64,000 nucleotides of DNA from Collybia mongolica (lineage: Eukaryota; Basidiomycota; Agaricomycetes; Agaricales; Clitocybaceae): the NCBI GenBank assembly GCA_013420905.1, contig JAAXNY010000005.1, forward strand, positions 186,001 to 250,000, read 5' to 3'. Both the position numbers and the translations under genes were made by a program. Below the pieces are notes generated by a model that worked only from the letters and a program-made list of their open reading frames with translations, was not told the origin of the DNA and ran no database searches. Positions 1-64,000 of the stretch are shown here, one piece after another. The stretch's first letter is position 1. Each line of letters opens with the position of its first letter.

Positions 1-1653
1 AAGGTCCCCCACTGACGTAGGCCTGCGCATGTCGTGGCGTGCACATCCGCATGCAGCAATGCCGCTAGCTGCGATACCTCGCCCCCCCCTTACATTTGCG
101 AGCTTGATGGCATCAAAGTTGTTGCAACCGGATGGTTGCTCCTCCTGAATCGTGTTGTATGCCTCCAAATGCCGGCGGAAAGCCTCATTCTCCACAAAAT
201 ACGCGTAACCTTGATTGAGGCCTGGGTCGAGGCGATCGGACGATACATTGAGACGGCGCGCCCGGAAAGAGGCATCCATTGCGAGAAAAAGTGTGTAAAG
301 CCAGCTAAATAATCTTGTTAGGACGTGTCTACAAGTACAATTATGATGCTCACGGTTTTTGCGCCATATCCTTCCAGTTATCATCAATATTTATTCCTGG
401 CTGTGGGCACGCTGGACAAAGAACCGCGCACTCCCCTTGCCGCGTGGCCTGAACTCCGCCCGGATCATGTCCCCGGCCTTTGCGCTTGAGAAGTGTGACG
501 TGGCGCCACTCGCGTATCATCCGGCGAAACTCTCGTTGTCGGTCCTGATGAAATGTACTGTAAGCATGAGCATCAACAATTGATTTCATCAACAGCATAC
601 TCACTGGTGGTGGATTCAAGCCTGTGTTGTCAGTCAGACGAACCAGCGTTTGATAATATTCCATAGCGGATATCTTCGACATAAAGCTTAGCATTTGAAA
701 ATGTCGCAGAACACGAAAGGTGGCGAGTGTGGCAGGGTTCGAGACGGTGGCAGGGAAGAGGCGATGTTGTAGCAGTTGGGCAATGCGGCTAGTGCCTTGA
801 TTTGCAAGGCAGGCACAGTATTTGATGGGAATGGAGTGGATGCCGTTGACGTCCAATACGGTAAACTTGTTGATAGCAACTTCGGGAATGGGACATCGCT
901 CTCCAACGAGGTGGCCCAGCTGAATGAAAAAAGCAGGGTCGATCTCGGCAAGTGGTTTGTACTCGAAATGTTGATTGTTCCATCGCTGAGAAAACTGAAC
1001 GTTAGCGGTGCACCGGTGATTGATGAGTGAGAGGGTGGGACCGCTTACCTGAGGCCGATGAAATGGATTGGTTTGATGGACAGCAACAATGCAAGGCCCA
1101 CAAAAAAGTCGGCAATCACAACAGTCATTGCATCGGTAGAGTTCGACATTGAATGTTGTTTGACATGACGCGCAATGAGGGCTATGCACGGACCCCCGAC
1201 CTTCCAGTCTCAGGAACTCAGAGACAAATTCATTGATGTGAGCCATCCACACTTCAAGAGGATGATCCTGCCAAATAGGTTATAATTGAAAGCAATCTGA
1301 AAAAGAAAGAAACAAACCGATTTGTATTTTGGTCGCTTCGTGGGGTGTAGGACCCCAACTACAGCAGGGGAGTCCTCTAGCTCCGGATGTGAAAACTCGA
1401 AGACTTCCAAGTCCATGGGTGGATGCTCATCATGTTCAGCATCGCCAAAGGTCAACTCATCATGGCCCTGAATGATTACCTGGTCAACACGGACTGTCGA
1501 TGAAGAGGCAGAATGATTGTAAGTGGTATGATGGAAGCTTTGCGGTTGGGAAAGAGGCTGTGGGTGAGAAACATTTGGAGAATGAACAACAGACTCCGAA
1601 ATGATTTTCCGTCTCTTGTGGGGATTGGCCCATTTGCTGAATTTCGACAGCAT
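1..1653 (-). CDS. KDZ transposase, CxC2 cysteine-cluster type (3' end outside window)
   Basis: Four exons are readable on the minus strand: 1653-1318, 1267-1049, 985-354 and 304-1. The introns are 50, 63 and 49 nt and the reading phase is kept at each junction. The N-terminus is Ser-rich. Exon 2 carries a cysteine cluster (HCASC, RCNDCCDCRLFCGPC, then VHQTNPFHR) like the CxC2 domain fused to KDZ (Kyakuja-Dileera-Zisupton) transposases. Exon 4 has family hallmarks: FLAMDASFRARRLN, DPGLNQGYAYFVENE and CARHDMRRPTSVGDL. The first Asp of the catalytic triad is probably in AMDASF. The product should be a nuclear DDE-type transposase. I start at the ATG at 1653 because no in-frame ATG precedes it in the exon. 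The middle intron is a multiple of three with no stop. No disabling mutation is visible, so this copy may be intact beyond the edge. Confidence 0.88.
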
Positions 1654-1756
1654 GAGCAAAGTTGAACGTGTGTCGCTTTCCTAATTGGGATGTTGAATGT
1701 TGAATTTCAGGTCACATGCCATTCACGTCTAAATCAACAAAATATTTCGAATATCA

Positions 1757-2282
1757 CTACCTAGGTTCAATTATCTCGCCTCCCACAACCGGCAATATCC
1801 CCTTTATGTATTCTACGTACTCGGCCCAAGTTGAAAAGCCTTCACCATCACCAAGAACATAGTTTGCTGGACGACAAGGGTCCCATTTTCCCCAGGTGAT
1901 CTCCAGGAGATCGCTATACTGGTCATTCCGGTACATCGCCGTATCCTCTTGTGCCCATGGTAACCCTGCCATCTTCCGATGCACCATGTCGGCTATGTAA
2001 CGCATCTTCAGAAGATCCCAAAGGTCCTTAACAATAGTCAGAATTACATGCACGCACACAAGAGAAAAATTTCCATACCCGGCGACGTTGTGTTACCTTG
2101 CGAGCATCTGTCTGAGGAGAGAACTCTGACCATTTTGCATAAGCATCTCTGATCATGCGATGGGGAACTTCACGATCGTTGGATGCTATTGAGGCCTTGA
2201 ATGCCGGAAGGAGAAGACCGGCGAAATCAAATAAGGGAACCCAATCAGGGTCGTATCCATTTGGGCGTGTCCGAATCTGCAA
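1757..2282 (-). CDS. Hypothetical protein, 3' part, two exons seen
   Basis: Exon 2277-2097 (possibly preceded by more) and exon 2026-1757 are joined by a 70-nt GT-AG intron in phase 0. An acceptor (CAATTGCAG) sits just before the first exon, so at least one upstream exon is missing from this model and no start ATG is placed. The visible roughly 150 residues include PDWVPLFDFAGLLLPAF, HRMIRDAYAKW and DLWDLLKMRYIADM, ending in EIIEPR and a stop. It looks globular and Trp-rich, with no signal peptide or membrane segment. I do not recognise the family. It lies about 100 bp upstream of the KDZ transposase on the same strand and could be a companion gene of that element. Confidence 0.45.
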
Positions 2283-2681
2283 TTGAAATCTTCATGATTG
2301 TCAGTCCAGGGCACGATAATAAAAAGCCAAAAAATCTGACCTGACACTCATATGGTATTGGGTTGCAATACTCAACGTTGATGGGCAAGAAGTGGCTGAA
2401 TAGCTACTGTACAGTCGTTTCCCAGGCATCGGCGGGACTGTCGGACCGTACGAAGGCCAGATCGGGAAGAGATGACATCACACCGACAAAAACATTCTGC
2501 TTGTTGCGCAGTGTTCTGTCATTCTCTGCAGCCCAAAATGCAGGAACCTATATAATAGCATGATAGTTTTTGGCCAGTGATAGTTTTGCATTATGAACTG
2601 AATTCCTGAAAAAGTAAGACAACAACACGAAGGTTACAGCTTCATTACGCTTTTCACACCTCTTCGTCCATCTGAATTGAC

Positions 2682-3362
2682 ATGCCTCGCCAAAAATTGT
2701 ACAAAACTCGTGAAGAACAGGAAGTTGCAAACCGTGCCAAGAGTCAACGATACTATGTGCGGTAGGTTAATACAGTTTAAGAACGAAACGAGATTGCCCA
2801 ACTCATGTTTTTGTTCAACTACAGCCACAAGGCCGAAATTAGCGCAAGGCGGCAATCCGCATACCAATCCCGCAGAGAGCCTCACAAAACTACATCCAAA
2901 CAAATGTATGTCGTATATATACCCTCATTTCCTGCATTTTTTCCAGGCTAATCCGGCCACAGTGCTTCATTGTCTGCAAAAACGGATCAGCAATGCGCGC
3001 TACCAAATCTGGACAAATTCAGAGCAACATACCATCGTCTACTCAGCAACAGCAGTCACACCTTTTTCAACAGTTTATATGTGAATTTCCTGCAAGCTCT
3101 TGTGGACAGCCCATTCGATGCTGCAGCCCAAGCCTTAGATATTCAAATCAAGGCATTCAAAGACCTTCATCGCGAAATTATGTCGTTTGAAGGGGCCGTT
3201 CTGACCTTTTCTGGAAATAGAGGACACGCGCAACTATTGGAAGTCGCGCGGCCTGTGCATCGAGTGATCCACTGTCTGCAGGACTTATGGTGTAATGGCA
3301 CAGATGGACCCGATGCTCTTCGAAAGGCATTTGATAACGGTGCATTGCTTTTTCAAGACTGA
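2682..3362 (+). CDS. Small basic-N-terminus protein next to KDZ element, 3 exons
   Basis: Exons are 2682-2761, 2825-2905 and 2963-3362, with introns of 63 and 57 nt. All phases agree, giving 186 residues. The N-terminus (MPRQKLYKTREEQEVANRAK, then SQRYYVR) is strongly basic and looks like a short nucleic-acid-binding or coiled-coil leader. From memory, similar leaders occur in many hypothetical proteins of TE-rich Agaricomycetes. The C-terminal exon (NFLQALVDSPFDAAAQ, IQIKAFKDLHREIMSF) is mostly helical. It ends at TGA 3360-3362. It is divergent to the hypothetical gene at 1.76-2.28 kb. Function unknown; a regulator or cargo protein of the KDZ element is only a guess. The second acceptor was chosen (2962) because the earlier CAG at 2946 leads into a stop. 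Confidence 0.55.
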
Positions 3363-3657
3363 AAAAAAAATTACAACACCAAGAAAAAATTTATTCACGT
3401 TGTACTACAAATACAAAATGGTATATACAAGCTCAAGATTATATATGAAGTCCGAGGTTATCTACAAGTCTGAGGATCTATACGAGTCCAAGATTCTATG
3501 AGTGCAGATAGTGTACAGTGGTGCAGCAAAAGGTAGTGTCCAAGAATACGGAGAGTGAGCTCCAGGTGGCGACGTGTGCAAGGACCATGATCAAGATAGA
3601 AAAAACTGCACATCTTCTCAGTTTGTAGCCAGATGGTGAGAGAGAGTGAACATACCT

Positions 3658-4170
3658 TCAAGCACCCCGTGGTTGGACGGCGCTACCACGGTGAACAGAT
3701 GCGACCTGGATGACTCCGTAGTTTCCACTCTCCAGAGCCTCAGCCCACGCGGCGTCTGCAGCCTCACGGGTGGGGTAATGCTTGCTGAAGTTGCCGGGGA
3801 CGCCGTTGACAAGTGGGTGTACGCGGTGGCTGGAGGAAATCAGCTGGTGCGACATTGAGGGATAAATAAAGACTTACATTCCCTGGAAGACACCAACTTC
3901 CTTCCCATAAGTAACCACATACCATCCATCCCTCGCACGGTGCCATGTGTTGAATTCTATGTCAACAGGGGAGGGAGGCCGAGACGAGGGGCTCCCGCGA
4001 TCGGCTAATTGTGATAAGGTCTCTTGCACGATCGGCAGGCTCTGATCTGAAACCGAGATTATTGAGCTAGGACTCATGAAATAAAGAATGACGACTTACC
4101 CTTGGCATCCACATACACAATAAAGTGGCCATCCGCAGCATCGCGAGGCCGTGATTGACTAAGTACCACC
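3658..4170 (-). CDS. Viroplasmin/RNase H1 N-terminal-like domain protein (5' end unresolved)
   Basis: Exons read on the minus strand are about 4170-4100, 4046-3878 and 3829-3658, with introns 4099-4047 (53 nt) and 3877-3830 (48 nt). The core reads WYVVTYGKEVGVFQG, then HPLVNGVPGNFSKHYPTREA and AWAEALESGNYGV. This is the pattern of the small domain shared by RNase H1 N-termini and caulimovirus viroplasmin (WYvV..G...GvY..W....plVnGfpg..yk.f.t..eA..a). In RNase H1 it binds RNA/DNA hybrids. No RNase H catalytic domain follows, so any role in hybrid binding is inference. Upstream, GHFIVYVDAK is in frame, but the frame breaks before about 4170; either a small exon is missed or there is a frameshift. 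An ATG at 4220 starts a plausible leader in another frame. Confidence 0.5.
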
Positions 4171-4406
4171 CAAGACCATTGATGGAGAATTCAGAAAGAG
4201 GAACGAGTTCAGAAGGTTGAGCCGACATTGGAAATGGTACCTTGATGTGGGGTTAGAGCGTTGGATGAGGTGAAAAGGGTTGGTTGATAACGTTAGTTGA
4301 TAACGTTTATACCCTTATCATGGGCTGTATAGTTGATCGGATATTGCCGTAGCCACCGAAAATCCATTGTGGATATCGTCCGGGCCCAAATCTAAACACC
4401 GGCAGA

Positions 4407-6388
4407 ATGGCACCTCGTTCCTGGGCCACTGGTCTGCAACTGGAATACCTTAAATCCCTCAAGCCAAAGTTTCTTGAAGCACAGGAAAAGAAGACTTCTA
4501 GATCCTTTCGATTGGAGGTGGAGAATGAGTGGATGAGGCGATGGCCAGTTGAGGCAACCGATCACGAGCTTGGTGATCTTACCGGTCTCTCAACCCTGGA
4601 GATCGATGAACGCCGAAAGGAGTTTGTCCATAACAAGGTGGCCGCGCTTCGTAAGGTAATTTGATTTAGCCAAATGATGGATTACCTCGGCTGATTATCG
4701 CCTTACAGAGACTGGGTGAATGGTGGTATAATCATGGGCGGGAGAAATCTAGACAATCCTTGAGCACAAGGAAAAGTGTTATTGCTCTTGTGAAACCCAA
4801 ACATAGAGCATTGAGCGCCATTGAACTCTATTCCCGGAAATATTACGCCGAGCGCATCAAACCTTTTGTGCTAGCCGAAATTCAAGCTCAAAAGGTACCG
4901 AAAGCCAAGACCCTCGATGTGATTAAGGCGAAAACACGCGAACGATGGCTGCTCGAGTCAGAAGACTTCCGCGCTGACATCGTGGCGGAGCTGGAGGCTA
5001 TAAAACAGGAGCCTGACCCAGATGCCAAAAATCCAGCAGAATATGCAGAGTAGGTACTGCTTGCTGCCGTATATTCGCACTTCTCTGACTGTGGTAAAGA
5101 GCTATAGCTGCGCTTCCCACCTTTTTTGACAAAATGTTCGAGGAATTGGAGCAGAGCACGGGCTGGAAGTTTTCTGTAATCGCGGGCGGGCCGTCACCAG
5201 AGGTACATGGGGAAATCATGACTCGCTCGTGAGTGCGACATGATTTTGATGATCGGCTCTCAGCTAACACTGTCTGACCTAGATTCCATTCCGGAAAGAA
5301 TCTCCTAGGTCAAAGCTTTACAGATATGATGGGCGAGGAAGCGATGAAAGGTTGGGTCAAGCCATATCAACAGTTTATTCGGGCATCATTTTGTACGACC
5401 CTGTTGTTGTTTACCACATAATGATACTGATAACAATATAGCGGAGGCCGATTGTCAGTCGCGAGCGCTGACCAACGTCCCTACTGGAGAAACTAAAGAA
5501 GGCTCCATTGGCGACAATGAAATGACGGCCGAGACGGCCAATGAATTGGTGAAACTCACCTTCGACGAACGGCTGATCGATCCACAACTGCGTGAAAATG
5601 CATGTGAAAGCGAAAGCAATACAACCTCGCGCGAACACGCTGGCGAACATGAAAGCGATGTGACATCGAGGAATCCAACCACGATCCTACAACCCCATCC
5701 ACCAGTTCCTACTCCTGTTGAGCCCGTTGCGCCGTCCGTCTTCTCGGATGTTCCATATCAGGCGGCGGGCTCCCTGTGCCCTCACGATACTACCAGCCCC
5801 GCATTCTCAGCAAGCACTAGCAATCGTCAGCCGACGGAGCCGGCGCAAACGTTGCCATCTGCCATGCCTGTGTCGTTCGTATTCCCCCCCATGAACTATG
5901 GAGCTCCTCCGATGCTTCATCTCCCTAACGCGCTGCCTAACCCAACCCCCAACCCTACTTCGTCCGATGACACCACGATCAACCCCTTATGTCCAACAAC
6001 CCCAGAGCCTACACCAACTTTTGCTAGTCCATTCAGTCCGTTTATTGCTCCACGAATGCGTGGCTCGCCGGAGCAATCAAAAAAGAGCCGGAAAAAGCAA
6101 CCTGCGAAGGCCGCCGGAAAGAAGAAAGCGGCAGGGGGAAAGAAAAAGGTGGCTGCCGATGCCAAAGCAATGCCTCGAACGCCGGGGAATTCGACATCCG
6201 CGCCCTCTCCCGGTATCCCACGAACGTTGGGAGACATGGATACCAACGTGCTCGCGCAAGGCAAACGCATCCGGAAACCTGCCCAGAGTAAAGAACTGAT
6301 CTATAAAGAAGCAAAGAGAAGGGGTGAGCAAGGAGGAGAAGGACAACAAGACAAAGGACAGACGACAAAAAAGCAGAGGACGAAATAA
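4407..6388 (+). CDS. 591-residue nuclear-type protein of unknown function, 5 exons
   Basis: Exons are 4407-4655, 4709-5049, 5100-5228, 5283-5392 and 5442-6388. The introns are 53, 50, 54 and 49 nt, all GT-AG and phase-consistent (592 codons with stop). The first exon (WATGLQLEYLKSLKPKFLEAQ, then FRLEVENEWMRRWP) resembles a domain widespread in hypothetical proteins of TE-rich Agaricomycetes, though I cannot name it. The middle exons read FEELEQSTGWKFSVIAGGPS and SFHSGKNLLGQSFTDMMGEE. The last 300 residues are Pro/Ser/Thr-rich and disordered. They are followed by Lys-rich stretches (KKSRKKQPAKAAGKKKAAGG) and GKRIRKPAQSKELIYKEAKR, which look like nuclear-localisation or DNA-binding tails. It lies within 3 kb of the KDZ transposase, so element cargo is possible. 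Confidence 0.7.
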
Positions 6389-8820
6389 TCGATCCCGCGG
6401 TCGCAGCGGTAATTTTTTTGTACAATTTTTGGGACCGTATCGCGCGCACGTGTGCACCTATTGAGATCTTGGTTCGTTTTGCCTGTCTTGATGTAAATAC
6501 AATTGCTTGTTAGCCCGAAAGTATCAAGAAATGTGGCCAATGCGCGATCATTGAACCGATTCCGAAAAGAAACAAAACAAAAGAAACGTAGCCACGTGTC
6601 AAGTTGAAATCGTGACCACGTGTTGAATTGGCTGTGAATCACCAACGATTTTCATTCATGGGGGTTCCAAAACATCATGTATGACTTTCTTATGTATGAA
6701 AAGTGCTGTCATCCCAGTGGTTCATCAATTGGGTTTCAGCTGTAAGGTCAGTCATACCATTAATGAAAACTACGTCTAGGGCTCCAATTCACCGCTCCCA
6801 GCGGTACACAATACCGAACAAACACCCATATCGAGGTGCGTCCTCTCTCCCGAACGCCGGCCTGAATGACCTAATTTAGCTCCACTACGGTAGTTTTCCG
6901 TAGCTGTAGAAGGCGGCGATAACGAGAGCCTTGATAACGGTGGGTTTGATCTACCCTCGGTGAGAGCTTTCATAAAACAACATGTCATCCTGAGCCTGAG
7001 TATAACCGGTGATAATTCGAAACAGGAAAAGGGCACGAGGAGCAGTTTGGACCATCGCTTTCGTGCGTTCTAACGCACCGGATTGAGACGATAATGAAAT
7101 CTACAAGCCGGCTAATCCGACACGGGTCATACCCGGAAATGGTTGAGCCCTGATTTTCCAACCCGGCGGCAGCATAATTCTTAATGAATTGTCCACATCC
7201 AACTTTCCCTTGATCGAGCCCACAAGTGACGTGACACAAACCCTTCGCACAGGAACACGGTTTTTTTAATCCAACACGCACTTGATGTACATTTTCATAT
7301 TTAATTACTCCACCACCTACAGTGCACGTTTATGATTTCTATTCTTTCAAGTCTCTAAAGCGCCACTCACCTGACGCCAAACGAGCCCGGAGCTCCTGAT
7401 TTTTGTTCCGTAATCAATTGCGACCAGGCCAATAGGAGTCAGGGTAAGTCCAGACATGAGTATAATTGATGGATGTGACAAGCAGATGGGCAGAACCTAG
7501 AAATTCAGAAGATGTCAAAGGGGCCTGTCAAAAGCCCCACCGGAAGTACACGAAAAAGACACACGTTCAATCGGCTATCCCCAGCATGCGTCAGAGCGCG
7601 CCAGGCACGAGCCACCAGCGAGTGTCACTACGTACAGTGGGAATAGAGATGCGATGAATACCAGGTCGGCGTCGGATGATGTGGACGGATACGCGGGTGG
7701 TGGTGCCTTGAAGTTTGGGCGGTGGGCTTGGACGTTGCTGATACGAGTACTCAAAGGGAGGGAACAAGGACGCGCTCGGAACATCGAGGAAAAACCCACT
7801 TTGAGGACCCTGGAACATCCATGAAGTTCGTGTGGACGGCGAACCCGTATTTTTCTGAAATGACTAAGATCAACGGCGAGTAAATGTCAGCGGATGGTAT
7901 TATATCGCGTCGAGGGCCCAAACTGACGAGTGTGGGGGTAGCTGGACTCGGATGTATTTCAGGACACGCTCCCTGCTGCTCGGACCTCGGCGTGTTTCGG
8001 AGCGGAAAGGTTGTGGTCATTTCTAGACAATTATGTTGACACGGACACGCCCCCTACTGCGCTTTTTTCATATTGGCCGTGCACGGGTACTGAAGAGAAA
8101 ACGCTTCCACGACAGACACGGGAAAGGCATACTAGCGCGCGTGTACTTGGGGCAGCGATGGTGTTTCGCATTCCACTTGCTGCTTCCATCACCAAAGATG
8201 CTCGGGGAGTTCCATAATCCAGGAGAGGGAGATGCTGATGGAGCTGGATACTTTATGTCGGAAATGTGGAAAGATGCTGAGTCCGTCAGAATCGGGGTAG
8301 GTAGGACAGGCATCGGTTCACGGTATTAAAATCCCGCTTCACGAACAGAGAGCTGCAGATCATCATAACGGGCCGTGATGCATGAGCGCCGAAAAATGAT
8401 CTTGGGTTGATCATAATCTCCTGTGGGCCGATAACCTTCTGGTGGTTCTGGAAGTATTATCGCATATCAGTCTCTGCCAACCATCAAATGCGGTCCCAAG
8501 TGAAAGTTTCAGCCTATTGGAGTACAAATGGTGTTGACGAGAAAGAACGGTTTCTGAGTGACCTGGATTACATGTTTCCAAAACATTCCTTTATCCCGAT
8601 ATTAAAAGTCATCGTCACTCAACTGACAACCCAGACATACCCGAAATCATGCGCTTCGTGGGGTGCATCCTCTGCGTGGTGTTTACTGTCCAGTATGAAG
8701 GCTTCACGTCGTATGCGGTGCATAGCCCTACAATAAATCACCAGATTCATGAGGATATGAGTCACTGGAAGCATGAGAAGTGTCTCTCCGACTCCCTCGA
8801 GGCGCTTGCCTGCCCCAAAT
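6389..8820. other. No recognisable gene
   Basis: This CpG-normal stretch contains only short overlapping open frames of under 115 codons with no domain, signal peptide or intron pattern I can support. The longest are 6985-7281 minus, 8033-8329 plus and 8407-8736 plus. Codon choice in them looks random. It separates the KDZ-linked gene group from the AT-rich transposon island that begins near 8.82 kb, where CpG dinucleotides drop abruptly. Confidence 0.5.
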
Positions 8821-10569
8821 GACTATGTACATTGGCAGATTATGCATGCAAACAAATTTAATTAAAGAATATTCTAAAAATATGATAGATGATTTTCACC
8901 CACACAAAACATATTCCTGCCTTAAGAATGCTGGAAATCCAGTAAAAATACATAGATTATTTTGAGTGAAAATATAGTGAATTTACCATATTTATATTAT
9001 TTCTCAATATAATTTCTGCAAATCACTAACGCAACTCACTGGACAACTGGACGCCGAAAATCCCACACCTCAACCGGTCACTTTCTCATTTCAACAAATT
9101 CAAGCCAAGTTGAGTGGGTATTGCCTCCAAGTTTCTTTCAGTCTCTTTGGACAGTATGCAGCTAGTACAATGCTCCACTAGAAACATCTCAAATATCTTT
9201 CTACTTTGAGATAATCAATGTTTTTAAATTGTGATCACCATCTGGGCTTGTGAGCCATACATCTACTTTTTGGTGCCATAGCTGTTCTTTTCCATTTCAA
9301 AGTGCTGTATGCTAGTTCCTGACTTTCATAGGTATATAAATATGGTAACTTAGAGAGTCAGTATGCCTTCCATTGAACAGTTATTTTATATGCAAGATAA
9401 GGCAGATTTATGCATGTCTGAAGTTGTTGTTCTCTTATACAGCTCACCCAGGTCATCTCATAACAGCCAAAAGCACTATCTACTACATGATAATGTACCC
9501 TCATAGTTTTGTGTCAATCTGTGGTCTGTGGGTTGTGTTTCAGTAAAGTGAGTGTTCAGAACAGGTATTGGGAAGTGTGAACCTAGTCACAATAATATAT
9601 TCACCCCACTGACTCATTTCCTACCCATAAGAGTTGGTATTTTGGGCTAGTTACAACCCAATGGGCCTAAAATGTTATATACAGGTGCTAGAAACAATGT
9701 TGGGTTGATAGGATATTCAAAAAAGGGGGTGACCAGTTGACTGATGACTAAATCTAAACAAAGCACTTGGAAACCCTGTGCAGAAAATTATATTCTAAAT
9801 GATATATCGAATTTCTTTCAGTAGGACTAAAGAGGACACATTTACAGCTTATGAGACCCCAACAAGAATATTGTCTTATGTTTTGCATGTGTAAGGCCAA
9901 AAATATTCAAAAAGTGACTGGTTGTCTGGTGACTGATGTTATACCTTTACACAAGATATGATAGAAGCTTTTAGAATAATAATAGTGCTACTTTGGAAAG
10001 CATTATATTGATTTTCCAAAACATTCTAGGACATTTTTAGTATAACTTTGGTTATAATTTATTGGCATGTACCCTGTGTGGGTTGTCTGTAGCACTCTGC
10101 TCAGCCCTCCACAAATCTCACAGTACCACAGCATGACAGCAAAGGTCTATAACTGCACAGTACTTTTGTCAGGGCAACCCTTAGTTGAAGCGTGCATGAT
10201 CACAAGTTGGCTGACTTCTGACTAATAGAGGAAATCCTAAGTATATTGTTATAAGTACAAGTCTAAACTACTCACTTGATAGGGGAAATCCTAAGAGATC
10301 AATCTAAGGACTCCCCTACCAAGTGGTGGTTACTATATACCTATCCTACACATTGCCACTATGTACTACTATTGTTGCCACATGTCTCAGGGTTGAACAA
10401 TAGGGTTGGTAATACAATAGGTTGTTCATGTGATGGGCCAATGTGATTTTGACAAGCAGCATGCATCTTGGTGCAATGGTTTGCTTTGCAATTGGTTGAT
10501 TGACAGTACGAGCTTTGACATGCAGTGATGGTCTTCAATTGGTGATGGCAATGTTGATGTGGATGGTGA
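8821..10569. other. AT-rich DNA without recognisable coding capacity
   Basis: No open frame longer than about 60 codons with coding character is present. TpG/CpA-rich sequence suggests old, heavily mutated transposon DNA. Nothing in it is assignable to a family by eye. Confidence 0.5.
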
Positions 10570-11222
10570 TCCCCTTACGTTACTCCCCCTCTAGGCTGAG
10601 CATTCTTGCAAATGGGTTGGAAGGGTATACAGCCAAATTGGACATGGTTGACAGGTTGGGGGGCCCCCAGGTTCTCTCAGTGAAAGTGTGCAACAGGGTC
10701 ATTGTATTGTAGGTTGTTGGCCTTCTCCCAGGAATTGTGTTCATACCCATAGCCCTTCCAGGTGGCAAGGTACTGTAACTTGTTCTGGAAGAACTGACTG
10801 TCCATGATTCCTTTGACTTTGTATTCTCCTTCACCATTGATTACAGTTGGTTTGGTTACAATGGTAGGTTGTCAGCCAGGAATTGGATCATGTGGGGCAG
10901 GCAGCAGCTTGATGACATGGAAGATGGGATGAATGTGTGACATTCCAACTGGAAGCTTGGGGTGATAGGTGTGTGTCCCAATGCAAGCAGTGATCTTGTA
11001 TGGACCAAGATACCAATGTGCCAGCTTTTGCATTGGCTGTGTCATTGCAATGTCATGCAAGTCAAGGTACATCATGTTGTTGACTTTATACTCTAGTGTA
11101 GGACAAACACAGCAATACCCCAAGGCAATGGTAACATAAATACAGGAAGGACACCCAGAAGAAACTCCAAGGAATTTACAAGACTGCATCTTGCGGACTT
11201 CTGAATCTATCATGATACTCAA
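10570..11222 (-). pseudogene. Ty3/Gypsy chromovirus integrase C-terminus with chromodomain, broken
   Basis: On the minus strand, 11222-10872 encodes the GPY/F part of a Ty3/Gypsy integrase: LAHWYLGPYKITACIGTHTY, then LPVGMSHIHPIFHVIKLLP. After a stop at about 10872 the same frame continues into a chromodomain. It has EYKVKGIMDSQ, LQYLATWKGYGYEHNSWEKA and NLQYNDPVAHFH followed by TGA where family members have Arg (CGA). A chromodomain at the integrase end directs insertion into heterochromatin in chromoviruses. No integrase core, RT, protease or LTR is attached, so this is an isolated 3' fragment. Two stops, at least one of the CGA-to-TGA kind, make it a relic. Confidence 0.8.
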
Positions 11223-11271
11223 AACACAAGGTATATTGTATATATCCCTTATAGTGTATTTTAATTCATAA

Positions 11272-11679
11272 ATAACATCAAATTTAATTTATGGAGATCA
11301 TAATTCTAGTAAAGAACTTGAATCTATTGATTATCCTGCTGCTTTGGGTTCTGGTGGCCAGTGGGATTCCAAGGCAGGTTTAGATAGTCTATCAGGCACT
11401 GAGAATAATGCAGATCTAGATAAATCTGTAATCCTGGCTACTGGTCTTCTGGGCTCTGAATCTCTGTTGGGTCAAGGTGCTATGCTTTCTGGAGATGGGA
11501 CTTTCTCCACTGCTAATAGCTTAGTTGGCTCTGACGATCTGGAAAGCCTCCTGGAAGTGGAAGACTCAACAAATGCACCTGGTCTTGTGGGTCCCACCCC
11601 ACTAGAGTTAGACAATATATTTCCTGGAGATGAGGCTCTATATGCAGCTAGTTACGAGTCATTATGTTTACATAAGTAA
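11272..11679 (+). pseudogene. Acidic Ser/Gly/Leu-rich ORF remnant, truncated by repeat R1
   Basis: An open frame runs from 11272 without an obvious start. It encodes an acidic, Leu/Gly/Ser-rich stretch (LGSGGQWDSKAGLDSLSGTE, SVILATGLLGSESLLGQGAM, LLEVEDSTNAPGLVGPTPLE). It is cut at about 11657, where repeat R1 begins (TTATGTTTACATAAG), so the last residues belong to R1. The family is not recognised. Its composition resembles disordered linker regions of transposon polyproteins, but that is a guess. Confidence 0.3.
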
Positions 11680-13428
11680 CTCGTTCATCATCCTGGGTTT
11701 GCGGGGAAAATTCAGTGTACCCTACAAGATCCAGTGTTGTTTTTCCCACAGTTAGTAATTTTGAAGTGTTCCGAGAATTCATTAGTACATGATCAGTAAA
11801 CATTTTGAAGTACATCAGTAAGACTTTGTAGTTGTGGAAATATTTTTCTAACTGTGGGAATCAAAATTAGCTGATGTGCGGATTTCGAGCAAAAAAGGCA
11901 ACTGCTAACATGGGCTGCATTTAATATTATAATTTCAAGTTGATTTGTGTTTTTCTTGGGATATCTCAGGAATTAAATAATAACTGGCCACTGCATAATC
12001 ATGCTTATGTTTGTCAACTACACTGTTGGAGCTAACAGCGTAGTTGACAAATGTAAGCATGATTACAAGACACTTGTTCCGCTTTGGGTCAAACTTTTCC
12101 TACAATACAAAACAGTGCATATCTCCACAATGACAAGACCCATGGATGCAATTCAAAATGCTACTACTAGATATGGTGAAGGGCTACCCAATTGGTATAT
12201 AAGTTCTTGATTAACCCAGGATGCAAAGCTAGAAATAAAATGTTAAATGTTGAATGGTTGATATACATTTCAATACTGTGGGAACTTGTTTCTATTATTA
12301 CAAGTTCTTTAGTTTACTAAAGAAGAGTTCTTTATCAACCCAGGTTTTGGGCAAGAAGTTGATTCATTCATTCATTCATATTTCAACACTGTGGGAAAAT
12401 ATTTCCATAATGGGATTTTTCTTCTCTTGTGGCTTTTTACAGCATTACTCCATAAATACAAAGTATTGTAACATAATTTGCATGTATTTGGGATGCTTAC
12501 ATAATGCTTTTCATGATGCCATCAAAATTATGCATATCTAATATTTCAGAGTGTTGTGTTTCAAATTTTATTTTGTGTTTTTCTCCATAACCAGTAAAGC
12601 TATTACCTTTGTTTTTATATGTTTGGAATGTACAAACATGGCTCTACAATTTCCTTGTTGAGCATATTTTTCCCATGGTCTATTTTGAGCAAAATATTAG
12701 AAATGTCCAGATTCAGCTAGTTTTGAAGGTCTGTGTGTCATGTCAGGGGTGAACAAACATCTTATAACAATAATGACCCTTACCAAACATGACCTTGTGG
12801 GAAATTATGTTAAACATTGGAATAATCAACAACTACTACTATATTTACCTGAAATACAAAGAGGATTGATTTCTCTATTTATTGATACATGTCACATGAT
12901 CTATTCCATCACATAAGTATACCAAATACATGACAACAATCTGAATGCTTATTTAGTGTCCATGATCCTGGGAAAAGTTAGTTCTGATGGTTTTTGTGTT
13001 TTCTCCATAACCAGGCAAGCCATGGCATTGGGTTTTGTGCACAGGCATTGCTTGTTTACTTGGTAACATTTTCCCATGGTCACATGACCTCTATAAACTA
13101 TCATCTACATTGTTCTAGTCATTTACAACTTCCTGAATGTGGAATGGACTTATTTTTCCTAAGAAAAGAAATAAAGAATGAGCACCTGCCACATAGTGTG
13201 TTGGCCCACTCCACCCAAGTAGGCATTTGGATCAATATTACTTCCTTAGTGATTTAACTATTTGGTATATTCTTTATTTTATCAATTGTCTTAAAATTTA
13301 AACAATTAGTTTAAGTTTCACAATTGGGTAGTCCAATCTATAAATAGGTATATTGGATAAATACTGTGGGTGTACCAGAAGTCTATATCAGCCTACTAGA
13401 GCTGTGCAAATAGTACAGGGGTAAAGTT
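11657..13428 (+). repeat. Dispersed repeat R1, copy A
   Basis: This 1.77-kb unit starts with TTATGTTTACATAAGTAACT and ends with AGTACAGGGGTAAAG. It recurs in the same orientation at 27860-28400 plus 32170-33390, where the middle is expanded by tandem units and insertions. Long parts are almost identical: 12541-13420 corresponds to 32515-33375. No coding region, LTR ends or terminal inverted repeats were identified. It interrupts an ORF remnant at 11.66 kb and a Helitron gene at 27.86 kb, so it behaves as a mobile sequence of unknown class. Confidence 0.75.
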
Positions 13429-14001
13429 CTGTACTTTACACTGAGCCGCACGTCCTTGTGGACTCCGCATGGACTGCATGGACTCCACATGGACCACACA
13501 CACATGTCCACATGGACTCTGCATGGACTTGCATGGACTCCGTGTGGACTTACTCACTTTCTTTTACTATTATAATACTTGCTAATAAGATTGATAATAA
13601 AAATGATATATTAATAATGAAGACTACATGATTGTAAATACTTAATCTAGTATGGGCAGGGGCCCCTGCTGCCCCCGCTGTCCTTGTTGCCATTGTTGCT
13701 GTTGCTTTTGGCACCAGGTGGTGCAGGATGCACCCCCACAGCATTGTCAGTGGCCTGGGTAGCAGTGACAGCGGCACTGGCATGCTCCAGCACAGGCCAT
13801 TTTTCTGGCTGTTGTCTCCAATTGTTCTTAGTTGTTGTTGTCTTGTCATCCTCATGGTGGTGGTTGTTGGCTGTGTCCTTGTTCTTGTTGCCATCCTTCG
13901 TTGTCGTCATCGCACCATTGTTGGTATGGCTGCTGCTGCTGCTGTTGCCGTCATGGCCACAGGCCTTGTCATCACAGTTGCTGCTGCTGCTGTCTTCATG
14001 G

Positions 14002-14032
<31 letters not shown>

Positions 14033-14779
14033 CTTTGGCAGCCATGTCCTTCTCATCTTGGGTTCCTGAAGTGGGAGGGGACACATTGCGTGGTGAGCGT
14101 GTAGATGAGCAGCATGTGGGACTCACCTCCCTTTGCCCCTTGGGGCGCCCTTTCCTCGTCGTCCCCTCGTTCTGCATCTGTTTCTATCCTTCACCCCACA
14201 CTGTCTCATGTGTTGTCATGTTGGCGTTGGTTGGCATTTGGTGTGTTGGCGTTGGCAGCTTGGGTGTGTTGGCATTGGCATTGGCGGTTTGGTAGGCATT
14301 GTTGATGTGGTTGAAGAGAACCAACAAAGACGTGGCAATGGTAATGTTACCATTGCATGTGCTTTGTAGTCATGTGACCTAAATGTGTTGACTTGAGGCC
14401 AGTGTAGCCTGTAGCTAGGAATGTCTGTCTTGCCCAATGGTTATGAATGCCAAACATATTACATAATGTTTGTGCATGTACACATTTGAACCTAGTTGGT
14501 TGCAAGTTTTTCAGCACCGTTATGTTATGTTATTAATAACAAATAGTATATATAATTTGAGTAAATAAAAATTATATTAGTAATCTGATTAGTAATTGAC
14601 TGGCTGTGCGGATTCTGCAAGCTGTCCATCCGTGCTTGTCTGCATGTCTGTGTAAAATTACGCAGATTGATGCAGATTTAGTGTGGACATGGATTGTTGT
14701 CTGGCTGATGGTCCTGCCAAATGAGTCCATGTGTCCGTGCAGAGTCCACACGGGTTATGTGGCTTAGTGTAAAGACCTC
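13429..14779 (-). mobile_element. hAT-like element A, old CpG-depleted copy
   Basis: The interval from CTGTACTTTACACT to AGTGTAAAGACCTC is the reverse complement of the young copy at 33614-35023, aligned end to end. Where the young copy has CG, this one mostly has TG or CA (for example GGACTCCGCACGG-type units read GGACTCCGCATGG). Subterminal units, a (GTT)n run at about 14000-14030 and internal low-complexity sequence are shared. No matching 8-bp duplication flanks it. It sits exactly at the 3' end of repeat R1 copy A, in place of the sequence that follows R1 copy B. Confidence 0.8.
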
Positions 14780-15650
14780 CATATATTGTAGCTCAGTGTA
14801 AAATCCCCAGAGAAGCTACTGAGTTGGTTGTGTATTTGGAATATACAAATATGGATCTATATTTTCAAGTTTGTTAATTTTTTCACACAGTCCATCTCTG
14901 AGAGTCTGAGTCCCTACTATACCAGCTGACTTGTTTTTAAGGGAAGTGCTATATATGGTTACCTTTTGTTGTTGGATTTTTGTATAGGATCTATAAACAC
15001 CAACTTCTATTGGCAATTCATTTGGAGTTGCTGATATCATACACCATGGATATGGGTGAAGTTGTAAGGGTATCACTTGTTGTCCACATCTAGCCAACAG
15101 GATTACTATTGCACAGCTTGCATAACCTTACTGTTACATCTATCATCCTGACATGCTTTGCCTTAACCCCTTGATAGATAGTAGTTTACTCTGGACTAAC
15201 ATTTCACAGTGCAATAGACTTGGATTGGGTTCTCTACTCATGGTCAAGCCTCTAGTGCTCTGTACTAATCCCTTCCCTACATGGCTGTTCATATTGTATA
15301 TGCTGCTCCCTGCCTGAGCCTCTTGGCAACATGACCCCTTACAGAAGTGCAACAAGTATTTGGCAAGCTTAAATATGTGGTCACATTACATCTTCATGTT
15401 GTGCATCCATCAGGCCTTCCACATTGTCAAGCTACTCCCTGTATCCCTGTATCTAATTCTAGGACATGGTCTGACAAGCATTCCAGAACCAAACTTATCA
15501 ACAACAAAAAGTAATATAAAGTTGAAGAGATTCTGGATAGCTAGTTCTATTGCAACAAGCTGGTTCAAGAAATATAAAGAAAATTTAATCAAAAAAAACA
15601 TAAGGACTTGTATCTGCCAGTAATGGCCCTCTATCTCAAGTAACACTTGG
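14780..15650 (+). repeat. Composite repeat R3, copy a, with chromovirus tail remnant
   Basis: It begins near AGCTCAGTGTAAAATCCCC and shares long stretches with 16205-16870 and 35670-36483. The last 300 bp encode fragments of a Gypsy integrase tail (FHIVKLLPVSLYLILGHGL, SIPEPNLSTTKSNIK, then in a shifted frame VEEILDS), matching the linker between the GPY/F motif and a chromodomain. The end (CATAAGGACTTGTATCTGCC) is also found at 17730 and 36445. No intact ORF remains. Confidence 0.6.
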
Positions 15651-15899
15651 ACAAGTTACAAAAATTTGATGGAGGCGAGGGAAGAACTTGAACTTCTCCT
15701 CGATTTGCACTTGAAAATTTTGTCATTAACTCAAAAGTTATTGAAGGTGTTAACATACCCCAAAGGTTGACTGCAGCCATGGGGGTATTCTCATCAGGCC
15801 CAGACCAGGGGACATAGAATGGAAGGCAATGCCCCCGATCACCTCCCTGGCTCGCAGCCCCTGCATTAAACTCATCCCCACTGATATCCGGATCAAGGC

Positions 15900-15946
15900 C
15901 ACCATTATAAAATGACCAAACATTGGGACAGTTTTTTGAGCTACTG
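15900..15946. repeat. Solo end of a Tc1-like element (relic)
   Basis: CATTGGGACAGTTTTTTGAG followed by CTACTG and TA at 15925-15948 matches the terminus of the three Tc1-like copies (CATTGGGGCAGTTTTTTGAG, CCACTG, TA) with a few transitions. The sequence after it (ATAACCTTGAGGCCTTG) also occurs at 35513 without the Tc1 end, an apparent empty site. The opposite terminus was not found, so this is a decayed or truncated relative. Confidence 0.55.
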
Positions 15947-16870
15947 TATAACCTTGAGGCCTTGTATTTGACTCTCCAAAATATTGCATTTTTGTGCATT
16001 AAATAAGCAATGGTAACTATGATTAAGTAAGCAATCTGGACAGTCTGCATGAACTCCATGAGGAGTTTTTCTAAGCTGGGTCTGAGCATCCAAGTAACAG
16101 TGTGGATTTATGGACTTAGCTTTGACTTGGTTCAGACACAGACTGCAAAGTGAGGTCTGAGATTAGTCTGCAAACATCTGCATTTGTCTGTGTGGTCTGT
16201 GTGGCTCATGTAGCTCAGTGTAAAATCCCCAGAGAAGCGACTGAGTTGGTTGTGTATTTGGAATATACAAATATGGATCTACATTTTCAAGTTTGTTGAT
16301 TTTTTAACACAGTCCATCTCTGAGAATCTGAGTCCCTACTTTACCAGCTAACTTGTTTTCAAGGGGAGTGCCTAGATATATACATATGGTTACCTTTTAT
16401 GGTTGGATATTTGTATAGGATCTACAAACACCAACTTCTATTGGCAATTCATTTGCAGTTGCTGATATCATACACCATGGATATGGGTGAAGTTGTAAGG
16501 GCATCACTTGTTTGTCCACATCTAGCTATCAGGATCACTATTGCACAGCTTGCATAGCCTTGCTGTTACATCTATCATCCTGATATGCATTACCTTAACC
16601 CCTTGTTAAATAGTAGTTTACTCTGGACTGACATATCACAGATGGATTGTTGCATCAGTAGAGTTACTAATATCAAATTCTGTTGTTATTTGAGGTGTAG
16701 CTACAATGTACTGTATATAAGGTGCCCCTTCCTCTCCATGGAAGGGCAACCTGTGCAATAGACTTGAATTGGGTTCTCTACTTGTAATCAAGCCTCTAGT
16801 GCTCTATACTCATCCCTTCTCTACATGACTGTTCATATTGTGTATACTGCTCCCTGCCTGAGCCTCTTGG
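15947..16870 (+). repeat. Composite repeat R3, copy b
   Basis: 15949-16110 matches 35513-35670, and 16205-16870 matches 14770-15300. Between them lies a CAGAC-rich stretch resembling decayed hAT-like subterminal repeats. There is no coding content. Confidence 0.55.
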
Positions 16871-17378
16871 TAATGTTATAATTTTCCTAGTTTGATATCA
16901 TGTACACCCTTTTTCTTCTTCTTCCTTACTAAAACTATATTAGTCATTGGTACCAATGACTCATTCATGTTTACTTACGTTCTCATGACATCCTTCTTTC
17001 TGACTCAACTCATTATCTATGACTCATACATAACCTATAACAAATATCCCTCACTCAGAGATTACAAACTGTATCCCATATATCCACAAGTGTCTTTATG
17101 TATTTATAGCCATAGATCACCTGTCATAGTTCTTTAGTTTGACCTAGGCAATCAATACCTTATTCTTACTTTCTTGATGTGCAGCTCAATCCTATCTGCC
17201 TTGCAAAGGTGGTAGTGCATCTTTTTGAACTTGGGACATCAGAACAGAGTCTTGCCTTGAAGAAGAGGCTCTCACATTGTAGCTATTAAATTGTGTTCAA
17301 CTTAGTTGACCAGAAGGAATAAGGCTTTGCTATAACAAAAGGTCAAACTGAAGATACTGCCAGCCTGTTTAGGTTAAG
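16871..17378. other. No recognisable gene
   Basis: AT-rich sequence between repeat R3 copy b and a gag remnant. Only short chance ORFs are present (16892-17137 is low-complexity and hydrophobic by composition). Confidence 0.4.
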
Positions 17379-17667
17379 ATGTACCATACCATGGCACACC
17401 TACAGTACAGAAACCCAAAGAAGATCAATGACAGTAACAGTGACAAATACAACAGCACAGAATCTGAACTGACAACACCCACAGAATCTGAACTGACAAC
17501 ACCCACAGTATCCAAACTGGCACCCACACAGACTCTCATCAGATCTGCAGCACCTTCTCCAACAAAACCTACCCAGATAGCCATGAATACCCAGAAACCC
17601 ACCAAAATGAGGGTTTGCATCCCTGCTGAATTTAATGGAGATTACACTAAGACCAAGGAGTTTATCA
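17379..17667 (+). pseudogene. Ty3/Gypsy gag N-terminal remnant
   Basis: A short frame carries Thr/Pro-rich repeats (ESELTTPT twice), then MRVCIPAEFNGDYTKTKEF. This is the start of the capsid-like gag domain of Ty3/Gypsy elements (usual pattern: P..F.G....a..F). At about 17668 the frame runs into the tail of repeat R3 (TCACAACAAGCTGG), so gag is cut. The rest of the polyprotein is absent here. Confidence 0.55.
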
Positions 17668-17796
17668 TTGGTTCTATCACAACAAGCTGGTTCTAGAAAT
17701 ATAGAGAAAAGTTAATCAAAAAAAACATAAGGACTCGTATCTGCCAGTAATGGCCCTCTACCTCAAGTTATCTAACTGGGGAAGCTCCAATCAGAA

Positions 17797-19807
17797 TTGA
17801 AAAGCTTTTTTGAATACCAGCTACTGGATGGGGGTGAAGACCCATTGGGGGGGGACAATGACTCCAATACTGGAGTTAGAGATCCCATTTCTGTGGAACC
17901 TGAACAACTTCCTCAACAAACTGAGGACTTTCCCTTTGAAATATCAGCTTCTGTTCAGAAACTCAAGGAAGATCTATTAAAGGGATATACATGTCCCAAT
18001 GAAGTACCATCAGAAGAGCCTGGACTCCAGCCCTTGAACCAAGTGGAGCATCTTAGCCTCCAACACTATATTGCTTGGAGGAAAACAAATAGAACTGTGG
18101 CAGCTTATAATGCACATAACTATGTTCTTGAACAAGCTACTGGAATTGAAATTCTCTCATTATATAAGGTAATAAACCTTGCTATGTCTAAGACCCAGCT
18201 ATATCCCACTACTATTGATATGTGCCCCAAAAGCTGCATTGCATATACAGTGGAATATGCCAATCTGGAGTTTTGCTCATATATGAAGGGGGGGACAAAA
18301 TGTAATACACCTAGGTTCAGAAACATTGAAGCTAGGAAAAAAATTCCACATGCCCAATTCAAAACCCTACCCATTCTTGCAACAATTAGAGCACTCTATG
18401 TAAATGCAGAAACCTCACAGCTTCTTCAACATTGTGACAAAACCTTGCAGGAGGTTATAAAACTAGTAGGATCTGTAGCAAAGCCTAACAACTCATCAAT
18501 AAAGTTTTGCTCTGATTTTACATTTGGGACTATTCACCATGCCCTTCATTTAAAGGGGCTATTATCCTCCAAAAGAGATATTGCTTTAGCCATCTCAAGT
18601 GATGGTGCTCAGTTTACCATGAAAAAACAGTCAAACACATGGTTACTAGTATTACTACTTTTGAATTTTTCTCCTGAACTGTGGGTAGGATCCAAACAAG
18701 TTATACATGTATTTGCTACACCAGGCCCAAATCCTCCAGGGGATATAGAATCATTTTGCTATCCATTGTTTGAACAAATGGCCCAAGCAGATGCTGGAGT
18801 CTGGATGTGGGATGCTATTGATTCATTATATTTTATCTTTCATGCTTGCATTACTATGGTATTAGGAGGTATGCTTGGCTCTGCAAAGATGAGTGGAATG
18901 TTTGGTCACTCAGCTCTTTATGAGGATTGGTTTACACTTGTACAAGGTGCCAGGTCTAGCACTACAAAAGGTGCAAAGGCACAATACTATCCCATCAATC
19001 CACCAAATAATGAGAAATACAATCCAGAGAGGCCTACTACATATAATCTTGTCAATCTTCCATGGTGGAAAGAGACTGAATACTGGAAAACAATCAAGGA
19101 ATTAGACCAAGCTTCCTCAAAGTGTGCCAGAGCAATAATTCAGAAGAATACTGGTATCAGTCAATTGCCCCTATGTGCTGCAAGTCCAGCATTTATTCAC
19201 CTATCTTTTTCCCCATGGATCCATTTCATCTGTTTTATGAAAATTGCATACCATTTATGTGGGATACATGGACAGTTGGGAGCAAAGCATCAAAACTTGT
19301 TCACATCAATACTAAGAAAATTCAGGCCTTTGGTGAATTGATTACTGCTGCAATGGAGACACTTCCCCCATCATTTTGTGGCCCTGTATGTGATCCCAAC
19401 CTCAAACATCAGAGCAATTACAAAGCATATGAATGGATGGCTCTACTCCATTGGTATATCCTTCCTATGGGTATTGAGCTGGAATTTGACACTATCCTCC
19501 TTGAAAAATTTTCAGACATTGTTGCAATAGTTGAAACAGCAATGACTATACAAAAACACTCAATGTTAGACCTTGCACTTCTAAAGCAGCTCATCATAAA
19601 GTTTTTTCAAGGATATGAAGAGTATTATGTTGGGAATGATCCTGAAAAGATTTTAAGATGTTGCCTCTGCATATTCCAACTGATACATATACCAACCCAA
19701 GGTATGGCTCAATCTGACTTGGATCTCAAGCTACTGTTGAACAGGCCATTGGAGAGCTTGGGCATAAGATCCATTCAAAGAAGGAACCATTTGCCAACCT
19801 GACAAAT
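17797..19807 (+). pseudogene. Plavaka/Tnp2-type (CACTA-related) transposase, N-terminal and core part, broken
   Basis: The ORF 17797-19341 holds a Cys cluster (DMCPKSCIAYTVEYANLEFC), the family core (DIALAISSDGAQFTMKKQSN with the first catalytic Asp) and FATPGPNPPGDIESFCYPLF. MLGSAKMSGMFGHSALYE follows. Near 19200 a frameshift moves the reading to SPIFFPMDPFHLFYENC. A second shift near 19695 brings in a third frame with TGA and then ATVEQAIGELGHK and KEPFANLTN, which is cut at the Tc1 insertion (TA 19808-19809). The missing C-terminus is at 39794-39412 on the opposite strand and continues the same codon. The transposase would cut and paste a CACTA/Plavaka element; this copy is dead. Confidence 0.85.
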
Positions 19808-19809
19808 AC

Positions 19810-21416
19810 AGTGGCTCAAAAAACTGCCCCAATGTTTGTACATTTTTGAAAGATCAATATGGTATGAAGTGCTGACATAAGCAGGGGACCTGGGGTAATT
19901 ATGTAAGATACTATGACATCGTGGCTTTCCAATGGACCCTGGATCATGTGATTTGGATCAAAACCCATTAAGCTATAGGCCAAACAAAATGATTACTCAT
20001 TGGGGCAGTTTTTTGACCCTCTATTAATTTTCTATCTAATACTTTGTATGACCACCTTTTGCCTTTATAACTGCTTGTATCCACCTGGGCATACTTTCTA
20101 TCAGGTTTTGGCATACCTCTGGTGGAATTTCACCCCACTCTTCAGCCAATCTATCCCACAACTCATGTACTCCTTTGGGTGGTGTTGGATATTCTTTAAG
20201 ACGGCGCTTGAGATGTTCCCAAAGGTGTTCTATTGGATTCATGTCAGGGGATTGGGCAGGCCAGCCAAGGACTCAAATGTTGTTGTCTTCAAACCACTGT
20301 GTGGCCAGTCCAGATGTGTGTTTGGGGTCGTTATCTTGCTGAAAGTAGCGCTCGCCATCCACCATTTCCAACTTCTCAAAACTTTCCTGAACTCCACTCT
20401 CCAAAATTTCACAGTATTGAACCTTGTCCATGTTCCCCTGCACCTCTATGAGCTTTCCCACTCCATTCCACCCCATACAACCCCATACCATGAGGTTTCC
20501 TCCTCCTCCATGTTTGACAGTAGGTGATGTTGTTCTATCAGATGGTGGTTCTCCCCTTTGTTTCCAGACATAAACCTTTCCATCTGACCCAATCCTATTG
20601 ATTTTGGTCTCATCTGTCCATAGAACCCTTTTCCAGTCCTCCACAGTCCAGCTTTCATGATATTTTGCAAACTGGAGACGCCGGATGCGATGGGCTTGTT
20701 TGAGAAGAGGAGCTTTCCTCTTTGTAGCAGCATAAAATTGATTTTCCTTGAGTGCATTTCTGACTGTCTGGGGTGTGACAGGATTGGGGATGATGCCATT
20801 GATGAATTGGGTAGCCTGAACTGCATTATCAAGCTTCCCTGACTTGATTTGACGAATAATTGACTGTTTGTCACGAACAGACAGCTTGGAGGGGCGGCCA
20901 CCAAGGTTGTTTTCTTTGTTTCCATCCACATCTTTGCTGATCCTACTGATGGTACCCTTCCCTAGACCAGTTTTCTCCTTGATTTGACGCTGAGAATAGC
21001 CCTCATTGAGGAGAGAAACAACAGTATTGTGCTGAGCAGTAGAAATGGCTTTCATGATGGTGGTAAGAGGTCAAGAAGATGATTGAACCAATTCCAACAT
21101 GTCAAATTGATACAAATAAAGTCACATGACATTGTTTATTCTTCCCACAGTCCATAATGTTCTTGCATTGGATCATAAATGCCAGAATAATGGAAAATAA
21201 GATAAGGGTCAAAAAACTGCCCCAATGAGTAGCCATTTTGTTTGGCTTATAGCTTAATGGATATTGATCCAAATCACATGATCCAGGGTCCATTGGAAAG
21301 CCACGATGTCATAGTATCTTACATAATTACCCCAGGTCCCCTGCTTATGTCAGCACTTCATACCATATCGATCTTTCAAAAATGTACAAACATTGGGGCA
21401 GTTTTTTGAGCCACTG
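19810..21416 (-). mobile_element. Tc1-like element, left copy (TcA-L)
   Basis: A complete 1.6-kb element is bounded by CAGTGGCTC and GAGCCACTG, flanked by TA at 19808-19809 and 21417-21418. It has terminal inverted repeats of about 211 bp with slight differences between the two ends (near the transposase start AAGCC and GGCTACTC, near its end AGGCC and GATTACTC). The same pair of end variants occurs in the right copy (39797-41404), and the middle copy differs. It interrupts the Plavaka gene on its left and abuts Gypsy pol on its right. Confidence 0.95.
20036..21055 (-). pseudogene. Tc1/mariner DD34E transposase with in-frame TGA (left copy)
   Basis: 340 codons: an N-terminal helix-turn-helix (VVSLLNEGYSQRQIKEKTGL, ISRISKDVDGN), a second HTH region, then the catalytic core. 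Catalytic residues are the Asp of LWTDETKIN, the Asp of FQQDNDPKHTS and the Glu of SPDMNPIEHLW, with 34 residues between the last two (DD34E). The frame is interrupted once, at 20270-20272, by TGA directly before VLGWPAQSPDMNPIE. Relatives have a basic residue there, so CGA-to-TGA is likely. The frame is otherwise open to the final stop after GHTKY. The product, if read through, would excise and insert the element at TA. Confidence 0.9.
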
Positions 21417-22301
21417 TATGAAACTAAGTCCCCAATAGAAGTAAAAATAAAAGGTGGCACTATAATTGCTAAAGTGTTGAACAACCCTATCACATTGACC
21501 ACGGGAGAGTCAATGGGCTTGTCAAAAACCATTAGAGATGGGATAAAGAATATTGTAACTGCCAGACGTAAATCCCTCACCCAAACGGATGCTAACTTGC
21601 AAATAAACAAAACAAATGAGGAAGACACCTTACCCTTTGGGAGGGACTGGGAACTTGATGATAACTACTTACAGCATGACGCACTACCAGTAGAGTCAAT
21701 CCCATTCTAGTCTTTCTTCATCTCGGAGTATGACTGCGGCGGAATACCTAAGGGATCTATAATATGTGGAGACCCAGTCCTACAATATTTAGAGTCTTTA
21801 CCAGCCAGGGAAGAGCCCAAACAGTTGTATGTAGCAAAAGAATCAGCCTCTTTGCGCACAGTATATCCAGTAATAAATGGGGTAGGAATGGAGGAATCTT
21901 TATTAGATGGGGGATCCCAAATAGTATCAATGGCTAAACAAACGGCTTTAGACTTGGACATTTCATGGGATTCAGACATTGTCATACACATGCAGAGTGC
22001 TAATAAACAAGTGGAGAAAACAGTGGGATTAGCGCGCAACGTCCCTTTCTTGTTTAATGACATGGCCATTTACCTCCAAGTACATATCATAAATTCACCC
22101 ACATACAAAGTATTGCTTGGGAGACCGTTTGATACACTCACAGAAAGTCAGATCAAAAATGCTAGAGACAGGGGACAAGTAGTCACTATCACAGACCCTA
22201 ACACAGGACGGAGGTGTACTATCCCTACCCATGCAAAGGGATCACTGCCTAAGCTGTTGAAAAGACAAGTGGAGCAGGATTTTTGGCCTTTGATGAATTA
22301 A
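21417..22301 (+). pseudogene. Ty3/Gypsy gag end and aspartic protease
   Basis: The frame begins at the Tc1 border with YETKSPIEVKIKGG, the in-frame continuation of the gag fragment at 41405-42310 on the other strand. A TAG at 21708-21710 interrupts it, after which the same frame continues through SEYDCGGIPKG into a retropepsin. The active site is LLDGGSQI (DGGS in place of the usual DTGS/DSGS), the flap region is weak, and the end is YKVLLGRPFDTL. The protease would cleave the Gag-Pol polyprotein. The frame stops at 22299-22301, overlapping the RT frame by 19 bp at a run of five T. Confidence 0.8.
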
Positions 22302-24172
22302 TCCAAAGTGATCAAGGAGAGCTAGCTGTAGAAATTGCTGAAGATGAGAACGGAAACTTTATTATAACAGGTTATAGACACCCTACTGATAAGCAGAATT
22401 TTGGTCACAAAGAACTTAGAGATGTCTTTTTGTCTAGAAGTGATGTAAACATGAATAGTACAGTGCCTGAACGTGAATTACTAGCCACGTACTTGGCTTC
22501 AGTAGATGAGCGCAATGGACCAGTAATAAACTACGAGCAGAACAGAAGGGACCAGACAAGTACACCCACTAGACCTATGACATATGCTCAAGAACAGCCC
22601 ATGCTCAATAAAGCTTTAAGTAAATTAAGGCAGTGGCAAATTGGCACTAACAAGCATGGTCTTGGAACAGTAACAGGTGATAAGTGTAATATTGAGTCCA
22701 TGGATCAGCTAGTAGGAAAGAAGTATAAACCAGTACATTTGAAAACAAAACCAACACTGGCGGATCTGCCTGATAAATTTAGAATTATCAGAGATATAAA
22801 GGGTGACCCTTTAGCGGCTCTACCAGTTCTAACGCCTAACCCACCACCATTTAAACCAACTGGAAGGTATACTGAGGAAAGGCGTGCGGATTTCCAAAGA
22901 GTACACGAAGAAGAGAGCTTCTTAAAACCTAAAGAGATGGATATAATCCACGACTTTATGTGCAAACATAATGATGGTTTTGCTTGGAATGATAGTGAGC
23001 GCGGTAGCTTTAAGAAGGAATATTTTCCTCCTGTTGAAATACCAGTAGTCCCACATACGCCGTGGACAGAAAGGAACATTAGAATCCCACCAGGGATCTA
23101 TGAAGATGTTTGTAAAATCATTAAGACTAAAATTGATACAGGGGTCTACAAGAGGTCCAATTCATCATATAGGTCTAGATGGTTTACCATATTAAAGAAA
23201 GGTCCAGGAAAGAAACTTAGAATTGTACATAGTCTAGAGCCGCTAAATGCAGTTACAATAGCACACTTGGGTTTACCACCCACTACCAAAGAACTAGCAG
23301 AGCATTTTGCAGGGCGCACTTGTGGCGGAATGATGGATCTGTATGTAGGATATGATGAGAGGCCTTTAGCAGAAACCTCACACGATCTAACGATGTTCCA
23401 AACGCTGTTTGGCGTGCTGAGACTAGTAACACTCCCTATGGGATGGACAAATTCCATTCCAATATTTCATGATGATGTTACATACATTCTACAAGATGAG
23501 GTACCACATGTCACAATACCCTGCATTGATGATGTACCCATGCGCGGTCCAGCAAACCGCTATGAACTACCAGATGGAACAGAAGAAGAGCTACCTGGTG
23601 CTCCAGGTGTTAGACGCTTCTTCTGGGAACATATGCAAAATGTAAATCACGTCATACAGAGAATGAAGTATTCTGGAGGAACCTTTTCAGGATATAAGTC
23701 TACATTATGTGCAAGTGAAATTCTAGTAGTAGGACATAGATGTACTTATGAAGGACAAAAACCTACTACTGATAGGATTGGTGTAGTTGAAAGATGGGGA
23801 CCATGCAAAGATGTCAGTGAAGTAAGTGCTTACATGGGAACTATTGGTGTATGCAGGAATTTCATTAAAGATTTTGCCCGTATAGGCCAACCTATTCAAA
23901 AGTTAACTAGAAGTAGTGAACCTTGGATATGGGGGCCTGAGCAAGAAGAAGCACAGCAGCTATTATTAGATGCACTTAAAAATAGCCCCGCGCTCCGTCC
24001 AATTAATTACACCTGGAATACGCCAGTGGTATTGTCAGTAAATACGTCATGGAAAGCCGTAGGCTACTATATCTATCAGGAAGACCCCGATATACCTGGA
24101 AGAAAGCACTATGCTAGATTTGACTTGATAACTCTGAATGAGTGCAAAGCGCACTTCTCACAACCCAAATGA
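22283..24172 (+). pseudogene. Ty3/Gypsy reverse transcriptase and start of RNase H
   Basis: An uninterrupted 629-codon frame follows. RT motifs in order are KKGPGKKLRIVHSLEPLN, GGMMDLYVGYDERPLAETSH, FGVLRLVTLPMGWTNSIPIF, and the catalytic box CIDDVPMRGP (IDD where most RTs have YxDD). Then come VVGHRCTYEGQKPTTDRI, the connection domain, and WGPEQEEAQQLLLDALKNSP opening the RNase H-like region. It is entered from the protease frame by a -1 shift at GGATTTTTGG. It ends with TGA at 24170-24172 after HFSQPK, in a place where relatives read on. Its CpG content is higher than that of its surroundings, so it is a fairly recent insertion. Confidence 0.9.
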
Positions 24173-24620
24173 GAGCTATTTGGGTTAATGAGAGTTTTAA
24201 TGGCATGTTATTATTGGTTTATTGGAGTACAAAATTTGGTAGTAGAAACGGATGCAAAGTACATTAAGGGGATGTTATCAAACCCAAGTCTAGGACCTAA
24301 TGCAACGGTAAATAGGTGGATTGCTAGGATACTTATGTTCCACTTTACTTTGGTTCATAAAGCTGGTAAAGGCTTTGGCCCAGATGGTCTGTCAAGATGA
24401 GACGTGCGGCTAGGGGATCCTGTCTACCTGGACCCAGACAATGGTTACAATGAACCCTCAGGTCCTTTAAGGTTTATCAACCCAACTGAGGGATTGGATG
24501 ACCCTTTTGAATTGTCAGACTTTAAGGAAGAGATTGACATGCATGGCAGATATTTATTCCAACTCACCAAGGAAATCTCTGATTTTGAAGTTGAAGTAAA
24601 CAATGCTTGGGCTGGTGAAG
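24173..24620 (+). pseudogene. Ty3/Gypsy RNase H remainder, truncated
   Basis: After the TGA the same frame continues: GLMRVLMACYYWFIGVQNLV, VETDAKYIKGMLSN and LMFHFTLVHKAGKG, with GPDGLSR then TGA (24398-24400; CGA expected). It ends with LGDPVYLDPDNGY. Asp of VETDAKYIKG is the expected RNase H acidic residue. At 24620/24621 it is cut by the terminal motif of hAT-like element B. The integrase and 3' LTR are missing. Confidence 0.8.
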
Positions 24621-24998
24621 GAGGTCTTTACACTCCCCCACATCTTCCAGCAGATTCCAAGCGGAATCCTCAATTCAATTCCTGTCGGAATTTCGGCTGC
24701 AGAGGTTATAGAAAATGGCTGTAAAAATTGACAAAAATTCTGAACAGATTCCGCTCAGATTCTGAGCAGAATGAAATTCCACAGGAATTTTGGCTTCAGA
24801 ACACTGAAATTCTGACAGAGCCCACAGGAATTCCGGAGCATTGTAGGGACATGTAATAGACACGTTGTGGTCACGTGGTTAGTCATATGACTTATCGGCC
24901 ACCTCATTGATCAACAATGGGCACATCGTCAACCTCAACCACACTGAGGCCCAGCAACCCAGCACCCAGCAACCCAGCAAAAACTCTGCCAAATCACG

Positions 24999-25220
24999 AT
25001 GTCAACCCGCAAAGCTGCCACCACTGCCACTGCCAAAGCTGCCAAATGCCCAACAACAAGGAGTGGCCATGTCCGTGTGACGCCCCCACCTTCCACCTGT
25101 GGTCGCAAGCGTGCCACCTCAGCGACCAACAAGGACAACAAAGCCCACAAGCGCACAAAAGCCGCCACCACCATCAAGGCAAGCACCACCAAGCTGAAGG
25201 CAGGGTGCGTACCCGTTTGA
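24999..25220 (+). CDS. Short basic Lys/Ala/Thr-rich ORF inside element B
   Basis: 73 codons from an ATG, starting MSTRKAATTATAKAAKC and continuing KRATSATNKDNKAHKRTKAA; it is positively charged and low in complexity. A GT follows KLKAG, so this may be the first exon of a longer decayed gene. It sits just inside the subterminal repeats, the usual place for an N-terminal transposase exon. The assignment is inference; no zinc-finger or hAT dimerisation motif is seen. Confidence 0.3.
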   Translation: MSTRKAATTATAKAAKCPTTRSGHVRVTPPPSTCGRKRATSATNKDNKAHKRTKAATTIKASTTKLKAGCVPV

Positions 25221-25229
25221 TGTTGTTTT

Positions 25230-26460
25230 TTTCTGTATCCAGCATTGCTCTGATCTCAACTAACAAAGCTGTTTCAGTATTAACCAACCCCATATGCATG
25301 CACTAATATGCTGTAACCACCCCAGACCTTGTTTGTTTTGTGCGCTAGTGACTAATCATCGATGCATTATGCCAGGACAGGTGTGGAAAAAGATTTGTTT
25401 AAAGATCAACCACCTCGCACACTTGTTCGGTGAGTCACACTTCAACTTTGTCCCTTTTTTTACTAAATCGCACTTTCCACAGCAAGCACACATCCGTTTA
25501 CCACAACCAGGCCATTTCCTAAATGCCATTGACAACCTCTACCTGGACATATGTCCTTTTCGTCGTATGGTTCCCTGTGCATCTGCCTAGGTGTGTTCTT
25601 GGCCATTATCCCATAACTTGTCATTTTGAGCACCCCATTATTATTCCTGCACCGTTCAGCAAAGCGCCGACGGTTCCTGAGCGTCCCGCCTAGTGTTTAC
25701 ATGGCCATACCAGCCATTTGAGAAATGATGGCTTGTACCCCATACAACATATGCCAAGTTAGTGCCTCCTCATCACCCTACCCCATAAACTCAAATCTTT
25801 TATTGCAAGACAACCGCTGATCTGTATGGCATAACACTTGGTGTTCCTGGATGCGTTCCTATTCCTCTATTAAACGACCGCACGCTTGTCATGGATTGTG
25901 CCTTTGTTTCATATGGTGAGTGCCTTCTCTTCATCCTGGCCCTATAAATTTGTTTTTTTTATTGCACAACAACCGTCGAACCGTATGCACCAAGGGAGGG
26001 TGTTCCTGAGAGTGTTCATAGTTCTCTTTTGATTGACCACACCTCTTTCCCGATGCGCTTCGCCGTTGCATATGGTGAGTACCTGCTCTTACCTGCCACT
26101 AACTGTAACCAACTGATTTAATTAACTGCAAGATGACTGCTCAACAACACATCCTGAGCCTGGGTGTTTCTGAAAGCATACACTCTGCCCTTTCAACTGA
26201 CCATTCTCTTTTCAGGGTGTGCATCTTGCTTGCATATGGTCAGTGTAGGTTGAGATGTATTTTTAGTAATGTATTTTTCTTTGGGGCACTACTTGATATC
26301 ACACTCTGTTCTTACTTTTGATTGAGATCACTTTGAGGTTGTGTTTGAGTGTGAGAGTGATGGTGGATGTGTGATGTGTCTGATCTGTAAGTGAGGTGCA
26401 TGACTTTTGGTTGGAGTCCAAAATGTTAGATATACTATTGACTTTATTGACTGTTTTGAC
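25230..26460. other. Interior of element B without recognisable coding sequence
   Basis: Low CpG and several short ORFs. Loosely repeated stretches (CATATGGTGAGTG, about 25910, 26070 and 26230) recur at roughly 160-bp spacing, each followed by a splice-donor-like GTGAGT. They could be diverged tandem units. Confidence 0.35.
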
Positions 26461-26762
26461 TTAAAACTTATGAATTCCGATCAGAATCTGAGTGGAATGT
26501 TGCGGAATTCCTTTGAGAATTTTCTTCTTCCACACTTTGTAAGAAATTCCTCAAAATTCCATGGAATTCCGATGATTCCAATCGGAATTCTGTGTTCTAA
26601 GCAGAATCCAAGCAGAATATTGCGGAATTCCTCAAAGGAATTTTCTGTTTTAAAACTTTCTCAAAATCTTCCTGCATTCCTCTGGATTCCAATCAGATTC
26701 CTGTTGGAATTCCGGATTCCGATCAGAATCCTCTGCAGGATGTGGGGGAGTGTGAAGTACTG

Positions 26763-27868
26763 ACAGATACCAGGCTTGCCCAAAAATGTAGTTTCTCTGA
26801 TCAAGGGCACAAAGGCTATAACATGTATATTTTCTAGTGATGTAAAAGAATCTATTGAAAGACAACAAGTGTGGGTGTTACCCAACTTTGCAATGACTGA
26901 TTATGCTGCTCAAGGAAAGACTAGACCTTATAATGTAGTACATTTGAACAGCTGCTTCTCACATATGTCTTACTACACCTGCCTATCCAGAAGTGCAAGT
27001 GCAGCTGGAACAATCATCCTTCAGGGATTTGAACCTAGCATAATCACTAGAGGGTGTTCTGGGTATCTTAGGCAAGAACTCAGAGAGCATGAAATCTTGG
27101 ATGATATTACTAGACTTAGATATGAAAGCCTACTACCCAAAAATATTGAAGGAAACCTAAGAAATAGTCTTATCAGAGAGTACCAAAACTGGAAAGGCAC
27201 AGAACATGTCCCAGACAAAGTTGATAATGCTCTGAAGTGGTCATCTAATGATCCTATGCATTTATTACATACCTGTTGTCACTGATAGTCCATGGCAGAT
27301 TATAAAAAAGGAAAATACTAGGAATGAGAAAACCCTCAAAACTACCTCTGCTTTTGTACCTGCTACAGGAAGTATCTCTGTGTCAAAAAAGCGAAAAATA
27401 GATGAGGATAATAATGAAATGTCTCCTATAAAAAGGAAACTAGCCAAATCTCATACTTTCCAGATCCAACCACCACTTGGATCATCTTGTAATAAAGATG
27501 ATTACAGCTGCTCATATGATAGTTTGTTTGTTATCCTTTATGATATTTGGAAACATAACCCAGACCAGTGGACTGAGAATCTGCATGATGTTGATAGCAC
27601 ATATACTGACTTGTTGGTAGAAGGTTTTAATAAAATCCATCTTGGCTAGTCCTTAGAATGTGTCAGAGATAATGTTAGACAGTTATTACATAACAACTAC
27701 CCTGATATATTTCCTCTTGGACATGAAGGTGCCAGTATTGGACAGTTAGCTTATCATCTCCTCAAACCAAGAGGCTACAATGCTACATCTCAAGTTGTAT
27801 GCACTAAGTGCAACTATGAAGGTTTGGAAGTGGATGAAAGACATGCATATGCTGTTACAAGTCCTTAT
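26763..27868 (+). pseudogene. Helitron Pif1-type helicase C-terminus fused to cysteine-protease-like domain, truncated
   Basis: The frame from about 26776 reads the C-terminal helicase motifs: VWVLPNFAMTDYAAQGKTRP (motif V/VI region), NVVHLNSCFSHMSYYTCLSR, SASAAGTIILQGF, then LRQELREHEILDDITRLRYE. After a frame change near 27285 it continues with KRKIDEDNNEMSPIKRKLAK and CSYDSLFVILYDIW. The latter resembles the catalytic-Cys region of ubiquitin-protease-like domains found after Helitron helicases in basidiomycetes. A TAG at 27647 and the R1 insertion at about 27860 break it. The matching C-terminal part lies at 36484-36904. The helicase would unwind DNA during rolling-circle transposition. 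Confidence 0.8.
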
Positions 27869-28400
27869 GTTTACATAAGTAACTCGTTCATCATCCTGGG
27901 TTTGCGGGGAAAATTCAGTGTACCCTACAAGATCCAGTGTTGTTTTTCCCACAGTTAGTAATTTTGAAGTGTTCCGAGAATTCATTAGTACATGATCAGT
28001 AAACATTTTGAAGTACAGCAGTAAGACTTTGTAGTCATGGAAATATTTTTCTAACTGTGGGAATCAAAATTAGCTGACGTGCGGATTTCAAGCAAAAAAG
28101 GCAACTGCTAACATGGGCTGCATTTATAATATAAATTTGAGTTAATTGGTCTTTTTCTTGGGATATCTCAAGAATTAATCAATAACTGTCCACTGCATAA
28201 TCATGCTTACATTTGTTAACTACGCTGTTAGCTCTAACAGTGTAGTTGACAAACGTAAGCACAATTACAAGAGGCTTGTTCTGCTTTGGGCCAAACTTTT
28301 CCCACAATACAAAACATTGCATATCTCAACAATGACAAGACCTATGGATGCAATTTAAATTGCTACTACTAGATATGGTGAGGGGCTACCCAATGTAGAT
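27860..28400 (+). repeat. Dispersed repeat R1, copy B, 5' part
   Basis: Matches 11657-12190 from TTATGTTTACATAAG onward with scattered differences, interrupting the Helitron gene after RHAYAVTS. Its continuation is at 32170-33390, because the middle is expanded by tandem units and two transposon insertions. Confidence 0.75.
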
Positions 28401-28630
28401 ATTTATATGTATTTGTTTTTGTTTGTACACCTTCAAACATCATGATCAAAAGCAGCTCTCTCACTACAAGCATGTTACAAATGAATATCAAGTTTGTATA
28501 TGACTTTGCCACACAGATAGCCAAACAAACAATACCATCAAAGTTCCCACAATATAAATCATTGCATATCTCAACAACAACAAGGCCTATGGATGTAATT
28601 TAAATTGCTAGCATTAGGTATGGCGGGGTA

Positions 28631-29830
28631 CAGTTGCAGACAAACAAACATGGTAAGTTTGTTATCTCAGGAACAAAAATTTTGGAGCAAAACGGACTCC
28701 AGAAATGGACTCAGCGGGCCAAAATACGTCCAAAAACACCTTCTTTATATTTTTCCCATGACTTTTTGGGGGTGGTCAAATTTTTTGGGTCAGGTTTTCA
28801 AACATTTAGGGCACATGACTACTGTTAAGAACTGCTTCAAGCGACATCATGGCCTAGTTAGAGACCTGTTGGTGTTGGGACTGCTTCCTGACAGCCCACA
28901 CAGTAGCATCACTAGTAAGTCCTTTCCAGTATGCACTCATGAAATGCCAGGACCGATTGATAAAGTGTTGAATTATGTCCGGGGGGCAGGCATTGAGATA
29001 CCTAACAGCAACTTCTTTTGCCTCAGCAAAGTTCTGTTTTGGTACCTCATGATATCAATATTTAACCCAACCCCAGTACTGTACAGTTATTGAGAATGTG
29101 AAAGTTGACAGTAAATGAGATCACAAACCAATCCTGCACTTTTTTTTCTTCAGTCAAGGTGGCAGCCAATCCTCATCAGAGGGATCGTCTCCCTCCTCCA
29201 CCGCTAACAGGTACATTCTTTCCTGCAGCTCCTTGTCATCCCAGTCTCTGGAATTGGACAGCTCTTCAAGGTCTGGCTCAGATTCCATCCCATCATCATT
29301 AATGAGAGGTCTCATGCTGTCAAAGTAGATGCCCAAATCTGTATCCAGGTCATCATGTGGATTTGATTCAGTTGGGACAGGGTTACTCATTGGGGGTTCT
29401 TCATTTGGCAGGTGTGGTTTGGCTGTCTGGTCATGCTGGTTCCAAAGCCCTGTTATCTTTTGTGCATGTTTTGAGGGCCAACCGCAAGCCATAGTGCGCA
29501 CAAGTGGTTGGCGGGAATTGATGGCGGGGAATTGTTGAATTTTTCCTGGCCTCAAATCTCAACCAATCTTGGATTGTCAATGTGACCATGCTCAGCTTAT
29601 TGAGAACTGTCGATTCTGATTTTTTCATATTTCTTCCAATTTTTTTCAGGGGGTGGCCAAATTTTTGGGGTTGTCACCCCAAAAATATTTGAGATCAGAG
29701 GATTGGCTCATAGAATAATATCGATTGGGATCAGATATGTATGTTTTTATGGTTTTTGAGTGCCTAAAGTGTTTGCAGCCATGCCCAAAATTCCCCCGAG
29801 AAATTTACCGTGTTTGTTTGTCTGCAACTG
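28631..29830 (-). mobile_element. TA-inserting DDE transposon, internally deleted (TcB)
   Basis: A 1.2-kb element flanked by TA (28629-28630, 29831-29832). It has 26-bp terminal inverted repeats beginning CAGTTGCAGACAAACAAACA; the only mismatch is ATGG on the left versus ACGG (read inward) on the right, a TG/CG difference. It carries two pieces of one transposase gene on the minus strand with the middle missing. It is inserted in an R1 tandem unit. Confidence 0.85.
28840..29628 (-). pseudogene. Transposase remnant of TcB, N- and C-terminal pieces
   Basis: 29628-29431 starts MKKSESTVLNKLSMVTLTIQ, and 29555-29154 gives NQHDQTAKPHLPNEEP, DTDLGIYFDSMRPL and LEELSNSRDWDDKELQERM, ending EEGDDPSDEDWLPP. 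These are acidic N-terminal features I associate with a common Agaricomycete DDE transposase. About 29055-28840 encodes a C-terminal piece: VRYLNACPPDIIQHFINRSW, HFMSAYWKGLTSDATVWAVR and AMMSLEAVLNS, after a TAG. The catalytic core between them is deleted, so the element cannot move itself. Confidence 0.65.
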
Positions 29831-30083
29831 TAGTACCTCATGTATATGTTTGTAGGTGTTTGTATTTGTTTTTATTTTTCTAAACCTCATCAACAACAAA
29901 TTTCTTGCTACATATTGTAAATGAATACTGTCTGTATATCATTTCACCACACATCTGGCCAAACAAACAATAACACTAAAGAAATTTCCCACAATATAGA
30001 TGATACTTATCTCAGCAAATACAAAGCTGATGGACATACTACTACTAGACATTGTAAAGGATTACACTACATGTATGTTTATA

Positions 30084-31691
30084 CAGTGGCTCAAAAAACT
30101 GCCCCAATGTTTGTACATTTTTGAAAGATCAATATGGTATGAAGTGCTGACATAAGCAGGGGACCTGGGGTAATTATGTAAGATACTATGACATCGTGGC
30201 TTTCCAATGGACCCTGGATCATGTGATTTGGATCAAAACCCATTAAGCTATAGGCCAAACAAAATGATTACTCATTGGGGCAGTTTTTTGACCCTTATCT
30301 TATTTTCCATTATTCTGGCATTTATGATCCAATGCAAGAACATTATGGACTGTGGGAAGAATAAACAATGTCATGTGACTTTATTTGTATCAATTTGACA
30401 TGTTGGAATTGGTTCAATCATCTTCTTGACCTCTTACCACCATCATGAAAGCCATTTCTACTGCTCAGCACAATACTGTTGTTTCTCTCCTCAATGAGGG
30501 CTATTCTCAGCGTCAAATCAAGGAGAAAACTGGTCTAGGGAAGGGTACCATCAGTAGGATCAGCAAAGATGTGGATGGAAACAAAGAAAACAACCTTGGT
30601 GGCCGCCCCTCCAAGCTGTCTGTTCGTGACAAACAGTCAATTATTCGTCAAATCAAGTCAGGGAAGCTTGATAATGCAGTTCAGGCTACCCAATTCATCA
30701 ATGGCATCATCCCCAATCCTGTCACACCCCAGACAGTCAGAAATGCACTCAAGGAAAATCAATTTTATGCTGCTACAAAGAGGAAAGCTCCTCTTCTCAA
30801 ACGAGCCCATCGCATCCGGCGTCTCCAGTTTGCAAAATATCATGAAAGCTGGACTGTGGAGGACTGGAAAAGGGTTCTATGGACAGATGAGACCAAAATC
30901 AATAGGATTGGGTCAGATGGAAAGGTTTATGTCTGGAAACAAAGGGGAGAACCACCATCTGATAGAACAACATCACCTACTGTCAAACATGGAGGAGGAG
31001 GAAACCTCATGGTATGGGGTTGTATGGGGTGGAATGGAGTGGGAAAGCTCATAGAGGTGCAGGGGAACATGGACAAGGTTCAATACTGTGAAATTTTGGA
31101 GAGTGGAGTTCAGGAAAGTTTTGAGAAGTTGGAAATGGTGGATGGCGAGCGCTACTTTCAGCAAGATAACGACCCCAAACACACATCTGGACTGGCCACA
31201 CAGTGGTTTGAAGACAACAACATTTGAGTCCTTGGCTGGCCTGCCCAATCCCCTGACATGAATCCAATAGAACACCTTTGGGAACATCTCAAGCGCCGTC
31301 TTAAAGAATATCCGACACCACCCAAAGGAGTACATGAGTTGTGGGATAGATTGGCTGAAGAGTGGGGTGAAATTCCACCAGAGGTATGCCAAAACCTGAT
31401 AGAAAGTATGCCCAGGCGGATACAAGCAGTTATAAAGGCAAAAGGTGGTCATACAAAGTATTAGATAGAAAATTAATAGAGGGTCAAAAAACTGCCCCAA
31501 TGAGTAATCATTTTGTTTGGCCTATAGCTTAATGGGTTTTGATCCAAATCACATGATCCAGGGTCCATTGGAAAGCCACGATGTCATAGTATCTTACATA
31601 ATTACCCCAGGTCCCCTGCTTATGTCAGCACTTCATACCATATTGATCTTTCAAAAATGTACAAACATTGGGGCAGTTTTTTGAGCCACTG
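30084..31691 (+). mobile_element. Tc1-like element, middle copy (TcA-M)
   Basis: 1608 bp between TA dinucleotides (30082-30083, 31692-31693), with 211-bp terminal inverted repeats at 30084-30294 and 31481-31691. Each repeat carries CAAAAAACTGCCCCAATG near its outer end (30092-30109) and the exact inverse near its inner end (30273-30290). The two repeats are essentially identical, unlike those of the left and right copies. It is inserted in R1-related tandem units. Confidence 0.95.
30445..31464 (+). pseudogene. Tc1/mariner DD34E transposase with in-frame TGA (middle copy)
   Basis: Same 340-codon frame as the left copy, with Arg for Gln before AHRIRRL and PRRIQ for PRWIQ near the end. The TGA at 31228-31230, immediately before VLGWPAQSPDM, is shared with the other two copies. 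All three catalytic residues are present: Asp of LWTDET, Asp of QQDNDPKH and Glu of NPIEHLW. The frame has no other defect, so either read-through of one opal codon or trans-supply of transposase would explain recent mobility. Confidence 0.9.
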
Positions 31692-32169
31692 TATGTATTT
31701 GTAGTTGTTTGTACCCTCCCAAATCACATTATTAACAACAACTTTTTGACTGCATATTACAAATGAATATCATCTGTATATCACTTTGCCAACATCTGGC
31801 CAAACAAACAATATTAATGAAGTTCCCACAATATAGATGATGCACATCTCAGCAAATACAAGGCTAACAGACACAATTGAAATTGCTACTACTCCTAGAC
31901 CTATGGAAGGGGTACACCAGGAAACATATATTTATATTTGTTTGTACTTTCCAAATTTGATTATAATATCTTGTTATATCTATTTTAACATCACATTTAT
32001 ATATTACTTGGCCATAAGCATAGCCAAACAAGTCAATGTGGATGCTCCTGGAATCTATAATGCTCAATATCTTGACAATGGCTAGCTATATGAGTATGAT
32101 TAAATATAATATGTGATAATACAACAAAAGAACACTTAACAGGTTGGAAGTTTGTCTTTGACAATGTCA

Positions 32170-33390
32170 TTTCTATTTTTAGCATATCTGATAAGTTCTT
32201 GATTAGGATGCAAGGCTAGAAATAAATTGTCAAATGTTGAATGGTTGATATACATTTCAATACTGTGGGAACTTGTTTCTATTATTATGAGTTCTTTATC
32301 AACCCAGGTTTCAGGCAAAAAGTTGATTCATTCATTCATTCATTCATATTTCAATACTGTGGGAAAATATTTCCATAATGGGATTTTTCTTCTCTTGTGG
32401 CTTTTTACAGCATTTCTCCACAAATGCAAAGTATTGTGACATAATTTGCATGTATTTGGGATGCTTACATTATGCTTTTGATGATGCCATTAAAATTATG
32501 CATATCTAATATTTCAAAGTATTGTGTTTGAAAATTTATTTTGTGTTTTTCTCCATAACCAGTAAAGCTATTACCTTTGTTTTTATATGTTTGGAATGTA
32601 CAAACATGGCTCTACAATTTCCTTGTTGAGCATATTTTTCCCATGGTCTATTTTGAGCAAAATATTAGAAATGTCCAGATTCAGCTAGTTTTGAAGGTCT
32701 GTGTGTCATGTCAGGGGTGAACAAACATCTTATAACAATAATGACCCTTACCAAACATGACCTTGTGGGAAATTATGTTAAACATTGGAATAATCAACAA
32801 CTACTACTATATTTACCTGAAATACAAAGAGGATTGATTTCTCTATTTATTGATACATGTCACATGATCTATTCCATCACATAAGTATACCAAATACATG
32901 ACAACAATCTGAATGCTTATTTAGTGTCCATGATCCTGGGAAAAGTTAGTTCTGATGGTTTTTGTGTTTTCTCCATAACCAGGCAAGCCATGGCATTGGG
33001 TTTTGTGCACAGGCATTGCTTGTTTACTTGGTAACATTTTCCCATGGTCACATGACCTCTATAAACTATCATCTACATTGTTCTAGTCATTTACAACTTC
33101 CTGAATGTGGAATGGACTTATTTTTCCTAAGAAAAGAAATAAAGAATGAGCACCTGCCACATAGTGTGTTGGCCCACTCCACCCAAGTAGGCATTTGGAT
33201 CAATATTACTTCCTTAGTGATTTAACTATTTGGTATATTCTTTATTTTATCAATTGTCTTAAAATTTAAACAATTAGTTTAAGTTTCACAATTGGGTAGT
33301 CCAATCTATAAATAGGTACATTGGATAAATACTGTAGGTGTACCAGAAGTCTACACCAGCCTACAGAGCTGTGCAAATAGTACAGGGGTA
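32170..33390 (+). repeat. Dispersed repeat R1, copy B, 3' part
   Basis: Nearly identical to 12190-13428, down to AGTACAGGGGTAAAG. Beyond it, copy B continues into TATCAGTAAGAAG (repeat R2), whereas copy A meets hAT-like element A. No coding function; the 87-codon ORF present in both copies (12994-13257, 32962-33225) has no recognisable domain. Confidence 0.8.
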
Positions 33391-33605
33391 AAGTATCAGT
33401 AAGAAGTAAACTAATATTTGTAAAAGGAATAAGAACATATCACAAGGTAGATAGAATTACACCAAGGTAGTCTCAAGGTGTACAGCAGCATATAGGTGCA
33501 TATACAGTAGAACAAGGTATATCTGAGCAACTAGATGTGGGGCACATATGCACCCACCTTTTACACATCTGGTTTGGGCACAGGGGTGATTGGCACTACT
33601 TGGTC
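33310..33605 (+). repeat. Repeat R2, copy a
   Basis: GCTGTGCAAAT, TTAGTAAGAAGTAAACTA-type and AGATGTGGGGCACATATGCA sequences recur in order at 38660-38895 (copy b) with about 80 percent visual similarity. There is no ORF. Confidence 0.5.
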
Positions 33606-33613
33606 TAGACAGC

Positions 33614-35023
33614 GAGGTCTTTACACTAAGCCACATAACCCGTGCGGACACACGGACTCCGCACGGAGTCTGCACGGACTCATTTGGCAGGACCGTCAGC
33701 CAGACAAGAATCCGTGTCCGCACCGAGTCCGCATCAATCCGCATAATTTTACGCGGACACGCGGACTAGCACGGACGGACAGCTCGCAGAGTCCGCGCGG
33801 CCAGTCGATTACTAATCGGATTAGTAATATAAATTTTATTTACACAAATTATATATACTATTTGTTATTAATAACATAACATAACGGCGGTGAAAAACTT
33901 GCATCCGACTAGGTTCGAACGCGTAAAGGCACGAACATTACGTCATATGTTTGGCGTTCATAACCGTTGGGCAAGGCGGGCATATCTAGCTACAGAATCA
34001 CTGGCCTCAAGTCAACGGACTTAGGTCACATGATTACGAGGCACGTGCAATGGTCACATTACCGTTGCCACGTCTTCGTTGGTTCTTTTCAACCACATCA
34101 ACGACGCCCGCCAAAACCGCCAACGCCGACACCAACGCCAACGCACCCACGCCGCCAATGCCAACGCATCGAACGCCAACCGACATCAACATGACGACGC
34201 ACAAGACGGTGTGGGGAGAAGGATAGAAACGGACGCGGAACGAGGGGACGACGAGGAAAGGGCGCCCCGAGGGGCAGAACCAGGTGAGTCGTACACCGCC
34301 GCTCACCCACACGCTCACCACGCAGCGCGTCCCCCCCTCCCCACTTCAGGAACTCGAAACGAAGGATACGGCCGCCAACAGCAACAGGAGGAAGGCGGCA
34401 ACGACAACGACAACGACGAAGACAGCAACAGCAACAGCAGCAACAGTGCCGACGAGGCCTGCGGCAACGACGGCAACAGCAGCGGCAGCGGCGGCACTAA
34501 CAACGGCGCGACGACGACGACGACAACTACAACAAAGACGACCACCACCACCACGAGGATGACGACGACTAAGGACAACGAGGACGACGACGACAACGAC
34601 GACTAAGGACAACGGGGACAACGACAAGACAAGCGGCCAGTGCCGCCGCTGCTGAAACCCAGGCCGCTGACGACGTCGCGGGGGCCGACGAGGACGACGG
34701 GGGGGCGGGGGCCCCCGCCCCCGCCTATATTAAATTATTTTATCATATATGTATTATACTTAGTAATAATATATGTTTTATTCTATTAATTATATAGATT
34801 GTTAGTAAGTAAAAGAGTAAGTAAGTGCTTCATAATAAAAGAAAGTAAGTGAGTCTGCGCGGACTCTGTGGAGTCCACACGGAGTCCGCGCGGAGTCCGT
34901 GCAGAGTCCGTGTGGACTTTGTGCTGTCCTTGCGGAGTCCGTACGGAGTCCGTGCGGAGTCCGCACGGACTTTTGCAGTCCGCGCGGAGTCCGCAAGGAC
35001 ATGTGGGGGAGTGTAAAGTACAG
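33614..35023 (+). mobile_element. hAT-like element A, young CpG-rich copy with 8-bp target duplication
   Basis: 1410 bp from GAGGTCTTTACACT to AGTGTAAAGTACAG, flanked on both sides by TAGACAGC (33606-33613 and 35024-35031). An 8-bp duplication is the hallmark of hAT elements. Both subterminal regions consist of reiterated GGACTCCGCACGGAGTCC-like palindromic units (33640-33810, 34855-35000). The interior is Asn/Asp/Thr/Arg low-complexity coding-like sequence without a recognisable transposase or dimerisation domain, so it is probably non-autonomous. It is strikingly rich in CpG compared with everything around it. Confidence 0.8.
34079..34606 (+). CDS. Low-complexity ORF inside young element A (doubtful)
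   Basis: 175 codons, rich in Asn, Asp, Thr, Gln and Arg, with NDNDNDEDSNSNSSNSADE and Thr runs. All three frames on both strands are open here because the DNA is built of GAC/AAC-type triplets, so openness is weak evidence. A GT-AG pair (AGGTGAGTC at about 34284 to TTCAG near 34350) could join exons. The decayed copy has the same layout in reverse. I cannot assign a function. Confidence 0.25.
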   Translation: MVLFNHINDARQNRQRRHQRQRTHAANANASNANRHQHDDAQDGVGRRIETDAERGDDEERAPRGAEPGESYTAAHPHAHHAARPPLPTSGTRNEGYGRQQQQEEGGNDNDNDEDSNSNSSNSADEACGNDGNSSGSGGTNNGATTTTTTTTKTTTTTTRMTTTKDNEDDDDNDD

Positions 35024-35031
35024 TAGACAGC

Positions 35032-35512
35032 ACATCCAGGGGTGCACACCCACCCACCAGGTGATGTTCTACCATATGGAATACATCACTGCACCACCCA
35101 TGTCCACCATGCTAGCTGCTCACTAGCAGATGTAGGCAGGCAGTCACTGGTAATGTGGCAGGTGCCTCTGTGGTTCTTGTTGCAGCTCTTATTGTTGTGA
35201 TTTGGCAGTTGTTATTATCAGGGGTGGGTATGAGAGAGGGTGGTGGTATCCATGGCAGTGGGACCTAGCATTGTATTTGGCAGTGTTGTGCACAATCATA
35301 AGGCAGGGAGGTGATGGGAGGGGCAGCTGGGGATATAATGGTGGTGGTTGACAACAAGGCTGATGGGTGATGTGGCACCCATCAACAATACTCAGCCATT
35401 GCCAGTAATGGCCAAGAGTAGGCAGCAGGGGTCATTATAAAAACAAGCACCTTGGACTGACAAGCTCATATTACCAAATGGTTAATCTGCATGCTTTATG
35501 CATATGACATGT
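35032..35512. other. No recognisable gene
   Basis: AT/GT-rich sequence with no ORF of note between the young hAT-like element and repeat R3 copy c. Confidence 0.4.
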
Positions 35513-36483
35513 AACCTTGAGGCCTTGTATTTGACTCTCCAAAATATTGCATTTTTGTGCATTAAATAAGCAATGGTAACTATAATTAAGTAAGCAATCT
35601 GGACAGTCTGCATGGACTTCATGAGGAGTTGTTCCAAGCTGGGTCTGAGCATCCAAGTAATAGTGTGGATTTACTGACTTGTTTTTAAGGAAAATGCCTA
35701 GATATATATTGTTATCTTTTATTGGTGGATATTTGTATAGGATCTATAAACACCAACTTCTATTGGCATATGCCATGGATATGGGTGAAGTTGTAAGTGG
35801 ATCACTTGTTTGTCCACATCTAGCCATCAGAATCACTATTGCACAGCTTGCATAGCCTCACTGTTATATCTATTATTCTCTCACACACTGCTTTAACCCC
35901 TTGACAGATAGTAGTTTACTCTGGACTGACATATCACAGATGGATTGTTGCATCAGTAGAGTTACTGATATCAGATTCTGTTGTTATTTGAGACATAGCC
36001 ACAATGTACTGTATATAAGGTGCCCCTTCCTCTCCATGGAAGGGCACCTTTGCAATAGACTTGGGCTGGGTTCTCTACTCATAGTCAAGCCTCTAGTGCT
36101 CTATGCTCATCCCTTCCCTGCATGGTTGTTCATACTGTGTATACTGCTCCCTGTCTGAGCTTCTTGGCAACATGATCCCATACAGAAATGCAACAAGTAT
36201 TTGGCAAGCTCAAATGTGTGGTCATATTACATCTTCATGTTGGGCATCCATCAGGCCTTCCATGTTGTCAAGCTACTCCCTGTACCCTACAATCTAATTC
36301 TAGGACAATGCCTGACAAGTGTTCCAGAACCAAACTTATCAACAACAAAAAGTAATATAAAGTTGAAGAGATTCTGGATAGCTAATTCTGTTGCAACAAA
36401 CTGGTTCTAGAAATATAAAGAAAAGTTAATCAAAAAAAAAACATAAGGACTTGTATCTGTCAGTAATGGCCCTCTACCTCAAG
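35513..36483 (+). repeat. Composite repeat R3, copy c
   Basis: 35513-35670 matches 15949-16110, and 35670-36483 matches 14930-15650 and 16330-16870. The end encodes the same chromovirus-tail fragment as copy a (FHVVKLLPVPYNLILGQCL, then a shifted VEEILDS). This copy lacks the Tc1 end present at 15.9 kb. Confidence 0.6.
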
Positions 36484-36904
36484 TACATGCTATTGATTCA
36501 ACTCCAGGATCTACCCAAAAATGGATAACTCCATTTGAATATCCAGTAGCATATACAGTACATGTCCAGAATGCTTATGTCCCATGGTAAAGCAGCTTCA
36601 GTACAACTATGTTCCAAACATTCTGGCACTTGAGTATCCTCACACCAATATAAAGACCAACCACAAGATTGAATTTTTGGTAGATGAAAAGTGCACCACA
36701 CTCTATCTGAGGGGGGTTGTGTATCATGGAGAAAATCACTTTACCTCCAGAATAATTTCTAGCAAAGGCAAAATATGGTACTATAATGGGATGCTCACTG
36801 AACAAGTATCTATTGAGGACAGAAGTTTAAGGGATTTATATGATAATGACTTGAGAAGGTATCAGAACAGAGATTTAGTAGTAGCTGTATATGCTCAAAA
36901 ATAA
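36484..36904 (+). pseudogene. C-terminal part of Helitron-associated protease-like protein
   Basis: 36584-36904 reads NYVPNILALEYPHTNIK, HKIEFLVDEKCTTLYLRGV, then VYHGENHFTSRIIS and IWYYNGML, ending VVAVYAQK and TAA. The segment L.GV.Y.G..HFTSR....G..W..DG is the region after the helicase in basidiomycete Helitrons that carries the presumed catalytic His of the cysteine-protease-like domain. Its N-terminal partner with the Cys motif is at 27285-27868. Repeat R1 copy B, two transposons, element A and repeat R3 now separate the two halves by 8.6 kb. A stop near 36587 follows a short leader in the same frame. Confidence 0.65.
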
Positions 36905-39411
36905 TATTTATATGAAAATAACTTGTAATACAATTATGATGGTCAGCTTGTGTGAAATGGACTTCTGATTCACATTACCAAAAAAAGGATGAGTACCTGC
37001 TACTCCAAGTATTGGCCCTCTAAGTCAAAATCAATGTCTTAGTTGGTCTGCTCTACAGAAAAAAACACAAAAATCATCAGAACTAACTTTTTTCTATGAT
37101 GATGGGCAGTGAATGGGCATTCACATAGTTTTCATGTATTTGGCATGCTTATGTGATGGAATATATCATGTGACATGTATTAATAAATAGAGAAATCAAT
37201 CCTCTTTGTATTTCAGGTAAATATAGTAGTAGTTGTTGATTTTTCCAATGTTATAAAGGTCAATTATTATATTTACCTTCAATTCTAAATACAAAAAATT
37301 ACCTATATCTGCATAAGGTGGTATTTCCCAAGCACATCTACTTCTTGAAGGAAGACCACAGAGAGTCCCAAGGCAAGATGCTGCCAATGGGCCACAAGAA
37401 CAGAAGCATGTGAGTGCGTGAATCTATACAACATTGGAAAAGAGATAGCTCAAACTGTTGGAGAGAGTGCTGGTGGAGGTACTGCAGATCTGACAGGAGT
37501 CTGTATGGGTGCCAGTTTGGATACTGTAGGTGTTGTTGTCCTATGGCTAGTAAAGTAGAGGTACATATTTCTGCTTGTCACACAAGTTTTTTTGATGTCT
37601 TAACTTTTTTACCCCATTGCTTGATCTTGTAAGGAGATGTTCAAGAATGAGAACTCCAGAAATATTACATTGGAGTGTTTCTTTGTGATGATCACTGAGG
37701 TGAGCATTAAGGTAACTATATATCAGTTGGAGTACTACAAATACAGTATGCTAATTAATTGGAATAAACTCTAAGTGTGGTGAGGCCACAAAAAGCACCA
37801 AACTCACTATTGAATACTTTCTATGCAGTCTCTTGAAAAATTTCAAGTCAATAATTACAACCAGATTGGCAGCCTCTATGCCAAAACCCAAATGTCTCTT
37901 ATATCCTATACCACCAATTTACAGACCAGCCCTATAGGCTCCCAATATACCTCCATAGTATTTATCTAATGTACCTATATAGATGGTGTCATCCATGATC
38001 AGATGGCATCTTTGCAGTAACTTAGGCCCAGATCTGTCTCTTGTATCAAAGCATGATTAGTCCTTAGGTGCCCTCTTCCCTATGTGGCTGAGTCTGTTCA
38101 TATTACTCTCCCCTCTGGGTACTCAGTGCAATGTGACCCTTTATAAACCTTGGGTTAGTGCAGCACAACATAGAATCACCCTTACACATCCTTCTCCCAG
38201 TACTGCAGCATCCAATTAATGCATGTGCTGTCATTGGGGAACTACTGTATAGTGGTGCCAATCACATGTACAGTTTGCATGAGGTGAGGAAAGTGTGTTT
38301 CTTTTTGTACATTCTGTTAAAATCATGTGACATCGCTAGCTTGAGTTGGCCACCTGTTTGTTGCAAACAGTTTCCCACATCCAAGTGGTATTAAATACTG
38401 CAACATTCCATTGGGTGAAGGAGTAGCAGTGGTTGGATGAACATTATTGCTGGGTATAGACAAACATGATACAAGTATTGACAGTCACTGAAATGTTTCT
38501 GCTTGGTCTGCAACAGTAGTGTAAGTGCTTGTATCACACCCCATACCCAAAGGGGACACAAAATTCAGCCATGGCACCAGGGGACTAAGAAGGCTTTGAT
38601 ATAAGAGAGAGATCTGGGGCTAGGTCACTGCAAAGGTGCCATCTGATCACAGATGACACCATCTATATAGATATGTTGGATAAATGCTATAGAGGTATGT
38701 TGGAAGCATAGGGCTGTGCAAATGATATGGATGTAATGTGTTAGTAAGAAGTAAACTACTGTCCATGGAAGAGGCTAAGGAGTGTGTTACAAAGTAGGTA
38801 GGATTATACTGAGGTAGTCTTAAGGCATATGGTGGCATATGGTGTACAATATATCCAAGTCACTAGATGTGGGGGCACATATGCACTCCTCTTACAGGTA
38901 GTTCAAAGTGCATTAAACACACTCTTTAGCAAATCAACACACAAGTCTTGATCCATGCTAGTGCTAGTTTGTAAGTTTTCCTGGTTTTAGTTTTGGTTTG
39001 GGTTTGGTTGTTGGATGGAGAGGGAGAGTCATGCACTGTGATTACAGAGGTAGTACAGTGCTCCAAGTCACTTATTCACTCAACATGTGCCTATGGTAGG
39101 TTTTGTACATAATAAGGGTGTTCTCTATTAACCAAAGCACCCATTACTCAATACAATGCATGACACAAGACACCTACCCACAATCCCACGTCTCTTCCTA
39201 AAACCTAGAGTTAAACTCACAACAGCATCTTCCCACCTCCCCCAAGCTTAACCCACCCAACAAATCCCACCATACCACCCACCACAAAACCCCTCACCCA
39301 CAACCATCAGTAAAAAAATAAGTCTAAACAAGTCAGGTAAATATCAGGTATAATGACATAAGTCCTTTAAAAGTCATGTAAATACTACCAAATACAATTA
39401 CATCAGCAACA
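36905..39411. other. Repeat debris, no recognisable gene
   Basis: 36950-37250 contains inverted pieces of R1 (37187-37240 is the reverse complement of about 12810-12865). 38660-38895 is repeat R2 copy b. The rest is AT-rich with chance ORFs below 80 codons. Confidence 0.5.
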
Positions 39412-39794
39412 TCAGCTGACTTCCCAGTCATTTTCCTCTTCTAAGTCCATTGATGCCCCACTTTCAGCTGGAGTGAGGCCTAGGAGGCCAGCATGTTTTC
39501 TCAAAACATATATGTTTTGAGACTTTGCCTTCCAAATTCCAACAAGATTCTGTATATGTATAGTTTCTATTGCAGCCATTTGAATGGGACTTGGCCATCT
39601 TCCACAAATGACAGTTTGTATAGGGGCTTGAAGCTGCCCAAGTGGGTTGTATATCATTATGAGCTTGACATGGTTTCCATATTCTATTGAATAGAATGCA
39701 ATAGCCTCTCCAAAATTTTCACCAGGTTGGGCTTTTGGTATGAGTTCAGGATAATAGAGTCAAAGTAATTTTATCAATTCATGCTGTATCATGA
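39412..39794 (-). pseudogene. Plavaka/Tnp2 transposase C-terminus, separated from its gene
   Basis: Reading leftward from the TA of the right Tc1 copy gives IMIQHELIKLL, TGA, LYYPELIPKAQPGENFGEAI, FYSIEYGNHVKLIMIYNPLG, then WKAKSQNIYVLRKHAGLLGL and DLEEENDWEVS with a stop at 39412-39414. The first codon continues exactly the codon left open at 19807 on the other strand. The TGA stands where Arg (CGA) is likely. It has no start of its own. Confidence 0.8.
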
Positions 39795-39796
39795 TA

Positions 39797-41404
39797 CAGT
39801 GGCTCAAAAAACTGCCCCAATGTTTGTACATTTTTGAAAGATCGATATGGTATGAAGTGCTGACATAAGCAGGGGACCTGGGGTAATTATGTAAGATACT
39901 ATGACATCGTGGCTTTCCAATGGACCCTGGATCATGTGATTTGGATCAATATCCATTAAGCTATAAGCCAAACAAAATGGCTACTCATTGGGGCAGTTTT
40001 TTGACCCTTATCTTATTTTCCATTATTCTGGCATTTATGATCCAATGCAAGAACATTATGGACTGTGGGAAGAATAAACAATGTCATGTGACTTTATTTG
40101 TATCAATTTGACATGTTGGAATTGGTTCAATCATCTTCTTGACCTCTTACCACCATCATGAAAGCCATTTCTACTGCTCAGCACAATACTGTTGTTTCTC
40201 TCCTCAATGAGGGCTATTCTCAGCGTCAAATCAAGGAGAAAACTGGTCTAGGGAAGGGTACCATCAGTAGGATCAGCAAAGATGTGGATGGAAACAAAGA
40301 AAACAACCTTGGTGGCCGCCCCTCCAAGCTGTCTGTTCGTGACAAACAGTCAATTATTCGTCAAATCAAGTCAGGGAAGCTTGATAATGCAGTTCAGGCT
40401 ACCCAATTCATCAATGGCATCATCCCCAATCCTGTCACACCCCAGACAGTCAGAAATGCACTCAAGGAAAATCAATTTTATGCTGCTACAAAGAGGAAAG
40501 CTCCTCTTCTCAAACAAGCCCATCGCATCCGGCGTCTCCAGTTTGCAAAATATCATGAAAGCTGGACTGTGGAGGACTGGAAAAGGGTTCTATGGACAGA
40601 TGAGACCAAAATCAATAGGATTGGGTCAGATGGAAAGGTTTATGTCTGGAAACAAAGGGGAGAACCACCATCTGATAGAACAACATCACCTACTGTCAAA
40701 CATGGAGGAGGAGGAAACCTCATGGTATGGGGTTGTATGGGGTGGAATGGAGTGGGAAAGCTCATAGAGGTGCAGGGGAACATGGACAAGGTTCAATACT
40801 GTGAAATTTTGGAGAGTGGAGTTCAGGAAAGTTTTGAGAAGTTGGAAATGGTGGATGGCGAGCGCTACTTTCAGCAAGATAACGACCCCAAACACACATC
40901 TGGACTGGCCACACAGTGGTTTGAAGACAACAACATTTGAGTCCTTGGCTGGCCTGCCCAATCCCCTGACATGAATCCAATAGAACACCTTTGGGAACAT
41001 CTCAAGCGCCGTCTTAAAGAATATCCGACACCACCCAAAGGAGTACATGAGTTGTGGGATAGATTGGCTGAAGAGTGGGGTGAAATTCCACCAGAGGTAT
41101 GCCAAAACCTGATAGAAAGTATGCCCAGGTGGATACAAGCAGTTATAAAGGCAAAAGGTGGTCATACAAAGTATTAGATAGAAAATTAATAGAGGGTCAA
41201 AAAACTGCCCCAATGAGTAATCATTTTGTTTGGCCTATAGCTTAATGGGTTTTGATCCAAATCACATGATCCAGGGTCCATTGGAAAGCCACGATGTCAT
41301 AGTATCTTACATAATTACCCCAGGTCCCCTGCTTATGTCAGCACTTCATACCATATTGATCTTTCAAAAATGTACAAACATTGGGGCAGTTTTTTGAGCC
41401 ACTG
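39797..41404 (+). mobile_element. Tc1-like element, right copy (TcA-R)
   Basis: 1608 bp between TA dinucleotides (39795-39796, 41405-41406), in the opposite orientation to the left copy. It has the same end variants as the left copy: GATCGATATGG, AAGCC and GGCTACTC on the transposase 5' side, GATCAATATGG, AGGCC and GATTACTC on the 3' side. Its left flank is Plavaka DNA and its right flank is Gypsy gag. Confidence 0.95.
40158..41177 (+). pseudogene. Tc1/mariner DD34E transposase with in-frame TGA (right copy)
   Basis: Protein sequence identical by eye to the left copy, including Gln in QAHRIRRL and PRWIQ near the end, with the shared TGA at 40941-40943. N-terminal HTH and DD34E residues are intact as described for the left copy. 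Confidence 0.9.
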
Positions 41405-42310
41405 TAAGTTGGACCATGCTTGGTATTAAAATTAGGTAGCGGATCAACTGGTCCAGGGTTGCCTTCTGTTCTCCGGGGTATGTAGGGTACCGTGGGCACA
41501 TCAATGTAGGGCAATTCTTTTTGTATGGGTGACTTTACTGACGGTTCAACAATTTTCACTTTCTTTTTCCTAGGAGGCAGCGCTACTGGCTCCTCTTTGC
41601 TACTACTCTGACTACTCTCCAGATCATTACTTATACTTTCTTGATGACTATTTCTATTTTTACTATGGTCCTCAGGCTGTCTCTTGGAACGCGATCTAGT
41701 TGTAGGTCTAGCGTGTTCCTTAGCCTCCTTCATCGGACCTAATTGAAACCCGACTCTTTAACCGTGTTTTGGTTATTGAGCTCTGCTACCTGCCCTAATA
41801 AGGTACTCATTTGTGCTTGTAAGGCTACTATGTCAGGATTTGGCGTGCTCTTTGCAGTAGGATTATAGTTATTATATATATATTCCTGTTTCTGCATCTG
41901 AGGCGGTACTGGCAACGCAGTCTGCGCGCTCTGTTGTCCTAACATTTGTTGCACTTGAAATTGGGCCATTTGTGCCATTATGGCTTTCAAGGTTCCAATG
42001 TCGTTACTATTGTCTACTGCATTATGTGACTGATGCATAACTGACAATACTCCTGGAGCAGGTCCTTCCATGACATCTCCGTAATAAAGGGCCGCTACCT
42101 TCTTTGAATGGAAGTGTTCCACTTTATCTTTCAATGATACCGTTTCTGGTTCTCTTGGAATATATGATCCGTCTGGTAAGCATACTCCTCCATTTGTGTT
42201 GGTTTTTATTTTCCCTTCTTCAAAATGTTTCTGTTTCTTGGGACAGGCCATTATGAAGTGTCCGGGTGTAAAACAGTAGTGACATTTATACGCATTCAGT
42301 CTTTGTGGTT
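41405..42310 (-). pseudogene. Ty3/Gypsy gag C-terminal half with CCHC zinc knuckle
   Basis: Reading leftward from about 42310, LNAYKCHYCFTPGHFIMACP is a CX2CX4HX4C zinc knuckle that would bind genomic RNA. Then come CLPDGSYIPREPETVSLKDK, a Gln-rich stretch (MAQMAQFQVQQMLGQQSAQT) and, after a stop or frame change at 41736, a basic/acidic linker (TRSRSKRQPEDHSKNRN, PPRKKKVKI). It ends NTKHGPT at the Tc1 target TA. The next codon is completed by 21417 on the other strand (YETKSPIEV). It belongs to the same element as the pol fragment at 21.4-24.6 kb. Confidence 0.85.
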
Positions 42311-43319
42311 GTCCTCATAAGTAACTGTTGTAGTATGATATCATTAGTCCGGGGATCATCATTAATAGGAGAAGTAATTGTAAATTCAGGACTTGCACAA
42401 CCCGATCCTAGTCAGGGGCACTTGGTGTTAACTACCGGAAGAGACAGGACACTGTGAATAACAACCAGGACAATCAGGAGAAGTAAATGACAGTGCCACA
42501 CTGTTTTAAATAACAAAGCACGCGGTCAGGACTGGATAAGAGTTTAGCCAGCTCTTTCAATATTTGATAAGTAACAAGTAACAACATAATTGGCACGCAT
42601 GGCGCACGTGCCAAGTTGTAGAGGATGCGTCAGCATTAAATACAGATCCTTGGTGCAGGGGAGCGCGGTTCTGTATAAACATTTACAATTCCGTATGATA
42701 TTTAGTTTGTACACTATGAATAGACTGTAGATGAGTAGTGCAAAGGCAAGGAATATTGCCCCCACTTTATGCTACTATAGGATATACAAATCATATTTGT
42801 TGAAACACTATTGCGTGCATGAATTAAGGATCAGATTGCTTCAATTGTCTTGATTAGAATTGTCTTGAAGCATTTGGCTAAAGAGATCACAGAATTGAAG
42901 AGTTTAGTTCATTTGGAACTTAGTACTTGCATTGTCCATTGGAATTACTAGGCACTTGGCCTTTAGTGCATTTGGCACTGTTGTTTTAGTAAGTCACTTG
43001 GACTTATAGATCTGCTTGGGATTGTTAATAATTGAATGTACACTTGGTACTCAGTCTATTGGATTGAAAGATATTATGAAATATACCTCAAAAGTCTTAA
43101 CACTTGTGTTAGGGCTTTGTCCAAATCAAACCCGCCAAGAGATCAGTGAAAAAGGCCTTGACTAGTACTATTAAAACTTAGTGCTTTCAAGCACTTGAAC
43201 CTGAACTCAAACAGGCAATTCCTACCATTTGTGTGTTGATTATTAGATCTGGTGTGAGTGTGTGTAAGAGATTACATTACATAGCATCAGCACACTTATA
43301 GCCCAGGAGCCCCCTTTCA
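42311..43319. other. Upstream Gypsy DNA, possible LTR/leader
   Basis: CpG-containing sequence directly upstream (in minus orientation) of the gag fragment, the expected place for gag N-terminus, leader and 5' LTR. The capsid part of gag is not recognisable. I could not identify LTR ends because no second LTR is in the window. From about 42850 the sequence becomes AT/TTGG-rich without features. Confidence 0.35.
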
Positions 43320-43461
43320 ACGCAGATTGATGCGGACTTGGCACGCATGTGGATTGTCATTTGGCTGAGTGTCCTGCCAAATGAGTCCATGCAGACTCTG
43401 CGCAGAGTCCATGTGTCCACACAGAGTCTGCATGGGTTATGTGGCTTAGTGTAAAGACCTC
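43320..43461 (-). mobile_element. Truncated end of hAT-like element A
   Basis: ACGCAGATTGATGCGG through TTAGTGTAAAGACCTC corresponds to the last 140 bp of element A in reverse, with intermediate CpG decay. The rest of the element is absent. Confidence 0.75.
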
Positions 43462-43899
43462 GCCATAGTTGGTGTTGGTGGTCATAGTGGGTTGTGGGGG
43501 GCTGAGCGCTGGAATTGGTGGTTGTAGTGGGTCATGGGGGCCGTAGTTGGTTATGGGGGCCAAATGCTGGTGTTGGTGTAGTGGCCCTCATCATCATTAG
43601 TGCCTAGCTGTCTGCAGTTGGGGGCTGTACTTACCTTCAACCTGTAGCTGATTTGTGCTTACCTTGGCACATCCCTGTTACAAAGGGATTGGGAGTGGGG
43701 GGAAAATGAAGTAAGGATGGCAAAAAAAAAAGTGGCATGATTGAATTTCAGCACTTGCCAGAACAGTCCATGCACATGATCACATGTCTATATAGGACAC
43801 ACTGCTTTAATTTCTACAATCTCCCATAGTCCAATTGGTTAATAGATAATTTAATGACTTACCTCTAAGGTCTTTAGTTCAATTCATACTGTGGTCACT
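43462..43899. other. No recognisable gene
   Basis: GTTGGTGGT-type low-complexity sequence (43465-43580) followed by AT-rich DNA. Confidence 0.4.
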
Positions 43900-44111
43900 T
43901 TTTTTTAGCTTGCTTATTGTACTGTATATCAAGTCTAGTCAAGTCCTTCTGGAGTTCAATAGACTCTAGTAAAAAATATTGTCTGGACTCCCTCTGGACT
44001 CCAGAGAATAGGTGTAACTAGACATGGACTTTATGCCTACTAGACTGGGTTTATGTTATGCAAAAGTCCCTCTGGACTCCAGAAGGATAGGTGGGGGAGT
44101 GTAAAGCCCTC
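43900..44111. mobile_element. End of hAT-like element C with its own subterminal repeats
   Basis: The terminus GTGGGGGAGTGTAAAG (44091-44106) matches elements A and B. Inward lie units built on AGTCC-TCTGGACTCC and TAGACTCTAGT (43945-44085). It cuts a Gypsy pol frame at 44111. The opposite end was not located with confidence. Confidence 0.55.
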
Positions 44112-44500
44112 AAATTCATCCAGTTTTCCTTGTTCTGCCAGGCTGATGGGATAGATCTTACAATCCTTTGGTATAAAGTCAGGTTTTAGATCTATTGCAT
44201 GGTCCCATGATTGTCATGTGGGCATTCTTTCTGAGTTTGTTTTGTTGAATAATGATGCATATTCCTGATAAAATTCCAGTAATGTCTTCTTCAACTTCTG
44301 ATCTTCAATTTCTGCCTTGTGTTCCAGGTGTTCCAGTTCCTGTGATATTGATGTCTTTGCCTTAATCCAAATAGATTCTTCTTCCCCATCTTCTGGGTAA
44401 ATGTATGTCCTGAGTAAGTTGATTTCATGTTCATCATCTTCTTCATTGATTCCTAAAAGAATTGATTGCCAGTCTTCAAGGGGGTAAATGAATAGCATAC
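44112..44500 (-). pseudogene. Second Ty3/Gypsy pol fragment (protease-RT junction)
   Basis: Minus-strand frame: KTSISQELEHLEHKAEIEDQ, LLEFYQEYASLFNKTNSERM, a TGA, then [20 protein letters not shown] and [12 protein letters not shown]. This is the conserved stretch just before the RT core in many basidiomycete Gypsy elements. It is truncated on its 3' side by element C. It differs from the element at 21-24 kb and is therefore another family. Confidence 0.75.
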
Positions 44501-44642
44501 TGATCTGACTGATTTGAGTTTTGGTAAGCAGTTAAGCATTGACAATCTGCATTCCAATGTTTCTCCATAGTCCGGATGGACACAATTGTCTGTTGTTTTG
44601 CCCCAGAATGACATTGAGAACAAGCACATGAAGGAGTCATGG
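44500..44642 (-). pseudogene. Plavaka-type N-terminal zinc-finger fragment
   Basis: Starting at an ATG at about 44642: MTPSCACSQCHSGAKQQTIV, then SIRTMEKHWNAD. The Cys-x-Cys-x2-Cys followed by RT...HW resembles the N-terminal C2H2-like finger of Plavaka transposases. It runs directly into the Gypsy fragment, so it is a broken mosaic. Confidence 0.45.
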
Positions 44643-44758
44643 TAGTTGAGTTAAGTGAAATCTGCAATCACAATTGCCAAAAATGCTGACACAATCTTAG
44701 AATCACATGACCAGATCACATGTGTGTTTGGCAAGGTTGCTGGCTCATCCAAAACACT

Positions 44759-47010
44759 ATGTCAAACACTTATTTATCCTCTAATCCTAATGATCTAGGG
44801 TGCACTAGTGGCTCTGATGTACCAACGGTCTTTTCTGGTACAACACCATTCTTTAATCCCTCAATGACCACCAATCTGGCCCCTCCACCCTCAATCCCAA
44901 CAGCAAAAATTGACCTGGATCTCTACAAGATCATTGCTGATTTGCAACTCTCCAACAACTGAGTGTACAAACTCATGCAAAAGGTGCTGGAATATGAAAA
45001 GCAGCTTGCAGTGGCAGCTCAGGACAACAAGAAGTTGAAGACAGAGGTGAAGTTGCTTCAGGGAGGGTCTCATTTTTTGTGCATTGTTATATTTTCTTTT
45101 TTATATTCTCATCTTGCCTTCTGAAACCTTAGGCCTGGTGTTGAATCTTGTTCACAATCCCTGGCTCCCAGTGACTTGGTATCACAAGTCCAATCAAGGT
45201 CAATTACTACTGGGCTGAGCTTTGTCCATGTTTGTCCAGTGACATGGCCCCCATACCTCCCATTTGAAGTCCTCTGGAACATAGAGGACTGCTGCATGGA
45301 TCTCCTCTCTGCACCCCACAAGTCCAACTCCTCTCGCCCTGCAATGAATCTTGCCATCCAAAAAGAAGATGGCACCTTCATTTCAACCAAAAAATACAAC
45401 CACATCCAGACTGACACTGCCGCACTTGCTGGTGCAAACCTCCAGAAACTCCCACCACCAGCAAATGACCCAACATGTCATTGCAAGAATGGTTGCTCAC
45501 TGCATGGTACTGAAATCTGTACCATTTCATGGTACAAAACCTGCTACTCCACCCAGCTTTTGGGTGTCATTCAAACACTTGAACAGATGCATACCAAGTT
45601 GCAGCTATGCTCTGGCCATTGGAAGGCCAAGCATATGCTCATGCAACACTTCAACTCATGCAACACAATGACTCAATCATGGAAGTGGTCCACAACAGGG
45701 AAGGGAAAGAGTTGAGTGCGCAGCTCATCTCATTCCAGCTTAGATGGTCCCCATGAAGCTTCATCAAAAACTGTGGATAATGCCTCCCAGGACAGTGGTT
45801 CATTGGCTGTACCCCAGCTGAAAATCACTCTGCCATGTGATGACCCAATGGACATGGACATGACACTCGATGGTCCAAACATCCACATGAATCTGGCAAA
45901 GCACACTCAATCAGACTCAGGCCACATGGCAACATCAGCAGCAAAGAAGATATGGACAGAGAATACAGTAGGGAGCGACTCTCCAGCCCCAATGAGTTTG
46001 TTTTTCTCCTTTATGATTGATAGTGTACTAATGCTACTGCAGGTTTTGATATAATCAAAGACCTCTGTAACCTCAATTCAACACCCCAAGCCCCTGGCCC
46101 ACAAAATCAAGACACAAATGTGATGAACATGATGATTATGCCACCAACAACCCCAGCAGAGATACAAATCAATATTGCATTTATCTCTGTCTATCCCTCC
46201 TGTATGTATGTCTCATATATCTTGAGCACATCTAATTTCATTACTTATAGTAACAAATTTAAATGGTAAGGCTATGCTTTTTCTGTTAGAAATATTTTCT
46301 AAAGTTCCCTACCAGATATATTTACAACTGAATTCCCAACAGTGAAAGCAGCCCACCCTCTACTCAATTGCCTCACCACCATGGCCACAACTGAACGAGA
46401 CCTCCATGAAACCTCTCACGAGATTATGGCATTCATATCTCATATCAAGAATGCTGACCCAAATTGCCCCGACTTGGATGAAGACAATACCAATGCCAGC
46501 TGGGGACATCACAGCAGGCTCCCAGATGATTGTGTCTGTCCTGGTCTCATGGGATGCAATAGGTAATGTCACTGCGGCCTGTCATCTGATTGCTGCCGCA
46601 ATCAAAACATGTCAATTTGCACAACACATTTGTTGCAAACGAGGGGTCCAAGCCAAATCATACATAAGCAATGTGTACCTCAATTGCATTGTAGAAACTT
46701 TGACAACACTTAGCTCTAATCAAACTTCCCCAATTCCACAGCAACCCCAGGTATGTACCTACCCATTTGACTAGCCTCATAAAAACTCACCAAATACTAG
46801 GCCCCTGCCATACCAGCACCAGGACCAGCTGAAAGTGCCCCAGCTAATCAGCCTATGGCTGATAGTCATCAACCAAAAGTACTACAAGTAAGTTTTTCAT
46901 TCATTCATATTGATCAGGCTAGCTAATTTAAAATAACAAGGCTCTTGTTGTTGATGACCTGAAAGCATGGGTTCCAGATCATGCCATTGTGGCCTTGCAG
47001 CAAAATCCCA
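44759..47010 (+). pseudogene. Multi-exon gene of unknown function, CpG-decayed
   Basis: Stretches with coding character follow one another. 44759-44962 (SGTTPFFNPSMTTNLAPPPS, DLDLYKIIADLQL) is interrupted by TGA and continues VYKLMQKVLEYEKQLAVAAQ, a coiled coil. 45176-45715 reads VTWPPYLPFEVLWNIEDCCM, NLAIQKEDGTFISTKKYNHI and a Cys/His-rich part CHCKNGCSLHGTEICTISWY. 45716-45990 is acidic and Met-rich. 46342-46774 reads TTERDLHETSHEIMAFI and NADPNCPDLDEDN. Splice-like signals lie between them. The family is unknown to me. The coiled coil plus Cys-rich segments and the TE surroundings suggest captured or transposon cargo. Confidence 0.35.
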
Positions 47011-47259
47011 AAAAAGCTAGTATGTTTTTTTTTTTCCTACTTCAATTTTTTTTTTTCTGATCCAAAAGTCCCAAGATCTTATAAGTGCTATCCTTGCATC
47101 AACAACAATTCCTACAAGTGATGAAATAAATGCCCTAGTAAATGTGAGTACCGCTTTGATTGGGTAAGATAACCACATAACTAATTTTCTTTTAGCAATG
47201 AAAAGGGAAAAAGGGGACTGCATTATCATAGAATATATGTACATCTTAATATAATTGAT

Positions 47260-47510
47260 GTTGCCTTGAAAAGGTCTTGACTAGCTTGACTGTAGTGTGA
47301 CAAAAATTTGAGTTTATTGACTATGTGTTAAATGTCTAGTAAAGTAATAGACAAATTCTAGTCAGTCAAGTGTCTTTGTATAGTCATATAAAAGTCCGTA
47401 AAATCTGAAAAACTGTAAATGACTATTATATGACTTTAGGAAAAGGGTCATAGTCAGCGGAAACAACATTTTAGTCAAACGTAAAATTTGCGTGACTGAG
47501 ACTTATTTTT
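47260..47510. other. Subterminal-repeat-like sequence at right edge of island
   Basis: Many AGTCA/TGACT units (CTAGTCAGTCAAG, ATAGTCATA, GACTATTATATGACT, TAGTCAGCGG) are clustered here. This resembles the element-specific subterminal arrays of elements A-C but without the CTTTACACT terminus. CpG content and base composition change to normal at about 47510. Confidence 0.35.
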
Positions 47511-47758
47511 TTACTGAGCATAACACCCAACACCCAACGCCCAACACTCAACAGCACGAGGGAAAAAAAAAATTCGATAACACATAAAAAGACAAATACT
47601 CCATAAACTCTAGTATACAACACTTCATATCCATCCCCTTCCCTTCCCTTCCCTTTCCCCCCCCATCCCATCCCCTCCCCCCTCCCCCCATCCCCTCCCC
47701 TCCCACCCCACCCCAAACCCAACCAACCAACCAACCACCCCACACAAACCACCCCCCC

Positions 47759-50001
47759 TCAGCCCCCATAATGGAACTGGAACCCCCCTCCCCCGGGGAA
47801 CCCACCCCCAAACCCACCGCCCCCACCGCCCGGGAACCCCCCCCCACCATGGAACCCGCCCCCACTCCCACCCCCCTGGAAGAACTGGGAAAACGGGTGC
47901 TGCCCATGGAACGGATGCCCGCCCTGCTGCGCCATCGGGTCGTTCGGGTCCTCGCCATTGTCGAAGCGCTGCCGGAGCTCTGTTACGGGAAGGGGGAGTG
48001 AGTATGAGTATGTGAGTGTGTGAGTGGGTGGAGGGGAAGGGGAGGGGAAGGAACGGAAAGGGAGGGAAGGAGGAGAAGGCCAGACGCACCAGGCTTCGAC
48101 AACACTTCATACGCCTCATTCACCGCCGCCATCTTCGCCTCGCTCCCGCCCTTGTCCGGGTGCGCCGTCTTCGCCGCCGTCCGGCTACAAAAACCAACGT
48201 GTCAGTACGCACCACAACATAGGTAAAAGATAAAAGTAAAGGTGAGAGTAAAGGTAAAGGTGGGTAAAAGTAAAAGTTAAGTTAAAAGGTAAAAAGTAGA
48301 GGTAACGCGAGGAATAGAGGAAGAGGGGTAACGCAACGAACTGAAAAAGAGGGGAGGAGGGGGGGACTCACAAAGCCTTCTTGATCGTCCTCGCGTCCGC
48401 ATCACGCGCGACGCCGAGCACCTTGTAATAGTCCTTCTGCTTGCTCACCTTGAGCAGCTTCTGCGCGCGCTGCAGCCGCGTGTGGATCTGTTGCGGGTCG
48501 TCAACGTATCAGTAACAACAAAACAAAAAAAAAAAACAAAAAGAGAAAGACAGCAAGAAAGAAAAAAAAAAAAGCGCAACTGAGAACCCGAAAAACAGGA
48601 GCCACAAAACACGGATAGACGACACTCACATCCCTGCGCGACCCCCCACTCGCCTCCCAAGCCTTGCTCAGCACCCTAACCGCCTCCTCCCACTCCTCGC
48701 GGGCCAACAGCACCTCGCCCCTGCCCACCAACCCATCCACGTCCTCCGCACACCCCTCCAGCGTCAACAGCTCCTCACAATAATGCTCCATCTGCACCTT
48801 GTTCTCTTTCGACGCCGACGTCGACGCGAGGTGCGTGTACGAGCGGCAGAGGAGTCTGTATAGGGTGTTCAGTTGGGTCGCTCAGTACAATAGGGGAGAG
48901 AGGGGGGAAAACGCACCTGACAAGTGTCTGGCGGAGGTACGACGTCTTGAACGCATCAGGGAGCGGGATCTCCGGGGTATGCTGGCGCTGGGCCAACTGG
49001 GGCGGCAACAACTTCTCCCTACTCGTATTCTCCCTCAAGCTCTCCTCAAACCGCATCATCACCTCTCCCTTGCCCTTCTTCCCCGGCGCCGTCAACAGCT
49101 TCACAATCCCCCTCCAGTCCTCCTTCCCCTCCATCTCCTCGATCTGCGCAAACGCGCGGTCCTGCGCCTTGAGCAGGCGGTGCAGCACAAGACACGGCTT
49201 CGAGTCGGGGTCGTAGTGCAGGCACTGTTTCAGCGTGTTCAGCGGCGCGGGCGACGGCGGCAAGAGGAAGTGCGCGAGCCGGAAGATGGTGGTGAGGAGC
49301 GTCGTCGACGGCGGGAGGAGGTGCGCGAGCCGCGTGAGGTCGCCCACGGCGCTCTCAACGTCGCCCGCCGCGAGCGCGCACTCGGCGCGCACGGAGCGGA
49401 TATCGATCGAGTGCGGGGCGCTGCGCAGCGCGGTGCTGGCGCTTTCGATACATGCGGTCCAGAGCTGTGCGCCCCGCTCCTTCTCCATCTGCGCCTCCAT
49501 GCGCGCGCCCTCGTCGATCCGATGCCGCAGCTCGCCAACCTCGCCCGCCTCTGCCTCGCCCTTGTCTTTCGCTTTCGCTTTCGCCTTCCCCTTGGCACGC
49601 GCGTAGAGCCCCAGGGCGTCGGCCGCGCCGCCCCAGTTGCCCTCCTTGGTGTGTATGCGCGCCTTCATGAGGTGGGCATTGTCGAAAGTGCCGCCTGTGA
49701 GGTTGAGGACCTTGTCAAAGTCGTCGAGGGCGGGGGCGTGCCGGGAGAGGGAGAGGAAGGCGGTGGCGCGCTTGTAGTAGAGGAGGTAGTCGGCGGGGGA
49801 GAGGTCGATGGCTTCGGAGTAGAGGCGCGAGGCCTCGAGGAACTGACCCGAGGCGAGGAGGGCGTTGGCGCGGTTGATGAGGGGGAGCAGGCCTGGGGGG
49901 TAGAGTCCGCCGTCTGTGGCTGCTGAGGCGGTGGGGGCGGGGGAGGGGGAGGAGAGGAGGAGGAGGAAGAGGGGCAGTGGGGAGAGCGCTGAGAGGCGCA
50001 T
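47759..50001 (-). CDS. ER-luminal TPR/J-domain co-chaperone, P58IPK (DNAJC3)-like
   Basis: Exons are 50001-48917, 48855-48630, 48487-48372, 48184-48090 and 47979-47759, with introns of 61, 142, 187 and 110 nt, all phase-consistent. The product has 580 residues. A signal peptide (MRLSALSPLPLFLLLLSS) is followed by TPR repeats (INRANALLASGQFLEASRLY, YYKRATAFLSLSRHAPALDD, RAECALAAGDVESAVGDLTR). Further TPRs run to about residue 435. The J domain reads DYYKVLGVARDADARTIKKA, then AAKTAHPDKGGSEAKM with the HPD triad at which Hsp70 ATPase is stimulated. The C-terminus is Gly/Phe-rich (PGGGGFQFHYGG). No KDEL-type tail is present. It should bind unfolded proteins in the ER lumen and hand them to BiP/Kar2. 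Length fits the family (about 500-580). Confidence 0.93.
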
Positions 50002-50290
50002 TGGATGGGATTTTTGTCTCTAGGAGAGCAGTGGTGGTTCAAAGTTTCTTTTTTCAGATTCTAGACCACGTTTGGACACGTAGCGTTCCCACGGTCCGGC
50101 CATATAGCGTCATCACGTCATCACACCCCGAGAACTCTCCGGTCACACGACCGTGCCGCTGCGTTGCCAAAGAGCTGCGGGGCGATTGGAGCTGGCGTTG
50201 TTTTGTTCTCTCGGCGGTGGGTGCTGCTCGAGTAGAGATGTGATTATGTGATTATTAATATTAAATATTGTGGATGATCCATGACCCTGC
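50002..50290. other. Intergenic region with the 5' flank of the P58IPK-like gene
   Basis: No ORF of note. It contains the bZIP-like site and ends where the membrane-protein array begins. Confidence 0.4.
50108..50122 (-). promoter_or_regulatory. Candidate bZIP (Hac1/UPR-type) site upstream of the P58IPK-like gene
   Basis: On the gene strand GTGATGACGTGATGACGC contains TGACGTGA (50120-50113), an ACGT-core bZIP site, about 112 bp before the start codon. P58IPK homologues are unfolded-protein-response targets in animals. The match to UPRE-like TGACGTG is visible, but the role here is inference. Confidence 0.4.
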
Positions 50291-52140
50291 GCCGTGACCT
50301 CCGTGATCCCTCGATCAGTGCTAAGCCCAGGCATCGAAGCACTCCCCTGCATGCCTCACAGCCAGATCATTACATACGCCTGCATCGACATGAACCTATC
50401 CATATCTTCCCTAACACGCTGCAGAACCACACTTCCCGTTAACACAACCACAAGCAAACACACTCCCATCGCACACCCAAGCTCAGGCGCAAATTCCACT
50501 GCGATCCCTGGAGGACTCGGGAACTGCTACGCCTCGAGGTCGATACAACATGTGTGATACTTCGACCCGAGGTTTAGCGAGATTTTAGGCTGTGGCAACG
50601 ATAACAACGGTAAGTACACGCCACGCGCGAATACCACGAAACGCGGCCTCACTGGCGTGGGACTGGAGTATACGGAATCACGACCATCATCAGCCTCATG
50701 AAAGGTGGCTCCGGAAACCATTGATACACTAACCTGCAGCCGTCCTTCTTCGTTAGTAATTCATGATTGCCACCGAAGTACGGGGACGTACATCCATGTG
50801 CGGGGCGGTCCGGAACCGTAAGCTGCTTTTCACCCCAGAGTGCACGTCCCACCAGCGCTTGCGGAAATTCAGTCTGCATCACAGCGACGGACCTCGGTTA
50901 GAAGGCGCGCATTGAGAAAGGGGGTGCAGCGTACGATACGAAGAACGAGTTGGAGTACACTGGCGCAGTTTCAGTGGGTCATAAGTGAGGGGTGGTTGTG
51001 TGTTGAAGAGACTTGCGTTTGGCGGTAACCATATATATGGCGAACCAGATCTCTAGAGGTCTAGAATTTATCAATAATCAAAGGGTGGTGATTGTGTACC
51101 CAGGGACATACCGGCATCACGTCGGATATAGAACTTGGTTACTGTTGGTCAGTCTTGATTGATTTATGGGAGTTGAAGTGCTACTTACAGAGATCACAAC
51201 TAACAAAGATGCAATACTATTCCACAATGAGTTAACATGTTCAGCCTCTGGGGAACGTATGGAATTCAAACCTTGTGATCATTCCCGTCTCTGTGGAAAA
51301 CTCGCCGTTTTAATCGTCGCAAGCCATGGTGGGACAAGATTCAACCACTCACGGACGATCCAGCTAATCAACCCATCCACAAGCTCCGAAGTCCTGCAAA
51401 ACAAACGCAAACGCAAACGCAAACACACCGCATCAGTCACAACATATCCCAGACCCAGTTCAACATCCCGGATCCCCAACGCACGATTTCAAAGGCTCCA
51501 GCCCCACCATTCTCTTCAAATAATAATATAGCGACGCCGCAATCAGGACATCCACAAACGCGCCCACGATCAGCAACAGCGTGATCAGCCATCCGTACCG
51601 TCGCCGTCAGCGGGACCGTGTTCGGCACCCTCGACACGTCCGAGATAGCTCTCCGCCGCGAGTACGAGCCCCCCACCCTGGCGCAGCAGACTCAGTGCCC
51701 AGTAGACGCAGCTGATGTAAAGCGTACCCGAGAGACGATAGATCCGGAAGGGCGAAGGTCCCCTGTACCATACCGGTGGCCCGGCGATGAGTCTCGCCTC
51801 TCGGAACGACGGGCCGTTTCGCGTACGGCCGTTATTAGCACTTCGAATACGACGCTCGTCGTCAGCGTGTTTGAATTGGGTCCGTTAGTGTAGACGCCAC
51901 TGAGCGTGACCGTGCTGCGGTATATCGCGATCGTTATCGTGCCCGAATGCATTATTTCGAGGCAGCTGTGGTAAGGCCAGCCCGACATGAGAGGAGGAGA
52001 TTGAAAAGCAAAACACAGTCGCTGGGCTACTCACAGCACTGCGATGACCTGCAGAATGGCCCGAAAATATCTGAGGTGAATATGGCGGTTGGAGCGATCA
52101 AGGCGGGAAGGGAAGCTCACTAGGACCTTGATGAACATAC
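50291..52140 (-). pseudogene. DUF6534-like membrane protein, array copy 1, broken
   Basis: About 51970-51845 encodes the exon CLEIMHSGTITIAIYRSTVT, NGPNSNTLTTSVVFEVLITA. It ends in a deletion that removes the VVQ codons and the splice donor present in copy 2. The following helix-rich exon (51770-51490) has several frameshifts relative to copy 2: near 51755, an extra G near 51635, and near 51590. The 3' exons are recognisable: about 50960 (VYSNSFFVS), then 50882 on (MQTEFPQALVGRALWGEKQL), and the tail PKISLNLGSKYHTCCIDLEA followed by TAG (50535). Beyond that TAG, QFPSPPGIAV still aligns with copy 2. The first exon is mostly lost (a trace at 52130). Confidence 0.75.
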
Positions 52141-53312
52141 CATCACGCCCAAGGTGGGACATCAAAATTCACCCATCATGTTCGTGATTCGACTATCCAT
52201 ATCACCAAATCTGATATATACCTGGTCAGGCTGGGAGGCGGAGTTGGGGTCGAGGTATCTTACTACTTAGAACACAGAAAATCAGAATGGGAAGCAGGTT
52301 TAAACTCCGTTCATGCCTAAACGGTGGACCCCGGGGGTTTTATCAAACCTTGCTTAGTGCAAACTGAGTTGATCCCAAACCATCATGCATCGTCAAAGCA
52401 ATTTTCACAGTCTGAATTCCCAACTATACATACTACACGGAAACAATGCTAGCGGGATAAGGGATTATCGAAAATGCGCAAACCCCGAATTACACAGCAA
52501 ACGACGCCACAGTTGATAATGCGCAGAGGTCAACGTTCAGTGGTAGAGGTTGGCTGGTTCTCTTCTCCTTACCAAAAAAACGCACAAGGTTGATTTTTCT
52601 TGAGTACAGGCTTATAGGCTACCTAACCAACTACCCTTTCGTCGGAACCAGAGAAGTCGCACACGCGGGGCGTTTGATGCGTATAGATCAATGTTTGTGG
52701 CTGATGCACTCCTAAGTTTTAAGCAGCCGGTGAATTTTCTGGATAAATGTTAGGCGGCTTCATTTCTGCTTAACTACACTGTATTTTAAGTTCTTTCATC
52801 CAAGCAATCTATGTTCCGAGTTCGAAGTAATGAGAGGGAGGTTTTGCCAAATCACCTAAATGTTGGGATTTCTTCGCCCCATCGTTGCTGCTATTTCCGT
52901 GATCGCTTATACTTGCCTTTATTTATATAACTTTATTGTTTCTCAGGCAGGCTTTGAGTGGAGCGTTTGCCTTTGACCAGCTTAGCATGAATTTGGTAAT
53001 ACTTGTTTATTGATGCGATTTTACAAAAGTTTACATACCCACTCACTCGAACTCAGATATGCTGTGCTTGCACCGGCCCTCACAAGACGGTAAGTACAGC
53101 GTTCAATGTATCACAGTGCCAGCATCTGGTGATACTAGATACCCACAGGACCTCCAAAATCCCTCCAAAATGTGCGTTCCCCTGCAAATGGTCGAGGCAC
53201 TGGGTTCCGTCTCCCCAGCAGTTACACGTGGACACTGTTCAGGTCTAACGTATATGATGGTTGTTTTGTTTTAGTACGGAGAGTCCGATGGGAAAAGAGT
53301 CTGAGCACAGTC
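52141..53312. other. Spacer between array copies 1 and 2, duplicated sequence
   Basis: 52220-52740 aligns with 55790-56220 (for example GGTT.GCTGGT.CTCTTCT, AAAACGCACAA, GTACAG, TAGGCTACCTAA), so the duplicated unit includes about 0.6 kb upstream of each gene. No gene is recognised; the ORFs at 53003-53417 are short and overlap in three frames. Confidence 0.55.
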
Positions 53313-55177
53313 CTAGTATCGAATGCGGGGCGCCACCGCGATCCCTGGAGGGCTCGGGAACTGCAGCGCCTCCGGATCAATATCAGATGCATGATATTCC
53401 GACCCGAGGTCGAGTGAGACTATAGGCTGTAGTACCGAAAAGAACAATGATAAGTACCACGCCAACGCACAAAAACCCCATGGAAAAAGCGACCTCACCG
53501 GTGCGGAGTAGACGGACTCACGATCATCGCAGGCCTCACGGAAGCTGGTTCCGGGGACCATCAAAACGCTAATCTGCATGGGCCCCTTCGTCGTCAGTAA
53601 TTCATTTCCTAAACATCTTGACACTCTACATTCATGTGCGGCGCAGTCCCGAACCACAAGCTGCTTTTTGCCGTGGAGTGCGCATCCTGCCAGCGCCTGC
53701 GGAAATTCAGTCTACATCCCCCCGGCGATGGACTCCTGTTAGGTCAGGCGCATGACGAGAAAGGGGGTGCAGCGTACGATACGAAGAACGAATTAGAGTA
53801 CACTAGCGCGGCGCGGTGCGGGTTGAGTGAATCAGGGGGCAGGGGGCGGGCATGTGTTGGGAGGACTTACGTTTTGCGGTAACCATGTATATCGCAAACC
53901 AGATTTCTACAGGTCCGGAAACTCCCAGTGAATGGTGGGGGGGGACCTCATATACCTCGGGGACGTACCGGTATGTCGTTGAATATGGAACTTTGGTGCA
54001 ATGAGGTTACTTTGGTCGGGCTTGACTGATTTACCAGAGAGAAAGAGCTACGCACAGTAATAACAACCAACACAGACGCGATACTATCAATAGTGAGTTG
54101 ATACATTCAACCTCGGTGAAAGGTACAGAACTCAAACCTCGTGATCATTCCCGTCTCTGTGGAAGAGTCGCCGTTTCAGTTGGGACAAGCATGGTGGGAA
54201 AAGAGTCAACTACTCACGGACAATCCAGCTAACCAACCTATCCACAAGCTGTGAAGTCCTGCAAAAGAAATGCCAATGCAAACACACCACATCAGTCACA
54301 ACCCCACAAGAAAAGGCAAATTCCAGGCCCAGATCCCTAGTACGCACGATTTCAAAGGCTTCGGCGCCACCATCTTCTTCAAATAATAACACAGCGATGC
54401 GGCAATCAGCACGTCTACACACGCGCCCACAATCAACGACAGCGTGATCAGCCACCCATACATCGTCGTCAGCAAGATCGTGTTCGGCACCCTCGGCACG
54501 TCGAGATAGCTCTCCGCCGCGAACGCGAGCCCCCCGCCCAGGCGCAGCAGGCTCAGTGCCCAGCACACGCAGCTGACGTAGAGCGTGCCCGAGAGGCGGT
54601 AGATCCGGAATGCGAAGAACCCCTGTGCCGTGCCCGCGCCCAGCGTTCAGCGGTGAGTCTCGTCTATAAGACCGATGCGGGGGTGTGCGCGTACCTGGAC
54701 AACGGCCGTGATCAGTACTTCGAATACGATGCTCGTCGTCAGCACGTTTGAATTGGGCCCATGTGTGGAAACGCCGGCGAGTGTGAGCGTGCTGCGGTAT
54801 ATCATGATCGTTATCATGATCGAATGCAATATCTCGAGAGAGCTGCAGTAAGGCCGGCCCGGCGTGGGGGGGGGGGGGGAGGAGGTCAAAACCACAAAAA
54901 CAACGAAAAAATAGTGGCTGGGCTACTCACAGCACCGCAATGACCTGTTATCAAACCCGAAAAGACAGGAAATGGATTATGGGGATCGCAGTGATTGAGA
55001 CGGGAGGGGGGGGGGAGGGCTCACCAGAACCTTGATGAACATAGAGTCGGAGCCAACACGCTGACAGTACGCATAGCACTGTATGATGACGACTCCGAAC
55101 AGCACGAGGCTCAGCGCGAGCCCGAGGACCATTGCCCCCATGTTCTCATCAGATGCTGGGTTGTACGACGCCTCCAT
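53313..55177 (-). CDS. DUF6534-like multi-pass membrane protein, array copy 2
   Basis: Exons read in phase: 55177-55025, 54944-54931, 54842-54695, 54622-54348, 54258-54218, 54156-54138 and 54083-54056, then a 22-nt exon, then FAIYMVTAK and YSNSFFV. Helices in order: LGLALSLVLFGVVIIQCYAY; VIAVLSLEILHSIMITIMIY; NVLTTSIVFEVLITAVVQGF; VSCVCWALSLLRLGGGLAFA; MYGWLITLSLIVGACVDVLI; then TGMIT-SIASVLVVIT and EIWFAIYMVTAK. This is the seven-helix layout with GP.S, F..RIY.LSG and YSNSF motifs of the basidiomycete DUF6534 family (function unknown, plasma or vacuolar membrane guessed). Many tiny exons are typical. The C-terminal tail is uncertain: aligned to copy 1 a CAG has become TAG (about 53720), and the end SLDLGSEYHASDIDPEALQF may or may not be joined. 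Confidence 0.7.
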
Positions 55178-56757
55178 AAGGGCGATAGAACGAGCGGAAG
55201 AGATTAAAAAAGGAAGGGCTCTCGGAGCGAAGGTAGACCGGGCCGGAGAAGAAAAAGTATAAGGTGGTCAAGGCGTCCGCGCCCGTGGAAAAGAACTCGT
55301 CTAGAGAATGAAAGCGTGAAGGGAGGGGGAATGGGGGCAGTCGTTCCCGCGTACTTATGCCGGAGCCGTGTTTCGATCATTGATCACGGTCGCCGGCCAA
55401 ACAGTGGTGTATCACGCTACGATCGAAGGCCTGACAAATATGAGTCGAAAATACATTCCTAGGGCAGACATTGCTGCCTGGTCCGAACATAGCAATGCAC
55501 GTTCTCGTGTAGGTGATGATTGGTTTATGTGGGGACCTGGAAACGTACGGTGTATAGATCGCTGACCGGGTGTCGAAGCTCGGAGCGCGCAGGGCGTAGC
55601 AGGAGATCGCAGGGATGGCTTATTTCTGGGAGTTTGGCGGAGCGTGTATATATACATATGTTCGCTCCAAGGCACTGCTAACACGGCACCAGAGGAAAAT
55701 TTCTTCGATGATCGTTGGCCGTTCGGTGGGGTATTTGGGTTTGTTCATCACCTTTGTGATACGGCCATACATAGCGTCCGATTTGAGATAGACCCTTGTC
55801 AGGCTGTGAGGCGAAGTCGGAGGCAAGGTACCGACAAAACTTAGGAACAAGGCTTAAACATAGTTCATGCCGAACCGGTGAACCCCGAAACAGTATCAAA
55901 CCCCGCTTGGTGGCAAACCGAGTTGCATATCCGGTCAGAAAAACTAAATTCTAGTTTTATATACTCGAAAATGCGCAACCCCTGAGTTACAGTACAACAA
56001 ACGATGTTACAGTTAATCATGCACAGAGGTCAACGTTCAGTGCTTGAGGTTAGCTGGTGCTCTTCTTATTACTAAAAAGCGCACAAAGTAGATACATTTG
56101 AGTACAGACACGTAAGCTACCTAAACTACTACAGTTCCGTCAGAACTACAGAAGTATAACGGTGTGATGTAGTACTTGTCGGAGGAGTTTGACGCGTATT
56201 GATCGAAGCGATTTTCCGGATAAATGACAGGTAGCTTCAGGTCCATTCGACTACTTACGACGACTCGTCACTTCATTACACAGAGGGTTTTAATATTCCT
56301 CTTAAGCACGCGCCAGGCGCATGTCGTCTGCAGATAATAGCAACCAAAGCGTCAATGATGGCGATTAAGGCAAGTACAGTAGCAACGGTTGAGAGTTCGC
56401 AATACTAGATATGTACACTGAAATTTGCCAATATCAACTGGCAGACTGGAGTTGCAGGATACGCATTGCGCCTCCATTCCATCAGACAACCAAGAACGGC
56501 ATCACCACTCGCGCCTGCCAGAGAAAGCTCAACGTCGTACTGGCCAATATACCTCTAATTCGTACTCCGAAAGGACTCGCGAACTGAATCAAAAGCAAGA
56601 GATTCGTCTGACTGATTTTCAGGCAGCTTCAGATCTGTTTCACTATAGTGCGCATCATATCCTTACTGTTGTTGGATTTATGGTCACATCACAGCTTTCT
56701 CTAGGGCTTCCGGCAAAGATCTTCGAAATACCAAGCCGTCATGCTGTCAGCTGAAGC
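55178..56757. other. Spacer upstream of array copy 2
   Basis: 55790-56220 is the duplicate of 52220-52740. ORFs at 55412-55900 and 56425-56754 lack recognisable domains. The latter overlaps antisense to the tail of copy 3. Confidence 0.45.
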
Positions 56758-58179
56758 TTAAACCGTGATTTTTCGGCATACCTGGTGGTGTGTCATGTTT
56801 CCTTGAAGTTGCAGTGTACTGGCACGGAATTGTATAATACTCTTGTTCCGATGGCGAAGCCGCATATTCAACCTGAGTAATATCACATTAGGTCAAGGGC
56901 CAAACCCAATGAAATCACTCACGATGCGAAAAGTGAATTGGAGTACACTTTAGCCAAGGATGAGAAACCTCTAAGACACGAATTTGAAATGGAAGGACAC
57001 ACGTTTAGCGGTGACCATATATATTGCGAACCAAATTTCTGGAAAGGCAAGAAAAATTATCCATGAGCAAAGCTTGGAAAGGCCATTGTTAACAGACCGG
57101 AGTTTGGTTGTATGTGGAGCTGAATTGCATCCTCAGCACCAAAATCAAGCCATAAAGAGAAGGGCACAAACCATCACCATTACAGTAACAGACCCAACAC
57201 TGGATAACCTTGTGAGTTGCAATTAACGAATACTGTCGAAAGGGCGGTACCTTGTCATAATTCCGGTTTCTATGAGGCACCATTATTTAAAAGACTCCCT
57301 TTTGACATGAAAAAATTACCTACGGATAACCCAGATTATCAAGCTATCGACAAGCTCTGAAGTACTAGAAAATATAGTGAGATACACCTGGACTGACTCT
57401 TGTTTAAGTGGGCGGTACATACCTTTCTAACAATGTGCTAGGTGTCAACCGTTTCAGCCAATAGCAGAGAGTCCCCGCAATCAGTACATCGATACAAGCA
57501 CATGTGGCAAATACCAGCGTAACCAACCAGGAATATGTGGTTGTAATAGCGATGGAGTTGGGGATCCTTGGAACATCAATAAAGCCTTCGATTGCAAGTG
57601 CAAAACCTCCTCCTAGCTGTATAAGGGACAGTGTCCAGCAGATGACGCTGATTGTCAAAGATCCCGAAAGGCAATAAATGCGAAAGGCAAAGAACCCCTA
57701 TATACATGTTAGGATGCATCAATATTGTGGTCATAAAATGGCTTACCTGTACAATGGCTGCTACAAGTAGTTCAGGGATAATGCTTGCCGCCATTGAATA
57801 AGAGTTGGGACCAGCTGGAGTGGATCCGCGAAGGGAAATCATATCATAATAAACCATGTGCGTAATTATGCATGAGTGGATAAACTCCAATATCCTTTAA
57901 GGATGGATGTGTTAGAGCACCAACGGGAAATATAATTTGGGCAACCCACAGAACCAATGTAGCCTGTATGACATCATCAAATAATGGAAATGACAGACAA
58001 TGATGGAAGAGACGTACCATAACCCTGAGGTACAGACGATCGTCACCAGAAGAATGATAGTACACGTAGCCTTGTACTAAGGCAGCGCCGAAAAGTACAA
58101 GACTAACAGCAAGGCCGATGACTATGGAACCAAGATTGTAATTGGTCAGTAGATTGAATCCCTCTCGCTCGGCGGACAT
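56758..58179 (-). CDS. DUF6534-like multi-pass membrane protein, array copy 3
   Basis: The start ATG is at 58179 (MSAEREGFNLLTNYNLGSIV). Exon 1 is 58179-58018 (54 codons). Then follow ATLVLWVAQIIFP, LEFIHSCIITHMVYYDMISL, GPNSYSMAASIIPELLVAAI, GFFAFRIYCLSGSLTISVIC, IEGFIDVPRIPNSIAITTTY, SWLVTLVFATCACIDVLIAG, ELVDSLIIWVI, TGIMT, SVGSVTVMVMVCALLF, EIWFAIYMVTAK and VYSNSLFASLNMRLRHRNKS. The last is the family's YSNSLLASLNxR signature. It ends at TAA 56758-56760 if the last GT is not used. Intron phases agree at every junction checked and no stop interrupts, so this is probably the functional member. The sequence is clearly diverged from copies 1 and 2, which are closer to each other. Confidence 0.72.
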
Positions 58180-58714
58180 TATTGAAAAATACGAAACAGA
58201 AGTGGACTGAAATGAATGTGGGGTTGGTCTATAGAAAAGTTTGCAAGAGGGGAGACTGGAGATTCTGGAACAATCACTACCTCTCCCCGACATATATCGT
58301 ATCGAGATGATGATCTCGGTTGAGTATCACGGTGGTAATTAAATGTCCTCACGACATGTCAGTTGGTCATGATCAGAGGAGGTTACTCATACGAAGAGAG
58401 ATAATTAAGCATCATGGACAAGGCCAATCAAGGTTTGCACATCAATGTTCGGCAGATGAGGTTTTGACAGGATTAGGGAGAAATTGAGTTGAAGGATTGG
58501 ATGTGACATGAGGAGGAGCTGAGTTGATGTGTATTTGGAACTTGGGGTCTTATAGACATCAGGGCGGATGGAAATGTAAGAGAGCTCAACTGTAAATATG
58601 AAAACTGAAAAGGTAAAAGCCAACGTGCTCAAGGTCAGTGCTTCCTGTACTCCTAACAGCTATTACCGTCTTGTGCCAGTGGCGCGCGATATATTCCTTT
58701 CTGACATATGGCTC
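58180..58714. other. Spacer between array copies 3 and 4
   Basis: No recognisable gene. It contains the promoter region of copy 3 and the 3' remains of copy 4. Confidence 0.4.
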
Positions 58715-59880
58715 GACCCGATTGGTGGTGACCATGTATGTTGCGAACCAGATCTCTGTGAGATCAGAGATGCAGATTATGAGTAGAAACTTCCATAAGT
58801 CGCCGTCGACGTACCGGCTTGGGGCTTTTCATAACACTAAAGAATATATTATTACCGTCAACAGTGTTCCAAGGAACAATGGATGAACGCGAACAGTTAT
58901 TACAATTGAAACAGATGCAGCACTTGACGTCCGTGAGAGCTGCGGTGTTCCAAAACAACTGAGATGACCTTACCTTGTGATCATTCCGGCTTTTGCCGTC
59001 ATAAGCCATCAATATGGACGACTTTTAGGATAAAGTACTCACTCCAAAGTATCAATCCATTGATGAGCTCCGACATGCTAAAAGTAAAATTAGATAGACC
59101 CTCATAGGAAGAACGCATAACTTGCTTTTTTAAGCGCTCGCCGTGTCCCAGTTGTCACAGACGATAACAAAGACAAGCCGCGATCAATACATCAACGAAA
59201 GCGCCAACGACGAAGACTAGGGTAATCAGCCAAGCAAATTCGGTTGTGAGTGTGACGGTGTTGGCTACTCAGGGAACATCAATGAAACCCTCTGCGACAA
59301 GCGCAAGGCCACCCCCGAGACGAAGTGGGGATAACGCCCAACACAAGACACTGATGTACAGAGGTCCAGACAGACGATACATTCGAAATGCAGAAAAGCC
59401 CTAATCCTACATTAGGCAACACCAACATAACAGTAGCAACTGATCATGCTTACCTGGACTAGTGCTGTGACTAGCACCTTAGGGATAACACTTGCCGCTA
59501 ATAGGTAACTATTCGGACTATGGGGGGAAATGCCTCTGAGGATAACTGTATAATGATATGTCATGGCTATTAAAAGAGACGAGTGGACCAATGCCATAAC
59601 ACTTCGCGGGCGAGCGTGTGATGAATCAACACGGGAAAAAAGTCCATAACTCAAAAGGGCGCCTCACAGAATTGTTGTGGCCTGCGAAATTGATTTAATT
59701 TGGAAGTATGATGGTTTGTGAATGGGAGAACCTACCCAAACTCTACGGAACAAAGGCTCATTGCTTGAACATTGATAAAGCACGTAGCCTTGCAGAACGA
59801 CAATCCCGCAGAGCACAAGCGCGAGTTGCAAGGTTTCATATTATGCTTAGAGTCATATAAGTCGCACAAAACCGGATCCG
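58715..59880 (-). pseudogene. DUF6534-like membrane protein, array copy 4, broken
   Basis: Recognisable pieces in order: LALVLCGIVVLQGYVLYQCS (no start ATG), a poor second exon with stops, NSYLLAASVIPKVLVTALVQ, GFSAFRMYRLSGPLYISVLC, LRLGGGLALVAEGFIDVP, a TGA where Arg is expected, VANTVTLTTEFAWLITLVFV, GAFVDVLIAACLCYRL and TGA. Then MSELINGLILW, GMIT and EIWFATYMVT at about 58735. Multiple stops and a missing 5' end make it a pseudogene. Its similarity is closest to copy 3. Confidence 0.75.
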
Positions 59881-61320
59881 GGATTGTGTCAAGTAAGTCT
59901 TTTGATCGGAAATGGAGGAAAGAATACCTGACGCTCTGAATCAGGGCGTAGGGTTCGCATTATATAATATTGCAAGGAAAACCCACGAACCACTAGCGGA
60001 AGCGAAGGTGGGTGTGTTTTCAAAGTTATTAACAATGTCACGGCATACCATCATCTTCTGAACAGCCATCTTGTTTTGAGGGGGGGACAGCCTTTTTGAT
60101 ACTGCATCGACCACAAGTGATGGATGATTTGAATAGTTTCAGGATGGTGATTTTTCATTCAGTCCCAGAAGGAAGGCCCACTAATCCTGGAGGGGGTTTC
60201 GAGTTGAAGATATTTGATTTACGTTGGGCAGGGAAGTAGACTGGCCCGCAGACGAAAGCTTTTGGCGAAGTAGACGTTACATCATGGCCTCCGGTTGGCG
60301 TGAGTGTTCAGACATAGGTCAGAATAGAAGCTTGTAGTGGCCACAATCGTCGGTCTTCCAGAAGGTGCCGTGAAGCCCTAAAACATTAGATAGTGACGTA
60401 TTGGGTCCGTATAGCCAGATTTTGGTGCCGTTTATGGCCAGAATTATGTCTGATAGAAGCCTATAGTACGGTAGCGATTACATTGCCGATCGTCCGGAAA
60501 GTGCTGTGAAACAACTGCAAGGCATCCATATTCTGGACAATAGGGTAACAGCCGTCAACCAACGGATATCGGTGCGGCCGAAGGATGACTCCCGGTAGCT
60601 CGTGGTGCCCTCAGCATAGCCGGTCTCGGGTCGAAGATATCGTAACTTCAAGGTTGAGGGTTAACGTTTGCCAAAGTGCAGTGTTGTTTGTTGGCGTTGT
60701 GTTTGTCATTCAATCTTTTGATCGCAGTAGCCGTGATCTCCGTGCTTCCGTCCCATACATATGCATTTTTACCCAGGACGATGGTAAGAGTGATTTCGAT
60801 CGAACGCTCCTTTGTGAACACTCATTCTCAAAACAAAAGTGATGTCCTATCAAATTCCACGTCGGCCAGACGGGAAATGTGTTCATGTTGAACTTCCAGC
60901 TTCGAATCCTTACACACGCTTAATCGCCTCAGGTTTATGATTCCTGCGATCTGTATGGAGCATCATGTGCAGTGCGCCGGTCTTTGTCCTGTACTTTCGG
61001 CATGATCCTCGGAGACGGCCGACTGAACCTTAGATAAGCTACTCAGCTACGAGACGGTACAGATAGACAGATGAGAAAGCCCTGCTTCGGCAGGCAGTGG
61101 GTCGGCCTCTCATCAGGTGCCCGGCAAGCCCTGGTATTGGTCCAATGTGGAGGGACGCCCAGACCCAACCCCCTAAAAGTTAACCACCCACTACGGGGTT
61201 CCGGATGCAACGGTCTATATGGCTAAATAGATCACCGGTAGTCACACACACACATGTGACCATACTCCCCCAGTGACACCCTAAGACTTTAAGTGGTAGT
61301 CTGATTCTATCGATGTTACA
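59881..61320. other. No recognisable gene
   Basis: CpG-normal sequence. ORFs at 60585-60891 overlap in two frames and have no domain. 61060-61150 contains GC-rich imperfect inverted repeats (CCCTGCTTCGGCAGG) but no identified RNA family. Confidence 0.4.
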
Positions 61321-61325
61321 CAAAG

Positions 61326-61384
61326 GCGGATTAGGGTAGCGGTATAAGCCCTCTGATGAGCCCCTTCGCAAGGGCGAAATCCGT
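61326..61384 (+). ncRNA. Hammerhead ribozyme candidate, type III arrangement
   Basis: All parts of the minimal hammerhead are present in order. Stem III 5' strand is CGGA (61327-61330), followed by UU so that cleavage would fall after 61332. Stem I is AGGG (61333-61336), a 12-nt loop, then CCCU (61349-61352). Next are the core CUGAUGA (61353-61359), stem II GCCC (61360-61363), an 8-nt loop CUUCGCAA, GGGC (61372-61375), and the core GAAA (61376-61379). The stem III 3' strand UCCG (61380-61383) pairs with CGGA. The core is invariant and all three helices pair perfectly. The cleavage triplet is AUU, allowed (NUH) but not the most common. Stem III is only 4-5 bp, typical of type III motifs that work as dimers or short-stem self-cleavers. 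Confidence 0.7.
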
Positions 61385-61401
61385 ACGAAGACCCTAAACG
61401 T

Positions 61402-61418
61402 CTGAGTTCGACTCTCAG
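61402..61418 (+). other. tRNA T-arm-like hairpin / pol III B-box-like sequence
   Basis: CTGAG, the 7-nt loop TTCGACT, then CTCAG has exactly the geometry of a tRNA T-arm, and GAGTTCGACTC fits the B-box pattern. It starts 18 bp after the hammerhead. No matching 5' acceptor strand (GCTAACT) or anticodon arm is present, so it is not a tRNA gene; a tRNA-derived SINE-like tail is possible. Confidence 0.4.
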
Positions 61419-62070
61419 AGTTAGCCAATATATCTCTTGCCATTCGAATTAGCTCGGATATATATCCTTAACATGTTATTTAATTTATTATTTACAACCA
61501 TAAAAGTGCACTTTTTCAGCCCTGAGAGGCGCCAACGGCCAAATCTTGAGACAATTCGGGTAAACATGACGCTCGGAACCTCAACGTTTATCTGTTTGGT
61601 GAGTTGCGGTGATTCATTCAGTCCCTTGGGATCGAAAAATACGTAGACGGTATGCTTCTTGGTAGAACTTGCCATTCTGGGCTTCAGCACTGTACCTGTC
61701 GCGGTGTGTGCCACGAACTCGACACGCCGATACCACATGCCTCAAGTTATCAGACCTGGAATCCCAATGCGGTGGTCTAAAACAATGACCGGTCTCCTTT
61801 CACACTTCACATGATTGGATTCCTCCAAGGTTGACGAGACATACTCCCTTCACCGCGTGGTCTGGCACTCCAGACTTAGCCTCGCCCCGACCAGTATAAA
61901 ATAAATGGGACTCTCTTCACCACGTTACACCGACACTCCCGTTGATGATGTACTGCAACAGCTATTCAAAGTCGGCCACCGCCAACGATAATGAATCTGT
62001 CCGTGTCGATGGGAACACCGTAGCAACGCCTTCCCATTTTCCAAGGATTCCAAACTGCCTAATCTCATAG
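61419..62070. other. No recognisable gene
   Basis: The minus-strand frame 61738-61421 (TKKHTVYVFFDPKGLNESPQ, FMVVNNKLNNMLRIYI) has no domain I know. A short plus-strand ATG frame at 61905 and another at 61946 might be 5' exons of the gene that follows, but the joins are not convincing. Confidence 0.35.
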
Positions 62071-62551
62071 GAAATAGCTCGGGCTTCAGCTACAACTATC
62101 AAGCTTTTTCAGAACCCTCCAAAACGCTGGGTCGATCGAATGACTTTGAGTTGATTAACGAAGGCTTTGATCACTCGAACGTATTTGAGCAGTTGCGAAG
62201 GCGCTGAATCTTCACTCTCCAATCGCGTCCGGTCTTTACTTGATTTGAGCTTCTGCGTCCCCAGGCACTATTCCGTACGTTTACCAAAGCCTACCAACTC
62301 CCAGGGACCCGCAATCTCACCCCCAAATACACAGATAACCACTCCGGCGACTGCGGCGGTATGGTACGTCCCGCCCAACCACCCCCATCACCCCAACTCC
62401 CCCACTATTAACACCCGCACCCCGCCAGCGCTGCTTCCCGGACGATTACACCGACCCCATCAACACCGCCCCCGAGCTCACACGCGACTACGTCGAGGAG
62501 AATAGAGCGCTCTTCGTCGTGCTCGCCATGCACAAGGACGGCCTACTCTAG
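62071..62551 (+). CDS. Unknown gene, three 3' exons
   Basis: Exons 62071-62180, 62265-62363 and 62429-62551 join in phase, with introns of 84 and 65 nt. They encode about 110 residues: GFSYNYQAFSEPSKTLGRSN, FELINEGFDHSNALFRTFTK, AYQLPGTRNLTPKYTDNHSG, DCGGM, RCFPDDYTDPINTAPELTRD, YVEENRALFVVLAMHKDGLL, then a stop. It looks like a real folded C-terminus with conserved-type aromatic and acidic positions, but I cannot name the family. An acceptor (CTCATAG) precedes the first exon, so the gene starts further upstream. No transposon feature adjoins it. Confidence 0.45.
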
Positions 62552-63365
62552 AAGGTCCAACCCGGCTACGAGGCGCGCGCGGAACGACACGGCGAAATAC
62601 CCTTGGCACGCGTGGTTTACAAGCGGGTTTGGGGAGTTTGGGGTCCCGATTGGGTCACCACGAGGGAGGGGGGAGGGAGGTTTGATGTGTGGGTGGCGTG
62701 GGTGATTTGTGGTCGTCTTTTGGCTGTAGTGTTTTTTTTTTTGAGTTTGAGAGTTTCGGTGCGGGGTGTTGTCGGTTTGAGTTCCTGAGGTCTGCTTTCT
62801 GGTTCTGAGTGTGTTTTGCGTTTGGGTGGGGTTTGGACTGGTGGGGTTTGGACTTGGGCTTGTGTACTTGGATCGTGGTGCTTTAAGGTGGTTGTAGTGA
62901 GCTTTGGGGACAGGTATGATTACTTGTTGATATATTTTTAATTTACTTTGCATGTAAGTTGCTCCGATATCGCGATCGTGCTCGACCATCCGCTGTTAAG
63001 AGTCACTAGGGTTTATCTCCGCCAGTCTAGCGAGCCAACGTTGACGGTCTATATATTACAAACCTACCCGCCCGACCCATTGGCTGGAACGATAGCCCCA
63101 TGGTTTCTGGTACCATTTATATTACATACCCACCAGTCGAAGGTGCCAGTGTCCTTACAAACCGACGATTCTGGGTATTGCGCTCCTCGGGTGCCGGGTC
63201 TAGACCATCGTTACCTCTGGGCGTCATGAGTAACCTGCACTGGTGACACCCTCTATATAGACCCCTGGGGTCGGTGCCAATAACCGCGCATGTACTTACC
63301 ATCGCAGACTTCTACGTTTTGATGCCATTGTATATGTCCTGGTGTTCATGAAGGCTTGCCGTAAT
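62552..63365. other. No recognisable gene
   Basis: 62590-62930 is strongly G/T-rich on the plus strand. The rest contains short ORFs only. Confidence 0.4.
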
Positions 63366-63844
63366 TAGTATTCAAGGGTTCGGCCAGCTGGACAAATATC
63401 GCATCAATCGGAGGCTTCGGGTGGGTCCGTTGGAGGAACGTTATTCCGGGACTCGAGTCGGTGTTTGGTGTGTATATGTATCAAGGGTGATATTACTGGT
63501 AAGTACGTGGGGACTGAAGGGAAGGCCTGTGGGAGCGGTAACCCGTTGTGCCGTGTCGTGAGGTGAGAAGCGTACGGATCGTCGAGTGGGTTGCCATATT
63601 TATGAAAGCGAATGGGAACGCTGGCTATTTGGGGGAAGGGTTGCTTGTTTCCCAGCGAGGCGTGCCCAAGCTCAACACGCGGCGATCGTTATCCATTTTC
63701 ATGAGAAAATCTCTCGGAAGAAGCTTAGGACCTTCGGGTTTCAGGCCGACTGATCTAGTGTTCGTGGCTCTAGCGTTGGCCATCACGTACGTGTACGTGG
63801 TCGGTCGGCGGTCGCAGCTGATGCGCGGGTTGGCTGATGACTAG
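63366..63844 (+). CDS. Possible membrane-anchored protein, C-terminal part (tentative)
   Basis: An open stretch at about 63369-63463 (FKGSASWTNIASIGGFGWVR, NVIPGLESVFG) ends at a GT. 63548-63844 reads VRIVEWVAIFMKANGNAGYL, GEGLLVSQRGVPKLNTRRSL, then a C-terminal helix DLVFVALALAITYVYVVG with a basic flank (RRSQLMRG) and a stop at 63842. The helix could be a single-pass anchor. The join between the two pieces is not established and the family is unknown. Confidence 0.3.
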
Positions 63845-64000
63845 CGACCAGCGACTGGCGACTGGTGACTGGTGCCGGTGATTGTTGACATGGGTCCCTA
63901 CGTGTGAGCTTTCCTTTTGCGTGGTTCGGCCGCCGGCGACCCCTAGCCGTCTACAATACGTAGTCAAAAGGGCCACGTCTGCTGTGGATACCTTGAATTG

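What the first reader, a model, noticed from the sequence alone, without database searches (positions are those of the whole stretch)
19808..41406. Two genes with swapped halves reveal an 18.4-kb inversion (or assembly flip) between inverted Tc1-like copies
The Plavaka frame stops at the left Tc1 (…PFANLTN, 19807) and resumes on the opposite strand beyond the right Tc1 (IMIQHELIKLL, 39794). The Gypsy frame stops at the right Tc1 (…NTKHGPT, minus, 41405) and resumes at the left Tc1 (YETKSPIEV, plus, 21417). Reversing 21417-39796 rejoins both frames to the exact codon with a single TA each. Two independent genes giving the same answer make coincidence very unlikely. The left and right Tc1 copies also share the same end variants. 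It is either ectopic recombination between inverted Tc1 copies or a mis-oriented contig segment.
Basis: partly seen in the sequence, partly recalled or inferred. Interest (0 to 1): 0.9.

Follow-up and report, generated by a model that had tools for sequence, protein, structure and literature searches.

The report
Nested Tc1-bounded inversions in a mushroom
In the genome assembly of what is likely an edible mushroom, an 18-kb stretch of DNA lies flipped between two copies of one jumping gene, inside a second, 33-kb flip, and the jumping gene itself likely made the inner flip, so it would be reshaping chromosomes as it moves.

Summary
Left (L) and right (R) Tc1 copies, inverted and differing at 1 of 1608 positions, bound an 18.4-kb segment. 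Searched as separate pieces, the swapped halves are continuous in all close copies fetched: Tnp2/Plavaka-like element 3 of 3, LTR-like element 19 of 19, each across a single TA.

New here: the segment lies inside a second, 33.3-kb inversion (11174-44483), also shown by two elements, without Tc1, with 4-6 bp duplicated at both junctions (staggered break, end joining). A second Tc1-bounded swap exists on contig C1 (L009/L028), with a TA-to-TA loss of about 242 bp. Among 95 adjacent Tc1 pairs, those under 20 kb are 17 inverted, 2 direct; farther pairs 36 and 40.

I favour aberrant transposition (hybrid or reversed element ends) over ectopic recombination, about 50:38: L and R share a variant absent from 28 other sampled copies, and the second pair shows the loss aberrant transposition predicts. 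A non-inverted strain carrying both Tc1 insertions would favour recombination.

The parts
19809..21416 (-). Left Tc1-like copy (L), 1608 bp, at the left inner breakpoint
   Evidence: TA at 19807-19808 and 21417-21418
39797..41404 (+). Right Tc1-like copy (R), 1608 bp, at the right inner breakpoint
   Evidence: TA at 39795-39796 and 41405-41406
30084..31691 (+). Middle Tc1-like copy (M), 1608 bp; its two flanks are continuous in L072 and L009 (ordinary insertion, internal control)
21417..39796 (.). Inner inverted segment, 18.4 kb
11174..44483 (.). Outer inverted segment, 33.3 kb, enclosing the inner one
44484..47262 (-). 5' part of the Tnp2/Plavaka-like element (continuous with 11174-11489 in C21 copy L070; the match ends at 47262 because the fetched locus ends there)
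11174..11654 (+). Next part of the same element
17766..19808 (+). Next part of the same element, after a 6.1-kb insert; Tnp2 domain in ORF 17776-19341
39307..39796 (-). 3' end of the same element; 4 of 4 copies (window and 3 others) end at the same base here
41405..42315 (-). Gag-like part of the LTR-like ('gypsy') element
   Evidence: (zinc knuckle just under its cut-off)
21417..23800 (+). Pol-like part of the same element, severed by the inner inversion (matches end about where the fetched loci end)
   Evidence: (RNase H under its cut-off)
11103..11175 (+). Left piece of another repeated element (pol-like by eye) cut by the outer inversion
   Evidence: 3 of 3 fetched copies (11112-11175 in one)
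44113..44483 (-). Right piece of that element
11174..11179 (+). ATTTAC at the left outer breakpoint
44484..44489 (-). ATTTAC again, in inverse orientation, at the right outer breakpoint (duplication expected of a staggered break)
40938..40940 (+). In-frame stop in R, shared with L (20273-20275) and M (31225-31227); absent from 28 of 28 other fetched copies

Best explanation
In this assembly an 18.4-kb segment is inverted between two oppositely oriented Tc1-like copies that split a Tnp2/Plavaka-like element and an LTR-like element, and Tc1 transposase most likely made the flip in one aberrant transposition that would have joined the ends of two sister copies to a new TA. Shown: both breakpoints are TA-bounded Tc1 copies, both host elements are continuous in other copies, and the segment lies within a 33.3-kb inversion of another type. 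Inferred: one Tc1 was the donor, in one of the two host elements; after replication the left end of one sister and the right end of the other acted as a hybrid transposon and inserted into a TA of the second host element, which inverts the DNA between and leaves a near-identical Tc1 at each end. Transposase would have come from other copies, because L, M and R carry an in-frame stop. The outer inversion is inferred to come from two double-strand breaks, one staggered by 4-6 bases, joined without long homology.
For: Both inner junctions: 3 of 3 and 19 of 19 continuous copies with one TA. L and R differ at 1 of 1608 positions, a CpG-type change, and share 48G, absent from 28 of 28 other fetched copies, as expected of sisters from one donor. 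A second pair, L009 (+) and L028 (-) on contig C1, 3.4 kb apart, has exchanged flanks: the two right flanks meet at one TA in L025. Its two left flanks face each other in 6 of the 6 places that hold both of their inner ends, but 239-246 bp apart, with TA at both edges in the two of these fetched. Such a loss is what aberrant transposition from two donor sites gives (PMC2775673 section 10 part 1, PMC8225341 section 15). Adjacent Tc1 copies under 20 kb apart are 17 inverted to 2 direct, against 36 to 40 beyond, as expected if inverted pairs are made together with inversions. Sleeping Beauty (a Tc1/mariner transposon, family recalled) caused local deletions and inversions in mice (PMC1584263, passages).
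Against: For the window pair nothing excludes recombination: PMC2775673 calls the two outcomes strikingly similar, and a TA target duplication cannot show exchange. Sister copies also arise by a local hop, and M, which shares the stop in an ordinary insertion, shows that related copies do land nearby. The 242-bp loss could be a second recombination between direct copies. Loss of direct pairs by recombination plus clustering could give the 17:2 bias. The 20-kb cut was chosen after seeing the list, which covers 100 of 265 copies. Only two close inverted pairs could be scored as swapped.
Confidence: 0.5

Rival explanations
1. Ectopic (non-allelic homologous) recombination: two Tc1 copies were inserted in opposite orientation, one in each host element, and a crossover between them flipped the DNA between.
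For: Opposite orientation, 1613-nt arms with one difference and exchanged flanks without any loss at the window pair are what PMC2775673 and PMC8225341 describe for this process. Recombination between direct copies would also delete direct neighbours, in keeping with only 2 direct close pairs.
Against: It needs two sister insertions first (shared 48G) and a separate event for the TA-to-TA loss at the second pair. Chimeric halves could not be shown, because the parents would have been near-identical.
Confidence: 0.38
2. Assembly artefact: the assembler joined the wrong sides of two identical Tc1 copies and turned the segment.
For: At least 40 near-identical 1.6-kb copies were scored and 265 internal matches counted; I had no reads.
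Against: The matching published assembly rests on 228x PacBio of a monokaryon with contig N50 3.63 Mb. The enclosing inversion shares no repeat of 80 nt or more between its breakpoints, so the locus is rearranged anyway, and the second Tc1 pair bears a 242-bp loss that a turned segment alone would not make.
Confidence: 0.06
3. The four junctions are not two inversions but one complex event (several breaks rejoined at once), with Tc1 at two of the joints.
For: Inner and outer junctions lie within 33 kb and cut the same Plavaka-like element twice.
Against: The two kinds of junction differ: TA with whole Tc1 copies, against a 4-6-bp duplication without Tc1. Two simple nested inversions account for the four junctions.
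Confidence: 0.05

Closest known systems
Galileo inversions of Drosophila buzzatii (2j, 2q7, 2z3; PMC2775673, section 10 part 1 and passages read)
   Same: Two copies of one DNA transposon in opposite orientation at the two ends, with exchanged flanks; for 2z3 no loss
   Different: There chimeric halves and exchanged 7-bp target duplications showed recombination; here the copies are near-identical and the duplication is always TA. Here 18.4 kb, in a fungus, nested in another inversion
Alternative transposition of maize Ac/Ds (reversed-ends transposition; PMC8225341, section 15 and passages read)
   Same: Transposon at both ends of an inversion; loss of the fragment between two donors, as at the second pair L009/L028
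   Different: Ac/Ds, studied experimentally in maize; here inferred from sequence. The window pair shows no loss
Sleeping Beauty rearrangements in mice (PMC1584263, passages read)
   Same: Tc1/mariner family (recalled); mobilization accompanied by local deletions and inversions
   Different: Engineered concatemer donor and much larger rearrangements
impala (Fusarium), known to me here only as cited in PMC8225341
   Same: Fungal transposon cited there for rearrangement by non-standard transposition; a Tc1/mariner element by recall
   Different: Paper not read; no structural comparison made
End-joining inversions with inverted duplications (Ranz et al. 2007, as cited in PMC8225341 and PMC12368964)
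   Same: Outer 33.3-kb inversion: short inverted duplication at the junctions and no long shared repeat
   Different: Duplication only 4-6 bp, breakpoints inside repeated elements

Membership tests
Tc1/mariner transposon | TA target-site duplication | tested here: met
   30 of 30 fetched copies (L and R among them) bounded by TA; M also
Tc1/mariner transposon | Terminal inverted repeats | tested here: met
   229-231-nt terminal repeats, 95-98%
Tc1/mariner transposon | Tc1-type transposase domain | tested here: met
   PF01498 HTH_Tnp_Tc3_2, 39.7 bits, cut-off 31.5, in L and R frames
Tc1/mariner transposon | DD34E catalytic triad | not tested
   Seen by eye only in the DNA; no call made
Inversion by ectopic recombination between transposon copies | Copies in opposite orientation at both ends with exchanged flanks | tested here: met
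Inversion by ectopic recombination between transposon copies | Both copies chimeric (halves from different parents) | tested here: inconclusive
   L and R differ at one site only, so chimerism cannot show
Inversion by ectopic recombination between transposon copies | No loss or gain at the breakpoints | tested here: met
   Window pair: single-TA sites in the continuous copies, nothing missing. The second pair does not meet it: about 242 bp missing
Inversion by aberrant transposition | Transposon copies at both ends identical when the donor was a single site | tested here: met
   1 difference in 1608, shared 48G; not exclusive to this mechanism
Inversion by aberrant transposition | Loss of DNA between donors when there were two donor sites | tested here: met
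   Second pair only: 6 of 6 places with both inner ends have 239-246 bp there
Inversion by aberrant transposition | Active transposase at the time | not testable with these tools
   28 of 28 other fetched copies have a 344-codon open frame where L, M and R stop after 265; activity unknown
End-joining inversion (outer) | Short inverted duplication at both junctions and no shared repeat there | tested here: met
   ATTTAC at both; window self-comparison shows no repeat pair of 80 nt or more covering both breakpoints
Tnp2/Plavaka-like element | Tnp2 transposase domain | tested here: met
PF02992, 35.1 bits, cut-off 28.6.
Tnp2/Plavaka-like element | Terminal inverted repeats at both ends | tested here: inconclusive
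   3' end fixed by 4 of 4 copies; its inverse was not found elsewhere in the window within 3 mismatches
Ty3/gypsy LTR element | Reverse transcriptase-RNase H and zinc knuckle | tested here: inconclusive
   PF17919 22.9 of 29.8 and PF13696 26.5 of 27 bits, both under the cut-off

The most novel reading that the evidence does not exclude
One recently active Tc1 family is an inversion engine in this mushroom: most close inverted Tc1 pairs in its genome are scars of separate small inversions made by aberrant transposition, so the family rewires the order of local DNA each time it misfires, and orientation counts of neighbouring copies become a genome-wide gauge of that activity.
Probability: 0.3. 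Interest if true: 0.75.

Novelty: new member of a known kind. Interest (0 to 1): 0.5.

Why it matters
Inversions bounded by transposons are usually inferred from comparing strains; here the broken elements at each pair of breakpoints reveal the earlier order inside a single genome, so the approach can be tried on any assembly rich in nested elements. It also gives a sharp test between two textbook mechanisms that leave nearly the same scar, and a simple genome-wide statistic (orientation of close copies) that may help tell which one acts.

Tried and rejected
Rejected: coincidence (3 of 3 and 19 of 19 continuous copies). Rejected: the outer junction as an ordinary transposon insertion with a target duplication, because the pieces beside it are the two sides of one repeated element, side by side in 3 of 3 fetched copies. 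Rejected: a Tc1-derived short element as the 242-bp stretch at the second pair; by eye its sequence is not Tc1. Reversed-ends transposition from two direct copies is not needed for the window pair, since nothing was lost there.

Led nowhere: TIR and target-duplication tests for the Plavaka-like element (5' TIR not found; the flank next to its 3' end does not recur beyond chance). The LTR-like element is interrupted at 42315 and its other end was not reached, so its LTRs and target duplication were not used. A third close inverted pair, L011/L005: one flank of each was searched, each answer capped at 40 scored candidates, and no common place was seen. Of 31 Tc1 copies (30 fetched plus M), 4 are swapped (L001/L002, L009/L028), 6 ordinary (M, L006, L013, L015, L025, and L016 to within 24 nt), 9 have one or both flanks whose continuation was found on neither their own other flank nor any fetched flank (L003, L004, L008, L017, L018, L019, L026, L027, L030), and 12 are uninformative (first four matches per flank tested). 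The 9 may be further swaps or simply ends of elements. C10 copy L068 lacks the stretch across the outer junction and was not counted there. One search sliced M one base off, so its M rows are wrong; one search replaces them.

Literature: no paper on Tc1 or inversions in this species appeared in the listings; the last was too broad to be a real test.
Full report
What was checked. The window is G000:C5:186001-250000, in a genome of 45,972,033 bases in 26 contigs. Contig lengths C8 = 3,638,271 and C12 = 866,782 equal the contig N50 and N90 printed for Leucocalocybe mongolica strain s29, also 26 contigs (PMC7858605; abstract, passages and sections 15 and 17 read); the published total, 45,983,313, is 11,280 bases larger. 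That the window comes from this assembly is an inference from these numbers. An ORF in the window (48778-50019, minus) is closest to a co-chaperone of Collybia nuda, 82% over 80% of its length, which agrees with an agaric mushroom. The published strain is a single-spore monokaryon sequenced with 228x PacBio.

The observation. Three Tc1-like copies lie in the window: L (minus), M and R (plus). L and R differ at one of 1608 positions. The Tnp2/Plavaka-like halves find the same three other close copies (C21, C10 and C5 near 2.69 Mb), and in 3 of 3 the halves abut. The LTR-like halves were tested in 19 fetched copies (40 places listed, own copy included, of 120 candidates) and lie side by side in 19 of 19. 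At the join each of these copies has a single TA, and the natural frames run on through it. The inner inversion is therefore secure as an arrangement of this assembly relative to both parent elements.

A second, outer inversion. Looking for the 5' end of the Plavaka-like element showed that it lies on the right of the window in minus orientation: copy L070 (C21) matches window 47262-44484 (minus) and then window 11174-11489 (plus) without a break, and L069 (C5) shows the same junction. The third copy, L068 (C10), lacks this stretch and says nothing on it. The other side of both breakpoints is another repeated element, pol-like by eye: in 3 of 3 fetched copies (40 places listed, own copy included, of 103 candidates), window 11103-11175 (plus; from 11112 in one) is followed after 3 bases by window 44483-44113 (minus). 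Reversing 11174-44483 would therefore restore two elements at once, as for the inner one. ATTTAC stands at both junctions; by eye 4-6 bases are duplicated and 3-5 bases of the other element are missing. No repeat pair of 80 nt or more in the window covers both breakpoints. This is the signature given for end joining of a staggered break (Ranz et al. 2007, as cited in PMC8225341 section 15 and PMC12368964 passages). Because the inner inversion lies wholly inside the outer one, their order cannot be told. In present coordinates the Plavaka-like element is cut into 47262-44484 (minus), 11174-11654 and 17766-19808 (plus), and 39796-39307 (minus), ending at 39307, where 4 of 4 copies end.

Controls. 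Of 31 Tc1 copies examined, five (M, L006, L013, L015, L025) have flanks that continue each other in another locus, and L016 does so to within 24 nt; so ordinary insertions look ordinary. A blind search for the continuation of each flank among all fetched flanks (first four matches per flank) returned only two exchanged pairs: L001/L002, the window's R and L, on both sides, and L009/L028 on contig C1, on the right flanks. In that second pair the two right flanks meet at one TA in L025 and are not alike, so no palindrome is involved. The two left flanks face each other in the 6 places that hold both inner ends, 242, 242, 242, 246, 241 and 239 bp apart (computed from the coordinates; other listed places hold only one end). 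The C1 locus has thus lost that stretch; TA stands at both edges in the two places fetched, L076 and L077. By eye the stretch is not Tc1-derived. Nine copies have unmatched flanks and 12 gave no information, so the proportion of swapped copies in the genome is unknown.

Genome-wide orientation. An internal 40-base pattern, up to 3 mismatches, occurs 265 times (142 plus, 123 minus; reversed control 0). Positions were listed for 100 copies (C1 to C4, and C5 up to 2.33 Mb). Of 95 adjacent pairs, 19 lie under 20 kb: 17 inverted, 2 direct; the 76 others are 36 inverted, 40 direct (Fisher p 0.0008; strand shuffles p 0.00035). Uniform placement would give about 11 close pairs, half of them inverted, so inverted pairs exceed that; clustering with loss of direct pairs is not excluded. 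The 20-kb cut was chosen after seeing the list. L, M and R supply one inverted and one direct pair whichever way the inner segment lies.

Which mechanism. Two processes leave almost the same scar (PMC2775673 section 10, part 1): recombination between inverted copies gives chimeric copies; insertion of a hybrid element from the same site gives identical copies; separate donor sites add a deletion or duplication. In the window pair the copies are nearly identical. They share 48G, seen in 0 of 28 other fetched copies, and with M an in-frame stop seen in 0 of 28. Their only difference is a CpG-type change, which could easily have arisen later. This fits one donor, but also a local hop followed by recombination. 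The second pair's TA-to-TA loss fits aberrant transposition in one step and recombination only in two. The excess of inverted close pairs fits a process that makes inverted pairs. I therefore put aberrant transposition at about 0.5, recombination at 0.38, misassembly at 0.06 and one complex event at 0.05. Precedents: Sleeping Beauty (PMC1584263, passages), Ac/Ds (PMC8225341, section 15), and impala as cited there. L, M and R stop after 265 codons of the frame, so supply of transposase from other copies is inferred.

Verdict. A sound first-stage finding, correct in detail, incomplete in scope. TE-bounded inversions are a known kind; the nested pair, the second Tc1 scar and the orientation bias make this one more useful than most. 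No function is claimed for the flip: it breaks two mobile elements, and no host gene was identified inside it, though only three of its open frames outside the Tc1 copies were compared with Pfam.

Noticed in passing
G000, 100 of 265 Tc1 copies (C1-C4, C5 to 2.33 Mb): Neighbouring Tc1 copies under 20 kb apart are 17 inverted to 2 direct; farther pairs are 36 to 40.
   Followed up: partly
G000:C1:4843564-4850207 (L009, L028): A second Tc1-bounded swap with 3.4 kb between the copies and a loss of about 242 bp in one host element.
   Followed up: partly
11655-17765: A 6.1-kb insert inside the Plavaka-like element, with a 5-bp overlap of the flanking matches that looks like a target duplication.
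   Followed up: no
39733-39742: The window's Plavaka-like copy lacks about 332 bp present in 3 of 3 other close copies, between matches that overlap by 10 bp.
   Followed up: no
42315: The LTR-like element's gag-like part stops here; the next kilobase (42315-43322) matches DNA upstream of another Plavaka-like copy at 86%.
   Followed up: no
20273-20275, 31225-31227, 40938-40940: All three window Tc1 copies share an in-frame stop absent from 28 of 28 other fetched copies, pointing to local spread of one lineage.
   Followed up: partly
48778-50019 (-): Likely host gene, like DnaJ subfamily C member 3, 82% to Collybia nuda.
   Followed up: no
350-1279 (-): CxC2 cysteine cluster domain associated with KDZ transposases.
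   Followed up: no
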